64,000 nt of DNA from Psychrobacter sanguinis (GTDB lineage: Bacteria; Pseudomonadota; Gammaproteobacteria; Pseudomonadales; Moraxellaceae). Shown here in pieces: positions 1 through 64,000 of this stretch. The first letter of the stretch is position 1, and every line of letters begins with the position of its first letter. The position numbers were made by a program, and so were the translations under genes. The stretch is taken from NCBI RefSeq assembly GCF_020736705.1, contig NZ_CP085990.1:682001-746000 (forward strand). The letters are read 5' to 3'. A model generated the notes under the pieces. That model ran no database searches, was not told where the DNA came from, and saw only the letters and a program-made list of their open reading frames with translations.

Positions 1-314
1 AGTGTTTCAAACGCTGGCTGTTGCAATAACGCTTTGGCTGCCAATACGTCATTCGTTTGCGCTATCCCTTGCTCATGCAAAATCAATTGCTGCAGAGGTT
101 TGGCAAATTTGATATCGCTGGATAACAGCGCATCGACAGGCTGATCTGCGATACCATACCCTTGCTGCATCTGTTGCAATAAATCCTTTGGCACCTCAAA
201 ATCACGGGGCAATAAAAATCGTTTGATACGCTGCAACACTTGTAAATCAGCATGGTGGTCAATGTCGGTATTGCGCCCCAGTGTCGGCAAATCGGTTTGG
301 TGAAGCGGGTTCAT
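1..314 (-). CDS. Hypothetical protein, N-terminal part only (runs off the window)
   Basis: An open frame reads on the minus strand from an ATG at 314 and is still open at base 1, giving about 104 N-terminal residues beginning MNPLHQTDLPTLGRN. The residues seen are soluble and Gln/Leu rich (for example DLLQQMQQGYGIADQP) with no signal peptide or membrane segment. It is divergent from the efflux gene at 670, with about 355 bases between. The start of an MpaB-type oxygenase is one possible reading, but I cannot assign a family from this fragment. Confidence 0.55.
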   Translation of the reverse strand, partial: MNPLHQTDLPTLGRNTDIDHHADLQVLQRIKRFLLPRDFEVPKDLLQQMQQGYGIADQPVDALLSSDIKFAKPLQQLILHEQGIAQTNDVLAAKALLQQPAFET

Positions 315-669
315 AGCAGTGATAAATCAATGATGAATGAATGGATAGCCTAGCGCATTTTGGCAACTAAAAAACACCTATACAGCAAAAAAATCAAATT
401 TTTTTGTTTAAAAATGTTAGCCCTTAATCGACTGGGTATATTTACTGGATGAATTTGACCGTAGCTTGCCTGATGGGTTTCAATGACCAGTGTGATAATG
501 ATTGGTTAGATAATGATGGGTTGGGTAATGATGGCAAGCATAGCGCTAGTCCATGTCACATGTATCATGTCACATTTATAGAACTATTTTGTCGCTGACG
601 CTAAACCTATTTTTGATTACACTATAGCCAACCTCTCTTGTCTTAACAGTATCAAAATCGAGCCACCCT
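315..669. other. Divergent intergenic region
   Basis: This 355-base AT-rich gap lies between the start of a minus-strand gene (314) and the efflux gene on the plus strand (670), so it must hold promoters for both. It includes a run of near-repeats of the type gataatgattggttagataatgatgg around 495-535. I see no RNA gene or convincing hairpin. Confidence 0.5.
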
Positions 670-2322
670 TTGAAATCACCTAGAATCTTAGAAACGCCAC
701 CCAATTGGACCGAGGATGAAAAACCCGCGCTACCCGGTTCCCCGCCGAGTATTGCTCACTCTCGATCAAAAAGCATTGTGTACTTTATCATCGGCGTTTT
801 TATTGCAATTTGTGGTGGCTTGGGCAACGGCATTATTACCGCCAATTTACCGCAAATCCAAGGCGAATATGCGCTGACACCCTCACAAGTGGCTTGGATA
901 CCTGCTGTGTATGTTATGGCAAATGTCAGCGCCAACCTGCTGCTGTTTAAAGCGCGTCAACAATTTGGATTGCGCTGGTTTTCTGAAATATCCCTGCTGA
1001 TGTTCATGCTGGTGATGTTTATTCATATATTTGTGCAAAACTATCCGATGGCTTTACTGGTCAGGGCGATAGGAGGCTTTGTCGCGGCACCGTTATCCTC
1101 ACTGGGGCTTTATTATGTGATGCAAGCCTTTAGTAGTCAGTATCGTCTGCAAGGTTTGTATATTGGTTTTGGGGTCAGTGCGCTGGCGATTCCGTTGGCT
1201 TGGATAATGTCGCCTTATTTGGTCAATGTGAACGACTGGACTCGGCTTTACACCTTTGAGTTTGGTTTGGCGCTGTGTTGTTTTGCGATGGTGGTCGCCG
1301 TCAAGTTGCCACGAAGTTTACGTATCGAAGTGTATGAAAAGAAAGACATTCTCACCTTTTTGTTATTGGCGCCCGGTTTTGGGTTGCTGTGTGGGGTGTT
1401 GGTAAAAGGGTCGATTTTGTGGTGGGAAAACTCACCGTTATTGGCGTATATGCTCATTGGCGCGTTGGCGCTGTTGATGTCAGGCTTTTTCTTTGAGCAT
1501 TACCGCAAAAATCCCTTGATTATGACCCGCTGGCTGGGGAGTGTTGCGTTATGGCGTTTTGTAGTAGGCGCTTTTTTACTGCGTTTGATTATGTCTGAGC
1601 AAAGTTATGCGGTGGTGAATTTTTTAAAATCCCAAGGCATCATGTCCGACCAGTTTGTGGGTTTTTATACGGTCATATTTTTTGGTATGTTGGCAGGTTT
1701 GATAGTCAGCGCACTGACCTTTTCACGGGATCATTTGATTCCGCCGATGGTGGTAGCGACTTTGCTCGTGGCGGTTGCCAGTGTGTATGATGCCAATATG
1801 CTCACCAGTGAAGTGCGACCCCAAAATTTTTATCTCAGTCAATTTGCAGTCGCGTTTGCAGGCTCACTGTTTATGGGTCCATTGGTATTGATGGGATTTG
1901 GGCTCACGCTGCGACAAAGCGTCAATCATGTCATCACCTTTATCATCTTGTTTGGTGCGACCCAAAACTTTGGCGGGCTGGTAGGCTGGGCTTTTTATAG
2001 CACCCTGCAACAGCAGCGCACCCAGTATCATAAACAAAGTATTTTACAGCAAATGCAATCGACAGATGCCACAGTAACCCAGCGGCTTCAACAATACCAA
2101 GCAGGGTTTAAACCCATTATCACCGACAACAATTTTTCACAGCAACAAGCCCAACAATCCCTCAACCAAATTGTCACGCGAGAAGCGCAGATTAAAGCGT
2201 ATGGCGATATCATTACTGTCAACAGTTACATTGCCACGTTTTTATTTGCTTGGGGTATGATTAATATCGCCCGCAAAAAATACATTGAAAATCGGCAAAA
2301 AGCAGCAATTAAGCAAACATAG
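670..2322 (+). CDS. MFS multidrug efflux transporter, DHA2/EmrB-like
   Basis: This is a 550-residue polytopic protein with about 14 hydrophobic segments, the size and pattern of DHA2-family drug:proton antiporters. An N-terminal cytoplasmic tail of about 35 residues precedes the first helix (IVYFIIGVFIAICGG). The segment ITANLPQIQGEYALTPSQVAW is the typical DHA2 start of loop 1 (Asp replaced by Asn). A long soluble loop before the last helix (about 450-515) is Gln rich. The start is a TTG with a weak ribosome site, so the N-terminus is uncertain. The next gene downstream is a membrane-fusion protein split by an IS, so this was probably an EmrAB-like tripartite pump. Substrate unknown. Confidence 0.8.
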   Translation: MKSPRILETPPNWTEDEKPALPGSPPSIAHSRSKSIVYFIIGVFIAICGGLGNGIITANLPQIQGEYALTPSQVAWIPAVYVMANVSANLLLFKARQQFGLRWFSEISLLMFMLVMFIHIFVQNYPMALLVRAIGGFVAAPLSSLGLYYVMQAFSSQYRLQGLYIGFGVSALAIPLAWIMSPYLVNVNDWTRLYTFEFGLALCCFAMVVAVKLPRSLRIEVYEKKDILTFLLLAPGFGLLCGVLVKGSILWWENSPLLAYMLIGALALLMSGFFFEHYRKNPLIMTRWLGSVALWRFVVGAFLLRLIMSEQSYAVVNFLKSQGIMSDQFVGFYTVIFFGMLAGLIVSALTFSRDHLIPPMVVATLLVAVASVYDANMLTSEVRPQNFYLSQFAVAFAGSLFMGPLVLMGFGLTLRQSVNHVITFIILFGATQNFGGLVGWAFYSTLQQQRTQYHKQSILQQMQSTDATVTQRLQQYQAGFKPIITDNNFSQQQAQQSLNQIVTREAQIKAYGDIITVNSYIATFLFAWGMINIARKKYIENRQKAAIKQT

Positions 2323-2408
2323 ACTGGATACGCTAGATGGGTATAACAAGGCGACCCAATTAGATAACTGTTTAATGATAAATAAAATGCTTACGGAAAA
2401 CCCAACTC

Positions 2409-2435
2409 ATGAGTAGTGAACCAACAACCCAGAAT
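2409..2435 (+). pseudogene. 5' fragment of the EmrA/HlyD-like gene, cut by an IS
   Basis: An ATG at 2409, preceded by an ACGGAAAA purine stretch, begins MSSEPTTQN. The frame then runs into the IS at 2436. The same frame resumes after the IS at 3714 as DAPADDSDDKPAQAPEK and leads directly into the HlyD open frame. Taking out 2436-3708 plus one copy of the AGAAT target duplication joins the two parts in frame, giving a 370-residue protein. This is the original start of the membrane-fusion gene. Confidence 0.7.
2431..2435. repeat. Target-site duplication AGAAT, left copy
   Basis: AGAAT here matches AGAAT at 3709-3713 on the other side of the IS. The assignment is supported by the reading frame: keeping one copy and removing the IS rejoins codons for TTQN and DAPADD without a stop. 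Confidence 0.7.
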
Positions 2436-2465
2436 AAGGTACTCCCCAATGTCTAGACCAAATTA

Positions 2466-3254
2466 TCATAAAATTAAGATAGAATTGGGTTGATAAAACG
2501 ATTTATTATCCGAACTATTGTTAGCCAGATAAACCTGTGCAGGAGTATGGTAATCGAGCGACTGATGTAAACGCTCATGATTGTAAAACTCGAAATACTC
2601 TTTCAAACCTGCTCTTGCCTGACTGACTGTCTCAAACTGTCGCAAATACACGCATTCATACTTCACTGACCGCCAAAGCCTTTCCACAAAGATATTATCC
2701 AGTGCCCTACCGCGACCATCCATACTGATGGCAATACCCTGCTCAATGAGCGGTCTGGTAAATCTTGGGCTGGTAAACTGAGAGCCTTGATCCGTATTAA
2801 AAATCTCACAGCGTAACCCATTGTGCAGTAAGCTACTTACCGTATCCACGCAGAAATCTGCCTCAAGCGTGGTAGATAGCGACCAGTCTAGAACATAACG
2901 ACTGTACCAATCTATCACCGCCATCAAATACACGAAGCCCTTGGCTAGGCGAATATAGGTGATATCAGTACTCCACACTTGATTACAACGGCTAATCGGT
3001 ACATGCCTAAGCAAGTACGGGTAAACTTGATGCTCAGAGTTAGGCTTACTCGTATTAGGATGCTGATAAATAGCGTCTAGCCCCATTTGCCGTAGTAAGC
3101 GCCTAACTCGCTTTTCTCCCACTTGATAGCCTAGTTGCCTCAAATACGCTGTCATGCGTTTAACCCCATAAAATGGGGTCTTGGTGTACTGCTGGTCAAG
3201 CAAGTTCATCAGGGTAATATCAAGCTCGCTGATGGGCTTTGGCTGATAGTACAA
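2466..3254 (-). CDS. IS3-family transposase OrfB, DDE integrase domain
   Basis: This is the catalytic half of an IS3-family transposase. The DDE residues are visible in order: Asp in WSTDITYI, Asp in NTDQGSQFT, and Glu in NIFVERLWRSVKYE, the Glu followed at the usual distance by the K/R position. An HTH_21-like segment (FYGVKRMTAYLRQLGY) precedes them. The frame is open upstream of the TTG at 3254 as far as an A8G slippery run, so the functional product is most likely an OrfAB fusion made by -1 frameshifting from orfA rather than a protein started at this TTG. It is the downstream partner of orfA at 3341-3631. Confidence 0.9.
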   Translation of the reverse strand: MYYQPKPISELDITLMNLLDQQYTKTPFYGVKRMTAYLRQLGYQVGEKRVRRLLRQMGLDAIYQHPNTSKPNSEHQVYPYLLRHVPISRCNQVWSTDITYIRLAKGFVYLMAVIDWYSRYVLDWSLSTTLEADFCVDTVSSLLHNGLRCEIFNTDQGSQFTSPRFTRPLIEQGIAISMDGRGRALDNIFVERLWRSVKYECVYLRQFETVSQARAGLKEYFEFYNHERLHQSLDYHTPAQVYLANNSSDNKSFYQPNSILIL

Positions 3255-3340
3255 ACTTGAGCGGTTGATACTGAGTAATTCACATTGCTTACGAACACTA
3301 AAATCCTTGTTATCAGGTTCTAGCAGTTGTTTACGAGTGC

Positions 3341-3631
3341 TCAGGGTAGCTGTAAGGACTTTTTTTTAAGCCAGTCTCTTTCGCTTATAACTTGCCCTAG
3401 TTGCCTATGTAGTTCATCGATAATAGCTTGCTGGGCTTGTTCGTTGGCTTGCTGTTTGGTATTGAATGCAGTAGGGATAACTGCCAAAGCCTGCTTTTTC
3501 CAGTTGCTGATTTGGGTTGCATGAACCCCATATTCTGCGGTTAACTCGTTGAGAGTTTTGTGTTCTTTGATGGCTTCAACGGCGACTTTGCTTTTAAATT
3601 CAGCATTGTGACGCTTACGTACTTTTGTCAT
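3341..3631 (-). CDS. IS3-family transposase OrfA, helix-turn-helix protein
   Basis: This 96-residue protein begins MTKVRKRHNAEFKSKVAVEA, the standard HTH_8/OrfA opening of IS3-family elements, with the helix-turn-helix around residues 10-50 (LNELTAEYGVHATQISNWKK) and a short leucine-zipper-like region after it. It binds the IS ends and is the first part of the OrfAB transposase. The gene ends just past an A8G run (minus strand, 3367-3360), the likely frameshift site. Confidence 0.88.
   Translation of the reverse strand: MTKVRKRHNAEFKSKVAVEAIKEHKTLNELTAEYGVHATQISNWKKQALAVIPTAFNTKQQANEQAQQAIIDELHRQLGQVISERDWLKKKSLQLP
3360..3367 (-). promoter_or_regulatory. Candidate programmed -1 frameshift site, A8G
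   Basis: On the minus strand the orfA codons CTT AAA AAA AAG contain eight consecutive A residues. Slipping back one base enters the orfB frame, which is open from here through codons for VLTATLSTRKQLLEPDN into the DDE domain. This is the usual IS3-family way of making OrfAB. Confidence 0.65.
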
Positions 3632-3708
3632 TAGATAGACCTCTTTTTCTAAAGGTTATTCTATCTTATTTGCTACAATTTTTTGGTCTAGTTTTCCGGG
3701 AGTATTAT

Positions 3709-3713
3709 AGAAT
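3709..3713. repeat. Target-site duplication AGAAT, right copy
   Basis: Partner of AGAAT at 2431-2435. The TAG at 3708-3710 that spans the IS/flank junction is an in-frame stop for the downstream HlyD frame, so no long protein can start inside the IS and read through. Confidence 0.7.
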
Positions 3714-3797
3714 GATGCGCCAGCTGATGACAGCGATGACAAACCCGCACAGGCGCCTGAAAAGATTATTAAGCCTAGGCCGCTTACCTTAATTATC

Positions 3798-4799
3798 ATG
3801 TTATTGGTTTTTTTGCTCGGTGTTGGGGTGATTTTATGGGCATGGCATTTGGGTCCGTTTAATACGCCACTGCAACAAACCGAAAACAGTTATGTCAAAG
3901 GCAATATCACCCTATTGTCGGCACAAATTAATGGTTATATCGAAAAAGTCTACGTCAGTGATTTTGAGGACGTTAAACAAGGTCAGCCGTTAGTTAAAGT
4001 CAGCAGTGCTAACTACTCACAGCAAGTAGTACAAGCCGAGTCAGGACTGGAACAAGCGACCACCAATTTAGCCAACCAACAACAAATCATCGAGCAGCGC
4101 AAAGCCGATGTCAAAGCCGCGCAGGCAAAAGTAGCACAAGTTAAAACCCAGTTAGGATTGTCTATCCAACAGCTTAAACGACTTGAATCCTTGGTCGGCG
4201 TTGGCGCAGTGTCACAAAATGAAGTCGATACTGCCAAAGCGGCAGTAAAAAACAATGAAGCACTGTTGAGCCAAGCAATCGCCAGTGTCGATGTCGCCCG
4301 CGAAGGTCAAAAAACCGCGGAAGTGACAAAGATTGGTTTGGTGGCACAGATTAAAAGCGCCAATGCACAGTTAAAACAGGCCAATACCAACCAAGAGTAT
4401 GGCTTAATCACCGCCCCGACCTCAGGTAAATTAGGGCAAATCAATATCCGTACCGGTCAGTTGGTGACACAAGGCACGCAGTTGGTTTATCTCATTCCAA
4501 AATCGATGTGGGTCATTGCCAATTTTAAAGAAACCCAAATTGATAAAATGAAAATCGGGCAAAAAGCGTGGTTTACTGTCGATGCCCTAGGCAAACAAAA
4601 ATTTACGGGGGTAGTCAAAAGCATCTCCCCCGCAACAGGGTCAGAATTTAGTGTCATTAAAACCGACAATGCCACCGGGAATTTTACCAAAGTGGTACAG
4701 CGCATTTCTGTACGCATTGACATCGATGGCAACCAAAGTCGTCTGAATGAATTGATACCCGGCATGTCGGTAGTGGCAACAGTAGATACGTCAAGTTAG
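3798..4799 (+). CDS. EmrA/HlyD-type membrane fusion protein, 5' end removed by IS insertion
   Basis: This is the remaining 333 residues of a periplasmic adaptor for the upstream DHA2 transporter. A single membrane anchor (LLVFLLGVGVILWAWHLGP) is followed by the first half of a biotinyl-lipoyl domain (NITLLSAQINGYIEKVYVSD), a coiled-coil hairpin (about 75-190, rich in Ala/Gln/Lys), the second lipoyl half (GLITAPTSGKLGQINIRTGQ) and a beta-barrel domain. The frame is open further upstream to 3711, after a stop at the IS junction. The ATG at 3798 has no obvious ribosome site, so expression is doubtful. A restored gene would encode about 370 residues. Confidence 0.8.
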   Translation: MLLVFLLGVGVILWAWHLGPFNTPLQQTENSYVKGNITLLSAQINGYIEKVYVSDFEDVKQGQPLVKVSSANYSQQVVQAESGLEQATTNLANQQQIIEQRKADVKAAQAKVAQVKTQLGLSIQQLKRLESLVGVGAVSQNEVDTAKAAVKNNEALLSQAIASVDVAREGQKTAEVTKIGLVAQIKSANAQLKQANTNQEYGLITAPTSGKLGQINIRTGQLVTQGTQLVYLIPKSMWVIANFKETQIDKMKIGQKAWFTVDALGKQKFTGVVKSISPATGSEFSVIKTDNATGNFTKVVQRISVRIDIDGNQSRLNELIPGMSVVATVDTSS

Positions 4800-4838
4800 C
4801 AAATTGACCCTTTTTTATTCTCCTTGGCCAAACGCAGT

Positions 4839-6674
4839 TTAGTGAATTAAGCTTAAAAAATCTTTCGCTAAATAAGCTGGGTTAGGATATTGATAGAACC
4901 CTTCACCCGTGGCTTCACCCAATTTGTTGGTATCGACCAGTTCTGCTTTGAGCTTTTCAGCGGGCTGCTGCAAAGAAGGGTCCGTTTTTGCCAGTTCATT
5001 AAAGATATTGTAGTTGGTTGTCATGCCATTTTTATCCAAAATCGCCATCGGTCCAAAGGGTGAACCCGTGGCTATCATCCACGTTTTATCAATGGTTGCG
5101 GCGTTGGCAACGCCGTTTGCCCACAGTTTTAACCCCGCTACCAATAACGGAATCAATAAGCTATCAAGCACATAGCCCGATTGTTCTTTTTTCACCGCTA
5201 TCGGTAGCATAGCAATGGCTTTGGCAAATTCGATGACGTCAGCATAGACTTGTGGGTCGCAACTTGGGGCCGCCATCAACTCCACCGTATTACGGATATG
5301 GATATGATTGGCAAAATGCAGCATCAAGAATTTTTCTGGACGGTTAGTAAAGGTTGATAACACGCTTGGCAATAACGTCGATGAGTTACTGGCAAACACG
5401 GTTTTGGCAGGGGCGGCGGCTGAGGCTTTGCTATAAAAATCTTTTTTGATGTCTAAGCTTTCTGGCACCGCTTCAATCAATAGGTCTGCATCTTTTAACG
5501 CCTCATTCAAGTCCGTGGTGTAAGCCAAATTGTTGCTAGCTGCTGCCACTTGGGCATCGGTTTCACCTAGGTCATGCTGATGCTGATTGGCAAGGTCGGT
5601 AAAGCGGGTTTTCGCCTTAGCAATCGCATCATTATTAATGTCATAAATAGTCACGTTAAACCCATGAAACGCACATTGCACCGCAATTTGGTTACCCAAT
5701 ACGCCACTGCCTGCCACGGTAATATTTTTATAGGGTACTTTGGATAAATCCGCTTTCGGTGGTTTTAAAAAATCAGGATTTTTAAAGGCGGGATTGGGGT
5801 ATTGATAAAACCCTTCACCCGTTGGTACGCCCAGTTTATGTTGCTCGATATACTCTTTTTTGAGCATATCAACGACCGCTTGGTCTTGTTGTTTGCCCTT
5901 AGCCACAGCGAGCTTGTAAATATTGTAAGGGGTAGTGAGCCCAAGCATATCATAAAAAGCAAATGGTCCCATCGGCGAGCCTGTGCCAAGCATCCAAGTT
6001 TTGTCGATGGTTTGAATGTCAGCAATGCCTTGGATATACAGCTGCATCCCTGCATTTAACCAAGGATTGAGTAGTGAATTTAGTACATAGCCCGAGGTTT
6101 CTTTGTTGACGATAATAGGCACCATGCCGATTTGTTTGGCAAACGCGGTCATCGCATCAAATACATTAGGGTCAGTATCGGCATGTGACATAATTTCGGC
6201 AAGATTGCGCTTCCAAATCTCATTGGCAAAATGCATCATCAAAAACTTAGCAGGACGGTCGGTAAAGTTGACCAAATCACTGGGCAACATGGTAGATGAG
6301 TTACTGACAAATACGGTTTTTTCGGGTGCGGCAGCTGAGGCTTTTTGATAAAAATCTTTTTTGATGGCGACATCTTCAGGCACCGCTTCAATCAACAAGT
6401 CTGCGTCTTTCAAGGCGGCGCTTAAGTCTGAGCTATAACGCAAGTTTTGCTCAGCCTGTTTGGCTTGTTCGCTTGTTTCGCCCAAATCATCCTGATGACG
6501 TTTGGCGATATCGGCAAATTTGGTTTTGGCTTTATTGAGCACCTCGTCATTGATATCATACACAATGACTTTAAAACCATGAAACGCCGCTTGTACGGCG
6601 ATTTGATAGCCCAAAACACCACTGCCTGCGACTGTGATATGGGTAAAATTAACAAGAGGATTCGACTCTGACAT
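4839..6674 (-). CDS. Double-headed 3-hydroxyacyl-CoA dehydrogenase-like protein (tandem duplication)
   Basis: This 611-residue protein is two copies of the same approximately 300-residue unit. Each has an N-terminal Rossmann NAD-binding fold (GSGVLGYQIAVQAAFHGF near residue 17, GSGVLGNQIAVQCAFHGF near 323), the LLIEAVPE segment, a C-terminal 3HCDH domain (SGYVLNSLLNPWLNAG and SGYVLDSLLIPLLVAG) and a closing GEGFYQYPNPA. The family oxidises 3-hydroxyacyl-CoA to 3-ketoacyl-CoA with NAD. Where the family usually has HFFNP, both halves have HFAN, so the catalytic His stays but the context is changed. There is no enoyl-CoA hydratase domain. It stands alone on its strand, ahead of the catalase-like gene's terminator. 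Substrate is open. Confidence 0.85.
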   Translation of the reverse strand: MSESNPLVNFTHITVAGSGVLGYQIAVQAAFHGFKVIVYDINDEVLNKAKTKFADIAKRHQDDLGETSEQAKQAEQNLRYSSDLSAALKDADLLIEAVPEDVAIKKDFYQKASAAAPEKTVFVSNSSTMLPSDLVNFTDRPAKFLMMHFANEIWKRNLAEIMSHADTDPNVFDAMTAFAKQIGMVPIIVNKETSGYVLNSLLNPWLNAGMQLYIQGIADIQTIDKTWMLGTGSPMGPFAFYDMLGLTTPYNIYKLAVAKGKQQDQAVVDMLKKEYIEQHKLGVPTGEGFYQYPNPAFKNPDFLKPPKADLSKVPYKNITVAGSGVLGNQIAVQCAFHGFNVTIYDINNDAIAKAKTRFTDLANQHQHDLGETDAQVAAASNNLAYTTDLNEALKDADLLIEAVPESLDIKKDFYSKASAAAPAKTVFASNSSTLLPSVLSTFTNRPEKFLMLHFANHIHIRNTVELMAAPSCDPQVYADVIEFAKAIAMLPIAVKKEQSGYVLDSLLIPLLVAGLKLWANGVANAATIDKTWMIATGSPFGPMAILDKNGMTTNYNIFNELAKTDPSLQQPAEKLKAELVDTNKLGEATGEGFYQYPNPAYLAKDFLSLIH

Positions 6675-6775
6675 ACAATACTCCTAGATTAACAGGCAAA
6701 TACGCAACTTTATTTTTGGTATTATCGTATTTGCTAATCACTATGTTTAATAGCATAGGTTTAATGGCATAAAAA

Positions 6776-6811
6776 GGTAAAAAACCGTTAGCCCAGTCAC
6801 AGGCTAACGGT
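6776..6811 (-). terminator. Rho-independent terminator
   Basis: On the minus strand AACCGTTAGCC and GGCTAACGGTT form an 11-bp stem around an 8-base loop, followed by TTTTTACCTTTTT. It lies downstream of the minus-strand catalase-like gene (stop 6912) and upstream of the dehydrogenase gene, so it ends the three-gene minus-strand set. Confidence 0.85.
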
Positions 6812-6911
6812 TGTTGAATGATTGAGGGCGATGTGGTTTTTCACCCAATGGGTGAAATTTTACCTCAAACAATGCCCCCATAACCGCCCCGCTACTGGTT
6901 TTTTGCCAAAT

Positions 6912-8066
6912 TTAAAGGTTATAAAAATCTTTATCAAATGCCTGTTTTAGATTGGTTGGCTCGGCACGTTTTTTATGATTTAAACGATGGCGCGTGGTCG
7001 AGGCGGTTTGATAGGCACGCAGGCGCGCGTGCTGCAGATTACCAATCGGACGGTTGGCTTCAATACAGCGAAACGGGGTAAATGACAAATGCTCCATGAT
7101 GTCAAAGTTACCGTCATCTGGCACATCTTGGCAAGGGATGGTAAGTTTTGCCACTGTCACAAATGGCGCGTCTTTTTCATCCCATTCTTTGGTCAAGTCA
7201 TTGATGGGTTGGTCTTTTAAGTTACGGCACAGCTGGATTTGCACATCAAACTCATAATCATGCTCACGGATTTCTTGTAAAATCAGAGGACGAATCGCCT
7301 CGTTAGTGGCGTTGACATCAAGATCACGGCGTTTGATTTTGGCTTGTGATGCTTTGGTCGGGGCGACACGGATTTTTGCCATATAGTCGCCATGACGCAC
7401 CGCCCCTTGTGAGTAAAAACTGTATAACAAGGTATTTTGCGGTTTGATGGTTTTATATTTACTAAAAGCCCTAAAAGTCTTGAGGGATTCTTTGGATGGC
7501 AGTTTTGTGCCATTTTGGGTAAGCCAGTCAAAGGCAAATTTGGCTTGACCTTTCGCCCCTTTGGCAAAATAATCATTTAATTGTAAAAATAGTCGTGAAA
7601 TATAACTATAGTCTTGGATAGTATTACAAAAGAAAATAGGAAAATTAATCAGATTGTAGTCAAAGTTTGGGCTATCTTGCTCATCTGGCAGTAATTTTTC
7701 GCCTTTGACACCAAAGACTTTAATCGCCAACCCTTGAGAAAGTCCCAACTTGTTGTCGGCAGCCACACGAGATGAGCCGTTAGAAAAACGAATCACCGCT
7801 TCATGACGAGCGGGTTTGGCATAGATACCTTGGGCATATTCTTTGGGCAGTTTTGGTAAAATCTCAAAGTTGGCTTTTAATGCACAGTAGCCTTTGGCAT
7901 GGGCGTCTCGGGTGTGATAGTTGATTTTGCTAACGGTGTCTGATTTGCCGATATAGTCACGAATATCTGCGGTGATTTGGTCGATGGCTTTTTCATCGTC
8001 GCTAGTGAGCTGGTCGATGGCTGGGTCAAACTTGGCATAACGACGACCGAATAATTTATTTAACAT
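6912..8066 (-). CDS. Catalase-like heme protein (SrpA/catalase-related family)
   Basis: This 384-residue protein has the shortened catalase core rather than a full monofunctional catalase. Recognisable parts are HTRDAHAKGYCALKANFEI near residue 48 (His in the distal position), the stretch RHEAVIRFSNGSSRVAADN with the family's R-x-S-N pattern, and LAIKVFGVKGEKLL. There is no N-terminal signal. Family members bind heme and act as peroxidases or on lipid hydroperoxides more often than as true catalases. It is the last gene of a same-strand set after the DyP-type peroxidase (start 9737) and the small protein at 9952-10521, with about 80 bases separating it from the DyP gene. Heme ligation cannot be confirmed by eye. 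Confidence 0.8.
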   Translation of the reverse strand: MLNKLFGRRYAKFDPAIDQLTSDDEKAIDQITADIRDYIGKSDTVSKINYHTRDAHAKGYCALKANFEILPKLPKEYAQGIYAKPARHEAVIRFSNGSSRVAADNKLGLSQGLAIKVFGVKGEKLLPDEQDSPNFDYNLINFPIFFCNTIQDYSYISRLFLQLNDYFAKGAKGQAKFAFDWLTQNGTKLPSKESLKTFRAFSKYKTIKPQNTLLYSFYSQGAVRHGDYMAKIRVAPTKASQAKIKRRDLDVNATNEAIRPLILQEIREHDYEFDVQIQLCRNLKDQPINDLTKEWDEKDAPFVTVAKLTIPCQDVPDDGNFDIMEHLSFTPFRCIEANRPIGNLQHARLRAYQTASTTRHRLNHKKRAEPTNLKQAFDKDFYNL

Positions 8067-8147
8067 GATGATTGTCCTTTGTTATTTTCATTATTTCATA
8101 AGGTTAGCAGTACTAAAAACGCCTAACCTTTTTTATTTAGTTTTACG

Positions 8148-9737
8148 CTAATATGAATTTTCGTTAAGCTCACTAATCCATTTAAGTGCCGACAAGCTCG
8201 GTACAAAAAGATATTCACCGCCTTGCAGGGTATTAAATTGCAAAATATTGGTATGACGCTTACGAATTGGCTCATCGGGTACGGTGAACACATCGCTATC
8301 AGCGTCACTACCTGCGTGTACGCCTAGCATTGGGTCACGTTCTTCCCCAAGGTTCATAAAGTTACCGTCATTAATCCATTGGCTTTGCAAAAACTCAAGC
8401 GTGTCCATGGCATGCGCGTTGATACCGATAAAAAATAGACCCCGCTCTTGACCATCGTCTTGGGTCACGTTGGGTGGCACGATATCGCCATACGATACGC
8501 TACGACGGATAATACGATGAAGACGCACATCGCTTAGAATAAAGTCTTTGGTATTGCGGGGGTTCATACGGCGAGCATGGGCACCAAACGGGCAGCCTTT
8601 GCCATAGGGATCGTCCGTGTAGTCAAATTTATTGTTTGCTACATTGTCTTTGCCTAGGGCTTCATCATCGTGATCTGGGCTTAGGGTGATGGGGGCACCC
8701 GAACGCCAGCGACCAAACATTTTTGCCCCCAATTTATCGGCTTTAGCTGGGTCATTGTCGCTTTGTTCAAGGCAATAGCGGTGAAAGTCAGCCACATTAC
8801 TGCGGTATTTTCGCAGTACCATAAACGAGCCGTTTTTTCCCAATACTTCAGGCTGTGGCATGGGAGGTACCACGCCCGCTTCACCTTTATAACCTAACAC
8901 AAATTCACCCGCCGCAATCGGACGTTCGGTGTTATTTTCAAGGCTGATACCACTGCCATCAACTTCTGGGTTACTGATGCCATCGCGATAACCAAACACG
9001 TTTTTGACCTCACCATCTGCGCCAAAATCATGTTCCACTAAGATTTCGATGGCGTTACGGCTGGTATCTAGATAAGGGGCAAACGCCTGTTTAAGTTCGT
9101 CAAGTTTGGCTTGCCATTTTTCTTGGCTATCGGCAATCACCGCGCCGCAAATATGAATATCGCCTTTATCACCAAATGGCGCAAGCCAGTTACTCGGGTC
9201 ATTATCGCCTTTGTCACCCAAGATATCTGAGCGACCTGCCATACCTGTTTTGAAATTTTCTGGGAAAGAATCAAGCGAGCTTTGCGGTAAGCCCAAGGCT
9301 TTTAGCCCCTCATACGTCATCACAATGGTCAAATTAGCATCCATATCTTTTTGGAAATTTTTTGAGCCTGTGACGTTTGGTAATACCGCTTTTAGTAATT
9401 CACGACCCGCGTTACTATCATTGACTTTTAGCGCGACAAGCGTGCCATAGTAAGGCGCAGGGCGGTCATGTAAGATGATGGCTTGAATATCCTCAAGCTC
9501 CATCGTGGCGATATTGGGATAGATAGCGTTCGTTGCCCGTGTGGTGACGCTGTGCAGCTGCGTGCTGATTTTTTGTTTCGCTTCATGTACCCGTTCTTTG
9601 ACACTGCCTTCTTCAGCGGGTGTATCGCTGTGTTCAAATTTGTCTTTAATGGCCTCTATGCCATGCTCGATACCATCCTGTAGATGGGTTTTTAATTTGC
9701 CAAGTAGGCTTTCATTCGCTGGGTTGTCGTTATTCAT
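8148..9737 (-). CDS. DyP-type peroxidase with an N-terminal extension
   Basis: This 529-residue protein has the DyP signature FGYRDGISNP (GxxDG with the catalytic Asp, near residue 258) and a downstream GAHARRMNPR segment carrying the probable proximal heme His and nearby Arg. DyP peroxidases use H2O2 to oxidise dyes, phenols or lipid-like substrates. The first 80 residues are an added amphipathic, charged region (LLGKLKTHLQDGIEHGIEAI) absent from compact DyPs. No Tat or Sec signal is seen, so it is probably cytoplasmic or membrane-associated. The neighbours are a catalase-like gene and a small protein on the same strand, which suggests a shared peroxide or lipid-oxidation task. Confidence 0.88.
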   Translation of the reverse strand: MNNDNPANESLLGKLKTHLQDGIEHGIEAIKDKFEHSDTPAEEGSVKERVHEAKQKISTQLHSVTTRATNAIYPNIATMELEDIQAIILHDRPAPYYGTLVALKVNDSNAGRELLKAVLPNVTGSKNFQKDMDANLTIVMTYEGLKALGLPQSSLDSFPENFKTGMAGRSDILGDKGDNDPSNWLAPFGDKGDIHICGAVIADSQEKWQAKLDELKQAFAPYLDTSRNAIEILVEHDFGADGEVKNVFGYRDGISNPEVDGSGISLENNTERPIAAGEFVLGYKGEAGVVPPMPQPEVLGKNGSFMVLRKYRSNVADFHRYCLEQSDNDPAKADKLGAKMFGRWRSGAPITLSPDHDDEALGKDNVANNKFDYTDDPYGKGCPFGAHARRMNPRNTKDFILSDVRLHRIIRRSVSYGDIVPPNVTQDDGQERGLFFIGINAHAMDTLEFLQSQWINDGNFMNLGEERDPMLGVHAGSDADSDVFTVPDEPIRKRHTNILQFNTLQGGEYLFVPSLSALKWISELNENSY

Positions 9738-9951
9738 GGTCGTTCCTAGCAGAGAATTTCAAAAATTTGATGCTAAGAACCTGCTCACCATACACCACGC
9801 TAAATATCGTTTATGGTAAAAATCACGCAACAAATGGCTTTTGTATCGAAATTTTAACCTAAAGCTTGCCCATTTAGAGTACGCTTAGAATAGTACGCTG
9901 ATAAAAGTGAGCTGATAAACGTGATATGGTGAATACAGGTTCTAAGTCGTC

Positions 9952-10521
9952 TTATTGGGCTTGTTCAATTGCTTTATTAATGCCACGCACGATTTTGTCA
10001 TTACGCGCAATATCACGAACCGTCAGATGCGGTACACCCACATACCAACCGGTAGCGGTAATCTGATGGTCAAGGATAAATTGCTTGACAGTCGGGTCTT
10101 TAATCCCAGGCCAACCCTCTACATTGCCAAAAATCAAGTCCATGAGTTCTGGAATTTTGGTAGCAAAGTCATTGATGTAGGCGTCCCAATCGCCATCATA
10201 GGCGGTACAAAACAGTAGCTTGGTGTCATTGTCTAAAAACACCAACCGCAAATCATGCAAGGTGCCTACATTGGTCGCTCCTGCAAGATTGCCTTTGGTA
10301 ATTTCTAAAATTCGTTTGATACGAGCTGCCCCATCTTTGGTTAAGGGGGCGATGGCGGTGAGTTCAGAAACTTTGCCTGATTTTAAGCCCTTTTCACCGG
10401 CGCTGGTCACAGAATGGTCATAGCCATCATTAGCGCCCTCTTTTAGGTTTGCCATGAGCATTTGGGCTTTTAATGCCACATCGTCTAATAAAGAAAGTTT
10501 TTCGTTGTTTTCAGTTGTCAT
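9952..10521 (-). CDS. Conserved hypothetical protein of the peroxidase cluster
   Basis: I do not recognise a named domain in this 189-residue soluble protein. Its core reads LTAIAPLTKDGAARIKRILE, then LHDLRLVFLDNDTKLLFCTAYDGDWDAYINDFA, a two-part pattern resembling the alpha/beta modules found near or fused to DyP and catalase-like proteins. The first 35 residues (LLDDVALKAQMLMANLKEG) are amphipathic like the N-terminus of the neighbouring DyP protein. It is the first gene of the minus-strand set, 214 bases ahead of the DyP gene, so it may be under the same control. Confidence 0.7.
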   Translation of the reverse strand: MTTENNEKLSLLDDVALKAQMLMANLKEGANDGYDHSVTSAGEKGLKSGKVSELTAIAPLTKDGAARIKRILEITKGNLAGATNVGTLHDLRLVFLDNDTKLLFCTAYDGDWDAYINDFATKIPELMDLIFGNVEGWPGIKDPTVKQFILDHQITATGWYVGVPHLTVRDIARNDKIVRGINKAIEQAQ

Positions 10522-11076
10522 ATTTATTGCCCTTATAGTTGTTAGTTGATCATTAATTGAAGTGCTTGATTTAAATTTATTTATCTCATAGTTTTATTAT
10601 TTAAAATTTAAATCCTTTTTATTATATAAGCCGCAAAAATTAAAAAGCGCTAAATTAACTTTTATCACCCATAAAATTACAAAACTAAACTATTGACTAA
10701 AAAATGACATACTAGAGACCGTAAAACTAACAGTGTTGGCTTAAAAAATTTTCATTACTATCAATAGGTTATTCACATCCCGAATATAACCTAGCTATAG
10801 AGAAGTCATTTTTCCTGTGTTGCATTTGCTAAAAAAGTTGGGATATTGACACCTTGATGATTAACTTTAGCAAAGTAGCTTGCTGGTCTAATCTCACCGT
10901 ATAACTGGCTACCACTTTTTAAAACAAAGTCTATCAGTTAAAAGGTTTATCAGTTAAAAGATGTTTATCATGGCTAGGGTGGATTCCACACACCCTGTCG
11001 GATGATAGGTGTCTAATGATAGGTATAGACGAAGCGAAAAACGTGCTTTAATTAGCACGTTTTATCACATGACCCC
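10522..11076. other. AT-rich intergenic region, gene-free
   Basis: These 555 bases separate the small peroxidase-cluster gene from the second IS. They are very AT-rich near 10560-10720 and must hold the promoter of the minus-strand peroxidase set. The right part holds short repeats (tgataggt) and a hairpin at 11038-11063. No coding frame longer than a few dozen codons is convincing. Confidence 0.5.
11038..11063. terminator. Bidirectional terminator-like hairpin
   Basis: AAAACGTGCT and AGCACGTTTT form a 10-bp stem around TTAATT, with A and T tracts on both sides. It sits just left of the second IS and would stop transcripts leaving the IS on the minus strand. Confidence 0.6.
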
Positions 11077-11115
11077 TGCTGTCAATTCCGTACAGTTAAA
11101 CTTGGGAGATTTTAG

Positions 11116-12078
11116 TTACCCAGCCTGACGATAATAATCAAACCACACCTGTCTTGGCGATTGATAGCCCAAACCCTTTTGAATCCTCGTCTGATTGTAG
11201 TACAGCTCGATATAACTGATAATATCATTGATGGCTGTGAACCTTGTTTTATAGTCTTGATGATATACCAGCTCATTCTTTAATGTGCCCCAGAAGCTTT
11301 CTATCGGAGCGTTATCGAAACAGTTGCCTTTGCCGCTCATTGAGCCTATAAATTGATGCTGCTTAATGGTCTTGTGGTAGGCGTGACTGCAATACTGACT
11401 GCCTCTGTCTGAATGAACGATTAGCCCTTTGCTTGGACGTTTATTCTTGATGGCCATATTTAGTGCTTTGCAAACTAAATCTGCGGTCATACGCTTGTTA
11501 ATAGCGTAACCGACAAGCTCTTTGGTGTATAAGTCTTTGACCCCTGCTAAGTACAGCCAACCCTCATTCGTCCAGATATAGGTGATGTCGCTGACCCACG
11601 ACTCGTTAGGGCGCTTAGCATCAAACTTCTGATCCAGTACGTTTGGATAGACCAGCTTGTTGTGATTGGAGTCGGTGGTGACTTTAAAGCGCTTATGACG
11701 ACGACATTTAATGCCGTGTTGCTCTTTGATGCTTCTTACCATATACAGGCTAATGTTATGGCCTTGCTCGCTTAGATGAGCATGCAGTCGATCTGCGCCA
11801 TAACGTTCTTTCGTTTCATTGTGAGCCGCTTTAACCAGTAATTCAGACTGGTTGCGATGTATCTGTTGGTCGCTGAGATCACGACTTAGCCAGTCGTAAT
11901 AGCTTGATGGCTTAACCCTTAACACACGGCACATAGTGGTGATGCGAAAGAGGAACTGGTTGTCTTTGATAAAGGCGTACCTGACTAACTGTTTCTCGCG
12001 AAGTACGCCGTCGCCAACTCGAGCATAGCTCTCCCCTTGCGTCGGGGCGAAGCAGTGCTTCGCTTTATCCCTCCTCAT
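11116..12078 (-). CDS. IS3-family transposase OrfB
   Basis: This 320-residue DDE transposase has the HTH_21-like region (AHNETKERYGADRLHAHLSEQG) and the rve integrase core. The catalytic Asp is in SWVSDITYIWTNEGW, the second Asp in IVHSDRGSQYCS and the Glu in DNAPIESFWGTLKNE. The first 35 residues, including CFAPTQGESYARVGDG, do not look like a normal OrfB and come from a short hairpin-rich stretch at the orfA/orfB junction. It overlaps the end of orfA by 14 bases in another frame. Confidence 0.9.
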   Translation of the reverse strand: MRRDKAKHCFAPTQGESYARVGDGVLREKQLVRYAFIKDNQFLFRITTMCRVLRVKPSSYYDWLSRDLSDQQIHRNQSELLVKAAHNETKERYGADRLHAHLSEQGHNISLYMVRSIKEQHGIKCRRHKRFKVTTDSNHNKLVYPNVLDQKFDAKRPNESWVSDITYIWTNEGWLYLAGVKDLYTKELVGYAINKRMTADLVCKALNMAIKNKRPSKGLIVHSDRGSQYCSHAYHKTIKQHQFIGSMSGKGNCFDNAPIESFWGTLKNELVYHQDYKTRFTAINDIISYIELYYNQTRIQKGLGYQSPRQVWFDYYRQAG

Positions 12079-12340
12079 TTAGTATTTCGCGTTCCTCTTC
12101 GGCAACTTTAAGCTGTCGCTTTAGGCGTTTTACCTCTTCAAGCGCACTCATAAGTTCAGGGTCATACTGCTTTGTTCCTACAAGCTTGCCTTGATTAGCT
12201 TTGTTCTGCCAGTTGGATAGCGTTTGCATGGCGATGCCAAGTTGCTTTGCGGTCGCTGAAATATTGCCGTTGTTATCCGCTATCTTCTTGACGGCTTCAG
12301 CTTTAAATTCGTCACTGTAGGTTCTTACTTTCTTGGTCAT
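12065..12340 (-). CDS. IS3-family transposase OrfA
   Basis: This 91-residue HTH protein starts MTKKVRTYSDEFKAEAVKKI, with the helix-turn-helix near residues 20-50 (ISATAKQLGIAMQTLSNWQN) and a coiled tail (LEEVKRLKRQLKVAEEEREI). The usual OrfA/OrfAB transition (EREIL followed by a frameshift) is present, but a hairpin-rich stretch of about 55 bases follows before the expected AYFA-like codons reappear in a third frame. Confidence 0.88.
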   Translation of the reverse strand: MTKKVRTYSDEFKAEAVKKIADNNGNISATAKQLGIAMQTLSNWQNKANQGKLVGTKQYDPELMSALEEVKRLKRQLKVAEEEREILNEEG

Positions 12341-12401
12341 GGTAAACTCCTGTCAATACGCTTAGTTTACCAAGTTTATCTCTACGGTTTCTTCAGCATA
12401 G

Positions 12402-12494
12402 CTCAATGTCCAGGTAGGTGACTTATTTGTTTATGAGCCAGACTCTAAGCAAGTTGATAAAGGAGAGGTATCTAATGAGGATTAAAAGGGGGGA
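12402..12494 (+). pseudogene. Possible C-terminal remnant of a gene cut by the IS
   Basis: Directly right of the IS an open plus-strand stretch reads LNVQVGDLFVYEPDSKQVDK, then GEVSNED and a stop. Its composition is protein-like but there is no start and no matching 5' part on the other side of the IS. It may be the tail of a lost gene or chance. Confidence 0.25.
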
Positions 12495-12564
12495 GTTGGT
12501 TAATTTTTACTGAAGTCCAATAACAATACAACTAACTGATTTTTAATAAAAAAATTATTTATCT

Positions 12565-12582
12565 GGTCACGTTTTGGTCACG
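12565..12582. repeat. Direct repeat, copy 1 (18 bp)
   Basis: GGTCACGTTTTGGTCACG occurs here and again, identical, at 12733-12750. Each copy itself contains GGTCACG twice. The bases that follow are also partly alike. Confidence 0.75.
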
Positions 12583-12732
12583 CTTTTTTTAATAGTTAAG
12601 TATCTAAGCTACCAAAATATGAGGTCATATTTAAAAAAACATTTTTATTAATAAAATATTTGATTCCAATCTATAAAATAGAAAGGTCGGGGTCAATTTT
12701 ACGGTTGGGGTTTTACTACTTGGGCACGAAAG

Positions 12733-12750
12733 GGTCACGTTTTGGTCACG
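12733..12750. repeat. Direct repeat, copy 2 (18 bp)
   Basis: Second identical copy of the 18-bp repeat, 168 bases after the first. A pair of this kind close to a tRNA gene could be a trace of integrative-element attachment, but no integrase gene is in the window. Confidence 0.75.
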
Positions 12751-12843
12751 TCTCCATCAATTAAGATTTTTAATGTTAAGATATAATTAATAAATTCCTT
12801 TATACCTGATAGAAAATCCCTATTAACACACTGATTTTAAACA

Positions 12844-12872
12844 CAAAAAAAGCCTCACTATGAAGTGAGGCT
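12844..12872 (-). terminator. Rho-independent terminator of the tRNA-Gly unit
   Basis: On the minus strand AGCCTCACT and AGTGAGGCT pair in a 9-bp stem with a 4-base loop, followed by TTTTTTTGTG. It stands 12 bases downstream of the second tRNA of the minus-strand unit. Confidence 0.88.
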
Positions 12873-12883
12873 TCTTTAGAATT

Positions 12884-12959
<76 letters not shown>

Positions 12960-13054
12960 ATTTGGTACTTACTAGCTAGACCGATATTATAGATTAAAAA
13001 TCTATCCTGTCAATACCAGCTTTTATAACTTGTGCTTATATCTTAAAGCAAATT

Positions 13055-13130
<76 letters not shown>

Positions 13131-13662
13131 ATCGATCATCGCCTAAGTAACTTCTGTTTAAATATTAAGTTACTGCGCCTTGATAGGTGGGCTATTATAG
13201 ATTAATTTGAGATTATGTCAACACTTTTTTCAGATAAGTTTTTCCATTTTACAGGGCAAACGCATACTTTTAAAAAACATTAATATTTTCAGTAACTTAT
13301 AAACTTAGAAAATAAAAATCCAAATTCATAACTATCTGATTTTAAATGGAATTCCTAAAAGTGTGCGTTTGCCCTGTTTCATTTTATCTATAGTCATAGC
13401 CAACCAAATGAGATACGAGGCAACCTACCTCAAGTACTACTAGAACGGGCTTAGTAAGGTTAACGCTGTAGCTCTTTAATTTGTCTACGACTATATTGCC
13501 CTTAATACACGGCTATTTTAACCCAAAAATTACAATAAAAAGCTGTTTTATTAGACTCGATTCGCTAAACTTTGGCTCATATGCAAATATTTAATTAATG
13601 GATCATCCTCTAAGTAAGTTATTAATTACGACAAGGATGGAAACCCACTAGTGAGGACACCT
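13131..13662. other. Intergenic region with tRNA promoter and a MITE-like repeat
   Basis: The gap carries the upstream region of the minus-strand tRNA unit, the inverted-repeat element at 13251-13377, and the upstream region of the M48 protease gene. No protein gene is seen. Confidence 0.5.
13251..13377. repeat. MITE-like element with 22-bp terminal inverted repeats
   Basis: The left end, ACAGGGCAAACGCATACTTT and two more bases at 13251-13272, is the reverse complement of 13356-13377 with one mismatch in 22. The 83 bases between are very AT-rich and non-coding. The outer flanks (ccatttt and ttcatttt) are T-rich and similar but give no certain target duplication. Confidence 0.6.
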
Positions 13663-14466
13663 ATGAAGAAATTTTTAATCAACAGCATTATAGCAGCTTC
13701 GGTATCAACGATGGCGCTAACCGGCTGTAGCTCAACTACCAACTCAGGCGTCATTGGCAGCGATAGACAACAACTTCTTTTGGTCTCAAATGATCAAGTG
13801 ATGCAAATGTCGGTGCAAAGTTACAATGAACTTTTACAGAAAGCCCGTCAACAACGCGTTTTAGATACTGATGCTGCTCAGTTAGCCCGTCTAAATCGTA
13901 TTTCACGTAATTTAATTAACCAAGCAGAGTTATATCGTGGCGATGCCAAAAGCTGGCCATGGGAAGTTCATATTATCAAATCTAACGAGTTAAACGCCTT
14001 TGTTCTGCCAGGCGGTAAAATCATGTTCTACTCGGGCATTATTGACCGTTTGAATCTAACCGATGCTGAGATTGCTGCGATTATGGGTCATGAAATGGCA
14101 CACGCTATTCGTGAACACACCCGCGAGCGTATCTCAAGTCAATATGCCACTCAAACTGGTATTGGCATTGCAGCGAGTATTTTTGGTCTTTCACAAGGTC
14201 AAGCACAGCTAGCGAACCTAGCAGGTGATTTAGGCATCGCCCGTCCTCACAGCCGTACCCAAGAGTCCGAAGCCGATCAAATTGGCTTAGTGCTGATGGC
14301 CAAAGCGGGTTATGACCCTAATGCAGCGATAACATTGTGGCAGAAAATGCAACGTGCCAGCCAAGGTGAGCCACCTCAATTCTTAAGTACTCACCCTTCA
14401 AGCTCTAACCGTATTGCCACGCTTCAAGCGTTAATGCCTAAAGTTATGCCTTATTATAAGAAATAG
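13663..14466 (+). CDS. M48-family metalloprotease lipoprotein
   Basis: This 267-residue protein has a signal peptide ending in a lipobox (MALTGC, Cys near residue 22), so it should be a lipoprotein facing the periplasm. The zinc motif HEMAH, followed downstream by the third-ligand region ESEADQIGL, identifies an M48 peptidase like LoiP/YcaL or the catalytic domain of BepA, which clear misfolded outer-membrane proteins. It has no TPR domain. I prefer the ATG at 13663 because GAGG lies 6 bases upstream; a GTG at 13651 is possible but poorly placed. Its probable original terminator (15910-15939) is now separated from it by a 1.4-kb TnpB element. Confidence 0.9.
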   Translation: MKKFLINSIIAASVSTMALTGCSSTTNSGVIGSDRQQLLLVSNDQVMQMSVQSYNELLQKARQQRVLDTDAAQLARLNRISRNLINQAELYRGDAKSWPWEVHIIKSNELNAFVLPGGKIMFYSGIIDRLNLTDAEIAAIMGHEMAHAIREHTRERISSQYATQTGIGIAASIFGLSQGQAQLANLAGDLGIARPHSRTQESEADQIGLVLMAKAGYDPNAAITLWQKMQRASQGEPPQFLSTHPSSSNRIATLQALMPKVMPYYKK

Positions 14467-14479
14467 TAGGTTTTTGCTA

Positions 14480-14630
14480 TTGACATACTCCCACCACCAA
14501 ACCTAACGGTTATGGTGGGGGAATCTTTGCGACCCATAACAACCTAAGTTGTTACCTTTCGCCATGCCACCTACGCTAATAGGTATAGGCATGGAGGAAC
14601 TCTTTACACAGTAGTAAGTCCTGCTACATC
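14480..14630 (-). ncRNA. Candidate omega-RNA, family 1, copy A
   Basis: The last codons of tnpB and the following 120 bases fold, on the minus strand, into CCATGCC..GGCATGG with an inner CCTA/TAGG, then AACAAC..GTTGTT, then a long CCCCCACCA..TGGTGGTGGG hairpin just before GTCAA. This is the usual TnpB omega-RNA layout. The guide would be the flank: TAGCAAAAACCTACTATTTC. The 5' limit is a guess. Confidence 0.55.
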
Positions 14631-15731
14631 AGCTAACGCCTGAGAGCGTATATTGCTTGCTGCATTGGTATCACGGTCATGGTGTGTTTGACAGCTAGGA
14701 CACGTCCAATGACGCACCGATAACGGCAGAGTGTTTAATTTGTAATGACAATGCGAACAAATTTTACTACTAGCAAAGAACCGACTCACTTTTAGAATGT
14801 TTTTACCATACCAATTCGCCTTGTAGGTAAGCAGGGTAATAAACTGCCCCCAACCCACGTCATTAATCGCTTTGGCAAGTTTTCGGTTCTTTACCATGTT
14901 TTTCACACCTAAATCTTCTATCGCATAGCTTGTCGCTTGGTTTTCACAGATAAGGCTATGCGTGATTTTGTGATGTAAGTCTAATCGAGCGTTGCGTACT
15001 TTTTCATGAATACGAGCAACAGCTAATTTTTGTTTTTGATAGTTCTTACTGGTCTTTTGTTTACGAGCAAAGATTTTTTGCTGTATAGCAAGTCGTTTAC
15101 TGGCTTTGGCTAAATGCTTTGGGTTATCAAATTTGCTACCATCTGATAGATTGAGTAAGTGACTAATACCTAAGTCAATGCCAACCGTTAATCTAGGTTC
15201 AATGGTCGTAGGCGTTGGCAATATATCAGCATTATCAACCAGTACGCTTGCATAGTATTTGCCTGTGGCGGTTTTACTAATAGTAACGGTTTTGATATTA
15301 CCAACAAATTCACGGCTAAATACGGTTTTGATGCCTTTTATTTTAGGTAGATTGATAATACCTTGCTCAAAGTTTACGGTGCAATGTTGAGGGCATTGAT
15401 AACTACGCTGTGGGATTTTTTTAGATTTGAACCGTGGAAATTTGGCATGACCTTTGAAGAAGTTAGTAAAAGCGGTATAGACATTTAGTAAGGCATTTAG
15501 TAGTGATTGGCTATTGACCTCGTTTAGCCATGCAAACTGAGCTTTCTTTTTCTTTTTTACTAAATGGCTTTGGATTTTGCTACGTGATAATGATTTGCCA
15601 AACATAGCATAGTAGCGTTTTTGCAATGCCAACGCCCAATTGAACACAAACCGACTACAGCCAAAATGCTTTTCGATTAGCACTCGCTGCTCACTGTTTG
15701 GGTAAATTCTGTATTTATAGGCTTTAAGCAT
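14604..15731 (-). CDS. tnpB: TnpB RNA-guided nuclease, family 1, copy A
   Basis: This 375-residue TnpB (OrfB of IS605) has the RuvC-like catalytic set Asp186 in GIDLGIS, Glu272 in AIEDLGVKN and Asp354 in HDRDTNAASN, with a zinc ribbon at Cys325, 328, 344 and 347 between the last two. The N-terminal OrfB_HTH region (MLKAYKYRIYPNSEQ) is complete. TnpB cuts DNA next to a short T-rich motif using an omega-RNA made from the 3' end of its own transcript. All motifs look intact. It differs from copies B and C at a few positions (for example KTS for KQS near 227 and LTTV at the C-terminus). Confidence 0.93.
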   Translation of the reverse strand: MLKAYKYRIYPNSEQRVLIEKHFGCSRFVFNWALALQKRYYAMFGKSLSRSKIQSHLVKKKKKAQFAWLNEVNSQSLLNALLNVYTAFTNFFKGHAKFPRFKSKKIPQRSYQCPQHCTVNFEQGIINLPKIKGIKTVFSREFVGNIKTVTISKTATGKYYASVLVDNADILPTPTTIEPRLTVGIDLGISHLLNLSDGSKFDNPKHLAKASKRLAIQQKIFARKQKTSKNYQKQKLAVARIHEKVRNARLDLHHKITHSLICENQATSYAIEDLGVKNMVKNRKLAKAINDVGWGQFITLLTYKANWYGKNILKVSRFFASSKICSHCHYKLNTLPLSVRHWTCPSCQTHHDRDTNAASNIRSQALADVAGLTTV

Positions 15732-15909
15732 GGTTTGTCAGTCAACTTGAATATAGGTATAACTTAGCATTATTTGCATTTAGCATCAATTATCAGCAAT
15801 AAACCTAAATCCTTAGAATAGGTCGCCCGTGCTTACATCTCCACCTAAATCAAAGATTATAGGTGGAGAATTACGCACGATAAGTTAAAAAGACCTGTTA
15901 TTTAGAAAT

Positions 15910-15939
15910 CAGCCTGCTGCTTTGCACAGGCTGTTTTTT
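15910..15939 (+). terminator. Rho-independent terminator, probably of the M48 gene
   Basis: CAGCCTG and CAGGCTG pair around a 10-base loop, followed by TTTTTT. The only plus-strand gene upstream is the M48 protease at 13663-14466; without the TnpB element the stop codon and this terminator would be about 40 bases apart. Confidence 0.75.
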
Positions 15940-16150
15940 ATTATGGATATTTTTTTATTATCGTTATTTAATGCTTTAAAATTACAGTTATTTAAGGTTT
16001 TAAAACCGACTAAAGAGCACAATATCTGTTGCAGATAGCCACTAGAGCAATCCTACTATTAACTGTTAATATAAAGGCTATCCATTTAAAGTAAATGTAT
16101 AAAACACATCTATAAAAATAGCCATATACAAAACCATCAGGAGACAGGAC

Positions 16151-16474
16151 GTGCAAACCCATAATGAAGTTCTAAAACGCGTCGAAACGCTTAATCCTAC
16201 CCACGTCGAGCTGATAAACGAATCAATGAATCATGCCGGCTACTTTGAAGGTAAAGAGAGCCACTTTAAATTAACCGTGGTCAGTCCAGATTTTGAAGGT
16301 AAAAGACGGGTAGCAAGACACCAGCTTATCTATAGCCTGATGGACAATTTGATGACCAGCCAAGGCGGTAGTATTCATGCCTTAGCCATCCATGCTTATA
16401 GCCCAGATGAATGGCAACAGCAAAATCAGACTGTGCCTGCCAGCCCCCTTTGTGCCGGTCAAAATAAAGCCTAA
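16151..16474 (+). CDS. bolA: BolA-family protein
   Basis: This 107-residue protein matches the compact BolA fold: HVELINESMNHAGYFEGKES, then FKLTVVSPDFEGKRRVARHQ (the conserved F.G.R...RH.. segment with the invariant His), and SIHALAIHAYSPDEW. BolA proteins pair with monothiol glutaredoxins in iron-sulfur trafficking and affect cell shape and envelope genes in Gammaproteobacteria. The start is a GTG with CAGGAG 8 bases upstream. It is followed 67 bases later by the SirB-like gene on the same strand. Confidence 0.92.
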   Translation: MQTHNEVLKRVETLNPTHVELINESMNHAGYFEGKESHFKLTVVSPDFEGKRRVARHQLIYSLMDNLMTSQGGSIHALAIHAYSPDEWQQQNQTVPASPLCAGQNKA

Positions 16475-16541
16475 CTGTTGAATAAAACCTAACTTTTGAC
16501 CTCACTTATTTAATTTGCTAGCCAACTGGCTCGAGGAAACT

Positions 16542-16901
16542 ATGAAACACTTACATATGTTAATGGCGGTAATTACCGTGGTGCTCTTTTTATGGCAGAG
16601 CTATTTAGTCATGACCAAAGGCCAACGTTTCGATAAAAAAGGCAAGATTGCCACTCATGTAGTTTATACCCTATTGATTATCTCAGGGGCATTAAATGTC
16701 ATGCCTCTATTACAAGCGGACGCTCCGCTTCAGTGGGTTGCTGCCAAAATTATATTACTCATAGCAGCAATAAGTGCTAGTATTAAAGCCTTTAGAGCGA
16801 CGGCGACACCCGCCCAAAGCAGAACCGGTATTTTTATCGCTTTCATTGCTTACGTGGCAATTTTTGTATTGGCCTTTGTTAAGCCAGGCAACTTTATGTA
16901 G
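16542..16901 (+). CDS. SirB-family inner-membrane protein
   Basis: This 119-residue protein has four hydrophobic segments and the SirB pattern (MKHLHMLMAVITVVLFLWQS near the start, a central HVVYTLLIISGALN and a GIFIAFIAYVAIFVLAF C-terminal helix). The function of SirB proteins is not settled. I use the ATG at 16542 with GAGGAA just upstream; the TTG at 16515 has no ribosome site. It probably shares a transcript with bolA. Confidence 0.85.
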   Translation: MKHLHMLMAVITVVLFLWQSYLVMTKGQRFDKKGKIATHVVYTLLIISGALNVMPLLQADAPLQWVAAKIILLIAAISASIKAFRATATPAQSRTGIFIAFIAYVAIFVLAFVKPGNFM

Positions 16902-17029
16902 CCTCAATTGAGGTCGCTTTGGCTAATGTTGCTGCGGTTGACCTTAAATCACCGTGGCATTCATACCAAACACTTTGGGTCTCAAGATATACTCCCTCGC
17001 TTAACTAACCATAAACTTAGGAATTTTTT

Positions 17030-17446
17030 ATGCCAAACTTCAGCGTTAAATCTTTGATGGCTTCTGCCGCAGTCGCTGGCAGTGTGCTTATGCTAAGTGG
17101 CTGCGCAACGACGGGTAATGTGTCGCCACAATATATTCCGCCTAGCAATTATCAAGGCTATGACTGTCCCTCTTTGTCTCAAGAATACAATCGCATTCAA
17201 AGCTATATCAATACTGAGAGCAAAAATTACTCAGGATTAACCACCACTGGCGTGGGTGTGGGTGTTTCTGCCGGACGCTGGGGTTTCTCACCCAATATTA
17301 ATATTGGGGTAGGCAAAAGTAATAATAATGCTGCACGCGATGCCAAACTTTCTCGTCTATTTGGCGAAAGAGATGCGGTGGTACAAGCGGCACGTATGAA
17401 GCAGTGTACCTTTGCCACAAAATTAAAAGTATATGGCGAATCTTAA
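17030..17446 (+). CDS. Small lipoprotein of unknown function
   Basis: This 138-residue protein starts with a signal peptide ending in the lipobox LMLSGC (Cys near residue 25) and so is a predicted lipoprotein. The mature part has a YDCPSLSQEYNRIQSYINTE segment and a glycine-rich middle (TTTGVGVGVSAGRWGF). Two cysteines in the mature part (CPSL and QCTF) could form a disulfide. I know no named family. It is followed by a TnpB element inserted 13 bases after its stop. Confidence 0.8.
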   Translation: MPNFSVKSLMASAAVAGSVLMLSGCATTGNVSPQYIPPSNYQGYDCPSLSQEYNRIQSYINTESKNYSGLTTTGVGVGVSAGRWGFSPNINIGVGKSNNNAARDAKLSRLFGERDAVVQAARMKQCTFATKLKVYGES

Positions 17447-17571
17447 TCATTATTTTATCACCGGTCGCCGTAAAACCACCCCCTTCAGGGGGTGGATATA
17501 AGGCGACATACACTGTCGTAAGAAGCAGTTAAAGGGTTGTAAGTTAAAATTAACCTGGCCATACTAAGCAT

Positions 17572-18678
17572 ATGAAAACACTCAAACTACGCATCAAAGA
17601 CAAACATGCAAACCAGCTAAACAAACTAGCTGGGAGTATTAACTATGCGTGGAACTATGTTAATGCGTTAAGCTTTGAGCATTTAAGACGCACAGGTAAG
17701 TACTTTTCAGCTTATGATTTAAGCCAATATACCAAAGGTAGCGGTGAGTATTTAGGATTACACAGTCAAACCTTACAAGCCATTAACGAGACTCATGCCA
17801 AATCTCGTAAACAATTTAAAAAAGCCAAACTTAACTGGCGTACCAATCGTGTGGATGCCAAACGTAAATCACTTGGGTGGATACCTTTTAAGAAATCTGC
17901 TATCAAGTATTTGCAAACAAGGCAGACAGGTAAGAAGGCACTTAAATCAACCATACAGCTATCCTTATCTAAAGGTCAAAAGCTCATCATCGATGTATTC
18001 GATAGCTACAACCTAAGCCTATATCAAATTAATACCTTAGAGATAGTACAAGACAATCGTAATCGTTGGTATGCGTGTATCACCGTTAAAGACTTTCCTA
18101 AGCAAGTAAGTGGTAAGGGCAGCGTTGGAATTGATTTGGGCTTAAAAGAGTCTGCTACTACCTCAATGGGTGATAAACTTACTATTAAGCAGACCCAAAA
18201 ATGGTCTAAAAAGCTTGCTATCGCCCAGCGTGCTAGCAATAAAAATCGTGTTAAAGCAATCCACGCAAAAATAAAAAATACAAGGTTAGACTTAATTCAT
18301 AAATTCACCACCAAGCTTGTTCAAGATAATGCTTTAATTGTGGTTGGTGATGTTAAATCACGCTCATTTACCAATAAAAAAAACAAGCTAGCTAAATCGA
18401 CATATGATGCAGGTTGGTTTGAACTTAAACGACAACTGGAATACAAATGCAAGTATGCAGGTTGTCAGTTTGAGATGGTAAATGAAAGTTACACTACCCA
18501 GACCTGCTCGTGCTGCCTTAAAATAAGTGACAGTAGTCCGAAAGGTAGAGCAGATTTGCGAATAAGAGGATGGAGGTGTGCTGAGTGTGGCACATGGCAT
18601 GATAGAGATATCAATGCCGCTAAGAACATCCTTGCGGTCGGGCTTGACCGTCTAGCGGTAGGAATCCCCTCGGTTTAG
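17572..18678 (+). CDS. tnpB: TnpB nuclease, family 2, copy 1, with an altered RuvC-II motif
   Basis: This 368-residue TnpB is complete, with Asp188 (GIDLGLKE), Asp346 (HDRDINAAKN) and a zinc ribbon at Cys312, 315, 336 and 339. Where TnpB normally has the RuvC-II Glu (family 1: IEDL) this protein has VVGDV, Gly259. A Glu at 305 (VNESYTTQ), 46 residues later, is the natural candidate to replace it, as reported for Fanzor and some TnpBs. It is not closely similar to family 1. No frameshift or stop is seen, so it may be active. Confidence 0.92.
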   Translation: MKTLKLRIKDKHANQLNKLAGSINYAWNYVNALSFEHLRRTGKYFSAYDLSQYTKGSGEYLGLHSQTLQAINETHAKSRKQFKKAKLNWRTNRVDAKRKSLGWIPFKKSAIKYLQTRQTGKKALKSTIQLSLSKGQKLIIDVFDSYNLSLYQINTLEIVQDNRNRWYACITVKDFPKQVSGKGSVGIDLGLKESATTSMGDKLTIKQTQKWSKKLAIAQRASNKNRVKAIHAKIKNTRLDLIHKFTTKLVQDNALIVVGDVKSRSFTNKKNKLAKSTYDAGWFELKRQLEYKCKYAGCQFEMVNESYTTQTCSCCLKISDSSPKGRADLRIRGWRCAECGTWHDRDINAAKNILAVGLDRLAVGIPSV

Positions 18679-18697
18679 CGAGAGGGGAGGAAGTCAA
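18560..18697 (+). ncRNA. Candidate omega-RNA, family 2, copy 1
   Basis: The 3' end of tnpB forms CGGTC GGGCTT GACCG and then CCCCTC..GAGAGGGG over the stop codon, ending AGTCAA. The bases next to it, AATCTCTTATAACTTCGGGT, would be the guide. The 5' limit is not known. This copy has two extra bases in the right arm of the last hairpin relative to copies 2 and 3. Confidence 0.5.
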
Positions 18698-18776
18698 AAT
18701 CTCTTATAACTTCGGGTTAACCTTTAAAGCATAGCTTAGCGACAAGGACCGGCTAAAGAATAAGGCAATAAACATC

Positions 18777-20129
18777 ATGAGTCAGCCCACAACACAGACA
18801 GCTTTACCTAAAAATAGTAACTCTGCTTACCAGAAAGCACCCCATTTTGAACGCTCTGACTATCAACGGGTGGTCATTACCGGTATGGGTGCCATTACGC
18901 CCTTAGGATTGGATGTGGAAACCACTTGGCAACGCTTAATTCAGGGCGAAAGTGGTATTAAGCCCATTACTCATTTTGATGCCTCAACTTACCGCGCTCA
19001 GTTCGCTGGTACGATTGAAGAGTTTGATGCCAGTCACTATATGGCGGCCAAAGAATCCCGTCGCTATGATACCTTCGTTCATTATGGAGTCGCTGCTGCG
19101 AGCATGGCACTTAAACAAGCGGGCTTTATTAATGAAGTTTGTGCCGACCCTACGCCGGTTAATAATGTCGATGCTGACCGTTTTGGGGTAATTATCGGTG
19201 CGGGTATTGGGGGTCTACAGACTTTAGAACACAACCGAGATGCCCTTGCCAATCATGGGGTTCGTAAGGTGTCTCCATTTAGCTTACCCGGTTCTATTAT
19301 TAATATGGCGGCCGGTATGGTCGCCATCAAGCACAATCTACGTGGTCCTAACTTAGCCACTGCCACCGCCTGTACTTCAGCAGCTCATGCCATTGGTTTG
19401 GCTGCTCGCTTAATCGCTTATGGTGATTGTGATGTGATGTTGGCCGGAGGTAGCGAAAAAGGCTCGAGTCCACTAGGTATGGCCGGATTTGCCGCTATGG
19501 GCGCGCTATCGACTCGAAATGAAGAGCCAACTCGTGCCAGCCGTCCGTTTGATAAAGACCGTGATGGCTTCGTATTGGGCGATGGGGCTGGAGTGTTGGT
19601 ACTAGAAAGCCTGACCCATGCCAAAGCCCGTGGTGCCACCATCTTAGCAGAACTGGCGGGATTTGGTATGAGTGATGATGCCCATCATATCACTGCCCCA
19701 CCATCTGATGGTAACGGCGCTGCTAGAGCCATGACCCTAGCCATTAAAGATGCCGGTATTGACCCTTGTGACATTGGCTATATCAATGCTCATGGTACCA
19801 GCACCCCTGCCGGTGATGTCGCTGAGTCGCAAGCCATCGAAGGCATCTTTGAGGCTTGTAAGGATCGCTTACTGGTCAGCTCTACCAAGTCAATGACCGG
19901 TCACTTATTGGGCGCCGCAGGGGCAATAGAAGCCATCTTTAGTATTCAAGCCTTGCTCGAGCAGACAGTGCCACCGACCATCAACTTAGACAATGTCGAT
20001 GAAAAATGCCGTTTAGATTATGTGGCCAATAAAGCACGCACGGTGACGGAGCTGAATTATTCAATGTCAAACAGCTTTGGCTTCGGCGGTACCAATGGCT
20101 CGCTAATCTTCTCGCGCTGGTCTAAATAA
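18777..20129 (+). CDS. fabF: 3-oxoacyl-[acyl-carrier-protein] synthase II (KAS II)
   Basis: This enzyme condenses malonyl-ACP with acyl-ACP in fatty-acid elongation and controls the temperature response of unsaturated fatty acids. The thiolase-fold catalytic triad is present: Cys in TATACTSAAHA, His in NAHGTSTPAGD and His in KSMTGHLLGAAG. The GFGGTNGSL segment closes the protein. At 450 residues it is about 35 longer than typical FabF because of an N-terminal tail ahead of RVVITGMGAITPLG. It stands apart from the other fab genes, which is common for a second condensing enzyme; FabB-type activity cannot be excluded. Confidence 0.93.
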   Translation: MSQPTTQTALPKNSNSAYQKAPHFERSDYQRVVITGMGAITPLGLDVETTWQRLIQGESGIKPITHFDASTYRAQFAGTIEEFDASHYMAAKESRRYDTFVHYGVAAASMALKQAGFINEVCADPTPVNNVDADRFGVIIGAGIGGLQTLEHNRDALANHGVRKVSPFSLPGSIINMAAGMVAIKHNLRGPNLATATACTSAAHAIGLAARLIAYGDCDVMLAGGSEKGSSPLGMAGFAAMGALSTRNEEPTRASRPFDKDRDGFVLGDGAGVLVLESLTHAKARGATILAELAGFGMSDDAHHITAPPSDGNGAARAMTLAIKDAGIDPCDIGYINAHGTSTPAGDVAESQAIEGIFEACKDRLLVSSTKSMTGHLLGAAGAIEAIFSIQALLEQTVPPTINLDNVDEKCRLDYVANKARTVTELNYSMSNSFGFGGTNGSLIFSRWSK

Positions 20130-20200
20130 GCGCCGCTTCATACTGCGTATAATTATATTAATATCCGCCCCTTATCAAACTCTGATGGAGACAAATTAAC

Positions 20201-20938
20201 ATGGCACAAGTTGCATTCTCACACCAATTTTCTCATCGCTGGATTAATGCCCCGCAAGCTGTTAAAGAGGCTCTAATTCAAGAGTTTGAAGACATTATGC
20301 AGTTGCTCGAAGAAGACACTGATTTAGAGACTTTTGAATTTACTGTGCCCGACTTACATGCTCATATCGATGCCATTAATGCCGAAGTGGCCGCCGAAAA
20401 AGAAGTGGCTCGCCTTGAAGCGGAAAGACTAGAAGCTGAACGTATCGAGGCAGAAAGACTTGAGCTTGAAAAAATGGAAGCCGAACGCTTACTGCTGGAA
20501 AAACAAGCCGCAGAGCAACAACGCATCTTTGACGCCGAAGAAGCGAATCATTTGGCTAACCTTACTGAACAAGAGCTATCTCAGCCATATCCGCAGGGTG
20601 TAGAAAATTTAGAAGATACTGAAGTAATTGGCGTTGAGGAAGACAATATTGAGGCAACACTTAACGATCAAGTGACTCTTACTACCGAGAGTCAGGATCC
20701 TGAAGTTTCTAGAGAGCAACCGCTAGAAAACCCAATCACCGAGCTAGACGCTGTTATAAACGCCCCTGCCCCTTTTACCTTTGACAGCAGTCGTTCAAAC
20801 GCTGAACTGGATGAGGACTTTGTTAAAGAGCTTGAAAGCCGAATTGATGACTATTTAAGTGAGCAGTTGGCCAATATGTCTGAAGATTTGAAATCTTGGC
20901 TGCGTGAACAAGTGGCCAACCGCTTAAATAACAAATAG
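20201..20938 (+). CDS. Hypothetical acidic coiled-coil protein
   Basis: This 245-residue soluble protein has a helical start (SHRWINAPQAVKEALIQEFE), a charged coiled coil around residues 65-110 built on five- to six-residue units (EAERLEAERIEAERLELEK), an acidic low-complexity middle and a helical end (DDYLSEQLANMSEDLKSWLR). It has no signal or membrane segment. I do not recognise a family. It follows fabF by 71 bases on the same strand and may be co-transcribed. A structural or scaffold role is only a guess from composition. Confidence 0.75.
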   Translation: MAQVAFSHQFSHRWINAPQAVKEALIQEFEDIMQLLEEDTDLETFEFTVPDLHAHIDAINAEVAAEKEVARLEAERLEAERIEAERLELEKMEAERLLLEKQAAEQQRIFDAEEANHLANLTEQELSQPYPQGVENLEDTEVIGVEEDNIEATLNDQVTLTTESQDPEVSREQPLENPITELDAVINAPAPFTFDSSRSNAELDEDFVKELESRIDDYLSEQLANMSEDLKSWLREQVANRLNNK

Positions 20939-21070
20939 CCATAAAGCCAATCATTTTTAAAACAGTCACTTTTAAATCAGACATCTTTGAACAAGCAAGC
21001 AGCCTTTAATACAGTTTACTTTTAAAAAAACTGGTCTTACTGGCCTTTAAGCGAGAAGATAACCTGCAAC

Positions 21071-22915
21071 TTACTCGTGTAGCACTTTATAAATGGTATT
21101 GGCCATAACCTTGCCGATACCATTGACCCCCTCTAATTCTTGTTGAGAAGCGCCAAGAAGCTGCTGCAAACCGCCAAAATGGTTTAATAAATCACGGCGA
21201 CGTTTTTCTCCCAGCCCAGGAATGGCCTCTAGCACTGAAGACGAACGGCGCTTGTCACGTTTTTTACGATGCGCAGTAATGGCAAAGCGATGCGCCTCAT
21301 CGCGGATATTCATAATTAAATGCAGCGCTTTTGAGTCCATGGGTAAGTCTAAAGGCTCATGATTAATAAAATGCAGCACTTCTAAGCCTGCTTTACGCCC
21401 CTCGCCCTTGGCGACCCCAATCAGCAAAGTATCATTTAGGATACCCAGTTCAGTCAATACATTCTTAGCCATATTCAATTGGCCTTTACCACCATCGACC
21501 AATAAAATATCTGGCAATGCATGCTTTTTATAGCGACGGGTTAAAGCTTGAGCCATGGCCGCATAATCATCGCCGTCTTGCACCCCATGAATAGCATATT
21601 GACGATAATCTCGTTTGCGTGCACCACCTTGGTCGAACACCACACAGCTGGCAATAGTCGCCTCACCCATGGTATGTGAAATATCAAAACACTCAATTCT
21701 ATCGATATTGGCTTTTGTCACCGGCTGTAGCACTTCTTTTAGCGCCCCAAATCTAGCATGTAATTCTAAATAATCGCCGAGCTTAGTTTTTAAAGCATTA
21801 TTGGCATTGAGCTTCGCTAGATCTAACCACTCTGCACGGTGCTCACGGACATTGGTTTTAATAACGGTCTTACTGTCAAAATGAGTGCTCAGAGCTTCTT
21901 GTAACGCCTGCTGGTCAGGTAACTCATGACTAATAATAATTTCTGCGGGTAAGTCATCCGTCACTTGGAAATAAAACGAGGTAATAAAGGCGGAAAGGTT
22001 ATCACTAATCGGTTCACTGCTGTCCACATCAGGGAAGTAGTTTTTACCGCCCAATACTCGGCCACCACGGACGGTCAACACATTGACACAGGTCATGCCT
22101 GCTTGACTGGCAATAGAGATAACATCTGCTTCACCTTGCACGGTATAGACGGCTTGACGTGATTGAACCTCCCGCAACATAGACAACTGGTCACGATAAA
22201 AGGCCGCTTTTTCAAAGTCTAAACTGTCCGCCGCGCCTTCCATTTTTTCAATTAATGCTGCGTGAATGTCACTGGAGTCCCCTTTCAAAAACCGAATGGT
22301 ATTCTGGACGTCAGTGGCATAATCTTCAGGAGTTACCAAGCCCACACAGGGCGCTCGACAGCGTTTAATTTGGTATTCAAGACAAGGACGCTGGCGCTGA
22401 CGAAAGAAGGTATTGGTACATTGACGCATCTGAAACATTTTTTGCATCAACGCTAAGGTCTCTTTGGCAGCATGCGCCGAGGGAAACGGTCCGAAAAACT
22501 TGCCTTTTTGGTGCTTGGCTTTACCACGCCCATAAGCCAGTCGTGGGTACGGGTCATCTGCTGAGATAAACACATACAGGTAAGATTTATCATCACGCAG
22601 CAAGACATTATAGGGAGGACGGTGCTCTTTAATAAGGTTTTGTTCAAGCAGTAAGGCTTCTGTTTCACTACGGGTAATAATGGTTTCAATATTATGGATG
22701 CGTGAGACCAGCGCCCGAGTCTTAGGGTGATCGATGGTCTTCGCAAAGTAGCTATTTACGCGGCTCTTTAGGGATTTCGCTTTGCCCACATAAAGAATAT
22801 CGCCATTTTTACCCACCATTTTATAAACACCTGGCAAATTAGGCATGCGTTTAATCAAATGCTTAAGCCGTGCTTGTTTATCATCAACTGCTGTCGTTGG
22901 GGACTGATTCACCAT
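21071..22915 (-). CDS. uvrC: Excinuclease ABC subunit C
   Basis: This 614-residue UvrC makes both cuts in nucleotide excision repair. Domains run in order: GIY-YIG nuclease ([20 protein letters not shown] near residue 30, 3' cut), the cysteine cluster ([23 protein letters not shown] shortened in text), a UVR motif for UvrB binding (about 205-240), the RNase H-like C-terminal nuclease ([20 protein letters not shown] and [12 protein letters not shown], 5' cut) and a helix-hairpin-helix pair at the end ([20 protein letters not shown]). Length and motifs are normal. The neighbours are a coiled-coil protein gene convergent to it and, upstream, a terminator and a TnpB element. Confidence 0.97.
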
Positions 22916-23017
22916 AGTTTATGAAACCAAAATATATTAAAGATACCCTTATTTATGGGGCTTTACCGTACTTATTACAAGCTAATCTAAGAAGCATAAA
23001 AGTCTTAATATCGACAC

Positions 23018-23045
23018 AAAAAAGCTGGCTTAAAGCCAGCTTTTG
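23018..23045 (-). terminator. Rho-independent terminator, probably of the permease gene
   Basis: On the minus strand AAAAGCTGGCT..AGCCAGCTTTTTT forms a strong stem and a T tract. The next gene upstream on that strand is the permease ending at 24477; TnpB copy B has been inserted between the two. Confidence 0.85.
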
Positions 23046-23063
23046 TATCAATAGTTGCTACTA

Positions 23064-23215
23064 TTGACATACTCCCACCACCAAACCTAACGGTTATGGT
23101 GGGGGAATCTTTGCGACCCATAACAACCTAAGTTGTTACCTTTCGCCATGCCACCTACGCTAATAGGTATAGGTATGGAGGAACTCTTTACACAGTAGCA
23201 CGTCCTGCTACATCA
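23064..23215 (-). ncRNA. Candidate omega-RNA, family 1, copy B
   Basis: Same hairpin series as copy A, except that the first stem is CCATACC against GGCATGG, one mismatch. The flank that would serve as guide is TAGTAGCAACTATTGATACA. The 5' limit is a guess. Confidence 0.55.
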
Positions 23216-24315
23216 GCTAACGCCTGAGAGCGTATATTGCTTGCTGCATTGGTATCACGGTCATGGTGTGTTTGACAGCTAGGACACGTCCAATTTCTGA
23301 CTGACAACGGCAGAGTATCTAATTTGTGATGACAATGCGAACAAATTTTACTACTAGCAAAGAACCGATTTACCTTTAGGATACTCTTACCATACCAATT
23401 CGCCTTGTAAGTAAGCAGGGTAACAAACTGACCCCAGCCAACATCATTAATCGCTTTGGCAAGTTTTCGGTTCTTTACCATGTTTTTCACACCTAAATCT
23501 TCTATCGCATAGCTTGTCGCTTGGTTTTCACAGATAAGGCTATGCGTGATTTTGTGATGTAAGTCTAATCGAGCGTTGCGTACTTTTTCATGAATACGAG
23601 CAACAGCTAATTTTTGTTTTTGATAGTTTTTACTTTGTTTTTGTTTACGAGCAAAGATTTTTTGCTGTATAGCAAGTCGTTTACTGGCTTTGGCTAAATG
23701 CTTTGGGTTATTAAATTTGCTACCATCTGATAGATTGAGTAAGTGACTAATACCTAAGTCAATGCCAACCGTTAATCTAGGTTCAATGGTCGTAGGCGTT
23801 GGCAATATATCAGCATTATCAACCAGTACGCTTGCATAGTATTTGCCTGTGGCGGTTTTACTAATAGTAACGGTTTTGATATTACCAACAAATTCACGGC
23901 TAAATACGGTTTTGATGCCTTTTATTTTAGGTAGATTGATAATACCTTGCTCAAAGTTTACGGTGCAATGTTGAGGGCATTGATAACTACGCTGTGGGAT
24001 TTTTTTAGATTTGAACCGTGGAAATTTGGCATGACCTTTGAAGAAGTTAGTAAAAGCGGTATAGACATTTAGTAAGGCATTTAGTAGTGATTGGCTATTG
24101 ACCTCGTTTAGCCATGCAAACTGAGCTTTCTTTTTCTTTTTTACTAAATGGCTTTGGATTTTGCTACGTGATAATGATTTGCCAAACATAGCATAGTAGC
24201 GTTTTTGCAATGCCAACGCCCAATTGAACACAAACCGACTACAGCCAAAATGCTTTTCGATTAGCACTCGCTGCTCACTGTTTGGGTAAATTCTGTATTT
24301 ATAGGCTTTAAGCAT
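23188..24315 (-). CDS. tnpB: TnpB RNA-guided nuclease, family 1, copy B
   Basis: This 375-residue TnpB is nearly identical to copy A and has all catalytic residues (Asp in GIDLGIS, Glu in AIEDLGVKN, Asp in HDRDTNAASN) and the four zinc cysteines. It differs at scattered positions, for example FNNP for FDNP, SILKVNRFF for NILKVSRFF and a VAGRATV end. The reading frame is intact and lies in the same direction as the permease gene upstream, so read-through could drive it. Confidence 0.93.
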   Translation of the reverse strand: MLKAYKYRIYPNSEQRVLIEKHFGCSRFVFNWALALQKRYYAMFGKSLSRSKIQSHLVKKKKKAQFAWLNEVNSQSLLNALLNVYTAFTNFFKGHAKFPRFKSKKIPQRSYQCPQHCTVNFEQGIINLPKIKGIKTVFSREFVGNIKTVTISKTATGKYYASVLVDNADILPTPTTIEPRLTVGIDLGISHLLNLSDGSKFNNPKHLAKASKRLAIQQKIFARKQKQSKNYQKQKLAVARIHEKVRNARLDLHHKITHSLICENQATSYAIEDLGVKNMVKNRKLAKAINDVGWGQFVTLLTYKANWYGKSILKVNRFFASSKICSHCHHKLDTLPLSVRNWTCPSCQTHHDRDTNAASNIRSQALADVAGRATV

Positions 24316-24476
24316 GGTTTGTCAGTCAACTTGAATATAGGTATAACTTAGCATTATTTGCATTTAGCATCAATTATCAGCAATAAACCTAAATACTTAG
24401 AATAGGTCGCCCGTGCTTACATCTCCACCTAAATCAAAGATTATAGGTGGAGAATTACGCACGATAAGTTAAAGGA

Positions 24477-25991
24477 TTAGTGTCTAAAGCTTGGCATTAA
24501 TGCTGGGATACCAGGCAGCATACCAACCATTGCCATGACCACAGTTAATAACACAAACATGAATGCAGGGATAATCCAGCGACTCATTTTACTCAGACCC
24601 GCACTGCGCTCTTTTGAGCCAATTAGGCCTAGGTTATCTAACAACATAGTTAAAGACCAACCAAAGGCTGGATTCACCAATGCTGAAGCGAACACCACAA
24701 TGGCCGCAGATTGAGTGGTTTTCCCTTCACGAGTCATTTCCATACCCGCTTCAAGTAACGGAATAAATACCCCCACAATCAATGCCACACACATCACTGG
24801 CTCCCAAATGGCTAAATCCATAGGGTAGCCCCAGATCGCAGCAACAACACACAGTACTGCCGTTAAAATAGCACCGGCTGGGATAGGACGTTTGGCAATG
24901 GCCGCAGGTACAATATATGTACCCCAAGATGAGGTAAAGTTGGCACCGCCCAGTGCTGAGCCGACTACTTGACGAATCGAAGCACTGGTCATGGTGTCAT
25001 CAATGTCCATAATCACGCGTTCGGTACGTTTTGGATAACTGATCTTCTGAAATACCTGATGACCCAAGAAGTCTGGTGACCACATGGCCACTGCCAATAC
25101 CGCAAATGGCAGTACCACAATGAAGCTTTCTAAATTAGGCAGACCTAGCATCCAACCAGTGTTTTCACCCCACCAATACATAGGGCTTAGGTGTGGTAGA
25201 CCAGGCGCGGTCTCAAACTGGAATGGCGCACCCAATGCAAAAGCAGTAACCCCACCCAACACACAACTTAAGGGTACGGCCAACCAACGTTTGTTGTAAT
25301 TTTCCAAAATAGCATACAACACAATAGTGCCCAAAATGACCACAAAAGCAATGTGTGGCATATTGATGTCTTTCGACCATGCTAACAGCTTAGTAACCTG
25401 CGAGGTAGTACCGATAAAGCCCAAATATAACAGAAGACCCCCGCACACCCCTTTACTGGTCAGATTTGCCAGCAAACTTCCACCTTTACTGATGGCGAGC
25501 AACATCCCAAATAGACCGATTAGTAAGCCGAAAGCCATGGGGTGACCGCCTGCCAATACCACGATAGGAATAAGCGGAATCAACGGACCATGAGTACCCG
25601 CTAAGTTGGCAGTCGGTAGTATAAAGCCTGAAAACAGAATCACAAAGAATGAGACAATCAATAGCTCATAACGCACGTTTTCTAAGATAAAGGCATCGCC
25701 TAAATTTAAAGCACCGGCGAAAGTTGCGGCAATAGCACCGACCATCACGACTTTACCAATGGTAGCCGCTACGGCAGGAATGGCATCTTCATATTCAAAA
25801 CGGTAGTCCCGGAAGGGGAGGTTGGGTTTCCAGCGCTTGGGTTGCATGATTTGCAACTCATGATTTAGGTAGGCATCACGGCTAGAAAAACTGGAGCTAG
25901 GCTTATGCAATTGCTCATAAGTGCCTGTTAAAGCAACAGCATCGTCCTCTATAGGGGCATTACTAGACTGCGGCAATGAGTCATTACTCAT
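24477..25991 (-). CDS. Polytopic permease-like protein (DUF3360, NCS2-like)
   Basis: This 504-residue membrane protein has about 12-13 hydrophobic helices after a polar N-terminal tail of 85 residues. Recognisable stretches are LPTANLAGTHGPLIPLIPIV and GSALGGANFTSSWGTYIVPA, which resemble the two half-helix regions of nucleobase/SulP-fold (NCS2) transporters, and the whole matches what I know of the DUF3360 family. Substrate unknown. It has its own ribosome site (GGAGATACC before the ATG) and its terminator is now on the far side of TnpB copy B. Confidence 0.7.
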   Translation of the reverse strand: MSNDSLPQSSNAPIEDDAVALTGTYEQLHKPSSSFSSRDAYLNHELQIMQPKRWKPNLPFRDYRFEYEDAIPAVAATIGKVVMVGAIAATFAGALNLGDAFILENVRYELLIVSFFVILFSGFILPTANLAGTHGPLIPLIPIVVLAGGHPMAFGLLIGLFGMLLAISKGGSLLANLTSKGVCGGLLLYLGFIGTTSQVTKLLAWSKDINMPHIAFVVILGTIVLYAILENYNKRWLAVPLSCVLGGVTAFALGAPFQFETAPGLPHLSPMYWWGENTGWMLGLPNLESFIVVLPFAVLAVAMWSPDFLGHQVFQKISYPKRTERVIMDIDDTMTSASIRQVVGSALGGANFTSSWGTYIVPAAIAKRPIPAGAILTAVLCVVAAIWGYPMDLAIWEPVMCVALIVGVFIPLLEAGMEMTREGKTTQSAAIVVFASALVNPAFGWSLTMLLDNLGLIGSKERSAGLSKMSRWIIPAFMFVLLTVVMAMVGMLPGIPALMPSFRH

Positions 25992-26157
25992 GGTATCTCC
26001 TTATACACGGTATCTTCCTTGATTACAGGACTGTTCAATACAACTAAATAGCTGCAATAAATGTGGTTAACTATTGTAATCTAACTGACATAATAATACG
26101 AGCAAATTTTAATGCTAACACCCTGATTTAGTTAAAGTTACTCGATCTTATAATGCG

Positions 26158-26191
26158 AAAAACCCTCAACCTTTTCAGATTGAGGGTTTTT
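26158..26191 (-). terminator. Terminator of the rpsP-rimM-trmD-rplS operon
   Basis: AAAAACCCTCAA and TTGAGGGTTTTT pair in a 12-bp stem with a 10-base loop and A/T tracts on both sides. It lies 74 bases after the rplS stop and would also stop plus-strand transcripts. Confidence 0.88.
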
Positions 26192-26264
26192 CCTGATAAC
26201 TTGGAGTTACCAGCTCTTTTTGGTATACAACTAATTAATGCTTTAACCTAATATTAGGAGTGGC

Positions 26265-26690
26265 TTAGATACCTGGTGCAGTTTCTACTGCATCTGGAAC
26301 GTTCGCGCTAGTTTTGCTCTGACCATCTTCGCGACGCGCAGATAACTTTTCACGAATACGTGCAGACTTACCAGAACGCTCGCGTAAGTAGTAAAGTTTC
26401 GCACGACGTACAGCACCACGACGTTTCACTTCAATGCTATGAATAATTGGTGAATGTAACTGGAAAGCACGCTCAACACCGATACCGCTTGAAATTTTAC
26501 GTACGGTAAATGCAGAGTTAAGACCACGGTTACGCTTAGCGATTACCACACCTTCAAAAGCCTGAAGACGCTCACGGTCACCTTCGCGTACTTTTACTTG
26601 AACGACTACAGTATCACCAGCAGAGAAGTTAGGACGCTCAAGTAGTTGTGTGTTTTCAACTGCTTGTACTAATGGATGTACATTACTCAT
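26265..26690 (-). CDS. rplS: 50S ribosomal protein L19
   Basis: L19 sits at the subunit interface of the ribosome. The core is standard: [42 protein letters not shown] and [21 protein letters not shown] place the start at 26690 (MSNVH), which has GAGGAGC 6 bases upstream; the longer frame from 26717 lacks a good site. At 141 residues it is about 20 longer than usual because of a polar tail after ARIREKL that ends [11 protein letters not shown]. It is the last gene of the classic rpsP-rimM-trmD-rplS operon. Confidence 0.96.
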
Positions 26691-26951
26691 GAGATTGCTC
26701 CTCACATGGGACGGCATAGGCTAAGTCGCATACCACCCGTTTATAATAATAACCCCTTGGGCTTAATAGTGAGCTTACAGGGGAAACAGGAATAAGAAAT
26801 CGGTTTTGATTGCCATCAATATTGAATCAATAGCGCCAGTGGCCTTGAGGTGATTTTAAATCACTGCAATTAAGGACATTGGTTTGAATCTGGTATAAAT
26901 AAAATAGTGAAGTTAAACGTTAACAAAGAATATAAAAGGTCTATCACCTAG

Positions 26952-27713
26952 CTACTTTATCTCGTTTTTAACTTTTTTGAGCAAGCGAGCTTGCTCTGCG
27001 TTTGGGGTAAATTTTTGCCACAAGTCAGGTCGTCTTTGTTGAGTACGCTTCACTTGTTCGACAAACCGCCACTTTGCAATATTGGCATGGTGACCAGAAA
27101 GAAGGACTTCGGGCACCGCCAAACCTTCAAATTCATGAGGCTTAGTATAGTGTGGACAATCTAGCAATCCCTCTACAAAAGAGTCTTGCTCAGCGGACTT
27201 AGCATCACCCATCACATCGGGCAATCTACGAATCACACTGTCCATCACTACCATTGCAGGTAGCTCACCGCCAGTTAATACAAAATCTCCAATTGAGATT
27301 TCCATATCGACGTAACGCTGCAAAAGTCGCTCATCAATGCCTTCATAACGTCCACATAGCAGAATCATTGCATCATATTGACGTAATGTCATCACTGCCG
27401 CTTCATCGAGCTTATCACCTTGCGGGGATAAGTAAATCACGGGGCAATGCGCTGCCTCAGTAGAACAGCCATGTTGACTGGCTTGCGACTTGGCATACTC
27501 AATGGCTTTGGCCAAAGGCTCTGCCATCATCACCATACCGGGACCACCACCAAAGGGGCGCTCATCTATACGGCGATAATTGTCTATCGTAAAATCTCTA
27601 GGATTTATGCACTCAATAGTGACTTGCTTATTTTGTACGGCTCTACCGGTGATGCCAAACTCGCTAATAGCGGTAAACATCTCAGGCAAAATGGTGATGA
27701 CAGCAAAGTACAT
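26952..27713 (-). CDS. trmD: tRNA (guanine-N1)-methyltransferase
   Basis: TrmD methylates G37 of tRNAs with S-adenosylmethionine and prevents +1 frameshifting. The SPOUT trefoil-knot signatures are present: [16 protein letters not shown] near residue 55, [14 protein letters not shown] near 115 and [19 protein letters not shown] near 135. The 253-residue length is normal. It lies between rimM and rplS on the same strand, with 122 bases before it and 261 after it (to the preferred rplS start). Confidence 0.97.
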
Positions 27714-27835
27714 CAGGTCACCTCCAACTTAATAGTCCGTCAAAATAATGACAGCTTACTTAAAATAAAAAACGTTAACTTCAATCAAAAACTTAAGTAA
27801 TTATCGACAAGTAAATGCCGACTTAAATTATTGAA

Positions 27836-28366
27836 TTAAAAATCACGTTCCCAATCTACAATCATCTGTCCCGCTGCCAAATCGACCACATCGACAGTTT
27901 GCTTGTGCCAAGGAATCATACGTGGCTCATCATCGATACTGTCTTTACTAGGCACTACCTTCATAATCGGGTGTGCACCGGTTTCAAACAATTCTTTAAT
28001 GGTGCCAAGACATTCCTGTTGCTTATTAATAACACTTAAGCCGACCAAATCAGACCAGTAATACTCGTCTTCTCCAGTCTCAGGTAAGCTGTCTTTATCA
28101 ATCCAAATACTAACGCCATTCATGGTTTCAGCAATATTACGATCAGGCACTTGCTCAAATTGAGCTACAATACCCGTTCCTTGCTTACGCCATTCAGTAA
28201 CGGTTAAAGGTTTAAACCCTGTTGCCGTTTTCATCCACCAAGGAGAATAACTAAAAATAGCTTCTCGGTCCTCAGTTTCACTAAAAACCCATAACCAGCC
28301 TTTAATGCCGTATGGTTTTTTTAGTTGTCCTATTTTCATAAGACTGTCAGCGTTTGGTGTTGTCAT
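27836..28366 (-). CDS. rimM: 16S rRNA processing protein RimM
   Basis: RimM helps mature the 30S head and binds ribosomal protein S19. The 176-residue protein has the N-terminal RimM barrel (KIGQLKKPYGIKGWLWVFSE) and the C-terminal PRC-barrel-like domain (YYWSDLVGLSVINKQQECLG, ending VDWERDF). A few residues precede the usual start of the family (MTTPNADSL). It follows rpsP by 89 bases. Confidence 0.95.
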   Translation of the reverse strand: MTTPNADSLMKIGQLKKPYGIKGWLWVFSETEDREAIFSYSPWWMKTATGFKPLTVTEWRKQGTGIVAQFEQVPDRNIAETMNGVSIWIDKDSLPETGEDEYYWSDLVGLSVINKQQECLGTIKELFETGAHPIMKVVPSKDSIDDEPRMIPWHKQTVDVVDLAAGQMIVDWERDF

Positions 28367-28455
28367 AAGACATGCTCAGCCACAATTAATAAAAAAACAA
28401 TTACTCAAAACTGCGTTGCAATGAGATACACTCTCATTGCAGAACACACTATGTC

Positions 28456-28719
28456 TTAAGCAGTTACTTCTTCAGTTGCAGGCTTATAACCTTTAGCCAA
28501 TGCTTTAACGCGATCTGAAGGCTGTGCGCCTTTTTCGATCCAAGCATTATAAGCATCCATATCTAGACGAAGTTCAACTTCTTGACCTTTCGCTAATGGG
28601 TTATAAAAACCTAGATTTTCGATGTAACGGCCATCGCGTGAACGACGTTGATCTGCTACAACAACTTGATAGAATGGGCGTTTTTTGGCACCGCCCCGTG
28701 CTAAACGAATAACAACCAT
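28456..28719 (-). CDS. rpsP: 30S ribosomal protein S16
   Basis: This 87-residue S16 starts [20 protein letters not shown] and has [17 protein letters not shown], both hallmarks of the family. It is the first gene of the operon. The start has GAGAG upstream. The promoter must lie in the 120 bases shared with the divergent sensor-kinase gene. Confidence 0.97.
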
Positions 28720-28839
28720 TTGAGTTCTCTCTTCCGTAGGTATACCAAAAAGGGCATAATTATATCAGAATACTAATGACTTGGAAACCTTTTACTTAAT
28801 TAAAACTGTCACCCTGTTAAATTACTAAGCGATGTGCCA

Positions 28840-30288
28840 ATGAATAATGCTTCCTCTCGTCCCGCTTCTTCTCGGTTGCGTACAAAATCCTTTTCAAACA
28901 CTTGGCAGACCACCATTGCAGTCATGGTCATGGTGACCGTCAGTGTGGTCGTTTCAATCTGGTTTTTTTGGCGAAGTTTGTACTTACCGGAATTAAAAAA
29001 CCATGCCCGTTACCTCACCACAGAGCTTAAGCTGGTAACGGCGACTCGCAAGCATTGGGGTGAGAACGAAGAGGTTAGACAGTGGATTCTTGCTAATAAT
29101 CACGTGGTGGTCGTAGAAGACCCCAGTCAATTTCCTGATGTTTCAGATAAAGCTTTGGTTGGTTTCTTCACTGATGTTATTCAGGAAGAAATCAGCAAAA
29201 AGCTCGGCCATGACAGTGTGGTTTATTTTAAATTCAAACCAACGCCACAACTCTGGGTTCAGGATACAGCATCGCCAGAGTTTTGGATACGTGAACCTGT
29301 TATATTTTATGCACAATATAGCCCAAGTTCGTTAATTTTCTTTTTATTGGGTATCCCTTTATTTACTTTATTGACTATCCTACTGTTGGTTCGCCAATTA
29401 AACCGTCCGTTACGTAAGCTGCAACAAGCGGCCACCAATTATATCCGCTTGGGCAGTGCCACTACCCTACCCACCAATACAGGGACCACTGAGATTCGTC
29501 GGGTTAATATGGCCTTCAACCGTCTGTTTAGTACCCTTAACCAAGCCCAAAAAGAACGTACCATCATGCTTGCTGGTATTTCACATGACTTACGCACGCC
29601 CTTAACTCGAATGCGCTTAACGGCAGAAATGTTGCCTGACGAGTTCTTCCGCGAAGGACTCATTTATGACATTGAAGACATGGATGCGATTTTAGAGCAA
29701 TTTATTTCCTTTATGAAAGATGGCTCTGATGAGGCCGTCAGTCTGACCAATTTAGACAGCATTTTTAGAGAGATCATGGTGCAGTTTGCGCCCTTAGAAT
29801 TTATCTATCAAACCGATGGTTTAAGAGAGGTGGCGATACGTCCACTGTCTATTAAACGTTTGATCATTAATCTCATCGTGAATGCACAGCGTTACGGTAA
29901 GCCGCCTATTTATCTGACCGCGACCATTACCCCCACTTTTAATTCGCAAGATATCGATCCAGACGATGAGAAATCCGTGTCCACACCAGGTATCGTGCGC
30001 AAGGCCAAAGAGCAGCTTATCATCTGTGTCCGTGATTGCGGCCCAGGGGTAGCAAATGACCAATTAGAGCGCATTATGCAACCATTTGAGCGCGGTGAAT
30101 CGGCTCGGACGACTCAAGGTAGCGGTCTAGGTTTGGCCATCGTACAGCGGATTGCCGGCCTGCATCATGGTACGGTTGAGGCCATTAACCATCCTGAAGG
30201 GGGATTACAAGTCTGTGTGCGCATTCCTCTGGTATCTCAAACCCAATCTACACTGAATGACGACACGGATGAAGATACTGAGTCTTAA
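28840..30288 (+). CDS. Orphan sensor histidine kinase, EnvZ-like
   Basis: This 482-residue inner-membrane kinase has two membrane helices (about 28-48 and 170-190) flanking a periplasmic sensor domain, a HAMP linker, the dimerisation/phosphoacceptor motif GISHDLRTPLTRMRL with the His, and the ATP domain with N (LIVNAQRYG), G1 (VRDCGPGVA) and G2 (GSGLGLAIV) boxes. The H-box is EnvZ-type, but no ompR-like regulator is next to it; the neighbour upstream is rpsP in the opposite direction. A GTG 6 bases upstream is an alternative start. Its partner may be the regulator at 33851 or one outside the window. Confidence 0.88.
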   Translation: MNNASSRPASSRLRTKSFSNTWQTTIAVMVMVTVSVVVSIWFFWRSLYLPELKNHARYLTTELKLVTATRKHWGENEEVRQWILANNHVVVVEDPSQFPDVSDKALVGFFTDVIQEEISKKLGHDSVVYFKFKPTPQLWVQDTASPEFWIREPVIFYAQYSPSSLIFFLLGIPLFTLLTILLLVRQLNRPLRKLQQAATNYIRLGSATTLPTNTGTTEIRRVNMAFNRLFSTLNQAQKERTIMLAGISHDLRTPLTRMRLTAEMLPDEFFREGLIYDIEDMDAILEQFISFMKDGSDEAVSLTNLDSIFREIMVQFAPLEFIYQTDGLREVAIRPLSIKRLIINLIVNAQRYGKPPIYLTATITPTFNSQDIDPDDEKSVSTPGIVRKAKEQLIICVRDCGPGVANDQLERIMQPFERGESARTTQGSGLGLAIVQRIAGLHHGTVEAINHPEGGLQVCVRIPLVSQTQSTLNDDTDEDTES

Positions 30289-30340
30289 TGGTTATTTATT
30301 CATTTATTGATTGGATCAAGTTTGATTGTGAGTCATACCA

Positions 30341-30492
30341 TTGACATACTCCCACCACCAAACCTAACGGTTATGGTGGGGGAATCTTTGCGACCCATAA
30401 CAACCTAAGTTGTTACCTTTCGCCATGCCACCTACGCTAATAGGTATAGGCATGGAGGAACTCTTTACACAGTAGCACGTCCTGCTACATCA
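30341..30492 (-). ncRNA. Candidate omega-RNA, family 1, copy C
   Basis: The hairpin series is the same as in copy A, with an intact CCATGCC/GGCATGG first stem. The flanking bases that would act as guide are TGGTATGACTCACAATCAAA. The 5' limit is a guess. Confidence 0.55.
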
Positions 30493-31592
30493 GCTAACGC
30501 CTGAGAGCGTATATTGCTTGCTGCATTGGTATCACGGTCATGCTGTGTTTGACAGCTAGGGCACGTCCAATTTCTGACTGACAACGGCAGAGTATCTAAT
30601 TTGTGATGACAATGCGAACAAATTTTACTACTGGCAAAGAACCGACTCACTTTTAGAATGTTTTTACCATACCAATTAGCCTTGTAGGTAAGCAGGGTAA
30701 TAAACTGCCCCCAACCGACATCATTAATGGCTTTGGCAAGTTTACGGTTCTTTACCATGTTTTTCACACCTAAATCTTCTATCGCATAGCTTGTCGCTTG
30801 GTTTTCACAGATAAGGCTATGCGTGATTTTGTGATGTAAGTCTAATCGAGCGTTGCGTACTTTTTCATGAATACGAGCAACAGCTAATTTTTGTTTTTGA
30901 TAGTTTTTACTTTGTTTTTGTTTACGAGCAAAGATTTTTTGCTGTATAGCAAGTCGTTTACCGGCTTTGGCTAAATGCTTTGGGTTATCAAATTTGCTAC
31001 CATCTGATAGATTGAGTAAGTGACTAATACCTAAGTCAATGCCAACCGTTAATCTAGGTTCAATGGTCGTAGGCGTTGGCAATATATCAGCTTTATCAAC
31101 CAGTACGCTTGCATAGTATTTGCCTGTGGCGGTTTTACTAATAGTAACGGTTTTGATATTACCAACAAATTCACGGCTAAATACGGTTTTGATGCCTTTT
31201 ATTTTAGGTAGATTGATAATACCTTGCTCAAAGTTTACGGTGCAATGTTGAGGGCATTGATAACTACGCTGTGGGATTTTTTTAGATTTGAACCGTGGAA
31301 ACTTGGCATGACCTTTGAAGAAGTTAGTAAAAGCGGTATAGACATTTAGTAAGGCATTTAGTAGTGATTGGCTATTGACCTCGTTTAGCCATGCAAACTG
31401 AGCTTTCTTTTTCTTTTTTACTAAATGGCTTTGGATTTTGCTACGTGATAATGATTTGCCAAACATAGCATAGTAGCGTTTTTGCAATGCCAACGCCCAA
31501 TTGAACACAAACCGACTACAGCCAAAATGCTTTTCGATTAGCACTCGCTGCTCACTGTTTGGGTAAATTCTGTATTTATAGGCTTTAAGCAT
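30465..31592 (-). CDS. tnpB: TnpB RNA-guided nuclease, family 1, copy C
   Basis: This is an intact 375-residue TnpB with the complete RuvC triad and zinc ribbon. It differs from copy A at a handful of residues, such as VDKADILP, KAGKRLA and CQTQHDRD. The low divergence among three copies points to recent spread within this genome. Confidence 0.93.
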   Translation of the reverse strand: MLKAYKYRIYPNSEQRVLIEKHFGCSRFVFNWALALQKRYYAMFGKSLSRSKIQSHLVKKKKKAQFAWLNEVNSQSLLNALLNVYTAFTNFFKGHAKFPRFKSKKIPQRSYQCPQHCTVNFEQGIINLPKIKGIKTVFSREFVGNIKTVTISKTATGKYYASVLVDKADILPTPTTIEPRLTVGIDLGISHLLNLSDGSKFDNPKHLAKAGKRLAIQQKIFARKQKQSKNYQKQKLAVARIHEKVRNARLDLHHKITHSLICENQATSYAIEDLGVKNMVKNRKLAKAINDVGWGQFITLLTYKANWYGKNILKVSRFFASSKICSHCHHKLDTLPLSVRNWTCPSCQTQHDRDTNAASNIRSQALADVAGRATV

Positions 31593-31747
31593 GGTTTGTC
31601 AGTCAACTTGAATATAGGTATAACTTAGCATTATTTGCATTTAGCATCAATTATCAGCAATAAACCTAAATACTTAGAATAGGTCGCCCGTGCTTACATC
31701 TCCACCTAAATCAAAGATTATAGGTGGAGAATTACGCACGATAAGTT

Positions 31748-31780
31748 AAAAAAGCCCAAGGTAATTACCTTGAGCTTTTT
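31748..31780 (-). terminator. Terminator of the RstB-like kinase gene
   Basis: A near-perfect palindrome, AAAAAGCTCAAGGTAATTACC on the minus strand and its complement, is followed by TTTTTT. It ends the kinase gene whose stop is at 31844. TnpB copy C begins inside its T tract. Confidence 0.82.
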
Positions 31781-31843
31781 ATTAGGAAAAAATCTGTCAG
31801 TTATTAATAAACTAGCACTTATTAGTAAAAGAACGCGCTTAAA

Positions 31844-33535
31844 CTAGTCATCGCTTTCGATAATTTTGCGTGCCCCTTTCTCTTGGGTAAGCTGATCGGC
31901 AGAGATAGTTTGAGTGAGTGGTTTGATAGGCCAGCGCATAGTAAACCGTGCCCCACCTAGCTTAGGACTCTCGTCCACCGACATTGTACCGTTAAACCAG
32001 AAAGCAATTCTTGATACGATAGATAAGCCTAAACCATAACCACCCGAAGCGCGAGTACGACTGTCATCCAAACGGGCAAAAGGCACGAAAACCTTATCCC
32101 TGTCTTCCTCAGGAATCCCATGACCATCATCTTCTACAGTGACAAACGCATCACCCTTACGCACACCAGCACTGATGATAATTTTTGAATCGGCATAACG
32201 CAGAGCATTACCTGCCAAGTTTTGAACCACGCGGTGCAAGTAGCGTCTGTCAGCCACTGCGGTAACCTTGGGGCCAGGGGCAATACCAATGACTTCAATA
32301 GGTTTGCCTAAAGCATTGGTCTCTCTGACAATTTGATCCACTAGGTCTTTTAAAACGATAGGCTCTAAATCAAGTTTAGGAGACCCTTCCTCTAGCTTAG
32401 CGTAGGTTAAAATTTCATCAATAAGACCGTTTAAAGACTCGATGTCCTCATCAATATAGTCTCGCTGCATTTCCCGTGATTCTTGATCATCGGTATCCGC
32501 CAACATGTCTACTGCAAAACGAATACGGGCCACTGGCGTCCGCAGTTCATGCGATACTGCACGGGTCAACTCACGCTGTGCCTCAATCAAACGCTTGATG
32601 TGTTCGGTCATGGCATTAAAGGTAGCGGCCAATCGGGCAATCTCATCTTGACCCACCACTTGTACTCGGGTATCTAAGTTACCATCGCCGACTTCATTAA
32701 CCCCAGATTGAATCAATTGCAGTTTACGCTCAAGTGGGAAAATTAACGCATAAACCCCCAAACTTATGAGGAACATGCTAATTAATACCACACTGATAAT
32801 CAAATTAAAGGGAAACCATTTAAACAAACTGACTGGGCCAATAACCACTGCCATATTTTCCAGTTCAGACGGTGCAATAATTTTAATAGAAGAGTCATCT
32901 GATCGTGTGCTGTCGCGGAAAAGCATTACCACTTCATCTCGATCTAGACGGCGCAGCTGATCGTCATCCAACTCCAATTTATCAACGTTTTCGATACTGA
33001 GCGGAAAAGCAAATTGCTTAGAAATTTCATTCAGGCGCTGTCTTTTACTTTTTAGATCCTTATAGTAAGACAAGTCATTTAGTAATAATACCGCCATAGC
33101 ACGCACTTGTTGCTCTGTGACTTTGCTAATACGCACCGTAATAACGTTATCTTCTCCCTCAATCGGATGAAAAATATCGGCATACGCTGGCTGTGCTACG
33201 TAACGCACCACCGTTTTATTTTTTTCTAACCGTTTAAGTTCGCTAGCCTTAAAGTCAATCTTAGCTTCGGGCTGGATACTAAATTGATTGCCAAACAACT
33301 GACTAATGTCATTGAGCCAATATTCACGCTGGGTTTCTGATGACTGTTGTTGCAAACCAGAACTGACCAAATACAAGGCCCCAGTTGCTACGTTTTCCCG
33401 GTAAGCTTGAATACGTTCTTTATTGATGGTGTCTACCAATAGCTGAGCAAAAAGTGCCACAAACAGACAAACCAATAGCAGCCCTGCATAGATGCGTACA
33501 AAAATACTGTGTTTTAATGATGAGAATATTGGCAT
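31844..33535 (-). CDS. Sensor histidine kinase, RstB-like
   Basis: This 563-residue inner-membrane kinase has an N-terminal helix (IYAGLLLVCLFVALFAQLLV), a large periplasmic domain, a second helix (LIISVVLISMFLISLGVYAL), HAMP, the phosphoacceptor motif AVSHELRTPVARIRFAVDML and an ATP domain with NLAGNALRY, VEDDGHGIPEEDRDKVFVPF and GYGLGLSIV. The H-box sequence is typical of RstB. Its regulator is the gene at 33851-34567 on the same strand, but a terminator and 315 bases separate them, so the kinase may be made by read-through or from its own promoter. Confidence 0.9.
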   Translation of the reverse strand: MPIFSSLKHSIFVRIYAGLLLVCLFVALFAQLLVDTINKERIQAYRENVATGALYLVSSGLQQQSSETQREYWLNDISQLFGNQFSIQPEAKIDFKASELKRLEKNKTVVRYVAQPAYADIFHPIEGEDNVITVRISKVTEQQVRAMAVLLLNDLSYYKDLKSKRQRLNEISKQFAFPLSIENVDKLELDDDQLRRLDRDEVVMLFRDSTRSDDSSIKIIAPSELENMAVVIGPVSLFKWFPFNLIISVVLISMFLISLGVYALIFPLERKLQLIQSGVNEVGDGNLDTRVQVVGQDEIARLAATFNAMTEHIKRLIEAQRELTRAVSHELRTPVARIRFAVDMLADTDDQESREMQRDYIDEDIESLNGLIDEILTYAKLEEGSPKLDLEPIVLKDLVDQIVRETNALGKPIEVIGIAPGPKVTAVADRRYLHRVVQNLAGNALRYADSKIIISAGVRKGDAFVTVEDDGHGIPEEDRDKVFVPFARLDDSRTRASGGYGLGLSIVSRIAFWFNGTMSVDESPKLGGARFTMRWPIKPLTQTISADQLTQEKGARKIIESDD

Positions 33536-33730
33536 ACGAAATCTAATGAATTTAATTTTGTCCTAGTTTACCCTAAATTGAGTTTTTAACCTATACAACC
33601 AATTGTCCAGAGTCCAGCCTAAATTATATAGGCTTAATGACGTTATATATTTCTATATTTTGTTGTTGTAAAAGTAGATTTGTAAAAATAGCCGACTTTA
33701 ATGTCGTTCTAGCATCAAAACTTAAACAAT

Positions 33731-33759
33731 AAAAAGGCCAGCCTAAGGCTGACCTTTTT
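33731..33759 (-). terminator. Terminator-like hairpin between regulator and kinase genes
   Basis: On the minus strand AAAAAGGTCAGCC and GGCTGGCCTTTTT form a strong stem with a T tract, 92 bases after the regulator's stop and 195 bases before the kinase start. It should attenuate transcription into the kinase gene. Confidence 0.8.
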
Positions 33760-33850
33760 AATTTAAAATGATGAGCAATCAATAATTACTCACCCTACGG
33801 CTTGTAGTTAAATCTAGTACTTAAATAAAGTGCTATTTAAATAAAGTGGC

Positions 33851-34567
33851 TTAGTTGCCTTCTTTAACAAACAAATAGCCTTTACTACGAACTGTCTTAA
33901 TACGTTTTGGATTTTCTGGATCATCGCCAATCTTAGGACGGATGCGTGAAATACGCACGTCAATCGAACGATCCTGACCATCATATTCAATACCGCGTAG
34001 ACGCTCAAAGATGTCTTCACGAGATAAAATACGACCAGCGTTAGAAGCCAATAACCATAAAAGGTCATATTCAGCACTGGTAAAGTCAACCAGCTCACCG
34101 TTTAGAGTAACTGAGCGGCCACCATTATCGATCACCAATTCACCAAATTCTAGGCGTTGTGGTACTTCTTCAGAAGGCGCGTTTTCAGAGCGGCGTAATA
34201 AGGCACGAATACGAGCCAATAGTACGCGAGGCTGTGCAGGTTTGGCCACATAATCGTCGGCACCCATTTCTAGACCCAATACTTGATCCATGTCTTCTGT
34301 ACGAGCAGTCAACATTAGGATTGGACTATGATAGTGTGGACGTACTTCACGGCAAACTGTCAAACCATCACTACCTGGCAACATTACATCAAGTACAACC
34401 AAATCAGGTTGCTCATTAATGATACGGCGAATCGCACGGTTACCATCGGTTTCAATAGCCACATCCATGCCATTCTTAACCAAATAGTCTTGGGTTAGCA
34501 TGGCCAAACGCTCATCATCTTCGACGATTAATATTCGTGGGGTTTGTTCTTCTTCATTTGTAGACAT
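33851..34567 (-). CDS. Response regulator, OmpR/PhoB family (RstA-like)
   Basis: This 238-residue two-domain regulator has a receiver domain (RILIVEDDERLAML with the acidic pair, DLVVLDVMLPGSDGL with the phosphorylated Asp near residue 55, MLTAR, and the KPAQP Lys) and a C-terminal winged helix (LEFGELVIDNGGRSVTLNG, SREDIFERLRGIEYDGQDR and IRTVRSKGYLF-like end with KTVRSKGYLFV). It closely resembles RstA. Cognate partner: the RstB-like kinase at 31844. The orphan kinase at 28840 is another possible phosphodonor. Confidence 0.92.
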   Translation of the reverse strand: MSTNEEEQTPRILIVEDDERLAMLTQDYLVKNGMDVAIETDGNRAIRRIINEQPDLVVLDVMLPGSDGLTVCREVRPHYHSPILMLTARTEDMDQVLGLEMGADDYVAKPAQPRVLLARIRALLRRSENAPSEEVPQRLEFGELVIDNGGRSVTLNGELVDFTSAEYDLLWLLASNAGRILSREDIFERLRGIEYDGQDRSIDVRISRIRPKIGDDPENPKRIKTVRSKGYLFVKEGN

Positions 34568-34711
34568 TCTTATTTCCTCAAAAAAATTAAACCTTAATCA
34601 GGGTCTTTTTTAACGTATTCAAGTCGATATATTAATAAACAGTTACAAGCCTTAGTATATATACATTAATCCATAATGTAATTAGTAATATACGTAATCT
34701 TAGCACATAAA

Positions 34712-34736
34712 AAAACAGCCTAGTATAGGCTGTTTG
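34712..34736 (-). terminator. Terminator of the ATP synthase operon
   Basis: On the minus strand AAACAGCCTA and TAGGCTGTTT pair around TAC, followed by TTTTATG. It lies 61 bases after the atpC stop. Confidence 0.85.
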
Positions 34737-34796
34737 ATTATTTTGATAAGCAGTTAACACTTACTCAACAGTTGACGCTAGTTGGCGTAGATTGCC

Positions 34797-35213
34797 TTAC
34801 GCACGGTTACGATATTTTCTAATCGTTTGTAGCTGTGCCACAGACTCTGCAAGTGACGCCAATGCAGCATTTGTCTGTAAAGTTTCAGACTGATTGACAA
34901 GCATTTGCTCTGCTTGTTTACGAGCTTCAATAATCTTCGCTTCGTCTAAGTCATCTGCACGTACTGCAGTATCTGCAAGTACGGTGACAAGCTTAGGCTG
35001 AACTTCAAGAACCCCACCAGAAACATAGATAACTTCTTCGCTACCGTCTGGCAATTGGATTCTCATTGAGCCCGGCTTTAATAGTGTGATAAGTGGGGTG
35101 TGACCCGCTAAAATACCCACTTCACCTTCACTACCCGTCGCAATTAACATACTGATCTCACCAGTATAAATCTCTTCACGAGCACTCACTACTCGGCACT
35201 GTAAGGTTGCCAT
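34797..35213 (-). CDS. atpC: ATP synthase F1 subunit epsilon
   Basis: This 138-residue protein has the N-terminal beta sandwich (TLQCRVVSAREEIYTGEISM, SEGEVGILAGHTPLIT) and the C-terminal helical hairpin. Epsilon links the rotor to F1 and inhibits ATP hydrolysis. It is the last gene of the atp operon, 153 bases after atpD, with an inverted repeat in that gap. Confidence 0.96.
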   Translation of the reverse strand: MATLQCRVVSAREEIYTGEISMLIATGSEGEVGILAGHTPLITLLKPGSMRIQLPDGSEEVIYVSGGVLEVQPKLVTVLADTAVRADDLDEAKIIEARKQAEQMLVNQSETLQTNAALASLAESVAQLQTIRKYRNRA

Positions 35214-35289
35214 GCGACTCTCCGTTATTAACTCATTAACTTGCTAATTAATATACACATTAATCTTTGATAGACGATAATTTAATATC

Positions 35290-35339
35290 TTGTTAAGCAT
35301 AGCAACATTGTGTTCAACGCTGCCATGCTTTTTTAACAA
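35290..35339 (-). other. Inverted repeat between atpD and atpC
   Basis: TTGTTAAGCAT (35290-35300) can pair with ATGC and TTAACAA (35325-35339), leaving a small bulge. It is one of a series of such repeats in atp gaps. Confidence 0.45.
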
Positions 35340-35366
35340 CTATCTAATTAAGCTTTAGCGATTAAA

Positions 35367-36812
<1,446 letters not shown>

Positions 36813-36833
36813 CTAAAAATATAGGTATGTCAA

Positions 36834-37712
36834 TTAGGAAACAGCAGCAGCACCGCCGACAATCTCCGAAATCTCTCGGGTAATTGCCGCTTGACGCAGC
36901 TTGTTATAAACTAACTGTAAATCATTAATTAGGTCACCAGCATTATCTGTGGCTGCTTTCATGGCTACCATACGTGCTGACTGCTCTGAAGCAATGTTTT
37001 CCATGACTGCTTGATATACGATTGACTCAATATAACGGCCAAGCAAACCATCGATAAGGGTTTTAACATCAGGTTCGTAGATGTAATCCCAGCTTAATTC
37101 AGTTTGGATGCCTGAACTTGAATCAACAGCCTCATTTGGAAGTGGCACAAGCTGATTGATAATTGGCTTTTGAGTCATTGCGTTTACAAACTTATTATAA
37201 ACCACAAAAATGCGATCTAGACGACCATTGGTATAATCATCAAGCATCGCTTGTACCGGAGCATTTAACTGCTCAAAGGTAGGATTATCACCATAATCAG
37301 TAACAGCTGATGTTACTTTGCCGCCAAAACTCTTGAAAAAGCTAACGCCTTTAGAGCCAATTACAGCAAACTCAGCTTCCACAGACTGGTCTTGAAATTC
37401 TTTAACATGATGCATCAATTGTTTAAACAAGTTGATATTCAATCCACCTGCTAAACCACGGTCAGAAGAGACTAAGATATAGCCGACACGGTTTACCTGA
37501 CGGTTAGTCATATAAGGGTGCTTATAGTCTGAAGAAGCGTTTACTAAGTGTGATACCACACGACGCATGTTTTCAGAATAAGGACGACCAACTTCCATAC
37601 GCTCTTGAGCACGGCGCATTTTACTGGCGGCTACCATCTGCATCGCACGCGTAATTTTCTGCGTACTCTTAATGCTAGTAACCTTAGCACGAATTTCTTT
37701 TAAACTTGCCAT
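36834..37712 (-). CDS. atpG: ATP synthase F1 subunit gamma
   Basis: This 292-residue rotor shaft has the N-terminal coiled coil ([20 protein letters not shown]), the [15 protein letters not shown] segment and the conserved C-terminal helix ([19 protein letters not shown]). It lies between atpA and atpD. Confidence 0.97.
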
Positions 37713-37771
37713 AACATTTCCAATTCGGCGGGGTTTAAATGAGGATTAATCTATTACACACGGTTCAAATA

Positions 37772-37796
37772 GTGCGATTAGCTTCACTAATCGCAC
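37772..37796. other. Perfect 10-bp hairpin between atpA and atpG
   Basis: GTGCGATTAG and CTAATCGCAC pair around CTTCA. On the plus strand it is followed by CTTTTT and looks like a terminator against the operon's direction; on the operon's strand it lacks a T tract and may stabilise or pace the mRNA. Confidence 0.7.
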
Positions 37797-37805
37797 CTTT
37801 TTAAC

Positions 37806-39350
37806 TTAGAACGTGTGGTTTTGTAGGAACGTTTCTACTGAAGCTTTCAAACGGCCTGCAATATCATCATTATAGTTTGCAGTGTCGTTGATTTCTTTCA
37901 TAAGATCAGCTTGTTCGTCATACATGTAACGTAGGTAAGCTGCTTCCCAGGCGCCGATTTTTTCAACTGGGATATCAGATAAATAACCTTCGTTTGAAGC
38001 ATAGATAACCGCGGCTTGCTCAGCAACTGACATTGGAGCGTACTGTTTCTGTTTCATCAGTTCAGTAACACGCTCACCATGATCTAACTGTTGCTTGGTA
38101 GCATCATCAAGGTCAGACGCAAACTGAGCAAACGCTGCTAATTCACGATACTGAGCCAATGCAGTACGGATACCGCCTGATAATTTCTTAATAATCTTAG
38201 TCTGAGCAGCACCACCAACACGAGATACTGAAATACCAGCGTTAACCGCAGGACGAATACCTGAGTTGAATAAGCTAGACTCTAAGAAAATCTGACCATC
38301 AGTAATAGAAATTACGTTGGTTGGTACGAATGCAGAAACGTCACCTGCTTGAGTTTCAATAATAGGCAATGCGGTTAAAGAACCGGTTTGACCTTTTACT
38401 TCACCATTGGTGAACTCTTCAACATACGCTGCGTTTACGCGTGATGCACGCTCAAGTAAACGTGAGTGAAGATAGAATACGTCACCTGGATAAGCTTCAC
38501 GACCTGGTGGACGACGTAATAGTAGAGAAATCTGACGATACGCTACTGCTTGCTTTGATAAATCATCATAAACGATCAAAGCGTCTTCACCGCGGTCGCG
38601 GAAGTACTCACCCATTGTACAACCAGAGTATGGTGCAATGTATTGTAGAGCAGCTGGTTCAGAAGCTGAAGCTACTACCACAGTGGTGTACGCTAATGCG
38701 CCACTTTCTTCAAGCTTACGTACCACGTTAGCAATGGTAGAACGTTTTTGACCAATGGCCACGTACACACACTTAATGCCAGAGGTTTTCTGAGCAATAA
38801 TAGCGTCGATAGCTAAAGCAGTTTTACCAGTCTGACGGTCACCAATGATAAGCTCACGCTGACCACGACCGATTGGAATCATGGTATCAACTGCTTTATA
38901 ACCAGTCATTACTGGCTCATCTACTGATTGACGAGCGATAACACCTGGAGCAATTTTTTCTACTTTATCAGTAAGCTTAGCGTTGATAGGGCCTTTACCA
39001 TCGATAGGGTTACCTAGTGCGTCAACAACACGACCTAGTAACTCAGGACCTACTGGTACTTCTAAAATACGGCCTGTGCAGTAAGCTTTTTGACCTTCTT
39101 GAAGACCTAGGTAATCACCCAAAACAACCGCACCTACGGAGTCTTGCTCAAGGTTCAATGCCATACCATAGACATCGCCTTCAAACTCAATCATCTCACC
39201 GTACATTGCATCTTCAAGACCATGAATCTGTACAATACCATCAGATACTTTGACAATAGTGCCTTCATTCTTAGCGGTTGCACCTGTATCAAGGTCTTGA
39301 ATTCGCTGCTTAATCAGTTGACTGATTTCTGCTGGATTCAATTGTTGCAT
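37806..39350 (-). CDS. atpA: ATP synthase F1 subunit alpha
   Basis: This 514-residue subunit has the non-catalytic P-loop [15 protein letters not shown] near residue 170, the arginine-finger region (SISRVGG-type motif, here [13 protein letters not shown]) and the N-terminal beta barrel ([20 protein letters not shown]). It alternates with beta in the F1 head. Normal length. Confidence 0.98.
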
Positions 39351-39404
39351 TGCCTTGTTTCCTTTAATTTGTGATTGCCTGCTTACTCGCCGGATATAAA
39401 GCTT

Positions 39405-39453
39405 AATAATTCTTCCAAAGATGAGACGAAGATAAAATATAAATTAAGCTTTT
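39405..39453 (-). other. Inverted repeat between atpH and atpA
   Basis: AAGCTTAAT near 39401 and ATTAAGCTT near 39445 can pair around a loop of roughly 35 bases. The stem is short, so this one is weaker than those in the other gaps. Confidence 0.35.
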
Positions 39454-39522
39454 AATGATAATTTATTTTGATTACAGGTTAACTAATAAGCAACATCAAC
39501 TATCATTATTATTAATAATGCG

Positions 39523-40101
39523 TTAAGCAGTTAGCTGTGTTTTTAACTGTTTTAATTTTCCACGCACCGAGTCATCAACAAGCTTGTCGCCAATTTTAAT
39601 GGTGGCACCCGCTAATAAACTAGGATCTACATCTTCCTGAAGAATTACTGATGCATTCAGTGATTGTTCTAATCGACTTTGAATCATAGTACGCTGAACG
39701 TCATCTAATGGATAGGCAGACGTTATATATACGTTGACTTGCTTCAGTGTTTTAGCACGATGTAAACGGAATTGCTCTAATACCTGAGGTAATAGGCTCA
39801 AACGCTCTTGCTCGGCAAGTTGATGCACAAAGTTTTTGATTGGGGTTGTTGCTGCTGATAATTGAGTAGACGCCTGCCCCTGAGTAGAGGTCGCGTGGTC
39901 ATCGTAAATGCTGACTAATGTTTCAGCTTTCTGATCAGCAGTAACCGCGGGGTTATCTAGCATTTGCACAAAGGCAGAATCACCGACCACGTTACTTGCG
40001 ATCAACAAGAAATCTTCCCACTCACCAATGACTGAGTTTTCATTCGCATAATCAAATGCTGCCTTGGCATAGGGTCTCGCTAGTGTAGATAATTCAGCCA
40101 T
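39523..40101 (-). CDS. atpH: ATP synthase F1 subunit delta
   Basis: This 192-residue stator subunit starts [20 protein letters not shown] and ends with the usual [19 protein letters not shown] segment. It joins F1 to the b subunits. A short Ala/Thr/Gln insert near 85-95 ([17 protein letters not shown]) makes it a little longer than most. Confidence 0.96.
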
Positions 40102-40245
40102 TATGTCCTCTTAGCCACATATTTTATGAAAAACTTTATATAAAACAAACCAGGTATAAGAAGTTGATTGGTGATAAATAGCCTTCTATTGCTTATTCAT
40201 AACCTCTTAATCACTGCCAAAACAGTATATTACGAAATTATATAC

Positions 40246-40269
40246 AGCTGAAGCTGATTCACTTCAGCT
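40246..40269 (-). other. Hairpin between atpF and atpH
   Basis: AGCTGAAG and CTTCAGCT form an 8-bp stem with an 8-base loop in the 203-base gap. Confidence 0.55.
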
Positions 40270-40304
40270 AATTAACAATAGACAATAAGACTTACATTTA
40301 CCAC

Positions 40305-40775
40305 TTATAGCTTAGCTGCCAACTCTTCTAACATTTTGGCATGCTGTTGCACATCAACTTTCTCTCTTAGAATTTGTTCAGCACCCAATACTGCAAGCTC
40401 TGACACTTGAGTGCGTAAACTTTCACGTGCTTGATTAATTTCAAGATCGATTGACTCACGGGCTTGCTGACGAATACGTTCGCCTTCAACTTCTGCCTGT
40501 GCTTTTGCTTCTTCGATAAGCTGGTTAGCGCTTTTATTTGCCTGTTCAATCAGTGCAGCAGCTTTTACTTTAGCAGTAGCAAGCTCTTGCTCAACTGATT
40601 GTTCAGCATTTGCTAAGTCTAACTTTGCCTTTTCAGCTGCATTCAGACCCTCAGCGATTTTTCGCTGACGCTCTTCAATTGCACCCATTAACGCAGGCCA
40701 AATAAACTTCATGCAAAATAAAACAAATATTGCAAACGCTATGGACTGACCGATTAGGGTTAGATTGATATTCAC
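40305..40775 (-). CDS. atpF: ATP synthase F0 subunit b
   Basis: This 156-residue protein has one N-terminal membrane helix ([20 protein letters not shown]) and a long charged coiled coil that forms the peripheral stalk. The length is standard. Confidence 0.97.
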
Positions 40776-40809
40776 ACGATCACCTCTTTATTAATAAAAA
40801 TCAGTATCA

Positions 40810-40859
40810 TTGACCATTCGATATCTGATATAGCATTCCAAATAATTGCGAATGGTCAA
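40810..40859 (-). other. Inverted repeat between atpE and atpF
   Basis: TTGACCATTCG and CGAATGGTCAA form an 11-bp perfect stem around a 28-base loop in the 105-base gap. The end of the highly expressed c-subunit message would be protected by such a structure. Confidence 0.6.
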
Positions 40860-40880
40860 CAGGGGTCACTGATGTTTAAA

Positions 40881-41144
<264 letters not shown>

Positions 41145-41160
41145 CTAAGAAAAACTTTAA

Positions 41161-42380
<1,220 letters not shown>

Positions 42381-42830
42381 TTAATGGCTTCCAGACAAGG
42401 TAATGAAGTGGCCAATTTGCATAGCCATAAATCCAATTAAAACAGCGATAGCCGATAGCGACTTAATAGTCAGAAAAATAATGCTAAAACCGATAATAAC
42501 AATTATCCATTTGATAATTTGACCAACATACATTTGGCCAACGATATTGTGTTTTGACTTAGCGCCGGTATATCTAAAGACGAACCAACTGAATACCGAC
42601 TGTGCCAACCAGTTTAATACTGCCCCCAAAGCCACGCTTTTTGTGATAACGAAGGGCGTACTATCACCGTTGGTTGAGCCTTGACTGAAAAATAAAAAGT
42701 CAATGATGCTGGCGACGATGATAATTGCTAGCAGAACCCCTACTCTATAGAAGGCCTGTTTACGTAACCTTTGTCGCTGCAGCTCTTTGCGCGCTGATGC
42801 ACGTAACGGCCTATTTGAAGGAGTTGACAT
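42381..42830 (-). CDS. atpI: AtpI-like membrane protein
   Basis: This 149-residue protein has a basic N-terminal tail (RASARKELQRQRLRKQAFYR) and four hydrophobic segments, ending with AVLIGFMAMQIGHFI. Position upstream of atpB and size fit AtpI, a helper for c-ring assembly. I use the ATG at 42830; a start 18 bases upstream is possible. Sequence similarity to AtpI is weak by eye, so position carries much of the call. Confidence 0.75.
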   Translation of the reverse strand: MSTPSNRPLRASARKELQRQRLRKQAFYRVGVLLAIIIVASIIDFLFFSQGSTNGDSTPFVITKSVALGAVLNWLAQSVFSWFVFRYTGAKSKHNIVGQMYVGQIIKWIIVIIGFSIIFLTIKSLSAIAVLIGFMAMQIGHFITLSGSH

Positions 42831-43198
42831 AGCTTTTCTATCACCCAAAACGCGAACTATTATAAAGATAGCTTATAGCTAAAGCAAGGAAAAAGGTGGC
42901 TTTTGTCAAATAGTTTTTTTATGCAAGTCTGTAAGCAATAGTTTGCATTTATTTAAGCCATTATTTAAGGTTTTATCCTGTCTTATCACTCTACATTTAT
43001 AGCACGTTATTTCAAATTCTGAGTAATCATCAGACTCAGTAATTTTATACTCAATAGTCTTATATAAAATAGCTGAGTCCGAGTCTGAATCTGAGTTTGG
43101 TTAACAATTGCTATGTGCGTATATCCGCACTTTAGTTTCCCCTCCCCTATCGCCCCTATTATTTCATTATGAGTCAAGTACCCTATATTTAACTGGGC
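42831..43198. other. Intergenic region, no gene seen
   Basis: This 368-base gap between atpI and znuA contains repeated GAGTC/GACTC words (43025-43100), which can form several alternative weak stems, and then a C-rich run. No clean terminator is seen for znuA. Confidence 0.4.
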
Positions 43199-44158
43199 TT
43201 AATTGGCACAGCGGTTAATATCTTTTGCTATGGCCAGCCAGCCTGAAACAAAATCAGTGGCACCGCTCATGTCTTCTTGCTGAACCGTACTGTTGACCGA
43301 TTTTAATTTATTCAACGCGGCTTTATTGCTGTCTGCTTGCAATACCATACACATGGTTTGTTTCGGACGTGTTTCATTTAGCCAATGAAATTGACTGGCT
43401 TTTGGCGGTAAATGATGGTCCGAAGTTAGGCTACCTGCCAACTTCAAATTTAGTGCCGATTCTATATAACCAAAAGCGTCATGATAAGCCCAATAAGGCC
43501 GACTGCTCTGGCCATTTACTTTAACCTGAGCAACCGCATTGTCCATCTGTTTGGCAAAATCGCGTACATTGGCGGCATAAACTGCTTTATATTGAGGGTT
43601 GGCTCGACTATACAGAGACCCTAAAGCACGGGTGATGGCTTTTGCGTTATCAGGACTGAGCCAAATATGGGGATCTAATGTACCGTCAATTGGCTTACCC
43701 TGTACATCTCGTAAAGGTTGGCGCTGGAATGCTTTAAATTTAAATAGACTGATACTATTGGGAGTTTTTGCCAACGAATGTCCTAAATTTGATTCAAGCT
43801 CTTGGCCAAACCAAACCACATAGCGGCTGTCTTTAATAGTCTTCATGTCACTCGGGCTTAGACTGCCATGATGACCAACTTCTCCGGCTTGTAATAGTAG
43901 TTTTCCAGATGGCGCACCTTTGGTCACAGCCTCACTCAATAAGAACAAGGGATAGTTACTAATTGCGATATCCGTTTTATTGCGAATGACGTCAGGAATA
44001 GAGTCGATATTGGACATAGACTTGGTGCTCTGAGTCATAGGTTGAGTGTCGGTATTGGCCAATACCGGCGTCGCTATCATCAACGACGTACTCAGACCTG
44101 CTATTGCTAAGCTTTTCAAGGAAAATAAAGAAAGATTGGGGTGTTTAACTTTAGACAT
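43199..44158 (-). CDS. znuA: Zinc ABC transporter substrate-binding protein, ZnuA-like
   Basis: This 319-residue protein has a signal peptide (SLKSLAIAGLSTSLMIATPVLA) and the cluster-9 fold. Likely metal ligands are the His residues in GEVGHHGSLSPSDM, DPHIWLSPDN and YWAYHDAFGYIE. It would bring zinc to the ZnuBC permease encoded at 45050-46863. There is no long His-rich loop of the kind seen in many ZnuAs, only SDHHLPPK near residue 245. It is divergent from zur, with the Zur box between. Confidence 0.88.
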   Translation of the reverse strand: MSKVKHPNLSLFSLKSLAIAGLSTSLMIATPVLANTDTQPMTQSTKSMSNIDSIPDVIRNKTDIAISNYPLFLLSEAVTKGAPSGKLLLQAGEVGHHGSLSPSDMKTIKDSRYVVWFGQELESNLGHSLAKTPNSISLFKFKAFQRQPLRDVQGKPIDGTLDPHIWLSPDNAKAITRALGSLYSRANPQYKAVYAANVRDFAKQMDNAVAQVKVNGQSSRPYWAYHDAFGYIESALNLKLAGSLTSDHHLPPKASQFHWLNETRPKQTMCMVLQADSNKAALNKLKSVNSTVQQEDMSGATDFVSGWLAIAKDINRCAN

Positions 44159-44398
44159 AGTATTCTCGATAGGTCATTATTATAAGAAGGACAGTCACTT
44201 AAAGAAGAAAACTGTTTATAAAAGACAATTATTTTAAAAGTAGGCAAAGTATTGGCCAATTAAGCCATTAAAAGTAGTAATTACGCCTATATTTCAATAT
44301 ATTTGACCGCTCATAAATTAAGCCCAACTGGTAATTAAGCTGAAAAACCACTATAAGAATGATAAAAATGACTCAATGAGCGACTTTAGTGTTGGATA

Positions 44399-44413
44399 TG
44401 TTATACTATAACA
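44399..44413. promoter_or_regulatory. Zur box
   Basis: TGTTATACTATAACA is a perfect 7-1-7 palindrome and matches the gammaproteobacterial Zur consensus core (TGTTATA-N-TATAACA). It lies 55 bases ahead of the zur start and 241 bases ahead of znuA on the other strand, so it probably represses both in zinc-replete cells. Confidence 0.8.
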
Positions 44414-44467
44414 ATAGAAACATTAAGACTTTTTTCAAAAAAAATAGCTAACCCTTTGAGGTACCCT

Positions 44468-45046
44468 ATGACTGAACCCATTACCCCACTCGCAATGCCA
44501 TCAAATGAACCTTGCGGACACCATGGCGACCAGTCACATGATGTGCATGCGTTTAACATTCATGATATTGCCGATCGCTTAAAAGCGGCCGAGCAAATGT
44601 GTGTGGCCAAGGGAGCAAGATTCACTCCTTTAAGACGTACCGTTTATCAATTAATACTCGAATCCGAAAAACCTTTAGGGGCCTATGACTTAATTCAAAG
44701 CTTACAAGACAGCCGAGCCGAAGAAGAAGGCAGCAAAGCGAAAATGGTAGCGCCGCCAACCATTTATCGCACGTTGGAGTTTTTGTTGGAATTTGGATTT
44801 ATCCATCAATTGACCTCAATTAATGCTTTTGTGCCTTGTTGTCATCCTCGTGATGAGCACAATGCTGTTTTCTTATTGTGTAACGATTGTCAGCGTGTCC
44901 AAGAATTTAGTGGTATGCCGGTTCAAGACATTGTCAGCTATGTCAAAAATGAAGTGGGGTTTCAGGTAGTCCAAAGCGTAATGGAGTTGAAAGGGTTGTG
45001 CCAAACTTGTTCTGCTCAATCGCCCACTGATGCAGAGGAAGCGTAA
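44468..45046 (+). CDS. zur: Zinc uptake regulator, Fur family
   Basis: This 192-residue Fur-family protein has the winged helix (RFTPLRRTVYQLILESEKPL, with PPTIYRTLEFLLEFGFIHQL as recognition region) and two CxxC pairs (LCNDCQRV and LCQTCSAQ) for structural zinc, plus a His/Cys sensor area (FVPCCHPRDEHNAVF). The His-rich N-terminus (CGHHGDQSHDVHAFNIHD) is unusual and may bind zinc. I prefer the ATG at 44468 over a TTG 12 bases upstream because of the GAGG spacing. The gene leads directly into znuC. Confidence 0.92.
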   Translation: MTEPITPLAMPSNEPCGHHGDQSHDVHAFNIHDIADRLKAAEQMCVAKGARFTPLRRTVYQLILESEKPLGAYDLIQSLQDSRAEEEGSKAKMVAPPTIYRTLEFLLEFGFIHQLTSINAFVPCCHPRDEHNAVFLLCNDCQRVQEFSGMPVQDIVSYVKNEVGFQVVQSVMELKGLCQTCSAQSPTDAEEA

Positions 45047-45049
45047 GCA

Positions 45050-46015
45050 ATGTCTATATCTAATCCGCTTATTGAGTCAGATCCGCCAAATCGAATCCGC
45101 AATGAACAGGGAAACCTCTCATTCATGGCATCGGTAACCAACGACATGTCGCCCTTAATGAGTCTGCAGGGTGTAGGATTCAAAGTGAGTGGCCGTGGTC
45201 TTAGTAAAACAGAGTCAATAGCTGATAATGGTGGTCAATCCGGTTCAGAGCCTCATAAACGCAGATTCAGTGGCTGGCTCAGTGGTGCTCGATCAACAAA
45301 AGCAGCCTCTACTGCCTATTCAGAGGATGTGGCACAAAAAACCCTACTCAGTGATATTAGTTTACAGATTTTACCGCACGAAAAAATTAGCGTCATTGGG
45401 CCCAATGGGGCGGGAAAATCGACTTTAATGAAGCTTATCTTAGGGTTGATTCAACCTACGTCAGGGCAGATTAGCCGTCATCCAGAGCTTGAGCTAGGTT
45501 ATGTGCCACAAAAGTTTAACGTACCCGCTATATTACCGCTCCGAGTAGAAGACCTTCTGGCTCAAACCAAAAAGCGCCTAAGCGATAAAGAACAAGCGTT
45601 CTTATATGACCGTCTCTCAGTAGTGCCCTTATTAAAAAAACAAGTGGTACACCTCTCAGGGGGTGAAACCCAACGTATCTTGCTAGCACGTTCTTTATTA
45701 TCGAAGCCCAACTTGCTTATCTTAGATGAGCCTATGCAAGGCTTAGATCCTGAGAGTGAGCGTTGGCTTTATGAGTTCATCGATGACCTCCCCCCCTTTT
45801 TGCAATGTGCGATGGTGGTGGTTTCTCATGACTTACATTGGGTAATGCGCGGTAGCAGACGAGTTATTTGTTTAAATAAGCATATTTGCTGTGAAGGTCA
45901 GCCTAGCGATTTGGGCGTATCTCAAGAGTTTAAAAAGCTGTTTGGTCACCAATACGAGCAACCTTATATTCATAAGCCGCATGAATGCCGGCATGATGGC
46001 CCCCATGCTCATTAA
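45050..46015 (+). CDS. znuC: Zinc ABC transporter ATP-binding protein, ZnuC-like
   Basis: This 321-residue ATPase has Walker A GPNGAGKSTLMKLI near residue 119, the signature LSGGETQRILLARSL, Walker B LLILDEPMQGLDPE and the switch His in VVVSHDLHW. It energises zinc uptake with ZnuB. It is about 65 residues longer than common ZnuC because of a polar N-terminal insert (SKTESIADNGGQSGSEPHKR and on) between the first strand and Walker A. The C-terminus is His/Cys rich (HKPHECRHDGPHAH), which could bind zinc. It begins 3 bases after zur. Confidence 0.93.
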   Translation: MSISNPLIESDPPNRIRNEQGNLSFMASVTNDMSPLMSLQGVGFKVSGRGLSKTESIADNGGQSGSEPHKRRFSGWLSGARSTKAASTAYSEDVAQKTLLSDISLQILPHEKISVIGPNGAGKSTLMKLILGLIQPTSGQISRHPELELGYVPQKFNVPAILPLRVEDLLAQTKKRLSDKEQAFLYDRLSVVPLLKKQVVHLSGGETQRILLARSLLSKPNLLILDEPMQGLDPESERWLYEFIDDLPPFLQCAMVVVSHDLHWVMRGSRRVICLNKHICCEGQPSDLGVSQEFKKLFGHQYEQPYIHKPHECRHDGPHAH

Positions 46016-46050
46016 TCTTTATTCAATAATTTTGATCTAATAGAAACTTT

Positions 46051-46863
46051 TTGTGGAACAGCAGATTTATGCTCATTGAATGGCTTGATATTATTGCCCC
46101 TGCTTGGGTTGCTGGTAGCTTATTGGCCTTGTTATCCGCACCACTAGGCTGCTTGGTGCTATGGCGACGTATGTCTTTTTTTGCCGATGCCCTAGCACAT
46201 GGGACCTTATTTGGAGTGGCGTTAGCAGCGCTATGGCAGCTACCGTTCGCCATCGGTATTGCTTTGGTCAGTGTTATGGTGGTGATTAGTTTGCTATGGC
46301 TCGAAGATGATCGCTTACCCAGTGATGCAATATTAGCGGTAGTGTCGGTCTCCATGCTGTGTTTAGGATTATTGACCTTGACCCATTTAACTCAAATGCA
46401 AGCAAATGTACTGGGTTATTTATTTGGTAACTTATTAGAGGTGAGTTGGAGCGATCTACCGGTATTATCGCTCTGTGTGGCAGTTGGTATCGCTTTTTTG
46501 ACTTACATTTGGCGCCCGCAAGTTATTTTGGCGACCCATGCTGATTTGGCCCAAGTCTCAGGCATTAATGCCACTCGACAGCGTTTGTTCTTTATGGGTG
46601 TCTTGGCAGGATTTTGTGCCCTCGCTTTGCAAGCGGTGGGCAGCTTATTGATTAGTGGATTGCTAATCTTGCCAGCATTGACAGCGAGACTTTGGGCTCA
46701 TTCTCCCAAACAAATGGTAGTGTATGCCCTTATTTTAGCGCAGCTTGCGGTTAGCGCTGGGGTCTGGGGCAGTGTATTACTCGACATTCAGACAGGTTTG
46801 GCCATTGTGCTTGGTTTGGCACTGGTATTCTTCTCCTCTTTCGTCGTTTCACGCGCCACTTAA
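46051..46863 (+). CDS. znuB: Zinc ABC transporter permease, ZnuB-like
   Basis: This 270-residue ABC-3 family permease has about eight helices and the family's GCLVLWRRMSFFADALAHGT start and LQAVGSLLISGLLILPALTA core. It forms the membrane channel of the zinc importer. It follows znuC by 35 bases, so zur-znuC-znuB is one operon. Confidence 0.94.
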   Translation: MWNSRFMLIEWLDIIAPAWVAGSLLALLSAPLGCLVLWRRMSFFADALAHGTLFGVALAALWQLPFAIGIALVSVMVVISLLWLEDDRLPSDAILAVVSVSMLCLGLLTLTHLTQMQANVLGYLFGNLLEVSWSDLPVLSLCVAVGIAFLTYIWRPQVILATHADLAQVSGINATRQRLFFMGVLAGFCALALQAVGSLLISGLLILPALTARLWAHSPKQMVVYALILAQLAVSAGVWGSVLLDIQTGLAIVLGLALVFFSSFVVSRAT

Positions 46864-47039
46864 GTCATTATTGTTTGTCTTGCTACTTATAGTGCTATTC
46901 ACAATGCTATTTACGTTGAAGCTATCAACCATAATGGCACATGCACAATGTTTTAATAGCGGTCGAAGTTAACCTTGATAGTTGACTCCGATAGTTAACC
47001 CCGATAGACAACCTAGAATAATTTACGATAGAGTGCATT

Positions 47040-47882
47040 ATGGCCAATTATCGCATGACCACCTACCCGCCTACCCAGATAAAAACCGATGACGGCATCA
47101 TTAATATCTTACAGTTGACCGACCTCCACTTATACCTTAATCACAGCAAAGCAACCGCCGGTATCAATAACTATCAGAGCTTTATGGCTTGTTTGGAGCA
47201 AGCGTTGAGCGAAGATATTCGTTGCGACTTAATTTTATTGAGTGGTGATTTGGTCAATGAAGTTAAGCCTAAAATCTACCAACAGATTTATCAGATACTC
47301 CAAAAGACAGGCATTGCTTTTGCTTGTATTGCCGGCAATCATGACGTCACTGATGAGTTGGGGGAAGACCTACCTTATGCTGAGCGTCAGTTTGTGGCAC
47401 ATCACCCCAACCCTATGTTGCTATCGCGGCATTGTATCCAAGTTAACGACTGGCGCTTGCTTTTAATTGACAGTAGTGTCCCAGGCAAAGTTTATGGCGA
47501 AGTGGGTAACAAAAACCTCCAATGGTTGTCTCAAAATTTAGCAAATAGTCATTCTCCTGTCATAATTGCCATGCATCATCACGTGCTGCCGATGGACTCT
47601 GCTTGGATTGATGCTCACATTGCCAAAGACGCTCAACAGTTCTGGCAATTAATGGCAGGTCAAACCCTAGTTAAAGCAGTGGTGACGGGGCATGTTCATC
47701 AACATTCTGAATCAGAGAAATTAGGTATCAAGGTATATACCACACCTTCGACTTGTTACCAATTTAAACCGAATTCTGATGACTTTGCTTTAGACGACCA
47801 AGCAGTACCGGGCTACCGTTGGTTAAGTTTAGATAAACAAGGCATTATACATAGCTGGATAACTAGGTTAAGTGAAAAGTGA
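47040..47882 (+). CDS. cpdA: Metallophosphoesterase, probable 3',5'-cyclic-AMP phosphodiesterase CpdA
   Basis: This 280-residue calcineurin-like enzyme has the five metal-site motifs: LTDLHLYL (DxH), LLSGDLVNE (GD), CIAGNHDV (GNHD), MHHHVLP and TGHVHQHSE (GHxH). The layout with WRLLLIDSSVPGKVYGEVG matches CpdA, which lowers cAMP. It stands alone between znuB and dksA. Other class III cyclic nucleotide phosphodiesterases would look alike. Confidence 0.87.
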   Translation: MANYRMTTYPPTQIKTDDGIINILQLTDLHLYLNHSKATAGINNYQSFMACLEQALSEDIRCDLILLSGDLVNEVKPKIYQQIYQILQKTGIAFACIAGNHDVTDELGEDLPYAERQFVAHHPNPMLLSRHCIQVNDWRLLLIDSSVPGKVYGEVGNKNLQWLSQNLANSHSPVIIAMHHHVLPMDSAWIDAHIAKDAQQFWQLMAGQTLVKAVVTGHVHQHSESEKLGIKVYTTPSTCYQFKPNSDDFALDDQAVPGYRWLSLDKQGIIHSWITRLSEK

Positions 47883-48051
47883 GCTCAAGGTTTGTTCTTA
47901 TAACGCTAAAACCGTTTAGATGACCTTGTTGCTCTTGATAAATCAATAAGATGACCTTATATAATATTTCTCGCAATACCTAGCAAAGTATGATATAAGG
48001 GTCAATTATTTTTATTTGGCACCCACCACTAAATGGATATAGGAAACTGTC

Positions 48052-48486
48052 ATGAGTCAAAACGCTATTGACGACCTAACTTTTAAGCCGTACGAAGCTG
48101 AAGCAGACGAAGAATACATGTCAGATGCACAGCTTGCCCATTTTGAGAATATGCTTAAGGCATGGAAGCAACAATTGACAGAAGAGGCTGAAAGCACTAA
48201 GACTTATATTCAAGATGAGTCAGCTGCCTTATCAGATACCAATGATAGAGCGACTCAAGAAGAAGAGTTTGCCTTGGCCTTACGCACTCGTGATCGTGAG
48301 CGTAAGTTAATTCGCAAAATTGATAAGTCATTGGCAGAAATCAGCAATGGCGATTATGGTTTTTGTGACACTTGCGGCGTTGAGATTGGTTTGCGTCGTT
48401 TAGAAGCCCGTCCTACTGCCACCCAGTGTATCGACTGTAAAACCTTATCAGAAATCAAAGAGCGTCAAAACTGGGGACATTCTTAA
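48052..48486 (+). CDS. dksA: RNA polymerase-binding transcription factor DksA
   Basis: This 144-residue protein has the coiled coil with the tip Asp residues (ESAALSDTNDRATQEEEFAL) that reach into the RNA polymerase secondary channel, and the four-Cys zinc finger (CDTCGVEIGLRRLEARPTAT then CIDC). With ppGpp it drives the stringent response. AGGA lies upstream of the ATG. It is followed 38 bases later by gluQRS, an order widely conserved in Gammaproteobacteria. Confidence 0.97.
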   Translation: MSQNAIDDLTFKPYEAEADEEYMSDAQLAHFENMLKAWKQQLTEEAESTKTYIQDESAALSDTNDRATQEEEFALALRTRDRERKLIRKIDKSLAEISNGDYGFCDTCGVEIGLRRLEARPTATQCIDCKTLSEIKERQNWGHS

Positions 48487-48524
48487 GCCTAAGTCACCTT
48501 AACGGCTATTGACTGTTTACTTTT

Positions 48525-49505
48525 ATGACGACATCTGCTCTGACACGGCCCACTGCTTGTCCTATTTATAGGCCAACTGTGGGCCGTTTTGCTCCCTCCC
48601 CCACAGGTGAATTGCACCTAGGTTCATTGACCACAGCGATTGCCAGTTATTGTCATATTAAATCGCTCAATGGCGCTTGGCTATTGCGCATTGAAGACAC
48701 TGACCACCAGCGTTGTAGTGCTCAATTTAGCGACCAAATATTAATAGATCTGGAAAATTTGGGACTGCACTGGAATGGTGATATCTGGTATCAATCCGAG
48801 CGCGAGGCCATTTACAATGAACTGTTACAGGACCGATTATGGAATCGTGTCTACGGCTGTAATTGCTCTCGTAAACACTTAGCAGGCTTTGAGACTTACC
48901 CTCGATTTTGCGTACCAAAACCCTCACCTATCTACCAATGTGACTCAGACCATTTATGTGACTCAAACTCTTCATGTCAATTAAATAAAATAGCAGCCTT
49001 GGCCAATGAAAAGGTGAGACTGCAATTGCCTGATCAAAGTATTGGCTTTATTGACGGGGTTCAAGGGATTCAGTGGTCTAACCCACAACAAAGCTTAGGC
49101 GATGTGGTATTGCGCCGTGCTGATGGTACTATTAATTACTTTTTGGCTGCCAGTATCGATGATGGGTTGCAAGGGATTACTCATGTTATGCGTGGGCTAG
49201 ATATCTTACCTTTGACGGCTGCGCAAATCTCTATCATGAGCTATTTAAACCTGCCGGCAGTAGAGCACTGGTATCACCTACCTTTGGTCGAAAACCAATG
49301 CGGTCAAAAGCTGTCAAAACAAAATTTGGCAACCCCCATCAACACTTCAAGCCCTGAGAAGTGTCAACAGCTGATACAACGAGCCTTAGCGCTATTAAAA
49401 CAGCCTTCGGTCTATATAGACCAACCCGAGATTATGCTCAAGCAAGCAGTACAACAGTGGCAGCTTGCCCCTTTACAGCATCAAAGTGTGTTGGGTAAAG
49501 TGTAA
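48525..49505 (+). CDS. gluQRS: Glutamyl-Q tRNA(Asp) synthetase
   Basis: This 326-residue paralogue of the GluRS catalytic domain attaches glutamate to queuosine in tRNA-Asp. It has the HIGH-like motif in GRFAPSPTGELHLGSLTTAI, the ENQCGQKLSKQN (KLSKQ) motif and a zinc-binding segment (CNCSRKHLAGF with later Cys residues). It has no anticodon-binding domain, as expected. The C-terminal part is Gln rich. It pairs with dksA. Confidence 0.94.
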   Translation: MTTSALTRPTACPIYRPTVGRFAPSPTGELHLGSLTTAIASYCHIKSLNGAWLLRIEDTDHQRCSAQFSDQILIDLENLGLHWNGDIWYQSEREAIYNELLQDRLWNRVYGCNCSRKHLAGFETYPRFCVPKPSPIYQCDSDHLCDSNSSCQLNKIAALANEKVRLQLPDQSIGFIDGVQGIQWSNPQQSLGDVVLRRADGTINYFLAASIDDGLQGITHVMRGLDILPLTAAQISIMSYLNLPAVEHWYHLPLVENQCGQKLSKQNLATPINTSSPEKCQQLIQRALALLKQPSVYIDQPEIMLKQAVQQWQLAPLQHQSVLGKV

Positions 49506-49623
49506 TTAAAATCGCTTCACTCAGACTGAACGGTACTGAACTGAACCATACTAAACTGAATAATGAATTAAAAACAGCCAACTGAGCTTTCGACTGCCAG
49601 TTAAGCCCTAAGGTTTTAGTCCT

Positions 49624-49659
49624 AAAAAAGGCCATATATCTGCATATATGGCCTTTTTT
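49624..49659. terminator. Bidirectional terminator between gluQRS and ftsW
   Basis: AAAAAAGGCCATATAT and ATATATGGCCTTTTTT form a 16-bp stem around CTGC. It serves the convergent dksA-gluQRS (+) and murD-ftsW (-) units. Confidence 0.92.
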
Positions 49660-49740
49660 ACTTATTAGTGCTTTTAAATTAATACTGTCGAATGTATTTT
49701 ATTTTATGAGCGTCTTTAGATTTAATAGTTTTAGGCTTAA

Positions 49741-50949
49741 TTAATAGTAGCGACACTGATTGTTAGGGATTTGTGAGGTATGCTTATGGATATTAAGCAG
49801 AATACCCACCATCATCAAACTTACAAGCATCGAGGAGCCACCATAACTAAAGAACGGTAGGGTTAAGCCTTTGGTCGGCATCAAGCCCATGTTCATTCCT
49901 GCGTTAATAATGGTCTGACCAATAAAGATAACTGCAAAACCGAAAGCGGTATAACTCAATCGCATTTGTCGATTTTTTAAGGCTATATAGCTAATACGCA
50001 TTGCACTGATGATTATTAACGCTTCTAGTATTAAAACGGTTAACACCCCGATCAGCCCCAATTCTTCTGCAGTAATGGCCAGTAAAAAGTCAGTATGCGC
50101 TTCAGGCAAATGCGCCAGTTTTTGTACACTCTCTCCATAGCCTACCCCAGTCACTTCACCGCGACCGAAAGCAATTAGACTTCGTGCCAACTGATAGTCA
50201 GAACCTTGGATATCATCGAAAGGGTCCCAGAAAGAGGTGGCACGGGTCATTCGGTATTCTTGGAACATAACTGCATAAGCAGCACCAATACAGCCCGCAA
50301 TTAACAAGAATACTGACTGACTCCAAGGAGCACCGGCCACAAAGAAGATGGCTAAAATAACCCCAATAATGATTACCAAAGAACCAAAGTCAGGCTGGGA
50401 TAAAAACAGGCCTACTAATACTGTGACCAATAGTCCCATACGGAAGATACCGCCATAGCCTTGACGCACTTCATTACCACGACGCACCACATAGTCGGCA
50501 GTGAACATCACCATCACTAGTTTAGCCAGCTCAGCAACTTGGAAATTAAAAGAACCAATCTCAATCCAACGTTTAGAGCCGTTAATTGCATCGCCAAAAA
50601 GCAAAGTAGCTATTAGTAATAAGATAACCATCATCAAGGCTGACGCTAAAGACAGCATATCGTACATCCAAAGCAGCCGTATTTTATAGGCCATAAACCC
50701 AGCCACTAGCCCCATACTCATATACATCAATTGATGCTTAAAAAAGTACAACTGATCCATGTCATGCATATTGGCGAAGGGAATAGAGGCCGATGCAACC
50801 ATAACAAGGCTCAGTACCATTAAGCAGCTTACACTGGCCAGCAGTACACTCCCTGCCGATGGCATGGAAAATATGCCGGTATTATTAATCTTACGTTTGG
50901 AGAGAGCATTCGAGGTGTAACCGGATGCATTAGCAGTATTTTTTGCCAT
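49741..50949 (-). CDS. ftsW: Peptidoglycan glycosyltransferase / SEDS protein FtsW
   Basis: This 402-residue SEDS protein with about ten helices has the core segments GDAINGSKRWIEIGSFNFQV, QPDFGSLVIIIGVILA, YQLARSLIAFGRGEVTGVGY, LPEAHTDFLLAITAEELGLIG and GLTLPFFSYGGSSML. FtsW polymerises lipid II at the division septum. The motifs and the murD neighbour favour FtsW over RodA. It was probably co-transcribed with murD; a TnpB element now sits between them. No murG follows in the window. Confidence 0.93.
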   Translation of the reverse strand: MAKNTANASGYTSNALSKRKINNTGIFSMPSAGSVLLASVSCLMVLSLVMVASASIPFANMHDMDQLYFFKHQLMYMSMGLVAGFMAYKIRLLWMYDMLSLASALMMVILLLIATLLFGDAINGSKRWIEIGSFNFQVAELAKLVMVMFTADYVVRRGNEVRQGYGGIFRMGLLVTVLVGLFLSQPDFGSLVIIIGVILAIFFVAGAPWSQSVFLLIAGCIGAAYAVMFQEYRMTRATSFWDPFDDIQGSDYQLARSLIAFGRGEVTGVGYGESVQKLAHLPEAHTDFLLAITAEELGLIGVLTVLILEALIIISAMRISYIALKNRQMRLSYTAFGFAVIFIGQTIINAGMNMGLMPTKGLTLPFFSYGGSSMLVSLMMVGILLNIHKHTSQIPNNQCRYY

Positions 50950-50994
50950 AGGGTATCAACTGTACTTAAAACTATGTGTTAGTAAATCGGATGA

Positions 50995-51130
50995 TTGACT
51001 TCCTCCCCTCGCTAAACCGAGGGGATTCCTACCGCTAGACGGTCAAGCCCGACCGCAAGGATGTTCTTAGCAGCATTGATATCTCTATCATGCCATGTGC
51101 CACACTCAGCACATCTCCATCCTCTTATTC
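50995..51130 (-). ncRNA. Candidate omega-RNA, family 2, copy 2
   Basis: The 3' end folds as CGGTC..GACCG and CCCCTCG GTTTAG CGAGGGG (perfect 7-bp stem), then GAAGTCAA. The guide would be TCATCCGATTTACTAACACA, taken from the sequence 46-26 bases upstream of the ftsW start. The 5' limit is unknown. Confidence 0.5.
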
Positions 51131-52118
51131 CAAGATCTGCTCTACCTTTCGGACTACTGTCACTTATTTTAAGGCAGTACGAGCAGGTCTGGGTAGTGTA
51201 ACTCTCATTTATCATCTCAAACTGACAACCTGCATACTTGCATTTATATTCCAGTTGTCGTTTAAGTTCAAACCATCCTGCATCATATGTCGATTTAGCT
51301 AGCTTGTTTTTTTTATTGGTAAATGAGCGTGATTTAACATCACCGACCACAATTAAGGCATTATCCTTAACTAATTGGGTGGTGAACTTATGAATTAAGT
51401 CTAATCTTGTGTTTTTGATTTTGGAATGGATTGCTTTAACACGTTTTTTATTGTTAGCACGTTGAGCGACAGCAAGCTTTTTAGCCCATTTTTGAGTCTG
51501 CTTAATAGTGAGTTTATCACCCATTGATGTGGTGGCAGCTTCTTTTAAGCCCAAATCAATTCCAACGCTGCCCTTACCACTTACTTGCTTAGGAAAGTCT
51601 TTAAAGGTAATACACGCATACCAACGATTACGACTATCTTGTACTATCTCAAGCGTGTTAATTTGATACAAAGACAGGTTGTAGCTATCAAATACGTCTA
51701 TGACGAGTTCCTGACCTTTAGATAGCGATAGCTGTATGGTTGATTTAAGTGCTTTTTTACCCCTTTGTCTTGTGCTTAGGTGTTTTATGGCTGATTTCTT
51801 AAAAGGTATCCACCCAAGTGATTTACGTTTGGCATCAGGACGATTGGTACGCCAGTTAAGTTTGGCTTTTTTAAATTGTTTACGTGATTTAGATTGAGTC
51901 TCATTGATAGCCTGTAAGGTCTGACTGTGTAATCCTAAATACTCACCGCTACCTTTGGTATAATGGTTTAAATCATAAGCACTAAAAAACTTACCAGTAC
52001 GTTTTAGATGCTCAAAACTTAACGCATTAACATAGTTCCACACGAAGTTCACTGAACCGCTTAGCTGATTCAGCTCTTTTATGTGTTTGTCTTTGATGCG
52101 TAGTTTGAGTGTTTTCAT
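51012..52118 (-). CDS. tnpB: TnpB nuclease, family 2, copy 2, with an altered RuvC-II motif
   Basis: This is an intact 368-residue TnpB. It has GIDLGLKE and HDRDINAAKN Asp residues, Gly in place of the RuvC-II Glu (VVGDVKSR) and a candidate replacement Glu in INESYTTQ. The zinc-ribbon Cys residues are in CSYCLKI and CAECG. It differs from copy 1 at about two dozen positions but is nearly identical to copy 3. Confidence 0.92.
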   Translation of the reverse strand: MKTLKLRIKDKHIKELNQLSGSVNFVWNYVNALSFEHLKRTGKFFSAYDLNHYTKGSGEYLGLHSQTLQAINETQSKSRKQFKKAKLNWRTNRPDAKRKSLGWIPFKKSAIKHLSTRQRGKKALKSTIQLSLSKGQELVIDVFDSYNLSLYQINTLEIVQDSRNRWYACITFKDFPKQVSGKGSVGIDLGLKEAATTSMGDKLTIKQTQKWAKKLAVAQRANNKKRVKAIHSKIKNTRLDLIHKFTTQLVKDNALIVVGDVKSRSFTNKKNKLAKSTYDAGWFELKRQLEYKCKYAGCQFEMINESYTTQTCSYCLKISDSSPKGRADLGIRGWRCAECGTWHDRDINAAKNILAVGLDRLAVGIPSV

Positions 52119-52286
52119 ATGTTTAGTATGGCGAGGTTAATTTTAACTTACAACCCTTTAACTGCTTCTTACGACAGTGTATGTCGCCTTATATCCACAC
52201 CCTGAAGTGGGTGGTTTTACGGCGACTGGTGATAAAAAACAGACTATTCGATGAATAAAAATGACCAACGAAAACAGTCGGTCAAA

Positions 52287-53855
52287 TTAAGATTTCAAAG
52301 CGTCTACCAACTGACAGAAATGCTCGCCACGCTCATTATAGCTACTGTACTGATCTAAGCTGGCACAAGCAGGTGACAGCAATACTGCGCCCACTTGAGA
52401 CAAACTGCTACCTAGTAGAGACTGTGCTTTGTCCATGGCTTGATCTAGCGTCTGATAATGATACATATCTACTTCATCACTTAGATTAGCCTGCTGTAAA
52501 TGCTCAGAGATTAGCTTAGCATCTTCACCAATCAATAATACTTGACTGACATACTTGTTGACGAGAGGCACAAGTTCACCAAAGTTTTGCCCCTTACCTT
52601 GTCCGCCTAATATCAGCATTAACTTGGTTTTGCCATGACTATTACTGCTATATACTGAGCCTAAGCCTAAGATAGCTGCTTGGGTTGAGCCTACATTGGT
52701 GCCTTTGGAATCATTAAAATAATCTATTCCCGCCACATTATCCACAAATTGACAGCGGTGTGGCAGTCCAGAAAAGTCTTGTAACGTTTGCAGCATGCTC
52801 TCAAGAGGAATGCCCGCCAGTTCACCCAAAGCTAGGGCAGCTAATGCATTGACTAAGTTGTGCTTACCTTTGACTTTTAATTGATCTGCTGCCAGTAACT
52901 TTTGTGTGCCTTTTGCCAGATAAAGGCTGCCATCCCCTTCAGTGATTATCCCATATTCCCCCAAGTCCGGTGCATTAGAGCCGATACTGATGCGGGGGGT
53001 GTTGTCGGCGATTAACGGCCGTGATAGAGCATCATCACGATTGACCACGACCGACTGGGCCCCTTGGAAAATACGGTGTTTGGCTTGATGATAGCCAAGC
53101 ATATCACCATGACGGTCTAAATGATCAGGCGACATATTGAGCACAGTGGCAACTTTGGCACCTAGATTGGTCACTGTCTCCAATTGGAAACTGGATAATT
53201 CTAAAACCGCCAACGTCATGTTATCGCCCAACTGCTCGTCATCTAGCAAGCTTAAAGCGGGCACCCCGATGTTACCGCCAACGCCGACACTGATGCCGGC
53301 ATCTTTGGCCATTTGGCCCACTAAGGTAGTGACTGTGCTCTTTGCATTCGAGCCTGTTATTGCCACAATAGGGGCGGTACAAGCGTCTTTGAACAACTGA
53401 ATATCACTGACAATGGCAATACCTGCTTGTTTGGCTTGAGCAACTGCTGGCGTATTGAGCGCCACTCCTGGGCTAATAATAATACGCTGTGCTTGTAATA
53501 AAAGCTCAGCATCGATACCGCCAAACACTCTAATTTCAATATTTTTATCTAACTGCTCTGCCAATTTCGGTGCCGCATTACCATCTGTGACTGCCACACT
53601 ATAGCCACGTTTTGCCAGATAATTGGCCGTCGCTAATCCAGACTGTCCCAGTCCAATAACCACTTGCAGTCCACTGCCCTTTTGAATCAGATCACTGCGG
53701 CTTTTCTCAGTTAGAATATTAGGCTGATAATGGCCGACACTTGAGTCGTCTTGGCTATTAGAGTTGGCAATTGGTTGAATATTGTCTTTTGATTTATAAG
53801 AGGTGGTATCTACCGAAGGGGTAATTTGACGACTAACGATTGGGTCAGTACTCAT
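52287..53855 (-). CDS. murD: UDP-N-acetylmuramoyl-L-alanine--D-glutamate ligase
   Basis: MurD adds D-glutamate to the peptidoglycan precursor. It has the N-terminal UDP-binding fold (VVIGLGQSGLATANYLAKRG), the P-loop AITGSNAKSTVTTLVG (GxxGKT/S type, here SNAKST), NMSPDHLDRHGDMLGY and a C-terminal LLSPACASLDQYSSYNERG. At 522 residues it carries about 65 extra polar N-terminal residues, so either the real start is internal or the protein has a tail. Confidence 0.94.
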   Translation of the reverse strand: MSTDPIVSRQITPSVDTTSYKSKDNIQPIANSNSQDDSSVGHYQPNILTEKSRSDLIQKGSGLQVVIGLGQSGLATANYLAKRGYSVAVTDGNAAPKLAEQLDKNIEIRVFGGIDAELLLQAQRIIISPGVALNTPAVAQAKQAGIAIVSDIQLFKDACTAPIVAITGSNAKSTVTTLVGQMAKDAGISVGVGGNIGVPALSLLDDEQLGDNMTLAVLELSSFQLETVTNLGAKVATVLNMSPDHLDRHGDMLGYHQAKHRIFQGAQSVVVNRDDALSRPLIADNTPRISIGSNAPDLGEYGIITEGDGSLYLAKGTQKLLAADQLKVKGKHNLVNALAALALGELAGIPLESMLQTLQDFSGLPHRCQFVDNVAGIDYFNDSKGTNVGSTQAAILGLGSVYSSNSHGKTKLMLILGGQGKGQNFGELVPLVNKYVSQVLLIGEDAKLISEHLQQANLSDEVDMYHYQTLDQAMDKAQSLLGSSLSQVGAVLLSPACASLDQYSSYNERGEHFCQLVDALKS

Positions 53856-54358
53856 GGTCTGTCCTTGTTTCTATATTGTGCTATGATGCACCCATTTTTG
53901 TAGAAATATGTGGTCAATATTAGGTTGTCCACTGTATAAAATGCCTTAATTGCATTTTGCCCTTATCTCTACCGTGTAAATTAATGTTAAAATAGCGCAC
54001 TAAGTCATCGCTGGGAATGTAGGCTGCTTATTCTACCATGAGCCCAGCATCAATGAACTGAATTTACTTACGTTTATGTTGCTATATCACTATTTTTTAA
54101 TAGGCGTTAAACCCCTTAATTCAGAAGCGTTATCCCATATTGATATTTGTTAATAAATATTATTCCACTATATAGCACCACTTTTGTGATGTGAATGTTT
54201 TATGACCTTATTTTTGCTGATTGACATACGCTTTATTGATCGTATGACTAAGATAGCCTACCTCAAATTTTGGTAACGTTATTTTAGAGCTTTTGGCGTC
54301 TCATTTAACATGGCTATCGTCATAAAATAAAACCCAACAAATAATCGACCCAAAACTT
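53856..54358. other. Divergent intergenic region
   Basis: This 503-base AT-rich gap lies between murD (-) and the SulP gene (+) and must hold both promoters. I see no RNA gene, hairpin of note or small protein gene. Confidence 0.45.
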
Positions 54359-55861
54359 ATGATAGTGCCTTCATTAAATACGATACAAGACGAATGGTTT
54401 TCAAATGTACGCGGTGACGTGCTTTCAGGACTGGTAGTTGCTCTAGCTCTTATCCCAGAAGCGATTGCCTTTTCAATTATTGCCGGTGTTGACCCCAAAG
54501 TAGGTTTATATGCCTCATTTTGTATTGCCGTTGTCATCAGCTTTGTAGGAGGTCGCCCTGGAATGATATCGGCGGCCACAGGCGCTATGGCATTGGTCAT
54601 GGTCACTTTGGTTGCAGACCATGGTTTACAATACCTATTGGCAGCCACGCTGCTTTGTGGGGTGATTCAGTTCGTCATGGGCGTGTTTAAACTTGGCAAC
54701 CTGATGCGCTTTGTGTCACGTTCTGTGGTCATTGGCTTTGTAAATGCTTTGGCCATTTTGATTTTTATGGCTCAGCTTCCTGAACTAAACCCTGCCACTG
54801 AGAGAGTCACCATTTCAGTTTATATCATGACAGCCGCTGGCCTTGCCATCATTTATGGCTTTCCACATTTCCCTAAAATTGGCAAAATCATTCCCTCTCC
54901 GCTTATTTGCATTGTGGGTTTGACCGCGGTTGCTTTATATATGGGCATCGACATTCGCAATGTGGGCGACATGGGTGAGTTACCCGATACTCTACCTATG
55001 TTCTTATTGCCTAATATCCCGTTAACCCTAGACACCTTATTGATTATCGCGCCTTATTCACTGGCACTAGCGGTAGTTGGCCTGCTTGAGTCTATGATGA
55101 CCGCTACTATTGTCGATGATTTGACCGATACTCCTAGTGATAAAAACCGTGAGTGTCGCGGCCAGGGTGTGGCCAATGTGGTGTCAGGCTTCTTCGGTGG
55201 TATGGCAGGCTGTGCCATGATTGGTCAATCAGTGATCAATGTCAAATCAGGGGGCCGTACACGCCTTTCGACGCTTATCGCTGGGGTGGTACTGCTCATA
55301 ATGGTAGTATTCTTAAGTGATTGGGTCAGCCAGATTCCGATGGCCGCCCTAGTTGCTGTTATGATTATGGTGTCTATCGGGACTTTTAACTGGGAATCGA
55401 TACGTGAGTTTAAGACCCATCCCATGTCGTTCAACGTGGTTATGTTGGCTACTGTCATCACCACGGTGTTCACTCATAATCTAGCGTATGGCGTATTGGT
55501 CGGTGTGTTGCTGTCATCCTTATTCTTTGCCAATAAGATTGGTCAGTTCTTAAGCGTCGTTAGTGAGCTTGATGATGACAATAATACCCGTTACTACTAT
55601 GTTCAAGGTCAGGTTTTTTTCAGCTCTACCACTCAGTTTTTAAATAGTTTTGATACCAAAGAAGCGCTAGATAAAGTAGTCATTGACGTTAGCCAAGCTC
55701 ACTTTTGGGATGTCACTGCCGTCGATACTTTAGATAAATTAGTTATCCGTTTTCAACGCGAAGGGAGTGATGTTAAAGTAGTAGGTCTAAACAGTGCCAG
55801 TCGCACTATTATTGATAAATTCTCGATCCACGACCGTCATGATATCGGTTTGATTGATTAG
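54359..55861 (+). CDS. SulP-family anion transporter with STAS domain
   Basis: This 500-residue transporter has the SulP opening ([50 protein letters not shown]), about 12-14 helices, the [20 protein letters not shown] segment and a C-terminal STAS domain (about 405-500; [20 protein letters not shown]). Relatives move sulfate, bicarbonate or dicarboxylates; the BicA-like length is compatible with bicarbonate but unproven. A UspA-type gene follows, a pairing often seen with SulP genes. Confidence 0.9.
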
Positions 55862-55891
55862 TTAATAGCTTAACTTAGGCCAAATGCTTTT

Positions 55892-55924
55892 AATCCCGCT
55901 CTGGCATTGCCGAGTGGGATTTTT
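55892..55924 (+). terminator. Terminator after the SulP gene
   Basis: AATCCCGCTC and GAGTGGGATT pair (one G-T wobble) around a 10-base loop, followed by TTTTAATTT. Confidence 0.82.
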
Positions 55925-55988
55925 AATTTACGTTATATGTGTTTTTTGCGATATGTTATAAATGTATGTTCCGATTTGAGTGATTCAT

Positions 55989-56849
55989 ATGAGTAATTTA
56001 AGACCTGATAGTGTCATTGCCTGCCTTGACTGCCCCAACCATTTACAAGCTGTGCTTGATGCTAGCCTATGGGCTGCTAAAAACTTGCAGACACCCGTTG
56101 GCCTATTACATGCTGCGCCTACTATCCAACATAAAGAAGCCATGGATTATTCAGGCTGCTTAGTAGCTGATGATGGCAGTCACTTATTGAACCAGTTGAC
56201 TTTAGAAGAAAAAGACAGCAATGGTAAACTGCGTGACCAAGGCCGTTTATTACTGAAACAAGCACACAACTACTGCGAACAAAATCAGGGACGCTACAAA
56301 CATCAGATTTATTATTTGCATCGCCATGCTTCTATTGCTGAAAGCCTAGATTATGTCGATGAATCGGCACAATTGGTGGTTATTGGCCATCAAGTGACCT
56401 GCAAAGACACTTTGTCTCATCTAATTCGTGCCAGCCGCTGCCCTGCCCTAGTAACCCATGATACGTTTAAAGCGCCAAAAACCGCTCTCTTTGGCTTTGA
56501 TAATCGGCCTACGTGTCATGCTTTGCTAGACTGGCTATGTAGCACCTCACTGGTCAGAAACTTGAATCTGCATGTGGTGATGGTTGGAGAACAAACCGAA
56601 CGCAATAAAGAGGCGCTTCGTGAGGCTTATGCGCGCTTGACGCAGTCAGGTATTAGTTGCAAAAAGGCACTAATTGAAGGCCGTGATGTGACTGCAGCCT
56701 TAATGTTTTATCAGCAACACCACTACCTAGAAATGCTGATTACTGGGGCATTTGGAGAATCTCGCTTACATGAATTATTGCATGGCAGCAATACCCGTAA
56801 GCTGCTAAAGGCGAGCCGCACACCTTATTTACTTTATCCCAAAATATAG
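55989..56849 (+). CDS. Tandem universal stress protein (two UspA domains)
   Basis: This 286-residue protein has two Usp folds. The first (1-150) starts SVIACLDCPNHLQAVLDASL, the second (about 160-286) starts TALFGFDNRPTCHALLDWLC and ends LITGAFGESRLHELLHGSNT, resembling the ATP-binding loop G-x-x-G-x9-G. It may regulate or sense stress together with the SulP transporter upstream, from which it is separated by a terminator. A GTG 9 bases upstream is an alternative start. Confidence 0.87.
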   Translation: MSNLRPDSVIACLDCPNHLQAVLDASLWAAKNLQTPVGLLHAAPTIQHKEAMDYSGCLVADDGSHLLNQLTLEEKDSNGKLRDQGRLLLKQAHNYCEQNQGRYKHQIYYLHRHASIAESLDYVDESAQLVVIGHQVTCKDTLSHLIRASRCPALVTHDTFKAPKTALFGFDNRPTCHALLDWLCSTSLVRNLNLHVVMVGEQTERNKEALREAYARLTQSGISCKKALIEGRDVTAALMFYQQHHYLEMLITGAFGESRLHELLHGSNTRKLLKASRTPYLLYPKI

Positions 56850-56898
56850 TAGCTTCCAAAATACAGCTAGTCAGTAGAGTCCTATTAGAAGTAACACA

Positions 56899-57035
56899 TT
56901 GACCTCCTCCCCTCGCTAAACCGAGGGGATTCCTACAGCTAGACGGTCAAGCCCGACCGCAAGGATGTTCTTAGCGGCATTGATATCTCTATCATGCCAT
57001 GTGCCACACTCAGCACACCTCCATCCTCTTATTCC
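56899..57035 (-). ncRNA. Candidate omega-RNA, family 2, copy 3
   Basis: The same terminal hairpins as copy 2 are kept, ending GAGGTCAA instead of GAAGTCAA. The guide would be TGTGTTACTTCTAATAGGAC. The RNA could be active in trans even though this copy's protein is truncated. Confidence 0.5.
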
Positions 57036-58022
57036 GAGATCTGCTCTACCTTTCGGACTACTATCACTTATTTTAAGGCAGCACGAGCAGGTCTAGGTAG
57101 TGTAACTTTCATTTACTATCTCAAGCTGACAACCTGCATACTTGCATTTATATTCCAGTTGTCGTTTAAGTTCAAACCATCCTGCATCATATGTCGATTT
57201 AGCTAGGTTGGTTTTTTTATTGGTAAATGAGCGTGATTTAACATCACCGACCACAATTAAGGCATTATCCTTAACTAATTGGGTGGTGAACTTATGAATT
57301 AAGTCTAATCTTGTGTTTTTGATTTTGGAATGGATTGCTTTAACACGTTTTTTATTGTTAGCACGTTGAGCGACAGCAAGCTTTTTAGCCCATTTTTGAG
57401 TCTGCTTAATAGTGAGTTTATCACCCATTGATGTGGTGGCAGCTTCTTTTAAGCCCAAATCAATTCCAACGCTGCCCTTACCACTTACTTGCTTAGGAAA
57501 GTCTTTAAAGGTAATACACGCATACCAACGATTACGACTATCTTGTACTATCTCAAGCGTGTTAATTTGATACAAAGACAGGTTGTAGCTATCAAATACG
57601 TCTATGACGAGTTCCTGACCTTTAGATAGCGATAGCTGTATGGTTGATTTAAGTGCTTTTTTACCCCTTTGTCTTGTGCTTAGGTGTTTTATGGCTGATT
57701 TCTTAAAAGGTATCCACCCAAGTGATTTACGTTTGGCATCAGGACGATTGGTACGCCAGTTAAGTTTGGCTTTTTTAAATTGTTTACGTGATTTAGATTG
57801 AGTCTCATTGATAGCCTGTAAGGTCTGACTGTGTAATCCTAAATACTCACCGCTACCTTTGGTATAATGGTTTAAATCATAAGCACTAAAAAACTTACCA
57901 GTACGTTTTAGATGCTCAAAACTTAACGCATTAACATAGTTCCACACGAAGTTCACTGAACCGCTTAGCTGATTCAGCTCTTTTATGTGTTTGTCTTTGA
58001 TGCGTAGTTTGAGTGTTTTCAT
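56916..58022 (-). pseudogene. tnpB: tnpB of family 2, copy 3, truncated by one nonsense mutation
   Basis: Codon 310 (CAG, Gln, in the other copies) is TAG here, so the protein stops after ESYTT at 309 residues (57093-58022). It keeps Asp188 and the candidate Glu305 but loses the zinc ribbon and the last catalytic Asp346. Past the stop the frame stays open to the normal end at 56916 (RLAVGIPSV), so this is one point change in an otherwise intact copy. It is nearly identical to copy 2 up to that point. The 3' omega-RNA region is untouched and could still act with TnpB made elsewhere. Confidence 0.92.
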
Positions 58023-58137
58023 ATGTTTAGTATGGCGAGGTTAATTTTAACTTACAACCCTTTAACTGCTTCTTACGACAGTGTATGTCGCCTTATATCC
58101 ACACCCTGAAGTGGGTGGTTTTACGGCGACTGGTGAT

Positions 58138-58173
58138 AAAAAGGTGAACCTCTTTAAGGGGCTTACCTTTTTA
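58138..58173. terminator. Bidirectional terminator
   Basis: AAAAAGGTGAACCTC and its near complement GGGGCTTACCTTTTT form an imperfect stem around TTTAA, with A/T tracts on both sides. It probably ended the uspA transcript before TnpB copy 3 was inserted. Confidence 0.72.
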
Positions 58174-58268
58174 TTTAGACCCTACCAAGCAACTAGACAT
58201 GCACATCCATGCGGCTCATGTTCTCATTAATAAGTACAATATTCTAAAAGCTAAAGAGTATGAAAAAC

Positions 58269-58427
58269 TTACCATTTAAACACTACCCTTCTTCTATAGC
58301 TCATATTAAGTACTCTATTTTTACTAGTTATTAAAGCTTGTTGAACATAACCGAATTGGGCTAAAGCCCCCTCTGATAATGTCTCTCCACAACGGTCACA
58401 AATTACTAACCAATGGCTAACCCTCAC
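58269..58427 (-). CDS. Possible 52-residue CxxC peptide
   Basis: A GTG-started frame on the minus strand encodes a protein-like stretch, WLVICDRCGETLSEGALAQF and on to a basic end, with one CxxC pair. There is no ribosome site and no known family. It could be a remnant of a zinc-binding protein or chance. Confidence 0.2.
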   Translation of the reverse strand: MRVSHWLVICDRCGETLSEGALAQFGYVQQALITSKNRVLNMSYRRRVVFKW

Positions 58428-58460
58428 TAGTTAAACTTAGTTATAATAATTCGATTATTG

Positions 58461-58500
58461 CTTGATATGGTGCATGCTTTATTGGTGCACTATAGGTTAA
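58461..58500 (+). promoter_or_regulatory. Possible NtrC half-sites upstream of glnK
   Basis: TGGTGCA occurs at 58468-58474 and again at 58484-58489 within TTGGTGCACTAT, words typical of NtrC sites, about 100 bases before the sigma-54-like promoter. They are in the same orientation rather than a clean inverted pair, so the call is tentative. Confidence 0.4.
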
Positions 58501-58557
58501 TACGCACTAATTTGATGCATTTTTAGCCCTAAAAGCGTCCTCCCCCTTCGTTTTTGG

Positions 58558-58574
58558 TTGGCACAATTCTTGAA
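58558..58574 (+). promoter_or_regulatory. Sigma-54-type (-24/-12) promoter of glnK-amtB
   Basis: TTGGCAC-AATTC-TTGAA matches TTGGCAC-N5-TTGCA with the GG and the -12 dinucleotide at the correct 10-base spacing, except GA for GC at -12. It is about 100 bases ahead of glnK, where nitrogen control by NtrC and sigma-54 is normal. Confidence 0.6.
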
Positions 58575-58666
58575 ACTATGACATCAAAGAAGATAACTAA
58601 ATTGTCGTATTAACAAGCAGTTTATAGCAAACAATCATACTCAAACATTATCAAAGTCATTAATAA

Positions 58667-59014
<348 letters not shown>

Positions 59015-59122
59015 GCTGTAGGTATCACAGCGCTCATTTAAGCTTTTTAAGATCAAGAACTTAAATCGCTAATAAAGATGACATTAAGCCACTATCCGAT
59101 CGCATTCCAAGGGGGAATCATC

Positions 59123-60376
59123 ATGGAAAACCAAATCTTTGAACTACAGTACGCTCTCGATACCTTTTATTTCTTAATCTGTGGCGCTTTAGTCATGTGG
59201 ATGGCAGCCGGCTTTGCTATGCTTGAAGCTGGACTGGTCCGCTCCAAAAACACCACCGAAATATTAACCAAAAACGTAGGATTATTTGCGATAGCCTGTA
59301 CCATGTATATGATTTGTGGCTATCACTTTATGTATGGTGGTGGTTGGTTCCTAAGCGGTATTGCTGGCGGTGAAACACTAGTGGAAGACGCCTTGACTGC
59401 TTCCGCAGAAAATGGCTTTGACGGTAATTCTGTTTATTCTCAGGCCTCAGACTTTTTCTTCCAAGTGGTATTCGTTGCCACCTGTATGTCTATCGTTTCA
59501 GGGGCAGTCGCTGAACGCATGAAGCTGTGGGTATTCTTCGCCTTTGCTGTAGTAATGACTGGCTTTATCTATCCTATGGAAGGTAGCTGGACTTGGGGCG
59601 GTAATCCTGTGCCCTTCATTGGTGAACTTAACTTTAGTGATTTTGCAGGCTCTGGTATTGTGCATTTAGCCGGTGCTTCTGCAGCATTAGCAGGGGTATT
59701 GTTATTGGGCGCCCGTAAAGGTAAATATGGTAAAAATGGTGAAATCCGTGCTATTCCAGGGGCCAATTTACCTTTGGCAACCTTAGGAACCTTGATTTTA
59801 TGGATGGGCTGGTTTGGTTTCAACGGAGGTTCGGTTCTAAAATTAGGCGATATCGCAAGTGCCAACTCTGTGGCCATAGTGTTCTTAAACACTAATGCTG
59901 CTGCTGCCGGTGGTGCCATAGGTGCCTTACTTTTGGCCCGTATTATCTTTGGTAAAGCCGATTTAACCATGCTGTTAAACGGTGCATTGGCCGGTCTGGT
60001 AGCGATTACCGCAGGTCCAGATACGCCAACGCCTCTATTAGCCACTGTGTTTGGTCTTATTGCTGGCGTGCTAGTAGTCTGCTCAATTCTAGCTTTAGAT
60101 AAAATGAAAATTGATGATCCAGTCGGTGCTATCTCAGTTCATGGTGTGGTTGGTTTATTTGGTCTGCTAATTGTGCCTATCACCAATCCTGAAACCACTT
60201 TTTTAGGTCAATTAGGTGGTGCGGCAGTCATCTTTGTCTGGGTATTTGGGTGTAGTCTGATTGTTTGGAGTATCTTGAAAGCCGTGGTTGGCATCCGTAT
60301 CTCAGAAGAAGATGAATACGAGGGCGCTGATTTGTCAGAGTGTGGTCAAGAAGCTTACCCTGAATTTGTTAACTAA
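59123..60376 (+). CDS. amtB: Ammonium transporter
   Basis: This 417-residue Amt/Mep/Rh channel has 11 helices. The twin pore His are in SGIVHLAGASAALAG and SVHGVVGLFG, and the family start is ALVMWMAAGFAMLEAGLVRS. I take the ATG at 59123, which has GGGGG before it; a longer frame to 59078 adds an implausible leader. There is no long signal peptide before the first helix. It is co-transcribed with glnK (108 bases). Confidence 0.95.
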   Translation: MENQIFELQYALDTFYFLICGALVMWMAAGFAMLEAGLVRSKNTTEILTKNVGLFAIACTMYMICGYHFMYGGGWFLSGIAGGETLVEDALTASAENGFDGNSVYSQASDFFFQVVFVATCMSIVSGAVAERMKLWVFFAFAVVMTGFIYPMEGSWTWGGNPVPFIGELNFSDFAGSGIVHLAGASAALAGVLLLGARKGKYGKNGEIRAIPGANLPLATLGTLILWMGWFGFNGGSVLKLGDIASANSVAIVFLNTNAAAAGGAIGALLLARIIFGKADLTMLLNGALAGLVAITAGPDTPTPLLATVFGLIAGVLVVCSILALDKMKIDDPVGAISVHGVVGLFGLLIVPITNPETTFLGQLGGAAVIFVWVFGCSLIVWSILKAVVGIRISEEDEYEGADLSECGQEAYPEFVN

Positions 60377-60416
60377 TTTCCAATAATCGATCGTCAAGTA
60401 TTTTATAAGTTGAAAG

Positions 60417-60441
60417 GGAGCCTTTCCAGGCTCCTTTTTTT
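60417..60441 (+). terminator. Terminator of glnK-amtB
   Basis: GGAGCC TTTCCA GGCTCC followed by TTTTTTT, 41 bases after the amtB stop. Confidence 0.9.
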
Positions 60442-60519
60442 ATGCTTAATATTATGCTTAACTTTATTACTGGTTCTACACTTAATTAAGTGTTAAATCC
60501 TATCTTATTTCAAGAAACA

Positions 60520-61011
60520 CTACGCCTTAACCCACCGTACGATACGTTCTTCTAACTCTTCTTCGCTAACCAACAGCTCACTAACACAGCGTCCCGCCAC
60601 ACCGATACCCGCAGCACGCATACCTTGCTGAGTAGCCACCGCATCTTTGGTAATCAATAAGTGCCATTTCGGTAACGGCTTGCCTAAATACAGACGTTTA
60701 TAAGCGCAATTCTCAGGCAGCCACATCATGTCACCAAGCTTGTCATAAGTCAGCGATACACATTCAGGCACAAATTGCTTACGGTTGGCATAATCTGAAC
60801 AGTAGCCTGTATTGCAATCCAAAAGTTTGCAGGCCACATCGGTGTATTCTACTTCATAAGGCTCATAAGGTTCATCGAGAAACTTCTCTAGACAGCAGGC
60901 CCCGCAGCCATCACACAGAGCTTCCCACTCCGGCATGCTAAGCTCGTCTAACGAATATTTTTGCCAAAATTCTGGTCTTAATATGGGTTTTGGCTGTTTG
61001 ATACCGCTCAT
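60520..61011 (-). CDS. YcgN-family cysteine cluster protein (UPF0260)
   Basis: This 163-residue protein has the family's eight-Cys pattern: CDGCGACCLEKFLDE near residue 34 and then CKLLDCNTGYCSDY and PECVSL. The arrangement suggests metal or iron-sulfur binding, but the role of the family is not known. It is convergent with amtB and on its own transcript; the ribosome site GGAG is just before the ATG. Confidence 0.9.
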   Translation of the reverse strand: MSGIKQPKPILRPEFWQKYSLDELSMPEWEALCDGCGACCLEKFLDEPYEPYEVEYTDVACKLLDCNTGYCSDYANRKQFVPECVSLTYDKLGDMMWLPENCAYKRLYLGKPLPKWHLLITKDAVATQQGMRAAGIGVAGRCVSELLVSEEELEERIVRWVKA

Positions 61012-61525
61012 TGTAACTCCTTCTCACTCCTTATCAGAGTGACCTTAGACAAACCTCATTTGGCATAACGCTTATTCGGCATAAAGACAAATAACTAAAT
61101 TTACGCTTATATCTGAATCTTTAGCACTGTCGCAAATGCGGATTATGTATGAAGCCTCTGGAATTGCATAAAGCCAGCCGGACAGCAAATAAACGTCAGA
61201 CAGCTAGTAAATAAAAGAGAGTCAGTTGCTCTAATTTATGCCTTTGCAGCACTTCATTACATAATAAACAGCAGACTAATGGATTCAGACCCTAGAATCA
61301 ATACAAAGCCGAGGGCTTTGAGTAAAACTTGTTCACATTTCTTAAATCGAAACATTGACTTATCTTTGTTATGTTAAAAGACGTAATGACCAGTAATAAC
61401 TAAGAGTTGGTTGGAGCGGATAAAAAGTTAACTGACAAGTAAAAGTTTTATAAACTGCTGACCGTTTATCAATAAGCCAACTCACTAAATAAACTAATAA
61501 AAACAACATTTAAAGGATATTAATA
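61012..61525. other. Divergent intergenic region
   Basis: This 514-base region between the YcgN-like gene (-) and the hydrolase gene (+) is AT-rich and must contain both promoters. No hairpin, RNA gene or small protein gene stands out. Confidence 0.45.
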
Positions 61526-62263
61526 ATGAGTATTAAAACTTACGAAATTCAAACCACTGCCGATTATGGTATGGAGTTAATTAGCTATGTGGCTCTACCA
61601 GAAGAAGCAACGAATGAAAACTCAGTACCTGGTATTTTGGTAGCACCAGAATGGTGGGGTGTGGTTGAACATCCTAAAAAAGTTGCTGAGCGCTTGGCTG
61701 AGGCAGGCTTCGCTGCAGTCACTATGGATGTATATGGCGAGGGTAAACTAACCACTGATGCCGCACAGGCCAATGAATGGATGACCCAGATGCTAAACGA
61801 TCAAGACAAGTTAATGGGTCGTTGCCGTGCTATTTTGAATGACTTCGCTGATCAGCTACCCGTTGATGGCAATCGTTTGGGCGTAGTAGGTTTCTGCTTT
61901 GGTGGTAAGATTGCACTGGATATGGCTCGTGAAGGCATGCCAGTAAAAGCGGTTGCCACATTCCATGGTAACCCTACTCCAAAACAGCCCGCTGAAAAAG
62001 GTAAATTTACAGCCGACGTTCTAGTAGCACATGGTCGTGATGATAGCATGGTCTCTATGGATGCCGTTGATGACCTTAAGAAAGAACTTGATAATGCAGA
62101 TGTGACCTATACTGTTGATGTTTATGACAATGCCAAACACGGTTTTACCAACCCACATGCCGACAAACGTGCGGCAGACAATGGGGTCGACCTAGGCTAT
62201 AACGAGAAAGCAGCCACTGAAAGCTGGAACAAAATGATTGAATTCATGCGTGAGAAGCTATAA
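61526..62263 (+). CDS. Dienelactone hydrolase family protein
   Basis: This 245-residue alpha/beta hydrolase has the nucleophile Cys in VVGFCFGGKIAL (GxCxGG, near residue 122), an Asp in HGRDDSMVSM and a His in AKHGFTNPHA, the Cys-Asp-His triad of the family. Members open dienelactones in aromatic breakdown or act as general carboxylesterases. There is no catabolic cluster around it, so the substrate is unknown. AAAGGATA lies before the ATG. Confidence 0.92.
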   Translation: MSIKTYEIQTTADYGMELISYVALPEEATNENSVPGILVAPEWWGVVEHPKKVAERLAEAGFAAVTMDVYGEGKLTTDAAQANEWMTQMLNDQDKLMGRCRAILNDFADQLPVDGNRLGVVGFCFGGKIALDMAREGMPVKAVATFHGNPTPKQPAEKGKFTADVLVAHGRDDSMVSMDAVDDLKKELDNADVTYTVDVYDNAKHGFTNPHADKRAADNGVDLGYNEKAATESWNKMIEFMREKL

Positions 62264-62307
62264 CAATTAACTAGCACAAACTAGAACTCTCGCTATTTGA
62301 TTTTTTG

Positions 62308-62343
62308 AAAGACGTCTCCCTAACTGGTGAGGCGTCTTTTTTA
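62308..62343 (+). terminator. Terminator of the hydrolase gene
   Basis: AAGACGTCTC and GAGGCGTCTT pair with one mismatch, followed by TTTTTT, 44 bases after the stop. Confidence 0.87.
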
Positions 62344-62660
62344 TGACCTAAATAATTTTGTATTAGCCACAGTTCATATTTTTACTAGACCCTTTTTAAT
62401 CAACAGTTTATTACAAAATACGACACCCCTATTGGGCATATATTGTTTAAATTAATATAAGCGGGTGTGCCTGTTATTTAAGTCCTATTAATCAACCCTA
62501 GCGTCTGTTCTTCAGCTATCTGTTCTTCAACTAAATATTATTTAGGTCGATAGCTAAAACTATATACACTTTCAAGATAAACCGTTCAGGCAGTGACGGC
62601 TTGTGTTTTTAAGGCAATAGCGTCATTATCACATTAATTCTATAAAATGCGGTGACAGGG
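62344..62660. other. Intergenic region, promoter of the DUF2339 gene
   Basis: 317 AT-rich bases between the hydrolase terminator and the last gene. A TTCTTCA word repeats (62508-62530). Nothing else is seen. Confidence 0.4.
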
Positions 62661-64000
62661 ATGTTGTTTTTGTTCGTTTGTTTAATCGTGGCCGTTGTTA
62701 TAATGGTTTACGTTAATAAGAAGTTTGCTGATTTAAATAAAAAAATCTTAGTCTTACAAGATGAATTGCAACGTGTCTCTGAACAAGTCGCCATCAATCA
62801 ACAGGCGCCTAATAATGCTGCCTTGGATAAAACCACTTTAGATAAAACTGTCTTAACTGAGGACGTTAAAAACGCTTTAGATAAAATCGTATTTAACGAA
62901 ACTGACACAGCCTTTACTAACACGGCCCCTATTGATGTAAGTAGCCATAGTGTTAATCAAACACCTGATAATTCTGGCCATCTAGTAACTGACAACTTCA
63001 TCCAACAAACATCTGGTAACTCAGGCCACTCACCATCTGACGATAAAACACTGGCTGACAAACCTCTTAATAAAAAGTCTATTAAAGATAGACTTACGGG
63101 CAGACGTTTGTCTTCTCATAAGCCATCAGAACCTGATGAGCAGTCTACTGCGATTGTCACCTCGGTACTGCAGTCATTAAGAAATTGGTTTTTTGGGGGC
63201 AATTTGGTGGTTCGCGTCGGTGCCATTATTTTATTAATGGGCGTGGTGTTACTGCTACGACTCTTAAGTGACTATGTCGAAGTCTCTATCGAAGTGAAGT
63301 TAATAGCGATTGGCGCTATTGGGCTTGGGTTAGCAGGTTTGGGCTTAAAACTTGTCAAAAATAGATTCACCTATGGCATGACCCTTCAAGGTGCAGGGTT
63401 AGCAATTACGTATCTCACTGCGTTTTTTGCGTATCAGGTCTATGATGCCTTATCCAGTTTTCCCAGCTTTGTCCTTTTAGGGTCTTTGTCCGCTGTAACC
63501 GTAATACTTGCTGTGCGTCAAAACGCCTTCCCCCTTGCCTTACTCGCCTTCTCAGGTGCCTTTTTGGCCCCAATATTGTCCCATACTGAGACCGGCAGTT
63601 TGACCACTTTATTCAGTTATTATTTATTGCTCAATGTGGCCATTGCCGTTATCGCGCATTACCGCACTTGGAAGGTGTTGAATTTATTGGCGGCTACGGT
63701 AACTTTTGGCTTTGCTTATTATTTGGGACTAGTAGACACGGTTAATAGTGCCAATGACTTTGATTCACAGCGCTGGTCGCTAGTGACCTTAGTGACCTTA
63801 CATTGGTTGCTGTATGTGTTTGTGGTCATTCGCTATGCCCAGCAGCTTCTTAAGTACAACGAGCATTTGGCTCATGATGCTTTAAGCCGCGATTCAGTAA
63901 ATAAGCTCAAGACTGACGCACAGCCTGTCCCTGATAACTCTCGTTTATTTGACACGTTGCGAACCTATAAAGACAGTAACACTGCTTTTATTATCCCAAT
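62661..64000 (+). CDS. DUF2339 multi-helix membrane protein, N-terminal part (runs off the window)
   Basis: The open frame starts at an ATG at 62661 and is still open at 64000, giving about 446 residues. A first helix (LFLFVCLIVAVVIMVYVN) is followed by a coiled coil, a Ser/Asp/Thr-rich linker of about 100 residues with degenerate repeats (TSGNSGHSPSDD, TPDNSGHLVTDN), then the DUF2339 core (NLVVRVGAIILLMGVVLLLR, GLAITYLTAFFAYQVYDALS) with many helices. DUF2339 proteins are large envelope proteins of unknown function. The start has a weak ribosome site; a GTG 9 bases upstream is possible. Confidence 0.85.
   Translation, partial: MLFLFVCLIVAVVIMVYVNKKFADLNKKILVLQDELQRVSEQVAINQQAPNNAALDKTTLDKTVLTEDVKNALDKIVFNETDTAFTNTAPIDVSSHSVNQTPDNSGHLVTDNFIQQTSGNSGHSPSDDKTLADKPLNKKSIKDRLTGRRLSSHKPSEPDEQSTAIVTSVLQSLRNWFFGGNLVVRVGAIILLMGVVLLLRLLSDYVEVSIEVKLIAIGAIGLGLAGLGLKLVKNRFTYGMTLQGAGLAITYLTAFFAYQVYDALSSFPSFVLLGSLSAVTVILAVRQNAFPLALLAFSGAFLAPILSHTETGSLTTLFSYYLLLNVAIAVIAHYRTWKVLNLLAATVTFGFAYYLGLVDTVNSANDFDSQRWSLVTLVTLHWLLYVFVVIRYAQQLLKYNEHLAHDALSRDSVNKLKTDAQPVPDNSRLFDTLRTYKDSNTAFIIP

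Follow-up and report, generated by a model that had tools for sequence, protein, structure and literature searches.

Two families of tnpB-only elements in Psychrobacter sanguinis, one of them a probable tnpA-deletion derivative of an IS605-type element

Introduction

Members of the IS200/IS605 family insert on the lagging-strand template, and work by Meers et al. in 2023 reportedly dealt with TnpB and donor-site cutting. Elements of the IS1341 group consist of a single tnpB between a left and a right end and have no transposase. In the sections of PMC9956272 that concern this group, 10 out of 18 elements measured 1252–1393 bp, elements in which Y1 or serine-recombinase sequence exceeded 20 bp were removed as products of IS605 or IS607 decay, autonomy was stated to be unclear, and independent evolution, rather than such decay, was suggested. 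The same sections describe an IS605c type, in which tnpA and tnpB run in opposite directions. The D-Phi-G clade of TnpBs, which have an alternative RuvC-II glutamate, is treated in PMC10711439, where the relevant passages dwell on IS607 TnpBs and Fanzors.

Here we describe two families of elements, F1 and F2, found in a 64-kb stretch of P. sanguinis DNA (hereafter, the window) and elsewhere in its genome. Both belong to an already known kind, the tnpB-only elements, and have the layout of the IS1341 group. They share with TldR proteins, which are nuclease-dead, the status of TnpB relatives without a transposase, but they retain their catalytic residues and are multicopy. The F1 motif, TTTAA, differs from that of the ISDra2 TnpB, TTGAT. 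Residues 3–367 of the 375-residue F1 TnpB match ISDra2 TnpB (PDB 8bf8, 8ex9 and 8exa; E 8e-74). F1 has the same ends, gene order and tnpB as relatives of the IS605c type, although tnpA is deleted in all nine P. sanguinis copies; unlike the IS1341 elements in the sections cited, it appears to be a traceable tnpA deletion that still multiplied. F2 has GIDLG and an alternative glutamate, like the D-Phi-G clade, whereas its left end, in contrast to the members featured in those passages of PMC10711439, resembles that of Y1-bearing elements.

Results

Six tnpB elements lie in the window, three of each family (Table 1). Their coordinates, their ends and the Pfam matches of all six proteins agree with the sequence-only reading, which had reported six TnpB loci of two families, five of them intact. 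All six proteins matched Pfam OrfB_IS605 and, with the truncated F2c just below the cut-off, the TNB domain, and the three window proteins tested all matched NCBIfam guided_TnpB; by these matches, the genes are of the IS605 OrfB type with a zinc ribbon, as in the IS200/IS605 family. The intact frames encode 375 aa in three F1 copies and 368 aa in two F2 copies, and the broken sixth, F2c, encodes 309 aa before a TAG stop. The differences among the three F1 copies were clustered. In both families, tnpB leaves about 110–155 bp to its left and at most 124 bp to its right, and no serine-recombinase gene, which an IS607 element would carry, lies inside. Rfam, searched across the 64-kb window at the gathering score, returned two tRNAs and nothing else. 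Local hopping was rejected as the origin of this regional cluster of tnpB elements, the relation between similarity and distance not being significant (F1, p 0.32; F2, p 0.13).

Table 1. Elements, putative omega-RNA parts and predicted guides in the window
Feature	Position	Strand	tnpB frame	Description or basis
F1 element a	14480-15884	-	14604-15731	1405 bp; TTTAA left flank, GTCAA right end
F1 element b	23064-24468	-	23188-24315	1405 bp; TTTAA/GTCAA
F1 element c	30341-31745	-	30465-31592	1405 bp; TTTAA/GTCAA
F2 element a	17459-18697	+	17572-18678	1239 bp; TTTAT/GTCAA
F2 element b	50995-52231	-	51012-52118	1237 bp; TTTAT/GTCAA
F2 element c	56899-58135	-	57093-58022	1237 bp; TTTAT/GTCAA; early TAG
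Putative omega-RNA scaffold F1a, 3' of tnpB	14480-14603	-		Fold, few compensatory changes; RNA predicted
Putative omega-RNA scaffold F1b	23064-23187	-		As F1a
Putative omega-RNA scaffold F1c	30341-30464	-		As F1a
Putative 3' part of omega-RNA F2a	~18619-18697	+		As F2b
Putative 3' part of omega-RNA F2b, overlapping tnpB 3' end	50995-51071	-		Fold, few compensatory changes; RNA predicted
Putative 3' part of omega-RNA F2c	~56899-56975	-		As F2b
Predicted 20-nt guide F1a	14460-14479	-		Position expected from TnpB biology
Predicted guide F1b	23044-23063	-		As F1a guide
Predicted guide F1c	30321-30340	-		As F1a guide
Predicted guide F2a	18698-18717	+		As F1a guide
Predicted guide F2b	50975-50994	-		As F1a guide
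Predicted guide F2c	56879-56898	-		As F1a guide

The element ends were exact across copies, and the sequences parted right after GTCAA. As expected of the IS200/IS605 family, the elements have a fixed left motif and a fixed right end with no target duplication, and subterminal hairpins were present at both ends (those at the right end were folded; those at the left end were read by eye from the sequence). When the flanks were joined across F1a and F2b, they continued through the joint in relatives with small differences. The 3' region folds in both families, with some compensatory changes. The TAM-like left motif of each family, the GTCAA right end and the locus-specific flank had all been recognized in the sequence-only reading and held up; the six predicted guides also differ from each other, as that reading had stated.

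Across the genome, we counted 23 tnpB loci, comprising nine F1, 12 F2 and two others. A family search with Y1_Tnp (PF01797) gave zero matches in the whole genome; the same search was positive in 5 out of 14 control genomes. The lack of tnpA first read from the window also holds, by this family search, for the whole genome; of the Y1 tnpA that an autonomous IS605 element carries, F1 retains a short stretch at the start. Two other genomes were likewise rich in tnpB, G038 with 20 and G028 with 15 TNB matches, and each had zero Y1 matches, making three tnpB-rich genomes without Y1 matches.

In Psychrobacter, Moraxella and Dichelobacter, relatives of F1 combine its ends with a divergently oriented Y1 tnpA. 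We examined 24 of the 70 loci found, the remaining 46 being more distant. Fourteen of these include the tnpB start and extend leftward from it by over 300 bases, and all 14 contained tnpA sequence; of the other ten, eight end with the contig at or just before tnpB and two are partial tnpB copies without tnpA. In two congeners, tnpA adjoins 9 out of 11 F1 left ends (the other two are cut by a contig end), as against 0 out of 9 in the P. sanguinis genome. In local alignments with full elements, the first 67 bases of the F1 left end, a stretch that takes in the motif, had 66 in common with a P. piechaudii element. All nine P. sanguinis copies retain a remnant of the tnpA start, 14–15 residues of frame (E 0.002–0.01); this frame is open between two stop codons and has its first ATG at residue 9, which may leave just 6–7 coding residues. 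Sequence comparison strongly supports the origin of F1 from an IS605-type element by loss of tnpA. About 380 bp would have been deleted, a loss that would have taken nearly all of the divergent Y1 tnpA and left both ends and tnpB, and the deleted form would then have multiplied to nine copies.

The history of F2 is supported less directly. In a few congeners, an F2-like left end adjoins tnpA, at L096 (in G002) and L051 and a partial tnpA at L102 (in G020), and in the tnpA-bearing relative that also has an F2-like tnpB, the left-end match to F2 covers just about 45 bases and the tnpB match is 72% in the main piece. Ends common to Y1-transposase elements are therefore strongly evident for F1, and for F2 at the left end only. 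Both ends with an F2-like tnpB and no tnpA were found at 14 loci in 12 congeners, and the tnpA-less form has therefore spread among species. F2 is probably an older, genus-wide tnpA-less lineage related to tnpA-bearing elements that have a similar left end.

The five intact window copies have a complete RuvC triad, the canonical D-E-D in F1 and D, an alternative E and D in F2. In F2, VGDV stands where the canonical glutamate would be, which might suggest a dead site; we rejected this, because F2 has the alternative glutamate described in the relevant passages of PMC10711439: E305 lies six residues ahead of a zinc-finger cysteine. A slightly widened form of the pattern given there matched 104 out of 112 near full-length proteins among the best 120 matches to F2. 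Structure prediction for F2 from 32 sequences gave a model of too low confidence for use (mean pLDDT 39.8). Both TnpBs are predicted to be active, and with complete triads, they are not nuclease-dead regulators; neither a loss of nuclease activity nor conversion into a regulator, a fate that the sequence-only reading had mentioned for some TnpB relatives, was borne out.

The pN/pS of tnpB was 0.16 in each family, although the differences pooled in it may date from donors or reflect recombination with complete elements. This value bears on two alternatives. The elements could be immobile residents whose TnpB has been co-opted by the host as a TldR-like RNA-guided regulator or an addiction system. 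We regard this as very unlikely: TldR proteins are nuclease-dead whereas F1 and F2 have complete catalytic residues, the guides differ among copies, and nine plus 12 copies at different sites, with exact ends and empty sites in relatives, indicate spread rather than a fixed regulator, even though Y1 matches are absent from the genome, tnpB is under purifying selection and TldR regulators are known (PMC13418256). Alternatively, the elements could be in plain decay, with tnpA lost by chance, tnpB merely not yet decayed and no function kept. Broken copies (F2c, one frameshifted plasmid copy and the truncated L019 and L021) fit such decay, as do F1-type tnpA copies elsewhere, which are mostly broken or shortened, and the broken tnpB of some relatives. 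However, all nine F1 tnpB genes in this genome are intact at this low pN/pS despite sharing the tnpA deletion, and the F2-like form without tnpA recurs at the 14 loci described above. We therefore judge decay alone to be unlikely.

Among the fetched loci, joint-spanning matches revealed empty sites for F1a in one genome, F1b in 15, F2a in two and F2b in two, and none for F1c or F2c. For F1b, the alignment of the empty sites is poor between the genes; for F1a, the motif at the empty site shows one substitution and one gap. The tnpB strand lay on the lagging-strand template at 17 out of 21 chromosomal loci of P. sanguinis and at 69 out of 95 listed loci from six genomes (for the latter count, p 1.2e-5 against 0.5 and 0.007 against 0.6), in line with IS200/IS605 insertion at moderate statistical strength; for F2 alone (8 out of 10), the bias was not significant. 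Part of this bias may arise because genes in general tend to run in the direction of replication. Together with the pN/pS, the empty sites and the orientation fit trans-mobilized elements with a selected TnpB. An IS607-like pair near 915 kb, a serine recombinase with a TnpB of neither family, is the sole TnpB-linked recombinase seen in the genome and could in principle be the mover. We give this hardly any credence, as F1 has the ends of Y1-bearing relatives, the F2 left end resembles one of theirs, and the orientation bias towards the lagging-strand template agrees with movement as single strands.

Discussion

We consider it likely that F1 and F2 belong to the IS200/IS605 family as tnpB-only (IS1341-type) elements, F1 through tnpA deletion and F2 as an older lineage, that they have been moved in trans and that their TnpBs are active. 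Of the alternatives raised by the sequence-only reading, mobilization in trans is favored by ends common to tnpA-bearing relatives, empty orthologous sites and orientation bias. Because the genome now has no Y1 transposase, it is the relatives that point to a probable mover, a Y1 TnpA. Working in trans, it would have moved both families as single strands, and the helper carrying it may since have gone from the genome or may have arrived on a plasmid. TnpB, with an omega-RNA reading into the 3' flank, would then cut the vacated site and the copy would be restored, and published TnpB work makes it plausible that such cutting keeps copies in place. A guide for a given site would exist only in a cell with the element there, so a strain lacking that insertion would have the same TnpB and no such guide; finding that TnpB in a strain whose site is empty would therefore not count against this cutting.

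More tentatively, TnpB might be selected on its own account after transposase loss, so that tnpB-only derivatives outlive and outnumber their IS605 parents; empty-allele cutting, perhaps with homing between chromosomes or plasmids, and not transposition, would now maintain and spread them. We hold this extension to be possible but doubtful. On the same reading, the persistence of tnpB-only forms in the three genomes without Y1 matches would point to empty-allele cutting as what maintains them now.

Literature searches with narrow phrases on tnpA loss found nothing, and those on Psychrobacter with TnpB found nothing on the subject as judged by title, neither of which proves absence from print. 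F1 looks like a known kind of element with an unusually clear family history. The value of these elements lies in a step from tnpA plus tnpB to tnpB alone that appears to have been caught, in three tnpB-rich genomes without Y1 matches and in a regional cluster. With a tnpA-bearing relative, a deletion derivative, a remnant and empty sites in one bacterial group, F1 would make the origin and movement of tnpB-only elements testable with a candidate helper transposase, and as F2 resides alongside F1, canonical and alternative TnpB active sites could be compared in one host.

tnpB elements in the window and the genome

All six elements proposed in the sequence-only reading were found at exactly the predicted coordinates and could be aligned by family (see table). 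In the window, F1 copies (1405 bp) directly follow TTTAA and F2 copies (1237-1239 bp) directly follow TTTAT; all six end in GTCAA, beyond which the sequences diverge. Five of the six tnpB frames are intact, as that reading had counted, and F2c carries a TAG stop after 309 codons. All six proteins matched Pfam, and the three tested matched NCBIfam guided_TnpB. Read by eye, F1c and F2c apparently lie, at their left flanks, in the T-run behind terminator-like hairpins, a kind of site that the TTTAA/TTTAT motifs would favour.

Coordinates of F1, F2 and IS607-like features (L, locus; C1, own chromosome; C4, own plasmid-like contig)
Feature	Location	Strand	Remark
F1a	window 14480-15884	-	
F1b	window 23064-24468	-	
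F1c	window 30341-31745	-	
F2a	window 17459-18697	+	
F2b	window 50995-52231	-	
F2c	window 56899-58135	-	
F2, first contig copy	L216 (own C4) 4159-5265		
F2, second contig copy	L216 (own C4) 11318-12310		frameshifted
IS607-like pair	L217:2517-4198, own C1 ~915 kb		serine recombinase + TnpB with canonical glutamate motif

The own genome (3.40 Mb in four contigs, window included) gave 24 TNB-domain matches at 23 loci, one frameshifted gene giving two: nine F1, 12 F2, one F3 (L001) and one F4 (L009), the F4 TnpB lying behind a serine recombinase and being IS607-like. Ten F2 loci are chromosomal and two lie on a 22.9-kb contig, which is very likely a plasmid because it carries two Rep3 initiators and a MobA/MobL relaxase. 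In the second contig copy, the first RuvC aspartate is replaced by alanine (GIALG). Intact frames were present in 9 of 9 F1 and 8 of 12 F2 loci; L022 (F2c) has the TAG, L023 is frameshifted, and L019 and L021 are cut on the 5' side. The F2 left end was recognised at 9 of the 12 loci. L214 and L215 (own C1:1623226 and 1638130) are a 5' and a 3' fragment of F2 that face opposite ways and are separated by about 15 kb; they may stem from one split copy. By eye, the 3' fragment lies next to a different IS transposase. The earlier-claimed absence of tnpA extended to the whole own genome, where a Y1 transposase family search gave no matches.

The stretch own C1:490000-745000, which includes the window, holds 11 of the 21 tnpB loci on the chromosome, and three families are represented among them. 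Against uniform simulations, six loci in 64 kb gave p 0.0009 and eight in 85 kb were reached in 0 of 20000 runs, both sizes having been picked post hoc. We found no comparable cluster in four congeners (in two of these, among the loci listed), and similarity did not track distance.

F1 and its tnpA-bearing relatives

Searching 96 genomes, own included, with 73 bases of the F1 left end, we found it in the own genome (nine) and in two congeners, G005 and G056. Y1 tnpA sequence adjoins 9 of the 11 distinct places in these congeners, and at the other two the contig stops 23 bases further on. Loci that extend further have an F1-type tnpB next, in the opposite direction to tnpA; at 1785 bp, the complete element of G056 is longer than F1 (1405 bp). 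A scan of named genomes found 70 loci, and we examined 24 close ones from Psychrobacter pasteurii, P. piechaudii, Moraxella atlantae, M. caprae, M. catarrhalis, M. macacae, Dichelobacter nodosus and one Moraxellaceae metagenome assembly (the P. pasteurii and P. piechaudii loci overlap partly with those of G005/G056). All 14 loci having the tnpB start and more than 300 bases to its left contain tnpA sequence; at eight the contig ends at tnpB or just before, and L183 and L184 hold part of tnpB alone, without tnpA. The majority of the 14 tnpA sequences are interrupted or shortened, only L160 and L163 being near full length and uninterrupted; L163 tnpA is a Y1_Tnp (Pfam), and the tnpB of that locus is frameshifted.

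None of the nine own F1 copies contains tnpA. They match the initial part of the tnpA frame over 14-15 residues (~86%, E 0.002-0.01); because a stop opens the matched frame and residue 9 is its earliest ATG, perhaps only 6-7 tnpA coding residues are left. Local alignment with a tnpA-bearing relative showed one difference in the first 67 bases, then a gap, after which the promoter side resumes. The junction sequence, common to all nine copies (L008 has a short insertion there), points to a single deletion that most likely preceded the spread of F1.

Relatives of F2

With at most nine places scored per genome, 113 bases of the F2 left end found matches in 22 of the 96 genomes; first-look numbers of 69 (G005), 78 (G056) and 36 (G038) are candidates, not confirmed copies. 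In 14 of the fetched loci, belonging to 12 congeners, both F2 ends and an F2-like tnpB (~70-91% identity) are present without tnpA; the L094 tnpB is broken. Y1 tnpA adjoins an F2-like left end in L051 and L102 (both G020; L102 tnpA partial) and in L096 (G002), where the left-end match spans ~45 bases and an F2-like tnpB follows tnpA in two pieces (72% and 61%). Given these tnpA-less congener loci and the F2-like left ends beside Y1 tnpA, F2 probably represents an old derivative lacking tnpA, shown less directly than the origin of F1. At L082:1505-1833 (congener G020), two F2-like ends are separated by ~330 bp that lack tnpB, which may mark a small non-autonomous relative.

TnpB active sites, selection and right ends

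F1 TnpB retains GIDLG, IEDLG and HDRD. F2 TnpB has VGDV at the canonical glutamate position and a glutamate, E305, six residues ahead of the zinc-finger CxxC, which is the alternative RuvC glutamate arrangement described in PMC10711439. Among the closest 120 of 5788 hits for F2 TnpB, 112 had at least 355 residues; a slightly widened form of the alternative-glutamate pattern published there matched 104 of these 112, and GID-Phi-G was present in 106. Of the five non-matching hits listed, one has lysine for the glutamate and four keep it with different downstream spacing. pN/pS among copies was 0.16 in F1 and 0.16 in F2 (nine frames and 36 pairs per family, the F2 frames including one plasmid copy and F2c).

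Aligned F1 right ends (5 of 17 collected) form several hairpins, with double changes in 3 of 39 pairs; F2 right ends (10 of 28 collected) had double changes in 6 of 23. Not every pair holds in every sequence, and the F2 folded region overlaps coding sequence. These alignments weakly to moderately support structured RNA; its role as guide RNA is putative, not proven by folding.

Insertion sites and strand bias

Empty sites in relatives and the orientation of tnpB were examined as indications of single-strand transposition. We compared the joined flanks of the six window sites with 57 genomes, checking the joint within fetched loci or stretches. Empty sites in relatives were recovered for four copies: joint-spanning alignments covered F1a (1 genome), F1b (15), F2a (2) and F2b (2), and none covered F1c or F2c. 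In G023, the F1a and F2b empty sites are continuous across the joint, the F1a motif having a substitution and a one-base gap; the intergenic part of the F1b site aligns poorly.

Y1 elements insert into the lagging-strand template. We set the replication axis by dnaA (1.01 Mb) and dif (2.64 Mb), the latter from one perfect match to a dif consensus. The tnpB strand lies on the lagging-strand template at 8 of 9 loci for F1, at 8 of 10 for chromosomal F2 and at 17 of 21 for all own chromosomal loci; for F2 alone the bias was not significant (p 0.11). Congener counts, which cover all TnpB families including tnpA-bearing ones, were 14/20 (G038), 11/16 (G022) and 3/3 (G004), and among the loci listed 8/13 in G028 (15 matches exist) and 16/22 in G002 (27 exist). 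Pooling the six genomes gave 69 of 95 listed loci (p 1.2e-5 against one half, 0.007 against 0.6).

PF07282 matches, from any TnpB family and with fragments included, were counted for 54 of 60 genomes of the genus encountered in this analysis, own included. Seven genomes had at least 15 (PF07282/Y1 matches: G056 78/4, G005 68/8, G002 27/14, own G000 24/0, G038 20/0, G022 16/6, G028 15/0). Y1 matches were thus zero in three of the seven, G000, G038 and G028, with assemblies of 4, 2 and 2 contigs; G056 and G005 are in some 300 and 230 contigs. In the Y1-less genomes, helper genes may be gone or may lie on plasmids outside the assemblies.

Discussion

Mobilisation in trans, one alternative offered by the sequence-only reading, best explains the F1 and F2 elements. 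We consider it highly probable that both are trans-mobilised tnpB-only derivatives whose TnpB is predicted to be active; the view that these TnpBs serve as regulators is disfavoured.

As outlined in portions of PMC11870625, the TnpB guide records the insertion site and copies without the insertion get cut, with a gene-drive effect on plasmids. The two F2 plasmid copies would be in line with such an effect and are no test of gene drive. PMC9956272 suggests that IS1341 elements (tnpB only) may be independent. Against this suggestion, F1 is of interest as a worked example of the change from an IS605-type element (tnpA and tnpB) to an IS1341-like one, which later multiplied.
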